Origin: a virus
Length of the DNA: 34,421 nucleotides
IMG/VR virus record: IMGVR_UViG_3300028653_000006
Location: 1-34,421 of that record
Direction: 5' to 3' (one strand)
The position numbers were made by a program, and so were the translations under genes. Shown piece after piece: positions 1 through 34,421 of the stretch. Position 1 is the first letter of the stretch. Each line of letters opens with the position of its first letter. The notes below the pieces were generated by a model. It saw nothing but the letters and a program-made list of their open reading frames with translations, had not been told where the DNA came from and ran no database searches.

Positions 1-127
1 TAAAAATGAATAAAGCATTTTACATGTGTAGAATTGCTGACTCTTACTTGCCGATTGTATATCCAGAAAAACCTCTTGATAAAAAAGAATTACCACAAGT
101 ATTGAAACAAATTGAAATTGGTAAAAT
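1..127. repeat. Terminal overlap, left copy (assembly circularisation)
   Basis: This stretch is identical to 34295-34421. The open reading frame of the primase-helicase gene passes through both copies in the same frame, so the two ends belong together. 127 is a typical maximum k-mer of short-read assemblers, which favours an assembly overlap over a biological direct terminal repeat. One copy should be removed, giving a circle of 34,294 bp. Confidence 0.95.
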
Positions 128-185
128 AGATATTCCAGAACACATCGAGGGTTGGGATAATTTCTTTAATGAAACTGAAAAATGA
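1..185 (+). CDS. Primase-helicase, 3' end (continues from the right end of the window)
   Basis: This is the last part of the gene that starts at 32116; bases 1-2 complete a codon begun at 34294 of the circle. It reads through an internal Met at 6 and ends with TGA at 183-185. The C-terminal piece is charged, with several Lys and Glu and no recognisable motif, and it lies after the ATPase core. The joined gene is 2364 nt, encoding 787 residues. Read alone, the fragment from 6 would look like a 59-residue ORF, but the frame is open upstream across the junction, so it is not a separate gene. Confidence 0.9.
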   Translation, partial: KMNKAFYMCRIADSYLPIVYPEKPLDKKELPQVLKQIEIGKIDIPEHIEGWDNFFNETEK

Positions 186-186
186 A

Positions 187-454
187 GTCCACAATGTCCA
201 CATCCCTGATAATGAACAATTTAATAGTCCACATGGGTGTGGACTATGTGGACGTTGTGGAGAATGTGGTGGGCTCCCTATACTCTCCTGGTAATATATA
301 TATTTTTTTATTATTATTCTTTAAAGTATATAAGTCCACATATCCACAATGTCCACTCCACCTTTTAAAATCAACCCTTTTGGTGTGGACTTGATACGTC
401 CACAATTTAGTCCACAAAATAAACACCTGATAATTAGGTATATATAAGTCCATA
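187..454. repeat. GTCCACA iteron cluster with AT-rich core (candidate origin)
   Basis: Exact GTCCACA occurs at 187, 196, 227, 334, 398 and 410, and its complement TGTGGAC at 238, 247 and 384. Near matches lie at 256, 342, 351 and 448. Two pairs form perfect palindromes: AGTCCACA/TGTGGACT at 226-233/238-245 and TGTGGAC/GTCCACA at 384-390/398-404. The copy at 340-348 (ATATCCACA) matches the DnaA box TTATCCACA at 8 of 9 bases. An almost pure A/T stretch at about 290-333 separates the clusters like an unwinding element. The position right after the primase-helicase gene supports an origin. An operator array is the alternative. Confidence 0.6.
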
Positions 455-475
455 TAAAAATAAGTAATATAGACA

Positions 476-724
476 ATGAAATTAGAAAAAAAGCAATACA
501 TACTTTCAGAGTTAATCTCTGATAAAACCCCAGATCAAATCTTAGAATCAATCTCTACCACCCTAACCAAAAAAGAAATGGAAGAGTGTTATTGGTTCGG
601 TAGACTATCTGGGTGGCTGGAGCATCAATATGATTACGGTAAGGATAGAGATGCTAAAGGTAAGTGGGAGGTGATCTGTGAGAAACTCATCACTGACTAT
701 AATTATCCAAGGAGATGGAGTTAG
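476..724 (+). CDS. Small hypothetical protein, 82 aa
   Basis: The family is not recognised. The protein is hydrophilic and starts with a Lys/Glu-rich segment (MKLEKKQYILSEL), followed by two amphipathic helices and a Trp/Tyr-rich middle (CYWFGRLSGWLEHQYDYG). It has no signal peptide or membrane segment and ends PRRWS before a TAG stop. It lies immediately after the iteron cluster, with the last GTCCATA-like copy only about 20 nt before its ATG, so expression may be tied to whatever binds there. It is probably a real early gene, since the reading frame is full-length and composed like neighbouring genes. Function is unknown. Confidence 0.6.
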   Translation: MKLEKKQYILSELISDKTPDQILESISTTLTKKEMEECYWFGRLSGWLEHQYDYGKDRDAKGKWEVICEKLITDYNYPRRWS

Positions 725-749
725 GTAAAAGTAATTAAAGCGATATAAC

Positions 750-800
750 AAACGATCTATATATGAAACATATCTCTATACAACCTGATATAGATCGTTT
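750..800. repeat. 13-bp perfect inverted repeat
   Basis: AAACGATCTATAT at 750-762 is the exact reverse complement of 788-800, with a 25-nt spacer that itself contains ATATG/CATAT (761-765/769-773). There is no T-tract after it, so it is more likely a protein-binding site or cruciform than a terminator for the gene ending at 724. Confidence 0.6.
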
Positions 801-916
801 AACCTACCATAAGAAGAACCATTATACGGGCATTTTATAGGGGTAGATTGACCACCACATGATAGGTAGATGAATGGATCATCTATTTGTCTAAGTTTGA
901 GATGGATGATGAAAAG

Positions 917-936
917 GTGATACCAAAGCGATTTAA
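917..936 (+). repeat. 20-bp direct repeat, copy 1
   Basis: Reads GTGATACCAAAGCGATTTAA. A second copy with one mismatch lies at 1194-1213. Both copies are in the gene-free region. Confidence 0.6.
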
Positions 937-1093
937 TAGTCCCGATGTCCCGATCTTCTTTGGGGGAAGTGGGATGGCTCCCACTACTGCCAAGCCGTGC
1001 TACAGTAGGGCAAGTGCGTGATCCACTACACCCCAGACCAATCGATCTTATAACCTCGGCACAAGGTCGTGCGCCACAATAAAAATATACAGT

Positions 1094-1124
1094 TCTGAAC
1101 ATCCAATCTGAACTTAATCTGAAC
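1094..1124. repeat. TCTGAAC triplet
   Basis: Three exact TCTGAAC copies lie at 1094, 1107 and 1118, roughly one helical turn apart. Two more direct copies and one inverted copy follow at 1355, 1366 and 1385. This pattern suits a repressor or initiator binding side by side. Confidence 0.5.
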
Positions 1125-1193
1125 GTCTGGACTAAGTTGTTGATTATCAGTATATGTAAGTGATCCGCCTGGGATCAAAATGGATCACTGCGA

Positions 1194-1213
1194 GTGATAC
1201 CAATGCGATTTAA
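1194..1213 (+). repeat. 20-bp direct repeat, copy 2
   Basis: Reads GTGATACCAATGCGATTTAA, one mismatch from 917-936. It follows the AGTGATCC/GGATCACT inverted repeat (1159-1189), and GTGAT occurs in both elements. Confidence 0.6.
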
Positions 1214-1364
1214 AATATATACTTATCTAAAGATTTACGAATAAAAAAAGTATAAGTGATTCATTTCCAATGGCGCATTGATAGTAGGTTGATAATAGTC
1301 CATCCCAATAGCACAGCCTTGTGCCGAGGGGGGGATGGTCTTATGCAAAAGATTTCTGAACATA

Positions 1365-1392
1365 TTCTGAACAAAATTTTTTTTGTTCAGAA
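1365..1392. promoter_or_regulatory. 12-bp palindromic hairpin, operator-like
   Basis: TTCTGAACAAAA (1365-1376) pairs perfectly with TTTTGTTCAGAA (1381-1392) around a 4-nt loop. It contains the last two TCTGAAC sites in inverted orientation and ends 8 nt before a TAAATTTG promoter element. An operator overlapping the promoter is likely. A terminator is possible, but the A-tract after the stem does not fit the plus strand. Confidence 0.5.
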
Positions 1393-1400
1393 AAATTACG

Positions 1401-1408
1401 TAAATTTG
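1401..1408 (+). promoter_or_regulatory. Bacteroidota-type -7 element TAAATTTG
   Basis: Matches the TAnnTTTG consensus of the Bacteroidota primary sigma factor. A TTTTG lies at 1381-1385, somewhat closer than the usual 19-21 bp spacing for the -33 element. It is placed about 50 nt before the ATG at 1459. It is the only clear host-type promoter I found and could drive early genes. Confidence 0.45.
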
Positions 1409-1458
1409 CATTTGATAATTGTAATCCGATCCCGTTTGTTGTAGGACCCCTGAAAACC

Positions 1459-1695
1459 ATGAAAACAGTTAACATACTTAATATCAGCAACTTAGCACAA
1501 AATCGTGCGAACATGCTATCATTGAATATCAATAAGTTACAAAAAACATACCCAATGGTTGACGATAAACGCCATTTTTTTATTGAGAAAAGCACAAAAA
1601 AGTCATTTTTCCATATGTTTCATCAGCGATTTTATCAAAAAGTAACGATTTATGAAGAGAGAAATATATACATACAGAGGAGAGTGGGGGTATAG
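1459..1695 (+). CDS. Small hypothetical protein, 78 aa
   Basis: The family is not recognised. It is basic and Asn/Lys-rich, beginning MKTVNILNISNLAQNRANML, with an aromatic and basic second half (KSFFHMFHQRFYQKV). No membrane segment or signal peptide is visible. It is the first gene after a host-type promoter with an operator-like palindrome and lies in the region leading to the integrase. A small regulator or excisionase is conceivable from position and charge, but no helix-turn-helix can be defended. The C-terminal end overlaps the next gene by 44 nt, which weakens one of the two calls. Confidence 0.45.
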   Translation: MKTVNILNISNLAQNRANMLSLNINKLQKTYPMVDDKRHFFIEKSTKKSFFHMFHQRFYQKVTIYEERNIYIQRRVGV

Positions 1696-1906
1696 GGTGA
1701 ACTACGCCATTCACATCATTTCAGGTGATCTTATAAAGTATTTTGTAATAACCCACCTCAAACCCGTAAAGAAACGATTTAAATATATAATTAACCCTGA
1801 TGGTACGGCTACAGGTTGTTCGCCCTTATTCTGGGCTCAGAATTACAAGCCTATAAAGCAAAAAGAATACTATCAACTGTTACACCAAAGAAGATTTGAC
1901 TTATAG
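1652..1906 (+). CDS. Small hypothetical protein, 84 aa
   Basis: The family is not recognised. From about residue 16 the protein has a compact pattern of hydrophobic strands and basic residues (VNYAIHIISGDLIKYFVITHLKP, then KRFKYIINPDGTATG). The ATG at 1652 overlaps the previous gene by 44 nt. A GTG at 1697, directly after that gene's TAG, with AGAGGAGAG about 12 nt upstream, is an attractive alternative start giving 69 residues. The stop TAG (1904-1906) abuts the tRNA T-arm-like motif. Probably a real gene of unknown function. Confidence 0.45.
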   Translation: MKREIYTYRGEWGYRVNYAIHIISGDLIKYFVITHLKPVKKRFKYIINPDGTATGCSPLFWAQNYKPIKQKEYYQLLHQRRFDL

Positions 1907-1943
1907 GTTCGAATCCAAAGGGGGTCTTGGGGTCTGATCCCCA
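1906..1943. other. attP: Candidate phage attachment site (tRNA T-arm-like core)
   Basis: GGTTCGAATCC at 1906-1916 is the consensus T-loop with its closing G-C pairs found at the 3' end of tRNA genes. It is followed by two GGGGTCT repeats (1921-1927, 1929-1935) and a TGGGG/CCCCA hairpin (1928-1932/1939-1943). No full tRNA can be folded: the anticodon position does not fit and the T-stem has mismatches. An isolated tRNA 3' segment 340 bp upstream of an integrase gene is typical of attP. The core extent is unknown without the host site. Confidence 0.4.
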
Positions 1944-1971
1944 GATGAAAATATTTTCAGAGGAAGCAGAT

Positions 1972-1986
1972 AAATTTTTATATATA
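1972..1986 (+). promoter_or_regulatory. Phage promoter motif, exact copy
   Basis: Exact AAATTTTTATATATA, ending 20 nt before the lipoprotein ATG at 2007. Identical copies lie at 28685-28699 (minus strand) and 28894-28908. Confidence 0.6.
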
Positions 1987-2006
1987 AACTAAAAACAAAA
2001 ACAATT

Positions 2007-2258
2007 ATGAAAAAGTTAATGATGATTTTAGCAATGACCGTGGTGCTGGCAGCATCATGCAAAAAAGCAGAAGACCCAAGTCTTACAACAACATGTGATG
2101 TATCGTATCGTTATTACAGTTCATCATGGCACACAAAGACAGTACACGGACAGAAGTTCACAGGCACACCTGATGAGATTGAAACTGAAAAAACAACAGT
2201 TATTACAACCTTAACTGCCCAAGGTTTTAAAGACGTAAAAATATTTAATTGCAAATGA
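2007..2258 (+). CDS. Small secreted lipoprotein, 83 aa
   Basis: The N-terminus is a classical lipoprotein signal: MKKLMMILAMTVVLAASCKK, with basic n-region, hydrophobic core and lipobox LAAS-C (Cys18). The mature part of about 65 residues is polar and Thr-rich, with a second and third Cys (TTTCDVSY and the final NCK) that could pair. Bacteroidota lipoproteins often begin with Cys-Lys-Lys as here. It is preceded by an exact copy of the phage promoter motif and its stop overlaps the integrase ATG (ATGA), so both are co-expressed. A surface role in lysogens, such as superinfection exclusion, is inferred from position and export only. Confidence 0.75.
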   Translation: MKKLMMILAMTVVLAASCKKAEDPSLTTTCDVSYRYYSSSWHTKTVHGQKFTGTPDEIETEKTTVITTLTAQGFKDVKIFNCK

Positions 2259-3433
2259 AACTAAAAGTATATTTCCGTATGCCATTCGCAAAGGATGGTA
2301 AGTGTCAGGTGTATATCACCTATGCTCATGCGGGTAAGCCGACAATTAAAATAGACTCAGGTCTAAGAACTGACCCAAGGATTTCAGACCCTGATATGGA
2401 TCAGAAAATTACCGATAAGTATAACGAGATCGAGAAGATCGTCTCAGACTTCTGGCATGCTCATGCTCATACTTATCCAACCCCTGATGAATTAAAGGCT
2501 GTTATAACTCGCCCAGTGATCGCAACCGATCAGGTAAGTAAGTTATACCAGTTATGGTTAGATCGTGCGACCTTCAGAGGTAAAAAGCTGCACCAGACCG
2601 TGATCAATGATATTAAGGAAGCCATCCCGAACTTTACTCTGTCTATGACCACGATTGAGAATCTGGATATTCTAAAAAATTACTGGGTGGTTACTCTTAA
2701 GATTGGTAACAACACCACGAAGAAAAGGATGCAGTTCTTTCTGCGGTTTCTAAAGAATCAGGACCGCACCGCTCAAAAACCAAATTCTGAATACCGAAAT
2801 TACGAGATCAACCTTAAATCAGCCAAGCGGGATGATAATATTTTTGTTCTAACTGAACAAGAATTTTTGGTTTTGTTTAATTTCAAGTTTGCCAACCCTC
2901 TCCGACAGTATGCCGTTAATCTTTATTTGCTTGCATGTGCAACCGCTCTCCGTATATCAGACGTAACCAAGGTACGGACAGATTCTGTTAAGACTGATAA
3001 GGATGGTGTACTAAGGGTGAGGGTACCAATTGATAAGCTGGATGGTAAACTCTCCAATGTACCATTAAATAAGTTCAGTAAAGATATCATCTTTGAGCGG
3101 AACTTGGATGTCAAGCTGGCTCAACAGCACATCAGGGAGTATCTAAAGGACGCATTCGATGAAGCGGTGCCCTTAATGCCTACCTCATTTGTCGAAGAGG
3201 TGACACATTACCAATGGGTGGGTGGATATCCGAAGAATACAACCGCTGCAAAGAAGCAATTTTTAGTGTTCCACACCTCACGGAAGTTCTTTGCCAGCTA
3301 TTTTGGGTCGCTCGTTGGTGATAAAGTCGCCCAAGAGTGGGGCAATTGGTCAACCTCTGCCAGTTATGACCGCTATAGAAAGAAAGATTTTGATGAAAAA
3401 CAAGCACTCCAGACCTTGCGAAGTATAGAGTGA
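2255..3433 (+). CDS. int: Tyrosine recombinase / phage integrase
   Basis: Catalyses site-specific recombination between phage and host DNA. The start chosen is ATG 2255 (overlapping the lipoprotein stop), giving 392 residues; a TTG at 2249 is less likely. Residues 1-90 form an arm-binding-like N-terminus, about 92-175 a SAM-like core-binding domain and 195-380 the catalytic domain. Visible catalytic residues are Arg233 (ATALRISD), a Lys in PIDKLDGK (261-265), His340-x-x-Arg343 (FHTSRKFF), Trp365 in place of the second His, and Tyr374 (or 371) in SASYDRYRK. The catalytic tail is divergent from the common Bacteroidota form. A terminator follows. It implies a temperate lifestyle, although no repressor is recognised. 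The gene looks more GC-rich than its neighbours. Confidence 0.88.
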   Translation: MKLKVYFRMPFAKDGKCQVYITYAHAGKPTIKIDSGLRTDPRISDPDMDQKITDKYNEIEKIVSDFWHAHAHTYPTPDELKAVITRPVIATDQVSKLYQLWLDRATFRGKKLHQTVINDIKEAIPNFTLSMTTIENLDILKNYWVVTLKIGNNTTKKRMQFFLRFLKNQDRTAQKPNSEYRNYEINLKSAKRDDNIFVLTEQEFLVLFNFKFANPLRQYAVNLYLLACATALRISDVTKVRTDSVKTDKDGVLRVRVPIDKLDGKLSNVPLNKFSKDIIFERNLDVKLAQQHIREYLKDAFDEAVPLMPTSFVEEVTHYQWVGGYPKNTTAAKKQFLVFHTSRKFFASYFGSLVGDKVAQEWGNWSTSASYDRYRKKDFDEKQALQTLRSIE

Positions 3434-3449
3434 TTCATTTTTGTTTGTT

Positions 3450-3483
3450 AAAAGGGGGTGAAATTAAGTTTTCACCCCTTTTT
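3450..3483 (+). terminator. Intrinsic terminator after the integrase
   Basis: GGGGTGAAA (3455-3463) pairs with TTTCACCCC (3470-3478), with flanking AAA/TTT extending the stem past one bulged G, and a T-run follows (3479-3483). It sits 17 nt after the integrase stop. Confidence 0.85.
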
Positions 3484-3510
3484 ATTTTGGAAATCAGCAA
3501 ACAAAAAATG

Positions 3511-3525
3511 ATTTTTTTATATATA
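3511..3525 (+). promoter_or_regulatory. Phage promoter motif
   Basis: ATTTTTTTATATATA, two mismatches to the 15-mer consensus, located between the integrase terminator and the packaging operon. It ends 12 nt before the ATG at 3538. Confidence 0.5.
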
Positions 3526-3537
3526 AAAGAAACGAAT

Positions 3538-3723
3538 ATGAAAATTAAAGTGAAAACTACCAGTGCATTCCTTGATAGTTTAACTGTGAATGACAAAGAG
3601 AAGGTGATAAAACTTACAAAGGATGGATATTTTTCCTTTACCGATAAAGAAGACTTACCAATATTGCGCCAACTTGCGCTGAGGGTTGATGGAATGAAGA
3701 TTGAATGTTTTGTAAAAAAATGA
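3538..3723 (+). CDS. Small hypothetical protein, 61 aa
   Basis: The frame is open from 3430, but the upstream part crosses the integrase terminator and promoter motif, so ATG 3538 is the sensible start. The product (MKIKVKTTSAFLDSL...) is a small alpha/beta-looking protein with alternating hydrophobic strands and a Lys-rich end (CFVKK). No family is recognised. It is the first gene of the packaging operon, 7 nt before the small terminase candidate. Confidence 0.6.
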   Translation: MKIKVKTTSAFLDSLTVNDKEKVIKLTKDGYFSFTDKEDLPILRQLALRVDGMKIECFVKK

Positions 3724-3730
3724 TGAGAAT

Positions 3731-4351
3731 ATGCCAAGAAGAAAACCAGAAGAAGAGTTATCAGAATACGACAGACTACCCAAATATTTAAAATTAAATC
3801 AATTAGAGAGGGAGCAAATTCAGACCCTGCATAGGTTCGGGCACGATACTGATGGTAAGGTTGCAGCTTATAATTATCTATTTCCTGAGAAGGCTGAAGA
3901 AGTAGAAGATATTTCTAAGGTTAAATGGTGGAGTATGAAGTTCGCCTATAAACATAAAGCCAAAGATGCATATATAGATACGTTGGTTGCTGGAGAATTA
4001 AAGGAGCATAATGTATCACGAGAGAATGTTACAATGAAGGTATTGAAGATTGCTATCAAAGCTGAGAAGAAGGGTGATCTGAAGACGGCCCTCGAATGCC
4101 ATAAGTTTATTGCCCGTATGCAAGGTTACGTAAGGGATAGACAGATTAATGTTGCTCAGTTCCCCACCACCATTGAAATTCATCACGAACCATTATCACT
4201 TGGGCAATCACCACAGATTTCAATTAGTTCAACTCCCGTTCCAGATGAAAATATTTTTAATTTTTTTGATGTTGAATCTCAAGATGTTACAGAGATTCCA
4301 GAAAAAAATATCGAAAAAGACGAAAAGGGAGAAAAAAATATTAATATATAG
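3731..4351 (+). CDS. terS: Terminase small subunit candidate
   Basis: 206 residues, two genes upstream of the large terminase. Small terminase subunits bind the packaging site and recruit the large subunit. The first half is helical and basic (about residues 20-95); residues 96-130 contain a helix-rich segment (VTMKVLKIAIKAEKKGDLKTAL) followed by the GYVRDRQINV transition seen in many TerS proteins. The tail is acidic and Lys-rich with low complexity (EKDEKGEKNINI), as in TerS C-termini that contact TerL. No clear helix-turn-helix could be assigned, so the call rests on position, size and general pattern. Confidence 0.55.
   Translation: MPRRKPEEELSEYDRLPKYLKLNQLEREQIQTLHRFGHDTDGKVAAYNYLFPEKAEEVEDISKVKWWSMKFAYKHKAKDAYIDTLVAGELKEHNVSRENVTMKVLKIAIKAEKKGDLKTALECHKFIARMQGYVRDRQINVAQFPTTIEIHHEPLSLGQSPQISISSTPVPDENIFNFFDVESQDVTEIPEKNIEKDEKGEKNINI
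4336..4350 (+). promoter_or_regulatory. Phage promoter motif, variant
   Basis: AAATATTAATATATA followed by GAATAAAAAA. The downstream part is identical to that after the motif before the sigma factor gene (28894-28918). It overlaps the end of terS and ends 14 nt before ATG 4365. Confidence 0.4.
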
Positions 4352-4364
4352 AATAAAAAAAGAT

Positions 4365-4601
4365 ATGATGAGCGGAAACACAAAAATATTAAAGAGACAT
4401 TTAAGCACACCTGAAATCGTTGACACTTTTCTTTGTGGAGAATTTACTCCACCTCAACTTGAAATATTAGAATTCATTATTGAAAACCGATTACCTATTG
4501 CTGATTATATTATTAAGAGTAATAAGGTTGGTCACGAACAAAGAAGATATATTCTTGCTCTTCAGCGCAAGACAAAATTGAATCAACTATGGAATGTCTG
4601 A
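4365..4601 (+). CDS. Hypothetical protein between terS and terL, 78 aa
   Basis: The frame is open from 4149, but that part is a shadow of terS. ATG 4365 (or 4368) follows the promoter-like motif and leaves little overlap. The product reads MMSGNTKILKRHLSTPEIVDTFL..., is helical and ends KTKLNQLWNV. It has a single Cys and no motif I recognise. The stop overlaps the terL start by 8 nt, so translation is probably coupled. It might assist packaging by position, but no function can be shown. Confidence 0.6.
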   Translation: MMSGNTKILKRHLSTPEIVDTFLCGEFTPPQLEILEFIIENRLPIADYIIKSNKVGHEQRRYILALQRKTKLNQLWNV

Positions 4602-5928
4602 CGATCAACCAACCAAGAAGATACAAATACATTTTAAACCTCTTCCTAAACAAGTAGAATGTCTTAAATATTTAAAGGATGATACAACCAGATTTATTCT
4701 GTACGGAGGAAGTAAAGGGTCGGGCAAATCGAGACTTGGTTGTAGCTGGCTGATATTAAACTGTCTACAATATCCATCTACCCGATGGATGATGGGTAGA
4801 GCAAGACTTCAAGACCTTTATAAGACAACCTTCCAAACATTCCAACAAATCGTTAAGGAATGGGGTCTTGAAGACATAGTTCAAATAAATTTCCAAAGAA
4901 ATATTATAACATTTAAAGGGTATGAATCTCAAATATTCATGCTCGATCTATATCCAGACCCAAGCGATTTGGAGTATAACAACATGTCTGGTCTTGAACT
5001 TACTGGTGCATTTATCGATGAGTTATCAGATATAGACCACAAAGCCTTTGAGATCATAAAGACTTTGATCAGATACAGACTGAAAGAATATGGATTAACC
5101 CCGAAAATTTTAATGGCATCGAATCCATGCCAAGGGTGGCCCTTTGATCTGATTTATAAACCTTGGGAAGAGGGTCGCTTACCATCAGATTATCAATTTG
5201 TACAGGCTTTTACGGCAGATAACACGTATCTGGGTGAAGATTATGTCAAGCAACTTGGAACAATGGAGGAAGGTAGCCAGAAGGAAAGACTATTACACGG
5301 TAGTTGGTACTATGCATCTAATGAGAATGAACTATTTGATAGGGATGCAGTCACGCAATCCTTCTATAATCAGAGAAAAACATTCGATAATAACTGGTAT
5401 ATAAGCTGTGATGTGGCTGATTTAGGTGAAGATTACACCGTGATCGTGCTCTGGCAGGGCTGGCATATTGTATCTGTAGAAAAATTACGGGTAGATCAAG
5501 TGGAATTAGCCAGTAGAATCAAGGCATTGATGAGTTTATTTCATGTTCCAGTTCGTAATGTGATCTTTGATGCTAACGGATCAGGAGCAGCAATGCCAAC
5601 ATTGGTGAGAGGGTCAGTTAGATACATCCCTCACATGAGAGCATTGAAGGAAGAAAAATATAAAACAATCAAAGCACAACTGATGTACAATTTTGCAAGA
5701 CACTTTAAACAGGCTGACATATCGTTTGGACTTGAATATAATGATGATGTTGTAAAAGAATTATGCGCATATAAGAAGAGAATAAAGAATGATATCCATG
5801 ATGTCAGTCTTAAACAAGAAGTAAAGAATTATTTAAAGAGATCACCAGATACTGCTGATGCTTTGTATATGCGCTCTTACTTTGATTATAGACCATCAAC
5901 TGGTGGTGGGTTTTCAATAATTAATTAA
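4594..5928 (+). CDS. terL: Terminase large subunit
   Basis: The DNA-packaging motor: an N-terminal ATPase drives translocation and a C-terminal RNase H-like nuclease cuts the concatemer. At 444 residues it is of normal length. Walker A is GGSKGSGKS (38-46), Walker B with catalytic Glu is FIDE (140-143), and the coupling motif is ASNP (175-178). The nuclease carboxylates are Asp273 (SCDVADLGEDY), Asp326 (VIFDANGSG) and Asp422 (DTADAL). The gene follows a small ORF with an 8-nt overlap and is followed by an AAAAAATAAT element and the next gene. All key residues are present. Confidence 0.95.
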   Translation: MSDDQPTKKIQIHFKPLPKQVECLKYLKDDTTRFILYGGSKGSGKSRLGCSWLILNCLQYPSTRWMMGRARLQDLYKTTFQTFQQIVKEWGLEDIVQINFQRNIITFKGYESQIFMLDLYPDPSDLEYNNMSGLELTGAFIDELSDIDHKAFEIIKTLIRYRLKEYGLTPKILMASNPCQGWPFDLIYKPWEEGRLPSDYQFVQAFTADNTYLGEDYVKQLGTMEEGSQKERLLHGSWYYASNENELFDRDAVTQSFYNQRKTFDNNWYISCDVADLGEDYTVIVLWQGWHIVSVEKLRVDQVELASRIKALMSLFHVPVRNVIFDANGSGAAMPTLVRGSVRYIPHMRALKEEKYKTIKAQLMYNFARHFKQADISFGLEYNDDVVKELCAYKKRIKNDIHDVSLKQEVKNYLKRSPDTADALYMRSYFDYRPSTGGGFSIIN

Positions 5929-5929
5929 C

Positions 5930-5940
5930 AAAAAATAATA
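5930..5940 (+). promoter_or_regulatory. AAAAAATAAT leader motif
   Basis: AAAAAATAATA. It favours ATG 5948 (7-nt gap) over ATG 5944 (3-nt gap) for the next gene, matching the 6-10 nt gaps at the other six copies. Confidence 0.5.
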
Positions 5941-5947
5941 AATATGA

Positions 5948-6586
5948 ATGACAAATGCAGAGATAGTTGAACGAATACACCGTGAACACAATGTAAGATC
6001 ACACATCCTAAGAAATATATCACAATCGTGGGCAGATAAAAGCTGTGATGATCTTGAACAATTTATATATGTGAATTTGCTGGAGATGAATAATGGTAAG
6101 TTAAACTCACTCTATTACACAGGTGACTATCAAAGATATATAACACAGATGATTAAGAATCAACGTGACGGGGACTCTGGGATGAAATATATAAGTAAAA
6201 AAAATGGGATATGTGTGAGTTACACCACATCAATGTATGCAAAGGAATTTAAATTGAAGGATCACGCTATTATAACGGACTACCCTATTGATGTAGATGA
6301 TGTATGGTCTGACCCAAGAGTAGAATTTATCTATGCCTGTTTGTCAGGATATAGTTATATGCGTGAAGTGAGTGGTGCAACTAATTATCAATTGAAGTTG
6401 GCCCTCGCAAGTGATCTGCTACTATTCTACGCCAGAAGAAAAATGTCACTCAGAGAAGTAGGAGAAAAATTTAACATGAAAAGGTGGAAGGTAGCGATGC
6501 TACTTAAAGCAGTAAAAGACGAATTGAAGAATAAATTTAAAAATGAATATAAAGAGAATGATTGGATTGCCGATGATATTTTTTGA
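5948..6586 (+). CDS. Sigma-70-like / helix-turn-helix protein
   Basis: 212 residues. Residues about 25-75 (SCDDLEQFIYVNLLEMNNGKL...) look like sigma region 2, with an acidic helix, a Tyr/Leu-rich core and a DYQRYITQMIKNQ helix. Residues about 155-205 contain a helix-turn-helix like region 4 (MSLREVGEKFNMKRWKVAMLLKAV). The middle is unusual for sigma factors. It may be a transcription factor for late genes or a diverged second sigma factor beside the one at 28928. A packaging-linked DNA-binding role is possible given that it follows terL. The start is supported by the AAAAAATAAT element. Confidence 0.5.
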   Translation: MTNAEIVERIHREHNVRSHILRNISQSWADKSCDDLEQFIYVNLLEMNNGKLNSLYYTGDYQRYITQMIKNQRDGDSGMKYISKKNGICVSYTTSMYAKEFKLKDHAIITDYPIDVDDVWSDPRVEFIYACLSGYSYMREVSGATNYQLKLALASDLLLFYARRKMSLREVGEKFNMKRWKVAMLLKAVKDELKNKFKNEYKENDWIADDIF

Positions 6587-6893
6587 AATTATCTTGATGA
6601 TAATATTATCCAGTTGCTGGGGTATAGTGATAGTTGAAGAGTTCATTCCATTACAGCAACTGAAGGATAAACTTGGATTAGGTCAACAAAGAAAATTATA
6701 TAGTCAATATATTATCATCGATTATATAATATTCATTATTTGGAAAGTTATAGGCTGCCCTATGTGTATGTCATACCATTTATTTTGGATCAGTTACCTG
6801 ATCATATTTGGTTCGTTTTTTGGATTAATACTTGGTGTGCTACCATACTTTTTAACTTTTTTTATTAAAAAATGGATGTCAATAACGCTATGA
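6543..6893 (+). CDS. Small integral membrane protein with CxxC, up to 116 aa
   Basis: At least three hydrophobic stretches are visible: near the N-terminus (MIFFEIILMIILSSCWGIVIV), in the middle (IIIDYIIFIIWKVI) and at the end (LIIFGSFFGLILGVLPYFLTFFI). A CPMC motif sits between the last two. Small phage membrane proteins with a Cys-pair before the last helix exist, but I cannot name this family with confidence. Starts at 6543, 6558 and 6573 are possible; 6573 leaves the smallest overlap with the preceding gene. It lies among packaging genes, away from the holin candidates at 17947-18595. It could act in lysis or membrane modification; function unknown. Confidence 0.6.
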   Translation: MNIKRMIGLPMIFFEIILMIILSSCWGIVIVEEFIPLQQLKDKLGLGQQRKLYSQYIIIDYIIFIIWKVIGCPMCMSYHLFWISYLIIFGSFFGLILGVLPYFLTFFIKKWMSITL

Positions 6894-7069
6894 AGAAATG
6901 GGATAAGGAAAAAAGAAGAAAATATAATAGAGAATATTATCATAAACAATATAATAAATATTCTCATTCAAGTATTTTAATTCTTGAATTTATACAGCGG
7001 TATTACCATGACTATGATATACTTATAGATTATGAACAGGCTGAAAAATTAATGAAAAATAATGAATAA
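6872..7069 (+). CDS. Small basic hypothetical protein, 65 aa
   Basis: Overlaps the preceding membrane protein gene by 22 nt and the next ORF by 8 nt. The N-terminal half is strongly basic and Tyr-rich (KKWDKEKRRKYNREYYHKQYNKY), suggesting nucleic-acid contact. The C-terminal half is an acidic helical segment. No family is recognised. The tight overlaps on both sides argue that it is part of a translated operon. Confidence 0.55.
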   Translation: MDVNNAMKKWDKEKRRKYNREYYHKQYNKYSHSSILILEFIQRYYHDYDILIDYEQAEKLMKNNE

Positions 7070-7229
7070 ATATATTCAATTTTTCTCGGCAGACGACAAT
7101 TTAAGTCTGTTTGATCGGCAAATTATACTTGATCAAATAGCCAAAAATTTATATATAAAGGAAATACGAAAAAAGAAGTTGGAAAAGATATATGGTACAA
7201 AAGAGTTCGATAATGTTTGCAAAAAATAA
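7062..7229 (+). CDS. Micro-ORF, 55 aa
   Basis: ATG at 7062 lies just before the preceding stop (7067-7069) and the frame runs to TAA 7227-7229. The product begins MNKYIQFFSADDNLSLFDRQ and continues with an amphipathic Ile/Leu/Lys-rich helix, ending NVCKK. It overlaps the ATP-grasp gene start by 38 nt (or 17 nt if that gene starts at 7213). The composition and overlap arrangement resemble its neighbours, so it is probably translated. It contains a copy of the phage promoter motif in frame (coding Lys-Asn-Leu-Tyr-Ile). No function is recognised. Confidence 0.5.
   Translation: MNKYIQFFSADDNLSLFDRQIILDQIAKNLYIKEIRKKKLEKIYGTKEFDNVCKK
7143..7157 (+). promoter_or_regulatory. Phage promoter motif, inside a micro-ORF
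   Basis: AAAAATTTATATATA, two mismatches to the consensus. It lies 34 nt before ATG 7192 of the ATP-grasp gene. It overlaps coding sequence, so it could be coincidental. Confidence 0.4.
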
Positions 7230-8484
7230 ACCTTATGGAAATAAAACTATAATGGTTTGTGACAATGGTCTCTCAGTTGAGTTGGCTATTATGCTTAGTA
7301 AGTCATACGGTAAAGTATATTACTACTGCCCTTGGAAGCAGGGAGGGTATCCAAAGATTGAACAATACTGGATAGGTAGAGGGATTGACAATATTATAAG
7401 TATAGAAGATTTGTGGGATCACTCAGATGGGACCGATATTTTTGTTTTTACTGACATCTTCGATGGAGATGTTCAGATTCACCTTCAGAAACTCGGTAAG
7501 TTAGTTTATGGTACCCGTAATGCACAGGCTCTGGAAACTAACAGGGTATTACTAAAAGATACTAATAAAAAATTGGGACTACCTGTAATACCCTATGAAA
7601 TTGTTGATGGTATCGATAATCTCAGGAAATATTTACAGCAACACGAGAATCAGTGGGTTAAAATATCCAGCACATTTAGAGGATCAATGGAAACTTTTAA
7701 ATCAGAAAGTTACGAGTTAACAAAACCTTATCTGGATCAGTTGGAAGTGTCATTGGGGCCGATTGCTCAAGTACTGCAATTCCTTGTAGAAGAGCATCTT
7801 CAAACTAAAGTGGAATCAGGTATTGACACTTGGACTGTTAATGGAATGTATCCTAAGACAGTATTCGCTGGTATTGAAATAAAGAACAAAGGTTATATAT
7901 CACACATGACACCGTATGATCAAATACCACAGGTGATCAGGCAAGTGAATGATAAATATGCACCTATTTTAAATCAATATGGTGTGCGAGGTCAGTTCTC
8001 AACTGAAGTTAGAATTGATGAGAAGTTGAATGGATACTTCACCGATGCTACAATGCGTAATCCATATCCACCATCAAATTTAATGTGGTACCAGATTCAG
8101 AACTGGGATGAAATTATATGGGAGACAGCATCTGGTAATATCTGTGAACCTAAATTCACTGAACCTTACGGATGTGAATTATCTCTGACATCTAATTGGG
8201 CAAAGACCAATTGGCTCAGTGTTGAAATTCCTCCACAATATAGAGATAATGTTAAACTTTACAATCTAACATATATAAATGGTAGTCCATATGTGATACC
8301 TATGTCAGATGCAATTGGATCAGTTGTAGCAACCGATACAACCTTACAGGGAGCCATCGATAAATGCTTGGCTATTGCTGATGAGGTTAAAGGTTGGCAG
8401 ATTGACTATCCAGAATATGCAGTTAAAAAAGCCTTAGAAGAAATAGATGAAATGGAGGCTTTAAAAATTAATTTCTTTAAATGA
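7192..8484 (+). CDS. ATP-grasp domain protein
   Basis: 430 residues (423 if ATG 7213 is used). Resembles ATP-grasp ligases such as the PurD/carbamoyl-phosphate synthase type. It has an N-terminal Rossmann-like preATP-grasp domain (about 15-115), a nucleotide-binding segment with LKDTNKKLGLPVIPYEIV and VKISSTFRGSMETF (about 120-175), and the metal/ATP-binding end TDATMRNPYPPSN (about residue 285). These enzymes join a carboxylate to an amine via acyl-phosphate. No substrate can be inferred. It lies between packaging genes and a lysis-type gene whose start it overlaps by 4 nt. Possible roles include ligating a small group to a virion or host protein, or making a cofactor. Confidence 0.7.
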   Translation: MVQKSSIMFAKNKPYGNKTIMVCDNGLSVELAIMLSKSYGKVYYYCPWKQGGYPKIEQYWIGRGIDNIISIEDLWDHSDGTDIFVFTDIFDGDVQIHLQKLGKLVYGTRNAQALETNRVLLKDTNKKLGLPVIPYEIVDGIDNLRKYLQQHENQWVKISSTFRGSMETFKSESYELTKPYLDQLEVSLGPIAQVLQFLVEEHLQTKVESGIDTWTVNGMYPKTVFAGIEIKNKGYISHMTPYDQIPQVIRQVNDKYAPILNQYGVRGQFSTEVRIDEKLNGYFTDATMRNPYPPSNLMWYQIQNWDEIIWETASGNICEPKFTEPYGCELSLTSNWAKTNWLSVEIPPQYRDNVKLYNLTYINGSPYVIPMSDAIGSVVATDTTLQGAIDKCLAIADEVKGWQIDYPEYAVKKALEEIDEMEALKINFFK

Positions 8485-8888
8485 TTATAAATGTTAAAAG
8501 AAAAATTTATGGAGATAATTATACCATCGGTGAGATGTACATCAATGACAACTATTTGTGTGATACACTGGAAGATGTTGTTAGAGATGATGGTGTAAAA
8601 GTACAAGACCAAACAGCGATCCCTGCTGGCACCTATCAATTAATACTTGATATGAGTACCAGATTTGGTAAAATAATGCCACATATACTGAATGTTCCAG
8701 ACTTTCAAGGTATCCGCATTCATTGTGGTAATTCATCTAAAGACACATCAGGTTGTATTCTTGTTGGTACTTACAACGGGCAAGCTGACTACATTAAAGA
8801 TAGTACCGTAGCCTATAATGTGCTGATGGATATTCTTGGGAGGGCCACCAAAAGGACAGAAAAAATAATGATAACAATTGAGAATTAA
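8481..8888 (+). CDS. DUF5675 family protein, possible cell-wall enzyme
   Basis: 135 residues matching the DUF5675 pattern: an IGEMYIND beta-strand pair, CDTLEDVVRD, AIPAGTY, then GIRIHCGNSSKDTSGCILVG. The His81...Ser90-Gly91-Cys92 arrangement resembles the HG...S/TxGC active site of L,D-transpeptidase (YkuD-like) folds, so a peptidoglycan-acting role is plausible, though that is inference. No other endolysin candidate is visible in the genome, which strengthens the idea. The gene starts in an ATGA overlap with the ATP-grasp gene. Confidence 0.7.
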   Translation: MIINVKRKIYGDNYTIGEMYINDNYLCDTLEDVVRDDGVKVQDQTAIPAGTYQLILDMSTRFGKIMPHILNVPDFQGIRIHCGNSSKDTSGCILVGTYNGQADYIKDSTVAYNVLMDILGRATKRTEKIMITIEN

Positions 8889-9210
8889 AACATCCTCATG
8901 CAAGGCAAAAGCGAGAGTTCTACAAAATCATTTAGCCGAAGAATTAAGAATAAAATTCCCAGAAGTTGCCGCTGATCTTCACCCTCAACTTATGGGTGGG
9001 ACAGGTGAAGATATAGTAATGGGTATATCGGCACAAAATAGAATACCCTATAGTTTTGAATGCAAGAATCAAGAAAAATTAAATATATGGGCAGCAGTTG
9101 AGCAAGCCGTAGCGAATTCAAAAGGTCGTACACCAGTTGTGGTTTTCAAGAGGAATAGATCAAAGATTTATGCTGTGATTGAGTTAAAAGAACTAATAAA
9201 ACTAATATGA
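8878..9210 (+). CDS. PD-(D/E)XK nuclease-like protein
   Basis: 110 residues. The frame is closed upstream by TAA 8872-8874, so the only usable start is TTG 8878, overlapping the preceding gene by 11 nt. The nuclease signature is GTGEDIVMG (Asp45), followed by FECKNQ (Glu61-x-Lys63), with the NIWAAVEQA helix behind it, as in Holliday-junction resolvase-like and VRR-NUC-like small phage nucleases. It probably resolves or trims branched DNA before packaging. The usual family length of about 110-130 residues fits. Confidence 0.7.
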   Translation: MRIKTSSCKAKARVLQNHLAEELRIKFPEVAADLHPQLMGGTGEDIVMGISAQNRIPYSFECKNQEKLNIWAAVEQAVANSKGRTPVVVFKRNRSKIYAVIELKELIKLI

Positions 9211-9356
9211 TTAGAACTAATATGATTAGATGGTCTTGTTCTGATTACGTCCACCACGAACACAGGACTAAATGGACAGCAAGTATATGTGGGTATATTC
9301 AATATATCATTAAAAAAATAAAAATTAAGCTATGCAATGCAATATATGACAGATGA
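9207..9356 (+). CDS. Micro-ORF, 49 aa
   Basis: ATG 9207 overlaps the nuclease stop as ATGA and TGA is at 9354-9356, overlapping the next gene's start. The product is basic, with MIRTNMIRWSCSDYVHHEHR followed by a Trp/Tyr/Ile region and a Lys/Ile-rich helix (IIKKIKIKL). No family is recognised. The exact fit between neighbours by start-stop overlaps is the main support. Confidence 0.45.
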   Translation: MIRTNMIRWSCSDYVHHEHRTKWTASICGYIQYIIKKIKIKLCNAIYDR

Positions 9357-9711
9357 TGAAATAAAATTCATGCAATATTTTGAAAATACAATGTTACCAA
9401 ATAAGATGCACATTACAGTTGAGATGCTTTGGACAGCAGCCGATTTTGCAAATATAAAAGTTGAAACTGGTTGCCCATCCTGTAGACATAATTCAGCTAT
9501 GGAATTAAAAAACCTATATAATAGGATACTTCCAGCATGGCAGACATGGCAGCATGAACAAGCTGAATTGGCTGAGCAGAAAGAAAAAGAACTGGCTGAA
9601 AAAAAATTGGCTGAACAGAAAGAAAAAGAAAAAGAAACTTCAGAAAAAACAAGAGCAGAAAAAGCTAAAGAATATTTAAAAAATACAAAGAAGAATAATG
9701 TTAACTCTTAA
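9337..9711 (+). CDS. Hypothetical protein with CxxC and C-terminal coiled coil, 124 aa
   Basis: The start is ATG 9337, or 9346 (MTDDEIKFMQ). Residues 1-65 are globular, with a GCPSCRHNSAMELKNLYNRILP segment that may bind metal or form a turn. From about residue 70 to the end it is a charged Glu/Lys/Ala coiled coil (repeated LAEQKEKE). It overlaps the following frameshifted gene by 14 nt. Its position just before the scaffold and capsid genes suggests a morphogenesis role, but no specific function is supported. Confidence 0.6.
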   Translation: MQYMTDDEIKFMQYFENTMLPNKMHITVEMLWTAADFANIKVETGCPSCRHNSAMELKNLYNRILPAWQTWQHEQAELAEQKEKELAEKKLAEQKEKEKETSEKTRAEKAKEYLKNTKKNNVNS

Positions 9712-10416
9712 AGAATATATGTATATACAATCAATACCAACTGGTTCAACGTATGAGTCTGAACTTATTAAATATTTAGGTATTGATCAAACTCTTACCT
9801 ATAATGAGATACAGGAAGAAGTTGCTGATCGTCTGGCAATAAGTGACTACACGTTAAAGGATAAATTTTATCTACACGACAAATGGTGGAAATATGAGAC
9901 AGATTTTTTAGAGTCCACATATGAACAGTGGGCAAAGCTGGAAAGTTTGCTCAGCGATGAAACTAATCGACAGAATCTTCATAAAATTTTAGCCATTTAT
10001 TGCAGACCAGCAACCATGAAGAGATTCTCAAGAAAATTTTTCATCAGTAAATTTGACTTAGGTAAGCAAGATGGTATTGCAGAAGAGTTGCTCGATCTAC
10101 CCATGAGTATTGAGAAGGAACTCATTCGCACTTTTTTTTTGCTCGCAATAAAGTCTTTGAATTATACAAAAATTCACTGTTTGAATCTGCTGAACAAGCA
10201 GTAGAAGAGCCTTATATTTATCAGGAGCAAATATCCGAAATTAATAAGTCATATTTCTGGGATATTAATGCCTTCAATATTTCCAATAATAATCCAAAAA
10301 AATTGCAGATCATTTATAAAATGAAACTCCAAGATATCTTGGACTTCATGGTTATAGCATCTGTATCAGCAAAGTTGGAACAATATAAGAAATCACCAAA
10401 CACATTACCCGTATAA
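9698..10416 (+). CDS. Frameshifted gene: -1 shift at T9, full product about 239 aa
   Basis: The zero frame from ATG 9698 gives 168 residues ending at 10204, but its last 20 residues look like noise. Shifting by -1 within nine Ts (10132-10140) joins ...LIRTFFF to ARNKVFELYKNSLFESAEQAVEEP and continues through 91 sensible residues to TAA 10414-10416. The C-terminal part ends in a helical segment (LQIIYKMKLQDILDFMVIASV). Reading either ACT TTT TTT or TTT TTG as the slip site satisfies X XXY YYZ. It may be programmed, as in tail assembly chaperones, or be a homopolymer indel. The helical sequence is compatible with a chaperone-like morphogenesis protein, but no family is certain. Confidence 0.65.
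10132..10141 (+). other. Slippery T9-G site (-1 frameshift)
   Basis: Nine Ts followed by G, in the zero-frame phasing AC T TTT TTT TTG. A -1 slip changes the downstream reading from a short tail ending at 10204 to a 91-residue extension. Transcriptional slippage or an indel error could give the same picture. Confidence 0.55.
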
Positions 10417-10431
10417 TTCAGACAGTTTTAT

Positions 10432-10446
10432 TAAAATTTATATATA
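10432..10446 (+). promoter_or_regulatory. Phage promoter motif before the capsid operon
   Basis: TAAAATTTATATATA (three mismatches to the consensus), ending 18 nt before ATG 10465. It follows the stop of the frameshifted gene by 15 nt. Confidence 0.5.
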
Positions 10447-10466
10447 TGATTAAAAAGTAATCATAT
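10444..10466 (+). promoter_or_regulatory. 9-bp hairpin overlapping a start codon
   Basis: ATATGATTA (10444-10452) and TAATCATAT (10458-10466) form a perfect stem with a 5-nt loop. The right arm includes the first two bases of the ATG at 10465. It could be an operator or an mRNA hairpin that limits translation. Confidence 0.5.
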
Positions 10467-11190
10467 GCTCAGACAGTTGATGAAACTTTTGAAGATTAAA
10501 TTAGAAGGAGAATTATCTCTTAAAAAAGGAACTAAAATTATTCTTGATGCACCTGAGTTAGACAAAGGTGTATCAATATTTATTAAGTCTGAAGATGATG
10601 GTAAATTAATGGAACTCCCGTCAGGTAATTACGAATTGAGTAACAATCAATTTATCATTGTTGATCCAGATGGAATAGTTAAAGAGGTGGTCGATGAAAT
10701 TATTAACAAACCATTACCCGATCCAATTGCGAATTCACCTTGGACTAACCATCCATTACATACACCACACACAGGTTATGATGCAACAATGGAAGCCGAA
10801 ATTAATACAGAAGGTCTTTCTCCAGTTAGTGCAGCACGTACTGGTGTAACCTCAACTGAGGACAAAAAAAATTATCTATTCGAAATGACTCCAGAAGAAT
10901 TACAAAAAATGTTGGAAGACCTCACAAACCGTGTTCAGGCCCTCGAAGACAAAATTAGTGCAATGGAACAAGCAGAAGCTGGTGAACCAGCACCTGATGC
11001 CGCACCTGATGCAACTCCAGATCAAACCCAATTGATGTCAGAAAAAATTGAAAAAATGGGTAAAGACATCGAAAATATTATGCAGAAAGCAATTTTTGCA
11101 AAAGAATTACCAAAAACCGATTCAGAAGTATCAACAAAAACTGATAACAGAATCGAAATAATTAAGAATCTCCGTAGTAAGAGATCATAA
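10465..11190 (+). CDS. Head scaffolding-type protein candidate
   Basis: 241 residues directly upstream of the major capsid gene. Residues 1-85 are a beta-rich domain (KLEGELSLKKGTKIILDAPEL...). 90-135 is a linker. 135-170 is a coiled coil (MTPEELQKMLEDLTNRVQALEDKI), followed by an Ala/Pro/Asp-rich spacer (EAGEPAPDAAPDATPDQTQ) and a second helix (LMSEKIEKMGKDIENIM). The C-terminus is basic (NLRSKRS). Acidic, coiled-coil proteins with a basic tail before the capsid gene usually act as scaffolds. The beta N-terminus is not typical, so a scaffold fused to another function, or a decoration protein, is possible. Confidence 0.5.
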   Translation: MLRQLMKLLKIKLEGELSLKKGTKIILDAPELDKGVSIFIKSEDDGKLMELPSGNYELSNNQFIIVDPDGIVKEVVDEIINKPLPDPIANSPWTNHPLHTPHTGYDATMEAEINTEGLSPVSAARTGVTSTEDKKNYLFEMTPEELQKMLEDLTNRVQALEDKISAMEQAEAGEPAPDAAPDATPDQTQLMSEKIEKMGKDIENIMQKAIFAKELPKTDSEVSTKTDNRIEIIKNLRSKRS

Positions 11191-11204
11191 TCCTTTATAG
11201 GATT
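11189..11204 (+). promoter_or_regulatory. Short hairpin in the capsid leader
   Basis: AATCCT (11189-11194) and AGGATT (11199-11204) form a 6-bp stem with loop TTAT, overlapping the stop of the scaffold candidate, followed by an A-rich stretch before ATG 11226. It may stabilise the capsid mRNA; no T-run follows, so it is not a terminator. Confidence 0.35.
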
Positions 11205-11225
11205 CAAAAAAAGATATTATGAATT

Positions 11226-12146
11226 ATGTCATTCGTAGTTACAAATTTAACCACTTATGTTAATGGAGCTCAGCAAGAACTTCTTACTAAAGCAGTTATC
11301 GAGGCAGATTCTCTGAAATATTTTCAGATTATGCCAGGTGTTAAGTACTCAGACCGTTTACTTTATTTAGACACCGATGTTCCCCTTCAAGCGGGAGGTT
11401 GTAGTTGGGCAGCTTCAGGCAATACAACTATGACAGAAAAAACTATCACCGTCACTACATTACGTAGGATGGAAGCAATTTGTCCAGACACACTGGAAAA
11501 ATATCAGACCCAATTGTCAATGAAAGCTGGTAAACCTACAGCGATCCCATTTGAACAGCTTTATGCTGATATGGTCGTAAAACGTGTCAATGAAAAAATT
11601 GAAAATATGATCTGGGGAAATGTAGTTGGTTCAACCACTGTTTTCCAAGGACTTATTTTTCAGTTAACTGGTGATACAGACTCTAACTCAACTGTACAGA
11701 ATTTCGATTGGTCAGCAACGACAGGTAATACTGCCACAACTTACATCAATCAGATTTTCAAGCAGTATAATGCATTACCCGCAGAAATTAGGTCAGATAA
11801 AGATTTAACTTTATTTATGGGTCACGATTCCTTGGCACGTGTTATTCAAGCCTTCATTGTTGCCAACCTTTATCACGTTGGTGGTGCTGATGTTGATCTT
11901 AACACATTAAGAGGTGAACTCGTTGGTATTGCCAATCTTAAAATCGTTGGTGTTAATGGACTTAATGGTTCAGCCTATGCTTTTATGACTCCATCTTGGA
12001 ACCTTGTATTCGCTACTGACCTCATATCTGAGGAAGATAAATTGGAAGCATGGTATTCACAAGACAATCAAGAAATTAGAACTGTCGTTAACTTTAAAGC
12101 TGCGGTCAGCTATTACTTTGGAACATATGTTGTTTACTCAAGATAA
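11226..12146 (+). CDS. Major capsid protein
   Basis: 306 residues forming the icosahedral shell, HK97-like by pattern. The N-terminal region has the expected amphipathic helix (ELLTKAVIEADSLKYFQIM). A P-domain-like stretch follows, FEQLYADMVVKRVNEKIENMIWG (residues about 113-136, the spine helix). The C-terminal part has the A-domain ending characteristic of capsids: NLVFATDLISEEDKLEAWYSQDNQEIRTVVNFKAAVSYYF. There is no cleavable delta-domain of scaffold size, consistent with a separate scaffold gene upstream. Many codons are C-ended, as for a highly expressed gene. Confidence 0.88.
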   Translation: MSFVVTNLTTYVNGAQQELLTKAVIEADSLKYFQIMPGVKYSDRLLYLDTDVPLQAGGCSWAASGNTTMTEKTITVTTLRRMEAICPDTLEKYQTQLSMKAGKPTAIPFEQLYADMVVKRVNEKIENMIWGNVVGSTTVFQGLIFQLTGDTDSNSTVQNFDWSATTGNTATTYINQIFKQYNALPAEIRSDKDLTLFMGHDSLARVIQAFIVANLYHVGGADVDLNTLRGELVGIANLKIVGVNGLNGSAYAFMTPSWNLVFATDLISEEDKLEAWYSQDNQEIRTVVNFKAAVSYYFGTYVVYSR

Positions 12147-12158
12147 TTCTAAATAATC

Positions 12159-12170
12159 AAAAAATAATTA
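12159..12170 (+). promoter_or_regulatory. AAAAAATAATTA leader motif
   Basis: Ends 10 nt before ATG 12181. One of seven copies placed just before start codons. Confidence 0.5.
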
Positions 12171-12180
12171 ATGAAATATT

Positions 12181-12720
12181 ATGGCATGTACAAGATTTTC
12201 ACAATCATTTCCACGTGCTTGCAAGCAGACCCCAGGAATTAAAAAGATGTGGCTGGCAAATAAATCAGATATTACAACCTATGCTGTAAATGCGGCTGGT
12301 GATACTGTATCTGGTTTAACTTGCTCTGGTGCCACTGGTACAAATGCAGCATTCTATTCAATCGTGTTCGAAAAAGGTGTAGCCTCAATTATGGATACCC
12401 CCGCAATCAACATTCAGAATAGTGCAACAGCTTTTAAACCACAAATCCAAGGATTCTTGGCTGGTTTAGATGCTACTGCTCGTGCAGTTTTTTATCAGTT
12501 AACCCAGACACAACTTGTAGCAGTTGTACAGACTCTTGATGGTCTATATTACATTGCAGGACTCGGCAACGGTTTAGATTTAACCTCAGCAAGCTGGGGC
12601 ACAGAAGCTGGTGCTGATGGCAAACGTGGTTTATCCTTCACATTGGAGGGATTGGAGAGCGCACCGTTTTACGGGATAGCAACCGCTCTAACATTTGAGA
12701 CAACTTACGTGGTAAGCTAA
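12181..12720 (+). CDS. Virion structural protein, possibly the tail tube protein
   Basis: 179 residues right after the capsid gene. It is rich in Ala, Thr, Ser and Gly with alternating beta-strands, few charges and two Cys near the N-terminus (ACTRFSQSFPRACKQTPGIKKMW). The ending GKRGLSFTLEGLESAPFYGI followed by ALTFETTYVV resembles the C-terminus of Bacteroidota tail tube proteins as I remember them, where a strand over EGxxxxPFY closes the fold. A head decoration protein is the other option, because the rest of the tail genes are on the opposite strand. A strong terminator follows, so scaffold, capsid and this gene form one high-output unit. Confidence 0.55.
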   Translation: MACTRFSQSFPRACKQTPGIKKMWLANKSDITTYAVNAAGDTVSGLTCSGATGTNAAFYSIVFEKGVASIMDTPAINIQNSATAFKPQIQGFLAGLDATARAVFYQLTQTQLVAVVQTLDGLYYIAGLGNGLDLTSASWGTEAGADGKRGLSFTLEGLESAPFYGIATALTFETTYVVS

Positions 12721-12749
12721 TTTTCTCATATTCTTCTCATTATTCTATT

Positions 12750-12782
12750 AGAGGGCCGCCTATCGGGTGGCTCTCTTTTTTA
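12750..12782 (+). terminator. Intrinsic terminator after the capsid operon
   Basis: An 11-bp stem with two G-T pairs (AGAGGGCCGCC at 12750-12760 against 12766-12776), loop of 5 nt, then a run of Ts. It is GC-rich in an AT-rich genome and 30 nt after the stop of the tail tube candidate. Confidence 0.88.
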
Positions 12783-12797
12783 TTGCTACAATTTCAC

Positions 12798-12812
12798 CAA
12801 ATTTTATATATA
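12798..12812 (+). promoter_or_regulatory. Phage promoter motif before the portal gene
   Basis: CAAATTTTATATATA, i.e. AAATTTT-ATATATA with one T fewer than the consensus. It lies 68 nt before ATG 12881 and directly after the capsid-operon terminator, so it restarts transcription. Confidence 0.55.
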
Positions 12813-12880
12813 TGGTTGGAATCTCCCTCATATCTATGTTGAATCTAAGGGGCATCTCCACGAAAAAATAAAATGAATAT

Positions 12881-13897
12881 ATGGGAGAAAAAACACAACC
12901 CAACACAGTAGATATAAATTTTGCGAGACAAGAAATTCCTCAATTAATAGAGTTGAAAAGCTATGATCATCAGTTTTATCTCTCAGGTAGAGATAATAGG
13001 TGGTTCCAAGAACTTTTAGAATTATATTACAATTCCTCTATACATGCAGCCTGTATAAATAACTTAAATTTAAAGATAAGAAATCTTAGTAATTCAGGCA
13101 TTACCACAGATGATGTATATAATCAATGTATGTTGGACTATTTAATCATGGGTAATTTCGCAATTGAAACTATTTGGAATCTTGATCACACAGCTATACT
13201 AAAGTACAAGCACCTTGATGTATCAAAGGTTAGGGCAGGGATGATCGATGATCAAACTGGTGAAGTTTCAACTTATTTGTTCAGCAATGATTGGTTTAAA
13301 TATAACAATCGCTGCATCGATAAACTATCCGCATTCAGCACCGCTAAGAATTCAGATATACACCAGATTTATTATGGTAAGAGATACTCTCCACAATCAG
13401 ATATTTATGGTAAACCATATTATTATTCAGCAATTAGGTGGATTTATACTGACGTTCAATTGGAACGATATTACTCAAGTTTGATAAAGAACAATTTTGT
13501 CGGTAATATCATCCTCTCAGTTAATTCTTATATGGATCAGGAGAAGCAGGTTGAGTTCGAAAGAGCCATTAAGAGACACTTCACTGGTGCAGATAATGCT
13601 GGAGGTATAATGGTAGTCTATAGCGAGAGTAAAGATAACGCTCCAACAATTGAAGCCTTCAACAAAACGGAACAAGATACAGCCTACCAATGGCTCACCG
13701 AACAGGTTATCCAGCAGATATCTTTGGGACATCAGGTTCCTTCACAAATTATAGGTATCTGGGTGGCTGGTAAATTGGGAGCATCAACAGAAATACCTTC
13801 TTTCGACAAGATTTACACCGATACTGTTGTTATACCGCTCAAGAACGAATTCGACAGGTTGTACAACATTGTAAAAAATAAATATTTACCATTATGA
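12881..13897 (+). CDS. Portal protein
   Basis: 338 residues forming the dodecameric ring through which DNA enters and leaves the head. HK97-type portal features are visible: an N-terminal wing start (YDHQFYLSGRDNRWFQELLELYYNSSIHAACINNL), a central MLDYLIMGNFAIETIWN strand pair, a stem region and a C-terminal helix with TEQVIQQISLGHQVPSQIIGI and IYTDTVVIPLKNEFDRLYNIV. It is shorter than many portals (usually 380-500). The position downstream of capsid rather than directly after terL is unusual. ATGA overlaps couple it to the next gene. Confidence 0.8.
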   Translation: MGEKTQPNTVDINFARQEIPQLIELKSYDHQFYLSGRDNRWFQELLELYYNSSIHAACINNLNLKIRNLSNSGITTDDVYNQCMLDYLIMGNFAIETIWNLDHTAILKYKHLDVSKVRAGMIDDQTGEVSTYLFSNDWFKYNNRCIDKLSAFSTAKNSDIHQIYYGKRYSPQSDIYGKPYYYSAIRWIYTDVQLERYYSSLIKNNFVGNIILSVNSYMDQEKQVEFERAIKRHFTGADNAGGIMVVYSESKDNAPTIEAFNKTEQDTAYQWLTEQVIQQISLGHQVPSQIIGIWVAGKLGASTEIPSFDKIYTDTVVIPLKNEFDRLYNIVKNKYLPL

Positions 13898-14397
13898 TCG
13901 ATTTAACATACATGATAAGTGCAAGCACTGTAAGACAATTGTGTCCTCAAATTGCTATCACTGTGGATGAGTCATTAATCTATAATCAAATGATTCTATC
14001 CCAAGACACAACCATTAAAAACTGTATAGGTCATAGATGGTATCGTCTTTTACTCGACAACATCGTAAATGATGAGGTATCAGAGGTTGATCAATATCTG
14101 ATCGATAATTATTTGGCTTATATACTAAGTTATGACATTTTAAAACAGTTAATTATAACCATGAGTTACCAGCTAAATGATGCGGGCCTTCGAATCAAAA
14201 TTTCGGATCACTCCCAATTGGCTGAGACCAGAGATTTATCATTCTATCGTACCTATATCGATAACTTCATCGATTCTAAGAAGGAAGAAATGAACAGGTA
14301 TATCCGTCACAATGCACCTTCCTACCCACTTTACTTTACATCATTCAATGGAATAACACACAAGAATGTGTACAATTTTGAAATAAGAAAAATATAA
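13894..14397 (+). CDS. Head-tail connector candidate
   Basis: 167 residues starting in an ATGA overlap with the portal gene. Its pattern matches gp6-like/DUF6712-type connector proteins of Bacteroidota phages: an N-terminal segment with IAITVDESLIYNQMILSQDTTIKNCIGHRWYRLL, helical bundle residues (YLIDNYLAYILSYDILKQLI) and a C-terminal helix (FIDSKKEEMNRYIRHNA) with an aromatic tail. Such proteins bridge the portal to the tail. The family name is from memory of the pattern rather than a search. Confidence 0.6.
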   Translation: MIDLTYMISASTVRQLCPQIAITVDESLIYNQMILSQDTTIKNCIGHRWYRLLLDNIVNDEVSEVDQYLIDNYLAYILSYDILKQLIITMSYQLNDAGLRIKISDHSQLAETRDLSFYRTYIDNFIDSKKEEMNRYIRHNAPSYPLYFTSFNGITHKNVYNFEIRKI

Positions 14398-14398
14398 T

Positions 14399-17300
14399 AT
14401 GACGACATATAAATCATTTTTAGACTTGGTTAATGTGGCCCTGAGTGCCATTACGTTTAACGGTAGTCCTTTTTTTGCTTACACGGAGATAGCACTGTTT
14501 GATGAATTGGAACTTGACCCGAAAACAAACTACCCAGCAGCATTCATAACACCGATTGCATTTGATTTTAATGATATTAATCAAGTGACATTTAAAGCAA
14601 GAATATATCTACTTGATAAGGTAACACCACTTGATAGAATGCAAAAATATTCAACCTTGGTTAATGTCGCTTATCAGTTTATGCAGACAATCGATGATCT
14701 GATATCAGGTGAGGTGAACAAATTTCCCAACACATTCACACCAGTTCAATATTTTGATGCAAATGTTGATGGTTTTTATTTTGATTATGAGTGTTATGAC
14801 TCACTATCATGTACTGGAACTGACATCTACACTATACTTACTGGTGCAACAATAATGCAGCAGAATGGTACCTCAGGTACAGATGGTAGTTCAGGATCAT
14901 CTGGTGTAGATGGAGACTTTTACGGAACTAATGGAACTTCTGGTATTGATGGAGGTTTTGGAGGTAATTCTCTTGAATATTTATTCTCCACACAACCGTT
15001 TGTTCCCACTGATTCATATTTAGTGTTTGATAATACTAACCCAGTAGATGTTACATACATCAGTGTAAATGTGGTTGATATTAATGGTACAAATAATTAT
15101 GATTGGTTTACTTCGCTAACAGTTAACTCATATTTCAGGATTTTTGAAAAACAAGACTCTGGTTGCTATAACATATTTAGAATAGTAAGTATAAGCGACA
15201 ATACAACAGAAGTTGTAGGAGGAACCAAAGTTCCAAATATCGGAACCTTTGATATAGAGATTCAGTATATTACTGGTCATTGTACTTATTCACAAGATGA
15301 AGATATAGTGTTAAGTTACTCCGAGACAGGAGTAGATGGCACATCAGGAACAAGTGGGTATTCTGGAATAAATGGTGCTGTATCTGATGAATGGGTATAC
15401 ACCGACTCTAACAAGTTTGATAATCCTACATACTTTAACTTAGACACTGAGATATCAGGATTTTACATTTCCACTACATCCCTACGACATAGCAATAATT
15501 CAAATTTTTTATCGGTTTGGGCAACTTTTGACCTTCTGCAAATCACGCAGAAATCCGACCCTTCAAATACATCATTCTATCAGATAACTTCATCAATTTC
15601 AATGAGTAGTTATTATATAATGGAAGTATACAATTACGTGGAAGGAAGTTGGTTAACTGGGCAGACTTATGTTCTATCTTTTTCAAAATCTGGAAGTAAT
15701 GGGAGTTCGGGTAGTTCAGGGACTTCAGGAAATTCAGGATCGTCAGGTAGTTCAGGGACTTCAGGAAATTCAGGATCATCAGGGACAGATGGTAGTTCGG
15801 GTGTTTCTGGGACTTCAGGTTCCTCTGGAACTTCTGGATCATCAGGTTCTTCTGGGAGTTCAGGAACCGCAGGGACTTCTGGCTCTTCTGGAACTTCTGG
15901 ATCATCAGGTTCTTCTGGGAGTTCAGGAACCGCAGGGACTTCAGGTTCTTCTGGGACTTCAGGCACTTCAGGTGTTGGTGGAGCGGTAAATACCGTACAA
16001 TTTAACTCTGCTGGTGCATTATCTGGTGCGACAGGTATGACTTGGGATGGAGTTGAACTAAATGTTAACAACATCAATCTCCCTATGACTGATACTGGTA
16101 CAACTGCTGTAGGCATCATTTACAAAGGTGGGTCGCTGTTCATCCACGATGCTAACCCACACGGTGCTGGTAACTCATTCAACACATTTGTGGGGATTGA
16201 GTCTGGTAATTTAACAATGGGTGGTGTATCACCAAACGGTAATTATAATACAGCCTTTGGTAGACGTTCTATGATGAATAATACTACAGGTCAACGTAAC
16301 ACTGCATTAGGTGCATATGCTCTATATTTAAATACAACTGGCTATCAAAATGTGGCAGTAGGGCTCAGTTGCCTACAAAATAATACTATTGGTTATTCAA
16401 ATGTTGGCGTTGGTTTTAATTCCTTGTGTAATAATGTTACTGGTTTAACGAATGTTGCTATTGGAAACTATGCTCTTGAGAAGAACCAAAACTCTGATAA
16501 TATGGCAGTAGGTTATCAGGCATTAAATGCAAATCTGAATGGCTATCAAAATGTTGCCATTGGAACATACACCATGGTTAATAATACTAATGGTGTTGGT
16601 AACATTGGGATTGGATTTGAAGCATTATATAACAATCTAACTGGAGCAACAAATGTGGCAATCGGTAATACTGCACTATTTTACAACACCGCAACAAATA
16701 ACGTGGCTATAGGTAATCAGGCTATGTACACCAATACTAACGGTAATAATAATGTTGGTATCGGATATCAGTCACTGGGTGCAAATACAACTGGTAACTT
16801 TAATATGGGTATTGGTGCGTATTCGTTAACATCAAACAATATTGGTGTTGCCAATGCAGCTATGGGTTATGCTTCATTATTTTCGTGTACTGAGGGTGCT
16901 GGTAACACTGCAATTGGTTTCTATGCTGGATATGATATCAATACAGGAAGCTATAATATCGCTCTTGGTTACACAGCACTGCGATTGAATCAGTCTGGTG
17001 CTGGTAATGTAGCACTTGGATACCAGACTTTATGGTCTAATACAGGAAGTTACAATATAGGTATTGGATATAACACGCTAGTTAACAATACAACTGGTAC
17101 ACCACTGGTGGCAATTGGTAATAGCGCACTATTTAATAACACCACTGCATCCGATAACATAGCAATTGGATCGTATTGTATGTACACAAACAGAACAGGT
17201 GCAACGAATGTCGCAATCGGTAATAACGCTCTCTATTCAACTTACGGTAGCGGAAATGTGGGAATAGGCTATTATGCTGGCTACTACGAACAAGGTAGCA

Positions 17301-17560
17301 ATAAATTGTTCATTGATAACGCACCCAGAGCAAGTGAAGCTGATGGAAGAGCAAAATCTCTTATATATGGAGAATTTGCTGCATCCTTAGCAAACCAGAA
17401 GATCACATTCAATGTGCCCCAGATTAATATTTCAGCCAGTAAGACACCATCCAGTGCAACTGATACAGGTGTTGCTGGTGATCATGCATGGGATGCATCA
17501 TATATCTATGTGTGTACAGCAACAAACGCATGGAAGAGAGCAGCAATAGCAGCTTGGTAA
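14399..17560 (+). CDS. Tail fibre fused to a tail-terminator-like N-terminal domain
   Basis: 1053 residues. Residues 1-145 look like a tail completion or terminator protein ([20 protein letters not shown]..., [24 protein letters not shown]...). Collagen-like Gly-x-Ser-Gly stretches follow at about 159-189, 313-327 and 431-526. Residues about 600-944 carry 21 repeats of the NvAiG..al..n..G type seen in YadA-like trimeric adhesin heads. The end ([27 protein letters not shown]) is a conserved fibre tip. This is probably a trimeric receptor-binding fibre. The fusion of neck and fibre functions is unusual; alternatively the N-terminus is only an anchor domain. It begins 2 nt after the connector gene's stop. 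Confidence 0.75.
15707..15785 (+). repeat. 36-bp tandem repeat in the fibre gene
   Basis: The unit starting GGTAGTTCAGGGACTTCAGG at 15710 recurs at 15746 (36 bp = 12 codons, Gly-Ser-Ser-Gly-Thr-Ser type) with one mismatch. It encodes the collagen-like segment. Confidence 0.7.
15824..15942 (+). repeat. 63-bp tandem repeat in the fibre gene
   Basis: 15824-15879 is identical to 15887-15942 (56 bp, offset 63 bp = 21 codons), and the bases joining them are near-identical too. The high DNA identity points to recent unequal recombination or slippage, so fibre length may vary between phages. Confidence 0.75.
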
Positions 17561-17570
17561 AAAATAATAT
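17559..17570 (+). promoter_or_regulatory. AAAAAATAATAT leader motif
   Basis: Overlaps the fibre stop codon (TAA 17558-17560) and ends 6 nt before ATG 17577. Confidence 0.5.
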
Positions 17571-17576
17571 AAAGAA

Positions 17577-17783
17577 ATGATTGTAAAGAAAATTGATGAT
17601 ACCAACTATGAAATCTATAGTAACGACACTATAGAAGGGGTAAATTACCTTAAACTTGAGAAAGTGATTAATGTTGATATGACAAAGAATGAGATTGAAA
17701 GTCTACAACGCCAGATCAGCTTGGAACAAAGTAGAATTGATGAATTACAAGCCTATCTTGGACTAACAAATAACGAAGGATAA
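17577..17783 (+). CDS. Small hypothetical protein with coiled coil, 68 aa
   Basis: The first 35 residues are beta-rich (KKIDDTNYEIYSNDTIEGVNYLKLE). From about residue 36 it is a heptad-like helix (NEIESLQRQISLEQSRIDELQAYL). The ATG is set by the AAAAAATAAT element 6 nt upstream, and the stop overlaps the next start (TAATG). As it follows the fibre gene, a fibre accessory or chaperone-like role is possible but unproven. Confidence 0.6.
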   Translation: MIVKKIDDTNYEIYSNDTIEGVNYLKLEKVINVDMTKNEIESLQRQISLEQSRIDELQAYLGLTNNEG

Positions 17784-17911
17784 TGGAACTTACAAAAAGA
17801 GAAATTGAATTGTTACAAGCAATCTTGGATGCGGCCCTCAAATATGCAGGGGTGCAAATATTGCCCATCATTAATGAATTTACTAAGGATATCAAGGATA
17901 AACAAAATTGA
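17783..17911 (+). CDS. Micro-ORF, 42 aa
   Basis: Starts in a TAATG overlap with the preceding gene and ends with TGA 17909-17911. The product is MELTKREIELLQAILDAALK... with an amphipathic helix and a second helix ending KDIKDKQN. No family is known. The coupled start, sensible codons and absence of an alternative gene here support it. Confidence 0.5.
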   Translation: MELTKREIELLQAILDAALKYAGVQILPIINEFTKDIKDKQN

Positions 17912-17912
17912 T

Positions 17913-17927
17913 AAATTTTAGATATAT
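17913..17927 (+). promoter_or_regulatory. Phage promoter motif, AGATATAT variant
   Basis: AAATTTTAGATATAT, ending 19 nt before ATG 17947. The same AGATATAT core occurs at 28694-28708, before the 57-aa plus-strand ORF. Confidence 0.45.
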
Positions 17928-17946
17928 CTAAAAACAACTATTCGAT

Positions 17947-18339
17947 ATGAACCTATGGAAAGAAATTGGAACTAAAGTTATTTGGATTGTTGCCCCACTA
18001 TTTATCTCACTTATGGTGTGGTTGGTGGTACAAACCTACAATACCCAGATTCAAATTGCGGTAATAAAAAAAGAGGCAGATAATCGGGGTCAACTTACGG
18101 AAAAAATATACACACTGGCAGCAGATAATAATCGGATGCTCGTGGGTAAAGCGGATCAAGTGGAGAATGATGCTGCACATAAAAGTATAATGAACAAAAT
18201 GAATAGCATCGAACAAAAAGTTGATAAGCTGTACTGGATTCATAATTTGACCAACAATCAAGTTGAAATTAAAGGAGAGAACAGGCAAGATAGTATCACA
18301 TATTTTCTAACAAATTATTTTAAAAGAACAAATGATTAA
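17947..18339 (+). CDS. Membrane protein with one TM helix and coiled coil, 130 aa
   Basis: A single N-terminal transmembrane segment (VIWIVAPLFISLMVWLVVQT, residues 11-30) is followed by a soluble helical coiled-coil domain (about 35-100). Lys and Glu before the helix and charged residues after leave the topology uncertain. Together with the next gene it looks like a lysis pair: a holin-associated or spanin-like membrane protein. It overlaps the following gene by 8 nt and has its own promoter-like motif. Confidence 0.6.
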   Translation: MNLWKEIGTKVIWIVAPLFISLMVWLVVQTYNTQIQIAVIKKEADNRGQLTEKIYTLAADNNRMLVGKADQVENDAAHKSIMNKMNSIEQKVDKLYWIHNLTNNQVEIKGENRQDSITYFLTNYFKRTND

Positions 18340-18595
18340 AGTTAACATTGAGATATCCCTGAGTAAAATACTTGCATATATCATACTGATATTGGGGAGT
18401 ATTTACTCATTTTACACCAAAGAAAGTGAAGTGATGATTTTTGCTTTCTCGTTATCCGCTGGATTAATGGGTTTGAAATCTTGGGATGCTGGTGTTACTA
18501 CACGTAAACAGATTGAATCTAATACATGCAAGCCTAATGAAGAAGTAAGCCATCTTGGAAGTGGAATCAATACCAATTTAGCAAAAGAACTATAA
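18332..18595 (+). CDS. Holin candidate, 87 aa
   Basis: Two hydrophobic helices separated by a short charged turn: ILAYIILILGSIYSFYT (about residues 13-29), KESEV, then MIFAFSLSAGLMGLK (about 35-49). A polar, charged tail of about 35 residues follows. The size, two-helix layout and tail match small phage holins, which form holes in the inner membrane to release the cell-wall enzyme. The best enzyme candidate is the DUF5675 protein at 8481, far from this gene. The pairing with 17947 supports lysis; a plain membrane protein cannot be excluded. Confidence 0.6.
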   Translation: MIKVNIEISLSKILAYIILILGSIYSFYTKESEVMIFAFSLSAGLMGLKSWDAGVTTRKQIESNTCKPNEEVSHLGSGINTNLAKEL

Positions 18596-18596
18596 T

Positions 18597-18758
18597 ATGG
18601 AACCAAATAAACAAACACATCACTTTAAAGATAGAGATCAGATGCATACCTATATGATGAGATGTATTCCTCGCCAAGTCAATGTTGGTATGAATAGGGT
18701 AGAAGCCATTGGTGTTTGTAGAACCCAATATTTTTCAAAAATTATAAAGAAAAAATGA
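18597..18758 (+). CDS. Micro-ORF, 53 aa
   Basis: Begins 1 nt after the holin stop; its TGA (18756-18758) overlaps the next ATG at 18755 (ATGA). The product (MEPNKQTHHFKDRDQMHTYM...) is basic and Met/His-rich, ending SKIIKKK. The coupled ends and reading frame of 53 codons support translation. No family is recognised. Confidence 0.5.
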   Translation: MEPNKQTHHFKDRDQMHTYMMRCIPRQVNVGMNRVEAIGVCRTQYFSKIIKKK

Positions 18759-19585
18759 AAATTAACGTAATAAAAGAGTTAAAAATAACCGATCAGGATA
18801 TATTATTTGGTGTTAATGCCATTAGTTTTGTTAGTATTCCAGCAGTAGAAGACTCTATTCTGGAGTATTTCACAGATAATGGTATTTCTGTTGCCTTTAA
18901 AGAAGGTAAACTACCTTTCTTTCGTTATACGGCAAATCCTGATCCAGAGACTATAAGTACTTCCCATGAATTTTGCCGTGCACATGCTGGTAAAGTCTAC
19001 CATATTAGTGAAATCAGGGCATTCCAGAAGAATTATGAATGGATAAATGATAGTTCTTTCTTTGCTAACTTTAATGATAGTGGAGATTATAGTTGTGATA
19101 ACCAAATACACAATTGCAGACACTATTTAGTTAGAGTTAGCAGCATTAATGAGGTTCCGAGGAATAAATGGCATATGTTAAGTGCTGAAATACCTAATCT
19201 GCCCAAGGCTGATGAGATTTTTTTCGAGTTTTCTGAACAAAATGATGAGAAACATGAAGTAAAAGGAATTGCATTGGTAAGTGGTAAACTTATCTATCGT
19301 AATAATGCTGATGGTAAAGGTAATTCTGGATACGTATACTTCTCTCGTCAAACAGTACGAATACTTGCACAAAGATTTGGTAAGTCGAATAATGTGACAC
19401 TACAGCACGATAAAGATATTACTGGAGCATGTACACTTCTTTCCTCTGAAGTGATTGAGGATGATGTAAAAAATGAATCAGTGTGGTTACTACATTATAA
19501 GGTCGCTGATGAAGGTTTGTGGAATCAAATTAAGAAACATGAAGTAACGGGCCTATCAATTGAAGCAGTTTTTCCATTAGGCTAA
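18755..19585 (+). CDS. Prohead protease (MuF-like plus XkdF-type)
   Basis: 276 residues in two parts. Residues about 55-130 look like the Mu F / minor head protein segment (TSHEFCRAHAGKVYHISEI, then CRHYLVRV at 121-128). Residues 168-276 match the XkdF serine protease pattern: GIALVSGKLIYRNNADGKGN, YFSRQTVRILAQRF, LQHDKD (His218) and SSEVIEDD (Ser230/231), ending TGLSIEAVF (Ser268). Such proteases mature the capsid. It is unusual that it lies after the holin rather than beside the capsid gene. The motif fit is by eye. The plus-strand operon ends here. Confidence 0.7.
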   Translation: MKINVIKELKITDQDILFGVNAISFVSIPAVEDSILEYFTDNGISVAFKEGKLPFFRYTANPDPETISTSHEFCRAHAGKVYHISEIRAFQKNYEWINDSSFFANFNDSGDYSCDNQIHNCRHYLVRVSSINEVPRNKWHMLSAEIPNLPKADEIFFEFSEQNDEKHEVKGIALVSGKLIYRNNADGKGNSGYVYFSRQTVRILAQRFGKSNNVTLQHDKDITGACTLLSSEVIEDDVKNESVWLLHYKVADEGLWNQIKKHEVTGLSIEAVFPLG

Positions 19586-19610
19586 CCAGCGGGTTTGACA
19601 CTTACCTAAT
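19576..19610. other. Convergent gene junction with weak inverted repeats
   Basis: The plus-strand protease stop (19585) and the minus-strand stop (19606) are only 20 bp apart. ATTAGG/CCTAAT (19576-19581/19605-19610) and AACC/GGTT (19584-19587/19592-19595) could form nested stems. There is no T-run, so bidirectional termination here is only a possibility. Confidence 0.3.
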
Positions 19611-20001
19611 CGAAAATAGTTCCCCATATTGTCATCGATGGCATAATATATGTCTCATTCAATTCAGGATAACTAACATTATATTTGTGTGCTACCGCAC
19701 CCTTACCTACAGTGACTTTTAAATTTGGGTCATTCTTTGCGTTGTATATTCCTAAAGGGATGTGTGATTTAGGTGTATCTGGAGGTGGAGGTTCAATTCT
19801 ATGCTTGTAATTTGGTATGTGAGTTGGCAGCATAACAACACCAGAGTTAGGGATATTGTCAACTGAACCAGTACCTACCACTACGATAACTCTACCACTT
19901 GTGCCAGAAGTACCACTTGTTCCATTTGTGGGACAATTTAATTTAGTCACCTCCTCCAGTATTTTAGCCAATAAATCTCTTGAATCTGATGTTGTATCCA
20001 T
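19606..20001 (-). CDS. Small protein with GTSG linker, 131 aa
   Basis: The last gene of the minus-strand tail operon. Residues 1-25 are helical (LLAKILEEVTKL), 26-37 carry [11 protein letters not shown], and from about 38 the protein is beta-rich with a proline stretch (EPPPPD). The GTSG linker is the same unit as in the two large fibre-like proteins (14399 and 22975 genes). It starts in a TAATG overlap with the upstream gene. A minor fibre or baseplate accessory is plausible, but unproven. Confidence 0.5.
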   Translation of the reverse strand: MDTTSDSRDLLAKILEEVTKLNCPTNGTSGTSGTSGRVIVVVGTGSVDNIPNSGVVMLPTHIPNYKHRIEPPPPDTPKSHIPLGIYNAKNDPNLKVTVGKGAVAHKYNVSYPELNETYIMPSMTIWGTIFD

Positions 20002-20396
20002 TACATATTATTAAGTTTTTCATTATAATCCACCCAGCTTTCTCCCAGTATGCCACATAGCATCATTTCTATGCCTTCGGCAACTGTGTGCTCATCACGG
20101 TAAGGAGATCGATTGTCAAAACCTGGCTCCTCACCATTCGTATGCAAACCTAATTCTCTTTCTTCTTCAAAATCTTTATCAAAGTCCATGATCATAGGCT
20201 CATCAATACCACGATGTCTGGTCACCATTTCTTCTATCAACTCGTGAATAGCAACAAGTTCGTTGTAATATTCATTACCTGTATCAGATACCCTTATATT
20301 CAATACACCATTTTCATCGAAGAAATAATCTCCTAAAGTGCTGTATCTCTGATCGTTATGAGGAATAAAATCTATAACAATTCTTTTAAATTTCAT
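20001..20396 (-). CDS. Phage protein with HExxE motif, 131 aa
   Basis: The start is ATG 20396, 4 nt after the tape measure stop; a start at 20411 would overlap that gene. AIHELIEEM contains His-Glu-x-x-Glu, followed by FDKDFEEER, EPGFDNRSPYRDEHTVAEGIEMMLC and W-x-x-Y. This string of features recalls an uncharacterised phage family with possible metal binding, although the canonical HExxH protease motif is absent. It sits directly downstream of the tape measure gene, so it may assist tail assembly or processing. Confidence 0.55.
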   Translation of the reverse strand: MKFKRIVIDFIPHNDQRYSTLGDYFFDENGVLNIRVSDTGNEYYNELVAIHELIEEMVTRHRGIDEPMIMDFDKDFEEERELGLHTNGEEPGFDNRSPYRDEHTVAEGIEMMLCGILGESWVDYNEKLNNM

Positions 20397-20397
20397 T

Positions 20398-22728
20398 TTA
20401 CCAAGCTGCATTTTTTTGAATCACATTAACTTTTTTCTGAGTCTTTGTGATATCATTCTGGCTTACGTTCACTGGAATAGCAGATACTTCAGATACAATT
20501 GATCTAAGATCAGCTTTGCTTACAGTTGCAGTTACACCACCTTGACCACCCATTTGATTATTATTTATAGCATTCAGTAGAGTAACCATATTAGGCTGCT
20601 GAGCCACTGATTTTCTAACTACAAACTCTCCACCCTCTGCCATTATGGGGATACCCCCGCTTGGCGATTGGTGAGACGGCCCCGACAGCAAGCCACCTGT
20701 TGCATATTTTTTAACTTCACCACCTTTAGCATAGGCTGGCCCTTGAGCGACAATTGCTGCAATTTCCAGCGCACCGATAGCACCAACAATGGCTGCCATA
20801 ATAGTACCACTGATAAGTCCACCACCAGTTGAATATGCCATTATTACAGCTAATGCTGTTTGAATTGTAGCTTGAATAATTGCTGCTTCCCAATCTTTTT
20901 TAGCTTGTTCTTTCTTTATTTTATCTTGTTCTTGAGCCTTCTTTTTATCAAGTGCGGTTTTCTTCTTATCATATTCCTTATCTGATATTTGTTTTTTGTC
21001 GTGTAATTTATCCAACTCATCATATTCCTTATTGAATTGAGTATCCAAATTAGACAGAGCCTTATCGGATGATGCCTTAGAAAATTTAGAGATAACATCA
21101 ACAAGTTTAGATAGTTGTTCTCCTACTGCTTGAGCTGTTTCTTGTAATTGTTTCTTTTGTTTTTCTTGCTCTTCTTTTTTCTTTTTAGTTATTCTTTCCT
21201 CATTCTTAGTGGTAGCATCAAGGTGGATTTGATTCTGATCATTCTCCCAATCAAAATAAGCCTGATCGTTAGCTTGAATTTCCTTTGTACCTTGGTCTTT
21301 AATGAGAACAATTTCACTTTCAATTTCCTTCTCTTTTGCTGCTCGTAATGCTGCACCTTGTTCGGTGTCAGGGCCAGCCACTTGACGAAGTTTGTTTAAT
21401 TCATCTTCCTTAGCTTTAACTTTCTGATCTCTTAATTTCTTAATAGCTTCGAGTTGTGTATCAAATGCACTCTTATCATCAAGTTTTATTTCAGAATTTA
21501 AATTTTTCTCATGCGTTAATGAATTTTCATTGGCTTTAGCTGTGGCATCGTCTATTTCCTTCTGAGTCTTCTGATACAGGTCTACTTTTTCTTTTGCTTC
21601 TTTCTCTCTTCTTTCCTGTTCTTTTTTAACTTCTTCTGGATCACGCTCAATAGTCTTAATTGGATTATCTTTAGCATCTTTTTTGAGTTTATCTCTCTGC
21701 TCAAGAGCCTGATCAAACATTTTGGAATATTGAATTCTATTTGCAGTATTACCTTCAGCAACTGCCTTATCCCATAGTTCTTTAAAGGCTTTGGCTGTAT
21801 CTTCTTGTTTCTTTAATAAATAGTCTCTTGTTTTTTTATCACCATCTACAAATTGTTGCTCAGTTTTTGCAAACTGGTCAGTCATATAATTACCAGTAGC
21901 ACCTTCCATTTTGGAAACCCTACCAAATAGTTTATCAAAGAGATCAACACCCTTACTCAGTAATGTTAATGCACCAGACATAGCGGGAGCGAAGAACTGA
22001 CCAATTTTCTCCTTTGATTCTTCCCATTTCTTGTTTACTTGAGCCTGTTTAAGTTCAAGTTCACCACCAGCAGTACTATAGGCTCCAAATTTCTTAATGA
22101 TAATATCGAGTGCTTCACCGTGACGCAGTTGTGTTTCATTGAGGTGTTTTAAAGAATTATCATATTGCCCGATGCGGCCCTTTGTTCCTTCAAGGGTCTT
22201 CGATAGTTCTCCGTAGGCTTCTGTTAATGGGATATTCTTATATCTGGAGAGGGCTATAGCTGCTTCAGCAGTCTTTTCAACCTGTTCTTTTGTTCTACCC
22301 ATCTGAACACCCATTGCTATAATGGTGTTTAGATCGTCTTTAGACACAAAGGGATTCTTATTTAACTTATCTCTAACCTCTTCCCATCCCTTTGCAATAT
22401 TGGTGTTGCCTTTAAGTGCAAGAGTTAATTTGGCTACAAAAGATTCCTCTTTTTCCCAATTTTTAAGACCATCTTTGATGGCATCTGATACTGCTGACGC
22501 AGCTTTACCTAAAAGTTCATAGCCGCCAATTGCTAACCCCATAGCACCAGCCAGCTTACCCATAGATAAACCAGTGGATTCTGAATGTTTACCAATATTT
22601 TTAGTTTTCTCGCTTGTAGTATCGAGATTTTTTTGGAGGGATGATAACTGATCCTGTATTTTCTTTAAATTCTCATTAAATTTGGATATATCAAGGTTAA
22701 CAGTTGTGTTAAATTGCTGATCTGCCAT
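20398..22728 (-). CDS. Tail tape measure protein
   Basis: 776 residues. It sets tail length and is threaded with DNA into the cell. The N-terminal 45 residues are coiled coil (KIQDQLSSLQKNLDTTSEK). A hydrophobic Gly-rich segment follows (LAGAMGLAIGGYELLGKAASAV). Long charged coiled coils fill the middle, and hydrophobic helices lie near the C-terminus (IIQATIQTALAVIMAYSTGG..., AAIVGAIGALEIAAIVA). The end carries the GGEV/GGLLSGPSH/EGGEFVV motifs typical of Bacteroidota tape measures. By the usual 0.15 nm per residue this gives a tail of about 115 nm, i.e. a siphovirus. It starts in a TAATG overlap with the small gene upstream. Confidence 0.85.
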   Translation of the reverse strand: MADQQFNTTVNLDISKFNENLKKIQDQLSSLQKNLDTTSEKTKNIGKHSESTGLSMGKLAGAMGLAIGGYELLGKAASAVSDAIKDGLKNWEKEESFVAKLTLALKGNTNIAKGWEEVRDKLNKNPFVSKDDLNTIIAMGVQMGRTKEQVEKTAEAAIALSRYKNIPLTEAYGELSKTLEGTKGRIGQYDNSLKHLNETQLRHGEALDIIIKKFGAYSTAGGELELKQAQVNKKWEESKEKIGQFFAPAMSGALTLLSKGVDLFDKLFGRVSKMEGATGNYMTDQFAKTEQQFVDGDKKTRDYLLKKQEDTAKAFKELWDKAVAEGNTANRIQYSKMFDQALEQRDKLKKDAKDNPIKTIERDPEEVKKEQERREKEAKEKVDLYQKTQKEIDDATAKANENSLTHEKNLNSEIKLDDKSAFDTQLEAIKKLRDQKVKAKEDELNKLRQVAGPDTEQGAALRAAKEKEIESEIVLIKDQGTKEIQANDQAYFDWENDQNQIHLDATTKNEERITKKKKEEQEKQKKQLQETAQAVGEQLSKLVDVISKFSKASSDKALSNLDTQFNKEYDELDKLHDKKQISDKEYDKKKTALDKKKAQEQDKIKKEQAKKDWEAAIIQATIQTALAVIMAYSTGGGLISGTIMAAIVGAIGALEIAAIVAQGPAYAKGGEVKKYATGGLLSGPSHQSPSGGIPIMAEGGEFVVRKSVAQQPNMVTLLNAINNNQMGGQGGVTATVSKADLRSIVSEVSAIPVNVSQNDITKTQKKVNVIQKNAAW

Positions 22729-22958
22729 TAATTTGCTGATTCTTTTTTAAACTCGCTGATCGCTTGATCAACGGTTTTCATATTTTCTATCATATAATCA
22801 ATGATATCGTTCATGTATGTATAAAAATTCTTAAATTTTTTGCGGTGTTTAATGTAATTTTTTATCAATCTCCACTGATTCTTCTGGGATAGGAGTAATT
22901 TCTCCTTCCTGAGGGGTTTGATCGTAACTAAGAATTTAAATATTTCTATTTCTTCCAT
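22728..22958 (-). CDS. Small protein upstream of the tape measure, 76 aa
   Basis: The frame is open from 23009, but that extension overlaps the preceding gene's end; ATG 22958 gives MEEIEIFKFLVTIKPLRKEK... The protein is basic and helical with an acidic end (QAISEFKKESAN). The position just upstream of the tape measure is that of the tail assembly chaperone in many siphoviruses, but no frameshift or known fold is visible, so only the position supports this. Confidence 0.5.
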   Translation of the reverse strand: MEEIEIFKFLVTIKPLRKEKLLLSQKNQWRLIKNYIKHRKKFKNFYTYMNDIIDYMIENMKTVDQAISEFKKESAN

Positions 22959-22974
22959 TATTTTATGTTTATTT

Positions 22975-25900
22975 TTAGTAATATGGTAATTTGTATGATA
23001 CGCCAGCAACTTGAATTAATACCCAGCCTGATGGTGTGCCTAAATAGTTAGTCCCTGATCCATAATGTGTCGTGGATGCGGCACCTGATGCTGTTGATGG
23101 TGCTGTTGTATGATCAAAAAAGTTAATAGTGTTCGTTGTAGTGTCGTTAAAATTAATTGGTGATACACCAGATATATTTAGAGGGCCACTTAGATATGTA
23201 CTATCTTGTACCACTAAATCATCACGTATAGTTACACTTTTACGAATGTCTAAATATCCTGTGCATGCAACAGACTCAATACCACTTGCTGTAAACCCAG
23301 ATAAGGCACCATTTCCTACAGAAGTTGGGGATGTATATTTAACATAGTATGGGTCAGAGCCAGTAGTTGCTACAATAGGTGAAGTGCCTGAAGTCCCTGA
23401 AGTACCATCTGTCCCAGATGTAAATCCAGATATTGATACAATATTATTACCTATAATAATAGTGTTATTATCAGTTATAGTCTTACCTGTCGTGCCAATA
23501 ATTATAATATTTGTCAATCCAGTTGAAATTATACAATCAGTGGAATTCATCAATGTTACATTATCTGAATTGACTGTATTTCCGTGAGAATTAACAAGAC
23601 TTACATTATTTGCATTGATTACATTGTTATTACCAGTTACATTATAGTTCTCACCATATATTTGATTACCTTTACCTATAACTATACCAGCATATTTTGG
23701 ATTAACTATATTTTTATCGCTATAATAGGTAACACCAGTTTCTAAATAAGCAATTTGTCCTTGGGACTGTAACACTATACCACTGCTCTTAGTTACTCCA
23801 TTCTGATTTAACCTACTCTTATCTTCTGAACCAGAACCACCAGACTGATAATAATCAGGATCATCAGGCACTGTTAACTTGATAAGTTCAACCTTACAAT
23901 ATTTGTTGGGGCTCCACTCATTTATTTTTAGCAATATATATGGTTCATTGTTCAATATCACATACTTGCGGAAGTTAAGTTGGTTGATATCAGATTGTGA
24001 TAATCTCATATACACCGTTAACTTACGACTACGTGGATTCTGATATAACCAAATCTTATATTTCCAGTAGTCCCAATATAAATCATCTACAGGCACGTTT
24101 ACGTTCCTATGAAAGTAATATTTATTTTTACCAAATTCAATAGATTTAGTTGGGTTGTACGGATCGTCAAATATTCCAGCATATGGAATATAATTTAAGC
24201 TGCCAGTACCCATTATATAATAGACAAAGCCGTCTGGATAGTATATATTATTACCATCTAAGTGGGAAATGATCGGCACCTGATTTAGTTGGAAAGTTGG
24301 AGTTACTATCTTACGTTGTAAGATGCGGGCCTCGAATTTATCGAACCACACCTCTTTATTATCAGTATGATTGCTATCTCTATCATCCTTATTATACATC
24401 TGACTTACCAGCCAATTTGTATTGGAAAAATAATTGAGAGTTGTGGGACAGAATTGAGTTTCAATTTTTTGAGACTCTGCTGAGTAATAAGGATTAGGTA
24501 AATATTTCGTTGAGAAATTCATATGTGTCGCATTCAAATAGTCCTTTAAATTAGTGTCACCATCGTCTGACTTGTACTGGAGATAAACATCTTTATCTAA
24601 TAAGTCTTCAATTCTTTCAATTTCAATGTCCTCTGATATATCTACTTTATTACTCCAATCAACATTTGTATTATTGTAAAAAGTTGGAAATGTCTCAATT
24701 ATAAAGTTGTTCTTATTAGCATTATCCTCGGTGAAGACAAGGTTAAACATGTTGGAAATAGATTTAAGAAAGTCTACTTGCTTCATATTCGATGGTAATA
24801 TATGGTTGGCGTACATTTGATTGCCCTCATATATAATTCCATCCTCATCGTAATCATTCTTAAAGTGTAGATTTGAACTTTCTAAATTAACCCACGCATA
24901 GGTATATCCAATTCTTTGTATTTCAGACCCATTCATATAACCATACGCATTACCATTATTACTAACGATAAATTTTAAATATACTTTATCATTTTTTAGC
25001 AGTGGTATAGGTGTATCAATAGTTCCAGAGTAATGTATATTAGTCTGATAATATGGATTAGTATAGCTGTTAGGTTGTGTGATTGGACATTGTGGAAAAT
25101 TTCCTATCACAGTATCGGTTGCACCTGTTCCACTTATTTTGTGAATTTCAACATCCAACCTAATTTCACCCCAATTACCAGCTACATTCCACTTATATAC
25201 GGTACCAGTATACCAAGTTTGCCCGTATGGTGTATAATTACCATGATTAACTGCTGCCCAGTATGTCTCTAAGTACAATGAGAGCGATGCATCTAAACTG
25301 AATGTGTAAGATATTCCATTAGTTGGACATGTAAAGTATTGATTTGCAAATACATTATTCGGATCAACATATTCATAGGGAAGTGATGGAATTGCTGTTT
25401 TATGTGTGTGTTCTCCACCACCAACATTGAAGTCGCTAACATCAAAAAAATCTTTAAAACCATGACCATTTTGATTTCCAAAATTTGCACAATAGGTGGG
25501 TGGATTATTACTTCCATTAAAATCTGAAGTTAATCCAACATCAAACTTATAATAACTACTATCTAATGGATCACTTTCATACTGATCTGTCATTGGTAGG
25601 ATCAAGGATTTAAAGAAAGGTGAGGTTAGAAAAGCTGATGAATATGTATACCCAGCCTTTGCAAAAATTTTATCCCATATTTCACTTATGTACAGTGAAG
25701 GTTTGAAATAACTTACATCATATTTATTATCCCAATATTTACCCTGTAAATCAATCATTGGATAGTACACACCCTTAGAGTTTGGATAATTTGCAAATGG
25801 ATAAGCTGTTCCTGATGTATTCCAAGTTGAGCTGATATTTGTAAAATTAAAAGTATGATCATACTCAGAAAAATCTAAATTATCGTTTTTCAATTCGTTC

Positions 25901-26769
25901 TTTACGAGTTGTTTATCGCCTATTTTATCTTTGAAAGTCTTCAAATTCGAATAAAAAGTAGCTTCATATTCTGATACATTATTATTCTTTCTGATAAGTG
26001 TAAGTTCTAAAGTCCCAATTAGTAATTGTACGGAGTCATAGAAGATTCCAGCAGGGATTTTCTTGTTCAGGAACATTGAATAGTTCGTACTACCGCTATT
26101 TAGAGTTGCAAAATTGTAATATTGGTTCTCATTTACATGACCAAATAATTTGTTATTATTAGCAGTTGCGGGAACCGTAAATGTCTTTGAATAACTTGCT
26201 GACAGTGTAGATATATCAGTATAGACCTGATAAGTTATATTTATCGAATCTTCATCATAAAGATTGACATGTGCATATGAAGAGTTAGTCTCAGTTAGAG
26301 ATATATTACTCAAATATCCGTCAAATCCCCTCGAAGGAGCGAATAGTATCCTATTATCAATTGTTGTACCTGTCCAATCAGCAGCATTATACTGAAATGT
26401 ATATGAATATCTACCGTTAGACATGGTACTCGTGCCAGAATAACCCATGAACCAAGGTGTAATAGTAGATGGATTAGTCAAATTCTTAATATCAAATTCT
26501 AATGTATAATTCTGTCCATCCTCTAATGTAGAAGCATCGAAATATTGATATAGTTTACTTGTGATAGCTGATTGGCTTGCCATCCATCCATTTATCCACT
26601 TCCAACCCGATAGTGTAGTGTACGATGTTGTACCGCTGTCCGATAGACTCCTACCAGAGGTTGATCCAGTGGCTCCATCTGATTCCCAGTTCTGGGTATA
26701 AAATCTAAAATCTGAATTTGGTAGTGTAACACCATTGGTTGGGAATATTCTGAGTTCTAATCGATTCAT
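22975..26769 (-). CDS. Large tail/baseplate protein with fibre-like C-terminus
   Basis: 1264 residues. The N-terminal region is beta-rich, with a jelly-roll-like stretch (KWINGWMASQSAITSKLYQYFDAS...DGQNYTLEFDI). The middle has a tail-hub-like pattern. From about residue 1060 there are Asn/Val repeats (NNNVINANNVSLVNSHGN...) likely forming a beta-helix, then a GTSG linker. The tip (GTPSGWVLIQVAGVSYKLPYY) is a conserved phage fibre ending. I read it as a baseplate or tail protein carrying its own receptor-binding tip. It follows the 26778 gene and precedes the tape measure by one small gene. No enzymatic motif is seen. Confidence 0.65.
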   Translation of the reverse strand: MNRLELRIFPTNGVTLPNSDFRFYTQNWESDGATGSTSGRSLSDSGTTSYTTLSGWKWINGWMASQSAITSKLYQYFDASTLEDGQNYTLEFDIKNLTNPSTITPWFMGYSGTSTMSNGRYSYTFQYNAADWTGTTIDNRILFAPSRGFDGYLSNISLTETNSSYAHVNLYDEDSINITYQVYTDISTLSASYSKTFTVPATANNNKLFGHVNENQYYNFATLNSGSTNYSMFLNKKIPAGIFYDSVQLLIGTLELTLIRKNNNVSEYEATFYSNLKTFKDKIGDKQLVKNELKNDNLDFSEYDHTFNFTNISSTWNTSGTAYPFANYPNSKGVYYPMIDLQGKYWDNKYDVSYFKPSLYISEIWDKIFAKAGYTYSSAFLTSPFFKSLILPMTDQYESDPLDSSYYKFDVGLTSDFNGSNNPPTYCANFGNQNGHGFKDFFDVSDFNVGGGEHTHKTAIPSLPYEYVDPNNVFANQYFTCPTNGISYTFSLDASLSLYLETYWAAVNHGNYTPYGQTWYTGTVYKWNVAGNWGEIRLDVEIHKISGTGATDTVIGNFPQCPITQPNSYTNPYYQTNIHYSGTIDTPIPLLKNDKVYLKFIVSNNGNAYGYMNGSEIQRIGYTYAWVNLESSNLHFKNDYDEDGIIYEGNQMYANHILPSNMKQVDFLKSISNMFNLVFTEDNANKNNFIIETFPTFYNNTNVDWSNKVDISEDIEIERIEDLLDKDVYLQYKSDDGDTNLKDYLNATHMNFSTKYLPNPYYSAESQKIETQFCPTTLNYFSNTNWLVSQMYNKDDRDSNHTDNKEVWFDKFEARILQRKIVTPTFQLNQVPIISHLDGNNIYYPDGFVYYIMGTGSLNYIPYAGIFDDPYNPTKSIEFGKNKYYFHRNVNVPVDDLYWDYWKYKIWLYQNPRSRKLTVYMRLSQSDINQLNFRKYVILNNEPYILLKINEWSPNKYCKVELIKLTVPDDPDYYQSGGSGSEDKSRLNQNGVTKSSGIVLQSQGQIAYLETGVTYYSDKNIVNPKYAGIVIGKGNQIYGENYNVTGNNNVINANNVSLVNSHGNTVNSDNVTLMNSTDCIISTGLTNIIIIGTTGKTITDNNTIIIGNNIVSISGFTSGTDGTSGTSGTSPIVATTGSDPYYVKYTSPTSVGNGALSGFTASGIESVACTGYLDIRKSVTIRDDLVVQDSTYLSGPLNISGVSPINFNDTTTNTINFFDHTTAPSTASGAASTTHYGSGTNYLGTPSGWVLIQVAGVSYKLPYY

Positions 26770-26777
26770 ATATTATC

Positions 26778-28154
26778 TTAATTTTGTTGGATCACCTTGT
26801 CGTTAGCGGGTCTAAGGCTGATCGTGTATTGTATTTCTTTATCATTTACCTTCTGTTCATACTTAATACTATCAGTATTAACGATATAAGGCACAGCATA
26901 GGGATATATACCATATCCACTTGGATCATACTGATAAGTTTTAATTACATATACAACAGGTGACTGAGCCATCTGGATAAGTAACTGACTTTCTTGTTGT
27001 GTTACCCAATTGCTGGTTAATATTAACTCTTCGGTAACATTTGTGTAGAACACTTTTTCTCCAGCAGTGTAAGTGTTGTAATATGGAGGTAAATATTGTT
27101 TATAGGTCTTTCGATCAATTTTCTCATTAATCGTGGCTTTACGGTCAAATGTGTAACAATCAAATGCACCGTGAGGGTTTAACCAAAACACTTGAGTTAG
27201 GTTATATCTGCTACATTTATTTTTTCTCATTACCCAAAATGGTTTACTAATTACCCTACTGTGGTTATCCATTAATTCGATTTTGATCATCACCCATGTA
27301 TTATCGATGTATTCTTTTTGCAGCATTTGCATGGGGCCGCATGGGATGCTATACATCAATGAACCTGTATATGTATAGGTACAATCTTCAAAATTGTATG
27401 ACATTTGTGTACATAGTGGGGTATAGTTACGTGATTGATCATCCAGACTAATAAAATTAGAGGATAGCGGCATCGATTGAGATAATACTTCATCTCGTGC
27501 ATTTATATTAATACCTATTACTCTATCCTCGTCATGGTCTGGAATACCAGTTGAATTTGAATATGTGGTATAAAGTATCTGGGAAGGTCGATGTGCCGAG
27601 TCACTCAAAAAATTTATGAAACCATAATCTGTGTTATCCAGATTATATTGAGTTGCATCAGTCAACCATTTACCAGTTGTGGCACTATTTACCATCACCC
27701 ATTGTGTGTTAGAATAGCCTATCGTAACATTGTCGTAAGGCAAAAATTGCTGGCACCCGATATAATAGCTAATACCCCCAGCATTAATAGGTGCTCCTTG
27801 AATCGCTGGCTGAGATGTTGCTGTGGATGAGTAATATTCATACACCATCATATATACTTTAGCCGCTGATGGTGTACATTCATGCAAGTTTAATCTGGCA
27901 ACATCAAAATCATAAGTCAAATAATCTTTAATTATTGAAGTAGGATTAAACTGACAGGTGCCACCAGAGTTTGGGTAAAATAGGAAAGGGCCTATATCTA
28001 TAACAGTTGTATCATCCGCTGGAAAGAAGCGCAAGGTGATATAAAATTGAAAATTTGTCATAGTAAACTTAGAAGAATAAAATATATATGTGCACCTATT
28101 AGTATCGTGGACTCGTGCCCAATCGGATGGAACTTTAATTGTGGTTATTGCCAT
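26778..28154 (-). CDS. Tail protein, probably distal tail/baseplate
   Basis: 458 residues, beta-rich, with Tyr, Asn and Thr abundant, and no signal peptide. The pattern WLNPHGAFDCYTFDRKATIN, followed later by EELILTSNWVTQQESQLLIQMAQSPVVYVI and a strand-rich C-terminus, resembles tail proteins of Bacteroidota siphoviruses, where this gene precedes the large fibre-like protein. It starts in a TAATG overlap with the completion protein gene. The family is not certain, but the position is consistent with distal tail or baseplate assembly. Confidence 0.6.
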   Translation of the reverse strand: MAITTIKVPSDWARVHDTNRCTYIFYSSKFTMTNFQFYITLRFFPADDTTVIDIGPFLFYPNSGGTCQFNPTSIIKDYLTYDFDVARLNLHECTPSAAKVYMMVYEYYSSTATSQPAIQGAPINAGGISYYIGCQQFLPYDNVTIGYSNTQWVMVNSATTGKWLTDATQYNLDNTDYGFINFLSDSAHRPSQILYTTYSNSTGIPDHDEDRVIGININARDEVLSQSMPLSSNFISLDDQSRNYTPLCTQMSYNFEDCTYTYTGSLMYSIPCGPMQMLQKEYIDNTWVMIKIELMDNHSRVISKPFWVMRKNKCSRYNLTQVFWLNPHGAFDCYTFDRKATINEKIDRKTYKQYLPPYYNTYTAGEKVFYTNVTEELILTSNWVTQQESQLLIQMAQSPVVYVIKTYQYDPSGYGIYPYAVPYIVNTDSIKYEQKVNDKEIQYTISLRPANDKVIQQN

Positions 28155-28678
28155 TATTTTTTCTTTATTTTTTGTATTGCATCGTTAATATCCTGTCGAA
28201 TTGCGTTTTGAAGAGCAGTGCGAAACATCGGATTACGGTGTTCATCAACAAATTTAGCTTCGTTCATAAAAGGAACTGCTGGGTGATTATTAGAAAGAAT
28301 TGATTTACTCACAGCATAAGCAGCACTGCGTAGTCTACTCTTGGCTTCTCCCCGTTTTGTGGGTCTTAATTTAGATGTGCGGCCCCTTCCTACTGATACT
28401 TTTTTCTTTTGAAGCCATTTCTGTACTGAATCAACCATTTCAGGAGAAGGGTTCTTTGTACTTCTTTTAGTGCCAGAATTAATGAACTCTCCATATTCAT
28501 TTGAACTGAATTTAATCTTAAAGGTGTTGGTTGTAGGCATAGTAATCTTATACTCTATAGAGTTCACCAGCTTGCCTGTAGCAAGTTTTCTTTTCTTCAA
28601 AAGGACATCCTTCATTGACTTAGATGCTAAGTCAGCATAATGCTCTATCACCTTATATAATTTCAGTTGTGTAATCAT
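28154..28678 (-). CDS. Head-tail joining / tail completion protein candidate
   Basis: 174 residues, first gene of the minus-strand tail operon. An N-terminal helix (KVIEHYADLASKSMKDVL) is followed by RKLATGKLVNSIEYKI, a strand pair ending in YGEFINSGTKRSTKNPSPEM and a WLQKKK helix. This resembles HK97 gp10-like proteins, which join tail to head. The C-terminal half is very basic. The ATG is only 6 nt after an exact promoter motif, which would make the mRNA nearly leaderless if that motif is a -10 element. Confidence 0.6.
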   Translation of the reverse strand: MITQLKLYKVIEHYADLASKSMKDVLLKKRKLATGKLVNSIEYKITMPTTNTFKIKFSSNEYGEFINSGTKRSTKNPSPEMVDSVQKWLQKKKVSVGRGRTSKLRPTKRGEAKSRLRSAAYAVSKSILSNNHPAVPFMNEAKFVDEHRNPMFRTALQNAIRQDINDAIQKIKKK

Positions 28679-28684
28679 CAGCTA

Positions 28685-28699
28685 TATATATAAAAATTT
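28685..28699 (-). promoter_or_regulatory. Phage promoter motif for the tail operon, exact copy
   Basis: Exact AAATTTTTATATATA on the minus strand, ending 6 nt before the ATG at 28678. It overlaps the plus-strand AGATATAT variant at 28694-28708, so the two divergent transcripts share this 30-bp region. Confidence 0.6.
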
Positions 28700-28708
28700 A
28701 GATATATA
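28694..28708 (+). promoter_or_regulatory. Phage promoter motif, plus-strand variant
   Basis: AAATTTAGATATATA, ending 5 nt before ATG 28714. The core AGATATAT recurs at 17920-17927. Confidence 0.4.
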
Positions 28709-28713
28709 GAGCG

Positions 28714-28887
28714 ATGAAATTTGTCCAACTATTCAAAGAGAATATCATAAAGGAACTTCGGGAGACTGACCCCAGAGATAGAGAGGTTATAAATGAACTC
28801 CTCGATATATTATACAAGATAAATCAAGGGTGTGATGTATTTCTCATCAATAATTTATACTACTTGATTTACAATCCTGACGACTAA
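28714..28887 (+). CDS. Micro-ORF, 57 aa, divergent to the tail operon
   Basis: ATG 28714 to TAA 28885-28887. The product begins MKFVQLFKENIIKELRETDP and is a small acidic helical protein with a hydrophobic end (VFLINNLYYLIYNPDD). It lies between the divergent promoter region and the sigma factor gene. The reading frame looks natural (no rare-pattern residues), but no family is recognised. Confidence 0.5.
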   Translation: MKFVQLFKENIIKELRETDPRDREVINELLDILYKINQGCDVFLINNLYYLIYNPDD

Positions 28888-28889
28888 CC

Positions 28890-28924
28890 TGACAAATTTT
28901 TATATATAGAATAAAAAATTGTCA
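28890..28924. promoter_or_regulatory. Inverted repeat flanking the sigma gene promoter motif
   Basis: TGACAAATTTTT (28890-28901) and AAAAAATTGTCA (28913-28924) are reverse complements with one mismatch, and the promoter motif 28894-28908 overlaps the left arm. A repressor or the sigma-linked regulator could bind here. Confidence 0.4.
28894..28908 (+). promoter_or_regulatory. Phage promoter motif before the sigma factor gene, exact copy
   Basis: Exact AAATTTTTATATATA ending 19 nt before ATG 28928. If it is recognised by the encoded sigma factor, the gene is self-activating. Confidence 0.6.
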
Positions 28925-28927
28925 CAC

Positions 28928-29434
28928 ATGACATTTCACGAAGCAACAGGGGTAGATTTTGATAAATTCTACACAACATATCAGCCTAAACTTAAGGCTT
29001 TTCTAAAGAAAAATTTCCAGAGAACAAATACTGAAGTTATTGAAGACTGCATAACTGATTCTTTCATAAAGGTTTGGAAGAATATTCATAATTATAATGG
29101 TGATAAGGGTAGTGTAGTTACATACTTAACCCAGATCGCCATCAATGATCTGCGGTATCAGGAGCGTAGGCGCATTAAGATGCCGACTGTCAGTATAGAT
29201 TTATTCTATGATATTTGTGAGGAGATCGAGGAAGAAGACACCACTAATGAACGATATATTCAAATGATAAAGAAGATCGACAGAATAAAGAATCCAAAGA
29301 TCAGGGAGGCTGTTATATTGAAGGATGTTCAGGGTATTCCATATCTGGAGATGGAGGAAATTACTGGAGCCAACGGAAACACTTTGAGATCACGTGTCAA
29401 AAAAGGTAGAAAACTTCTAACCAAGAAAAATTAG
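28928..29434 (+). CDS. Phage RNA polymerase sigma factor (ECF-like)
   Basis: 168 residues from ATG 28928 (a TTG at 28919 would add 3). Region 2 is residues about 8-82: FDKFYTTYQPKLKAFL, VIEDCITDSFIKVWKNIHNYNG and VTYLTQIAINDLRYQERRR, the helices that open and bind the -10 element. Region 4 (about 110-165) has REAVILKDVQGIPYLEMEEIT and NTLRSRVKKGRKLL, a helix-turn-helix for the -35 element. This two-domain form is typical of ECF sigma factors. It is expected to redirect the host RNA polymerase to phage promoters. The best candidate sites are the AAATTTTTATATATA copies. It is followed 7 nt later by the SGNH gene. Confidence 0.82.
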   Translation: MTFHEATGVDFDKFYTTYQPKLKAFLKKNFQRTNTEVIEDCITDSFIKVWKNIHNYNGDKGSVVTYLTQIAINDLRYQERRRIKMPTVSIDLFYDICEEIEEEDTTNERYIQMIKKIDRIKNPKIREAVILKDVQGIPYLEMEEITGANGNTLRSRVKKGRKLLTKKN

Positions 29435-29441
29435 CGAAAAA

Positions 29442-30110
29442 ATGATACATTGTATAGGCGATAGCCATGTTAATATTTTTGAGAATCAGATAGGTTTTGT
29501 TACACATAATATTAAGGTAATAGATGGATTAGATAAGACTATAACTGCCTCCCACATTCGTTCTTTTATACCTACAATCAATGAGTTCGTTGCAGACGTA
29601 CAACCAGATGATTATATTTTATTCTCCGCTGGAGAAGTGGATGTAAGGTGCTTTTTCGAAAATAAAATTGAATACTATAAAGACTTAAAGTCTAAAGATG
29701 AGATCATTGATGGAGTTGTGATGAGATATTTTTCAGAGATTTACCAAAATTATGGTGGGCACAAATTGATATTTTACGGGCCTGTCCCTTCGTACCACGA
29801 TAAGAATAAAAACTTAGCACTTGCGCAGCTTAAGAATGCTTTCCACATGGCTCCAGATGAAGAATTCTTTGCAACTGGTAGTTATACTAATAGAGAGAGA
29901 AATGAGATAACACGGATATTCAACAAAAAATTGAAATACCTATGTGATATCAACTCCGTTAACTTCTTTACAATGTTCTATAATCTTATAACTGAGGACG
30001 GTACAACCAACTTTGGAATGTATGGTAGTGAAGATGGATGTCACATAGATAAAAAATATGTCCATGTTGTTATCGATAAATTACTCTCATCTATAAATTA
30101 TTCTCGCTGA
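29442..30110 (+). CDS. SGNH/GDSL-type hydrolase
   Basis: 222 residues. The SGNH motifs are visible: GDSH near the N-terminus (Gly6-Asp7-Ser8-His9, with Ser8 as candidate nucleophile), AGEVDVR (block III-like, about 63-69) and SEDGCHID near the end (Asp198-x-x-His201). Family members are esterases acting on acyl or acetyl groups of glycans and lipids. No signal peptide is present, so it acts in the cytoplasm or in the virion. It lies in a plus-strand block ending with a fucosyltransferase-like gene, suggesting glycan acetyl removal or editing. Activity is inferred from motifs only. Confidence 0.65.
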   Translation: MIHCIGDSHVNIFENQIGFVTHNIKVIDGLDKTITASHIRSFIPTINEFVADVQPDDYILFSAGEVDVRCFFENKIEYYKDLKSKDEIIDGVVMRYFSEIYQNYGGHKLIFYGPVPSYHDKNKNLALAQLKNAFHMAPDEEFFATGSYTNRERNEITRIFNKKLKYLCDINSVNFFTMFYNLITEDGTTNFGMYGSEDGCHIDKKYVHVVIDKLLSSINYSR

Positions 30111-30169
30111 TATACAGCAACATACAATTATTTTAACATTTTTTAACAATTTTTCTTCAAACAAAGGAG

Positions 30170-30184
30170 ATATATTTATATATA
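30170..30184 (+). promoter_or_regulatory. Phage promoter motif before the regulator gene
   Basis: ATATATTTATATATA (three mismatches to the consensus), ending 40 nt before ATG 30225. It drives the block leading to the primase-helicase gene. Confidence 0.5.
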
Positions 30185-30206
30185 TAGATTAATTAAATAA
30201 ATATAC

Positions 30207-30218
30207 AAAAAATAATTA
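30207..30218 (+). promoter_or_regulatory. AAAAAATAATTA leader motif
   Basis: Ends 6 nt before ATG 30225. Confidence 0.5.
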
Positions 30219-30224
30219 ACGACA

Positions 30225-30425
30225 ATGGAAAACAATTATGAAAGACAAAGCAAAGAAATTCGCACCATTTATGTTGATGGTGAGACGTTTCATAAATTTA
30301 AGCAAATTTGTGCCGTAGAAGGTACCAGAGCATCCAACAAAATTGAAGAACTCATTAGAGAGTATGTCAATTCCAAACCAAACATCACAAAATTATTCAC
30401 AAAGGATGAAAGTACCAGACTTTAA
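30225..30425 (+). CDS. Ribbon-helix-helix DNA-binding protein, 66 aa
   Basis: The layout fits a CopG/Arc-type ribbon-helix-helix: a beta-strand (RTIYVD, about residues 13-18), a helix (ETFHKFKQICAVEG), a turn and a second helix (ASNKIEELIREYV). Such dimers bind inverted or tandem repeats as repressors. Candidate operators are the GTCCACA cluster, the TCTGAAC sites or the palindrome at 28890-28924; the sequence cannot decide. It overlaps the next gene by 20 nt. Confidence 0.65.
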   Translation: MENNYERQSKEIRTIYVDGETFHKFKQICAVEGTRASNKIEELIREYVNSKPNITKLFTKDESTRL

Positions 30426-30714
30426 TCTATTCTCTGAAGGGAGTTATACAATAATAATTGAAGAAGGTGTAAGAGTAGATAATATTAGTGAACTATTTCC
30501 AATTTCTAATATTTATTCAAATGTGCTTAATCTCTATGATTATTGTCAAAATAATAATATAAGCACGATTGACTTACTGTATATTAAAGAAATGGAGACT
30601 TTACTAACTTTACCAGAATATCTGCTTCCACAATATATCTACTCTGAAATAGACCTTACCGATAAGGGATATAAATTATTAGGTGATCATATCTATAAAA
30701 AAATTATAAAATGA
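30406..30714 (+). CDS. Hypothetical protein, 102 aa, with an SGNH-like ending
   Basis: The frame is open from 30343, but ATG 30406 is the better start because the longer form lies mostly inside the ribbon-helix-helix gene. The sequence is acidic and Ile/Leu-rich. The last 20 residues (DLTDKGYKLLGDHIYKKI) resemble the C-terminal helix of SGNH hydrolases, where the usual catalytic His would be, but that His is missing. It may be a decayed or partner copy related to the 29442 gene, or a coincidence. No nucleophile motif is visible. Confidence 0.5.
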   Translation: MKVPDFNLFSEGSYTIIIEEGVRVDNISELFPISNIYSNVLNLYDYCQNNNISTIDLLYIKEMETLLTLPEYLLPQYIYSEIDLTDKGYKLLGDHIYKKIIK

Positions 30715-30920
30715 GAATAGAACACACTAAACTTGAGAACTTGAATAAAATTCTCAAAAAATATCACATCGATGCTAAAGTTAGCTACGAATTTAATGAA
30801 TATGGAACTTTATTCTATGGCTTATACAAGCAGCCAAAAGATTTATTCTTCGAAAAAATATCCGAACTACAAAATGAAGTTAAGGATATAGTAAATCAAA
30901 AAATAATTAAGGAAAAATGA
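30711..30920 (+). CDS. Small hypothetical protein, 69 aa
   Basis: Begins in an ATGA overlap with the preceding gene. The sequence is basic at the start (RIEHTKLENLNKILKKYHI), then has a Tyr/Phe strand region (VSYEFNEYGTLFYGLY) and ends in a charged helix. No family is recognised. It overlaps the next micro-ORF by 4 nt. Probably part of the same operon. Confidence 0.5.
   Translation: MRIEHTKLENLNKILKKYHIDAKVSYEFNEYGTLFYGLYKQPKDLFFEKISELQNEVKDIVNQKIIKEK
30898..30909 (+). promoter_or_regulatory. AAAAAATAATTA leader motif
   Basis: Ends 7 nt before ATG 30917, although it lies inside the preceding coding sequence. Confidence 0.5.
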
Positions 30921-31003
30921 TAGCAATGTGGGTTATAGTAGGACTAATACTATTTATTGGAGTAGTGATTGGTGCTTCAATTGAATATTATTTTAAAAAT
31001 TAA
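30917..31003 (+). CDS. Single-TM micro-protein, 28 aa
   Basis: ATG 30917 overlaps the previous stop (ATGA) and TAA is at 31001-31003. The product is a hydrophobic helix (MWVIVGLILFIGVVIGAS) with a short polar tail (IEYYFKN). The AAAAAATAATTA element sits 7 nt before it, as at larger genes, which supports translation. It may anchor or regulate an enzyme such as the neighbouring glycosyltransferase, but that is speculation. Confidence 0.5.
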   Translation: MIAMWVIVGLILFIGVVIGASIEYYFKN

Positions 31004-31013
31004 AAAATAATGA
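31002..31013 (+). promoter_or_regulatory. AAAAAATAATGA leader motif
   Basis: Ends 6 nt before ATG 31020, or 9 nt before ATG 31023. Confidence 0.5.
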
Positions 31014-31019
31014 AAAAAG

Positions 31020-31919
31020 ATGATGAAAGTTAAATTTACATGCTGGTGGGATAATGACTATGCAATACGAGATAGAGTTATATCCAATTTTATAAGCGAA
31101 GATAATTACACCCCAGAAATACAATTAGTTGTTGATGATTCTTACGATTTTTTGGTTGTTTTTGGTCGGTCAAATTATCGACCACGAACTCCTAAAAGTC
31201 AGAATATAGCGTTTATGATGGAACCCAGCTATGCTCATTGGGTCTTTGATACAAACATACACACTTATTGTGATCGGGTATATGTTCACGATTTAATGTT
31301 ATTTGGAAATCAACCAGAACACTATGAACATGCATCTTGCATGCCATTTCATTTCGATTATCAGAAACATAAGATTGGTGATTTTATGAATGATAATAAT
31401 TTTAAAAAATTAAAGAAATTGAGTTTGGTTATTAGGTATCGTCCTGAGGGCGGACCTACAGACGGTATCTATTGTAAGCAGCGAACCCAATTAGTTGAAG
31501 ATATACTTAAAACGAATCTCCCTATTGATATATATGGTAAGGATTGGGATAAGTCACCGTTTTGTGGTGATCCCAGAATTAAAGGAGCCGTAAACGATAA
31601 ATATGATGCTATAGCAAACTATGAGTTTACGATCAATGCAGAGAACTCAACCGAAAAAAATTATATCACTGAAAAATTCTTTGATCCACTGCTTACTAAC
31701 ACTGTACCAGTTTACTTTGGTGCTCCAAATACCAAGGAAGTATATGGTGATTGCTACATCCCGTATGACCTAAATAATATTGATGAGGCTCTGGGTGTAT
31801 TTGAAAAAATTCTTAATACTTCAAACGAAGAATATTCGAATGGTATTCTTGAAGGAAAAAGACGGTATCATAATGAGAACAATGTTTATAATGAAGTAAA
31901 AAAATTTATAATGAAATGA
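31020..31919 (+). CDS. Glycosyltransferase family 10 (fucosyltransferase-like)
   Basis: 299 residues. The C-terminal half carries the GT10 signature: YEFTINAENS (201-210), NYITEKFFDPLL (214-225) and VPVYFGAPN (229-237), the segment that binds GDP-fucose in alpha-1,3/1,4-fucosyltransferases. The N-terminal half is the acceptor domain, less conserved. No TM segment or signal is visible, so it is cytoplasmic. It may modify host surface glycans or virion proteins, for example to block superinfection. GDP-fucose would have to come from the host, as no synthesis genes are here. Other NDP-sugars are possible. Confidence 0.75.
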   Translation: MMKVKFTCWWDNDYAIRDRVISNFISEDNYTPEIQLVVDDSYDFLVVFGRSNYRPRTPKSQNIAFMMEPSYAHWVFDTNIHTYCDRVYVHDLMLFGNQPEHYEHASCMPFHFDYQKHKIGDFMNDNNFKKLKKLSLVIRYRPEGGPTDGIYCKQRTQLVEDILKTNLPIDIYGKDWDKSPFCGDPRIKGAVNDKYDAIANYEFTINAENSTEKNYITEKFFDPLLTNTVPVYFGAPNTKEVYGDCYIPYDLNNIDEALGVFEKILNTSNEEYSNGILEGKRRYHNENNVYNEVKKFIMK

Positions 31920-32122
31920 GAAAATGTGTAGGAATTAAAGGCGATGATATAAATATAAGGCTTAACTACGAAATAATATTCAAAGATGGACAGGATGTAT
32001 ATTATATATACTATCCAACACACCATGATGAATATGGTAAAGAATTGTTTGACTTATACTATGTTGATCTAAAGTCACAAAGGAAAGCCAAACTACAAAA
32101 AATAATGAGAAAAGTATGTTAA
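31916..32122 (+). CDS. Small hypothetical protein, 68 aa
   Basis: Begins in an ATGA overlap with the GT10 gene and its stop overlaps the primase-helicase start (ATGTTAA). The sequence (MRKCVGIKGDDINIRLNYEIIF...) has strands in the first half, an acidic/aromatic middle and a basic end (KSQRKAKLQKIMRKVC). It carries the leader motif for the next gene. No family is recognised. Confidence 0.5.
   Translation: MRKCVGIKGDDINIRLNYEIIFKDGQDVYYIYYPTHHDEYGKELFDLYYVDLKSQRKAKLQKIMRKVC
32097..32108 (+). promoter_or_regulatory. AAAAAATAATGA leader motif
   Basis: Lies inside the coding sequence of the 68-aa protein and ends 7 nt before the primase-helicase ATG at 32116, supporting that start. Confidence 0.5.
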
Positions 32123-34421
32123 AATTTCAAATTATCCAGACTAAGTCTGGAGAGAAAAAGAACTGGGTAACAATAACTGGAGATGCAACGATTGAAAATA
32201 TTGTACAGACAATAAGAACCAACGAGAAAGCAAAAGCAATCTGTGAAAAAATTCAAGCAGAACCTGATGAAGCTAAACAAAAGAAAATGAAAGAAAATCT
32301 TCCAATGATTTGCTTCAATGGTTACTTTGATGGATACCGTGATATAAAATCGTTGAGAGTACCAACAGGCTTCTCAATACTGGACTTCGATAACCTGAAA
32401 GACCCAGTAGATGAAGTATTCGCTCGTGTGGTTGCATCATCTCATATTAAATATGTACGGTTAATGTTTAGATCACCAAGAAGAAACGGATTAAAACTGC
32501 TCGTTTGGTCAAATTTCAAGGACTTACTGGAAGAAGCAGATAGTAAAGTGGTTATCAACACCAAACACCACTCAATGTATGATGAACTGTGTGCGATCTT
32601 CGCACCAATGATGGGTGAAGTTAAAGTAGATGAGGGTGCAAAGGATATCAGCCGTAACTGTTATATGTCCTATGATCCAGATATTTATTACAACGAGAAT
32701 TCTGAGCAATATATCATGCCACCAGCCAATATGGTTAAAGTTCAAAAACAAGTGATATCATATAATAATGTTACCGCAACAGGATCAGGTGGTGAAGCAG
32801 CCACATGGCTAAAGGAAATGATCGAGTTCTTAGATTCGAACCAGATGGATATCACCATTGAGTATCAGGATTGGTTGGCAATGGGATTCCTAATCAAGAA
32901 GATACTGGGCAACTCAACCAACGCATTTAAATACTGGCATATGCTCTCGCAGCACAACCCAAAATATGAGGTGAATGAGTGTCGCAAGAAGCTGGAGAAC
33001 ATTATGTCACAAAATAATGATACCTCATTAACAAAGCTGGCAATTGCAACAAATCTATTGAAGAAGTATAAGATAAACTTTAAATCAAATGATTGTAAGA
33101 AAGACCCAACTAATTTTAAAGATGAAAAATATCATCTTGGTGATCTCTTCGGTCTGCTGCGTCAGGATGGTGTAAAGATCGTCCGTGACACGTTAACTGG
33201 CTCCCACTTAATGACAGTACCCAATTACCTTGGAGGTCAACCATTCTTATTCGAGGGTGACGGTGACCGTAACATCAATGGTCTACTCAATCATATACTA
33301 CTGATGTATGATCTTGATTTAACTAAAACTCAATTAAATCAGATTATTAACAGTCCAAACGATTTGGAAATAGAAGCTGATTTCATCCGCAAATATTTCG
33401 ATGAAGAGTTGTTATATACCAAAGATGATGAATGGAACAAATTCAAAAAAAATATAATATTTGAAGACGATTGTAACATTAATATCTTCAAGAGATGGAT
33501 GTTGGGAGCGATGGACAATTTGTTCAGCGATGACAAATTTTACGATATTCTTATTATGATCGATGATAAGGGTGGGAACGTGGGCAAAAGCAAATTCATC
33601 AAGAATCATCTATCTAAACCTTTCAGAAATATCTACGGTCTCAAGAAGCATTACTTCGATATGGGTCAATATATGTTCGATGCCACCAAGAAGAACTTTA
33701 ATGAACGCAAACAAGAATATCAGTCGGTTATATCCTACAAGGAAGAGATCAATGCCCAGCATTTCAAATCACACGATAATGTTAGATCATATTTAAGCGG
33801 GGATGATATCACAGGTAATGTTAAGTATGAGGTTAATGCTGGATTTGCTCAACGGTGTGTTACGTTTATCGGTTGCTCGAATAACCAGCATATGCTTCCC
33901 AATGACCCGAATGTGCGAAGGTATAATATGGCTCCAGTTAAGAAGCTAAACTTTGATAAGGTAGAGGTTGATTTTCGTAAGGTTTGGGGTTATATCTATC
34001 ACCTTTGGTTAACTGGAGTTAGATATCGTGATATCAGTGTTGATAGCGAATATAAGGATGAATATATCAGTAAGAATCAGGATGATATCACCCTGAGTAA
34101 GATCATCGTCCCAATCAGTGAGGGCCGCCCATTGTACATCGATGAAATAATTCGCCAGATAACTGCACTGCAAATGGAAGGAAGAGTTGGTCTTAAACAA
34201 CAGCTTGATACCCAAAAAATTAAGGATATTCTCAAACAATTAAAGATTGCGAGATCAGAAACAAATAAGCGATATACTGATGATAATGGAAAAATAAAAA
34301 TGAATAAAGCATTTTACATGTGTAGAATTGCTGACTCTTACTTGCCGATTGTATATCCAGAAAAACCTCTTGATAAAAAAGAATTACCACAAGTATTGAA
34401 ACAAATTGAAATTGGTAAAAT
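32116..34421 (+). CDS. Primase-helicase (BT4734/VirE-like), 5' part, continues at position 1
   Basis: The largest replication gene; 787 residues when joined to 1-185. Residues 1-240 match the BT4734-type N-terminal domain often found with VirE. About 245-320 (EYQDWLAMGFLIKK... FKYWHMLSQHNPKYEV) resembles the PriCT-2 primase C-terminal domain. The helicase part has a P-loop-like IDDKGGNVGKSKFI (about 482-495) and, further on, FIGCSNNQHMLPNDPNVRRY, the sensor and arginine-finger region. It would prime and unwind at the adjacent iteron cluster. The frame is open through the right edge, and the gene starts in an ATGTTAA overlap after an AAAAAATAAT element. Confidence 0.82.
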   Translation, partial: MLKFQIIQTKSGEKKNWVTITGDATIENIVQTIRTNEKAKAICEKIQAEPDEAKQKKMKENLPMICFNGYFDGYRDIKSLRVPTGFSILDFDNLKDPVDEVFARVVASSHIKYVRLMFRSPRRNGLKLLVWSNFKDLLEEADSKVVINTKHHSMYDELCAIFAPMMGEVKVDEGAKDISRNCYMSYDPDIYYNENSEQYIMPPANMVKVQKQVISYNNVTATGSGGEAATWLKEMIEFLDSNQMDITIEYQDWLAMGFLIKKILGNSTNAFKYWHMLSQHNPKYEVNECRKKLENIMSQNNDTSLTKLAIATNLLKKYKINFKSNDCKKDPTNFKDEKYHLGDLFGLLRQDGVKIVRDTLTGSHLMTVPNYLGGQPFLFEGDGDRNINGLLNHILLMYDLDLTKTQLNQIINSPNDLEIEADFIRKYFDEELLYTKDDEWNKFKKNIIFEDDCNINIFKRWMLGAMDNLFSDDKFYDILIMIDDKGGNVGKSKFIKNHLSKPFRNIYGLKKHYFDMGQYMFDATKKNFNERKQEYQSVISYKEEINAQHFKSHDNVRSYLSGDDITGNVKYEVNAGFAQRCVTFIGCSNNQHMLPNDPNVRRYNMAPVKKLNFDKVEVDFRKVWGYIYHLWLTGVRYRDISVDSEYKDEYISKNQDDITLSKIIVPISEGRPLYIDEIIRQITALQMEGRVGLKQQLDTQKIKDILKQLKIARSETNKRYTDDNGKIKMNKAFYMCRIADSYLPIVYPEKPLDKKELPQVLKQIEIGK
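34295..34421. repeat. Terminal overlap, right copy (assembly circularisation)
   Basis: Exact copy of 1-127; see the left copy. Its frame continues the primase-helicase gene without interruption. Confidence 0.95.

Follow-up and report, generated by a model that had tools for sequence, protein, structure and literature searches.

Most known examples of a phage sigma factor paired with its own promoters come from phages of Escherichia coli and Bacillus, and our search of the literature found no such system for Bacteroidetes phages. The 34,421-base virus record analysed here (the whole of this stretch of DNA is referred to as the window) contains a short AT-rich motif repeated in front of many genes, one of which encodes a sigma-like protein. 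This raises the question of whether the motif is a phage promoter and, if so, which protein reads it. The first 127 bases of the window are identical to its last 127, and it therefore probably represents a complete, circularly assembled genome. The gene content includes a terminase, a portal, tail-type genes, an integrase and a BT4734-like/VapE-type primase. Since terminases of Flavobacterium, Cellulophaga and Bacteroides phages match that of the window, the host is presumed to belong to Bacteroidetes, and it is probably such bacteria that this uncultured phage infects. Bacteroidetes hosts use an unusual promoter code; the sigma-A consensus in Flavobacteriaceae is TAnnTTTG (PMC9723704).

The motif is a contiguous AT-rich block, WAAWWTTTATATATA, of about 15–17 bp, which ends 5–68 nt before a start codon. 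The original prediction had described three exact copies of a 15-mer and eight variants, located before genes and, on the minus strand, before the tail operon. All eleven were found (Table 1; the variant given at 17913 corresponds to 17912 as aligned here), and 11 of 11 are directed toward the following gene. The copy at 7143 lies within a short coding sequence, and that at 4336 at the end of one.

Table 1. Motif copies and sigma-like genes in the window. L001 and L153 are contigs of a close relative; bit scores are from matrix scans.
Feature	Coordinates	Strand	Context or role	Support	Site in relative
Motif copy, exact	1972..1986	+	20 nt 5' of lipoprotein gene 2007, upstream of integrase	Independent matrix, 15.9 bits	L001:5520
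Motif copy	3511..3525	+	12 nt 5' of start 3538	Independent-matrix match	L001:7366
Motif copy	4336..4350	+	End of gene 3731-4351; 14 nt 5' of start 4365, heads terminase operon	Independent-matrix match	L001:8157
Motif copy	7143..7157	+	Within short ORF 7062-7229; 34 nt 5' of gene 7192	Independent-matrix match	L153:351, ORF conserved as well
Motif copy	10432..10446	+	18 nt 5' of gene 10465, upstream of putative capsid gene 11226	Independent-matrix match	L153:3081
Motif copy	12798..12812	+	68 nt 5' of portal gene 12881	Independent-matrix match	
Motif copy	17912..17926	+	20 nt 5' of gene 17947	15.3 bits with 16-site matrix; not among listed independent-matrix matches	
Motif copy, exact, divergent	28685..28699	-	6 nt 5' of gene 28154-28678 and tail operon	17.4 bits, genome's best	
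Motif copy overlapping the divergent 28685(-) copy	28694..28708	+	5 nt 5' of gene 28714	Independent-matrix match	
Motif copy, exact	28894..28908	+	19 nt 5' of sigma gene start 28928	15.1 bits	L001:3314, likewise heads sigma operon
Motif copy	30170..30184	+	40 nt 5' of gene 30225, heads block reaching primase	16.2 bits	
ECF-family sigma factor, 168 aa	28928..29434	+	Leading candidate reader of the motif	NCBIfam, Pfam, PHROGs, PDB sequence search, fold search	
Second sigma-like protein, 212 aa	5948..6586	+	Directly after terminase; rival reader of the motif	Region-4-like match, profile, weak fold matches	

Chance recurrence of the motif had been judged very unlikely. By plain mismatch counting alone the excess is modest, with 27 matches (≤3 mismatches) vs 12 ± 3.9 in dinucleotide shuffles, the maximum among the latter being 22; the reversed 15-mer pattern has no exact occurrence in the window. 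A strong case for enrichment rests instead on noncoding position, an independent matrix, orientation and orthologous sites. Ten of the 13 matches with up to two mismatches fall within the noncoding ∼7% of the genome, and the words most enriched upstream of genes are 12-mers from inside the motif (Bonferroni 1e-3). When both strands of the window were scanned with a matrix trained solely on five sites from two related contigs, L001 and L153, and on none from the window, the top 11 places included 10 of the 11 sites; the site at 17912 was missed and one coding match, 30688 on the minus strand, was among the 11. At 12 bits, the same matrix matched 9 noncoding segment-strands vs 0.54 in order-2 Markov copies of the noncoding DNA, and 0 of 300 such copies reached 9. 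Of these tests, the scan with the independent matrix is the best.

The two contigs are fragments of one close relative, and the gap between them spans the 5948 gene. L153 comes from the same metagenome and its capsid is 82% identical to that of the window; between L001 and the window the terminases are about 90%, the integrases 75% and the ECF proteins 25% identical. The motif is found in L001 and L153 at the orthologs of 1972, 3511, 4336, 7143 and 10432, and in L001 it also precedes the operon carrying the diverged ECF sigma gene. Over the six window–relative site pairs, the sigma-operon site included, the motif is 83% identical vs 61% for the flanks. The open reading frame (ORF) at 7143 is itself conserved and may explain the conservation of that site, which is therefore not independent evidence. 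Searches for further close relatives with the sigma, 5948, capsid, integrase and ATP-grasp-like proteins as queries returned only L001, L152 and L153. In some 30 other sequences of related phages and prophages, which lack this sigma factor, the motif is almost absent: at 14 bits, a matrix built from the window, L001 and L153 sites themselves gave 11 matches in the window and 4 in L001, whereas about 29 other related records combined gave 5 (1 noncoding). Neither was the motif found as an enriched word in distant capsid relatives.

When 16 sites were aligned, a single block emerged, approximately WAAWWTTTATATATAWA, in which the TT and ATATA columns do not vary. No −35 element was evident in the aligned sites, either by eye or from column content, apart from AAAC/CAAA-like traces at a few of them, and no conserved element was present 15–25 nt upstream of the block in any consistent form across the 16. 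Given that the contiguous block has no obvious −35, recognition would be mainly by sigma region 2. ECF promoters typically possess an AAC-type −35 and a CGT-type −10, although this is not universal and outliers are known among phage members; both elements are absent from the aligned motif sites. The TAnnTTTG box, the −7 element of the host, is likewise absent at all 11 sites, as the original prediction had it. If the block is a −10 element, the two copies 5–6 nt from a start codon would imply leaderless mRNAs, which in Flavobacterium occur but are few (5.5%; PMC9723704).

The gene right behind the exact copy at 28894 had been called ECF-like, and profile searches bear this out. The product exceeds the cut-offs of TIGR02937 (E = 2.1e-16, 60 bits, cut-off 42.9) and of Pfam Sigma70_r2 (39.6, cut-off 24), its score for Sigma70_r4_2 is slightly below the cut-off (22.3 vs 25.7), and a fold search matched ECF sigmas (E = 1.4e-5). 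ECF sigmas are about 170–200 aa long and contain only sigma regions 2 and 4; the 168-aa protein has these two regions and no others. The ATG at 28928 is a better start for it than the TTG at 28919. Its homologue in L001 (E = 1.8e-8, 25% identity) was the one relative detected among 44 records searched, and tblastn against 50,697 phage records retrieved seven weak matches (best E = 2e-7), none of them named as a phiEco32-like phage. A cognate anti-sigma factor gene close by would be expected for an ECF sigma; the neighbouring gene, 29442, matched nothing clear in profile searches.

The presence of a phage sigma–promoter system in the window is thus well supported, as far as can be judged from sequence. 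On balance, we consider it probable that a family of phage-specific promoters has AAATTTTTATATATA as its recognition element and that a phage sigma factor, likeliest the product of 28928–29434, steers the host core polymerase to about eleven operons. The ECF protein as reader is, however, weakened by the fact that the window and L001 proteins are so divergent though the motif is the same.

The wider family shows that another sigma factor may go with another promoter. Except for L001, the terminases of the 44 relatives are 36–38% identical to that of the window. The ECF sigma model matched in 23 of the 44, with only L001 above the cut-off. Instead of AAATTTTTATATATA, the related phages have a bipartite promoter, collected at 43 sites, in which AAAYTAAA is followed at a fixed gap by TCTATTATATA or TACATTATATA and then, mostly 2–3 nt on, by ATG. 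A leave-one-genome-out scan found noncoding matches to this promoter in 16 of 17 sigma carriers vs 0 of 18 non-carriers, not all of which are independent since some records are close kin; nearly all matches in the carriers are followed by ATG. Most of the related sigma carriers have a host-type TAnnTTTG box some hundreds of nt before the sigma gene, and in the sigma-less relative G040 the top upstream word, TACTATTTTTGC, contains such a box, which fits an order of host promoter first and phage sigma second. Two other candidates were set aside. Most relatives encode, downstream of the terminase, a family (e.g. L025:7856–8419) with a weak phmmer sigma likeness, whose members nevertheless look like a structural-type protein. 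The 'RNA polymerase sigma factor' annotated in phage Versailles gave a poor alignment with these sigmas, and its C-terminus looks LuxR-like.

The comparison with these relatives brings in a serious rival, the second sigma-like protein encoded at 5948–6586: the motif might be a phage promoter read by this protein, with the 28928 ECF protein acting elsewhere, e.g. at a later or alternative step. The sigma profile of the related phages, whose sigmas are paired with private promoters, ranks 5948 best among the window proteins (E = 0.017), with region-2-like and region-4-like domains collinear and an alignment identity of 15–21%, and does not match 28928. The protein has a region-4-like end (E = 2.9e-4), its gene belongs to the operon headed by the motif site at 4336, and both the window motif and the promoter of the relatives end in TATATA near the start codon. 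However, the homology is weak, the structure model is poor (pLDDT 59) and the fold matches, mostly to sigma factors, are weak as well (best E = 0.04). Furthermore, the L001 and L153 contigs leave exactly the 5948 gene uncovered, and the motif is unlike the bipartite promoter, which has no match in the window. We regard reading by 5948 as unlikely, and 28928 as the likely reader of the two.

Were the motif an operator bound by a phage regulator, or some other regulatory DNA element not read by a sigma factor, this would account for the self-complementarity of TATATATA, for the overlap of two copies between divergent operons and for the possible small ribbon-helix-helix protein (30225–30425, judged by eye) encoded behind one copy. 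Yet the motif as a whole lacks symmetry and always faces its gene, copies only 5–6 nt from start codons are placed as a −10 element would be and the small protein has no Pfam match, so that this explanation appears improbable. Still less credit can be given to the idea that the motif is a variant host housekeeping promoter or reflects mere AT-rich upstream composition. Upstream regions are generally A/T-rich here, and unconstrained motif finding drifts there (expectation maximization, EM, run without a tight background recovered only A-rich upstream composition and was discarded). However, the motif does not match the host consensus TAnnTTTG (PMC9723704). Moreover, its excess persists against noncoding-only Markov controls, and related phages are equally AT-rich but do not carry it. 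Finally, although contiguous promoters without a −35, such as this block without a clear one, are typical of single-subunit RNA polymerases, a phage-encoded enzyme of this kind is hardly credible as the reader, no RNA polymerase family having been found among the window proteins scanned, the large ones being one primase, one collagen-repeat protein and two without match.

If the phage sigma factor is indeed the reader, host polymerase would early in infection make some of it. Nothing resembling a host promoter that could start the loop was found before the sigma gene of the window, and since both sigma-like genes lie behind the motif there is no evident source of the first sigma in the window. 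A box resembling the host promoter, TAAATTTG, is located at 1401 and is kept in L001 at 5367; it could drive the genes from 1652 onward. The phage sigma would bind the host core RNA polymerase and direct it to the eleven sites, that of its own gene included, so that the operons targeted would comprise the integrase, terminase, head, portal, the tail/sigma region in both directions and the replication block. With an exact motif copy in front of 28928 the loop should be self-amplifying, an autoregulation that we infer only from the position of the gene. The original prediction of an autoregulated sigma factor switching most operons is partly supported: it holds as regards a phage-specific promoter family before most operons and an ECF-family sigma gene right behind one exact copy, whereas the ECF protein is only the likely reader, given the rival 5948 protein and the low ECF identity. 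Both the 5948 protein and the bipartite promoter of the relatives had been overlooked.

Tentatively, it is possible that sigma and promoter have changed jointly and repeatedly within a wide group of uncultured phages of presumed Bacteroidetes hosts, one branch having a bipartite promoter almost at the start codon (leaderless mRNAs) and the window branch a contiguous, −10-only promoter with two sigma-like phage proteins acting in series. If the phage sigma–promoter system proposed for the window is real, each phage group would supply several compact and directly testable sigma–promoter pairs, which would offer orthogonal expression parts for Bacteroidetes and a natural series of joint sigma and promoter change.

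The closest known system is that of phiEco32, in which the ECF sigma gp36 reads tAATGTATAtA located 6–8 nt upstream of the transcription start (PMC4281155); in phage 7-11, too, the sigma gene is preceded by phage promoters (PMC4331800). Like phiEco32, SU10 and 7-11, the window combines a phage ECF-family sigma with several short AT-rich elements, its promoters being predicted from sequence, whereas those three phages have enterobacterial hosts, larger genomes and a different element sequence. The window sigma is not a close homologue of gp36. In addition, phiEco32 has six phage promoters, fewer than the window, and encodes gp73, a phage inhibitor of host sigma-70, no counterpart of which was identified in the window. 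The late promoters of T4 (TATAAATA), read by the phage sigma gp55, also consist of an AT-rich −10-like element with no −35. However, gp55 is not an ECF sigma and acts together with a clamp and gp33, whereas the window sigma has region 4 and no clamp- or gp33-type partners were identified in the window, so the likeness is in form only. The sigma-A promoters of Flavobacteriaceae, the presumed host group, differ from the window motif in their −10 sequence (PMC9723704). As in the window, the relatives G003–G030 combine a phage sigma with an AT-rich promoter of their own that ends in TATATA and precedes several operons, but there the sigma belongs to another family, the promoter is bipartite with fixed spacing and lies 2–3 nt before the ATG, and the sigma operon is placed behind a TAnnTTTG box.

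A noncoding block near the integrase gene is 84% identical between the window and L001, the contig of a close relative. This block, possibly an attachment site or an early promoter, encloses a TAAATTTG box of host-like type together with an inverted repeat, TCTGAACAAA...TTTGTTCAGA. In G028 (records L148/L149), a relative without the sigma factor, the word TTACTTCCAAATT is enriched upstream and might serve as an operator.

Judging from its sequence, the second sigma-like protein of the window may be kin to the sigma family of the related phages. One of the three sigma-like proteins of G058, a distant relative, is similar to that family. The 1053-aa product of the window is likely a tail fibre.

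Coordinates of the features in the window and its relatives
Feature	Location	Strand	Remarks
Conserved noncoding block	window 1347-1455; L001:5313-5421
Second sigma-like protein	window 5948-6586		immediately 3' of terminase gene
1053-aa protein	window 14399-17560		collagen-type GTSGSSG repeats, then repeated NNxAIGxxAL motifs
Glycosyltransferase family 10 domain, fucosyltransferase-type	window 31020-31919		encoded in phage genome
Three sigma-like protein genes	L171/L172 (G058), 2262-5525	minus	within 3.3 kb
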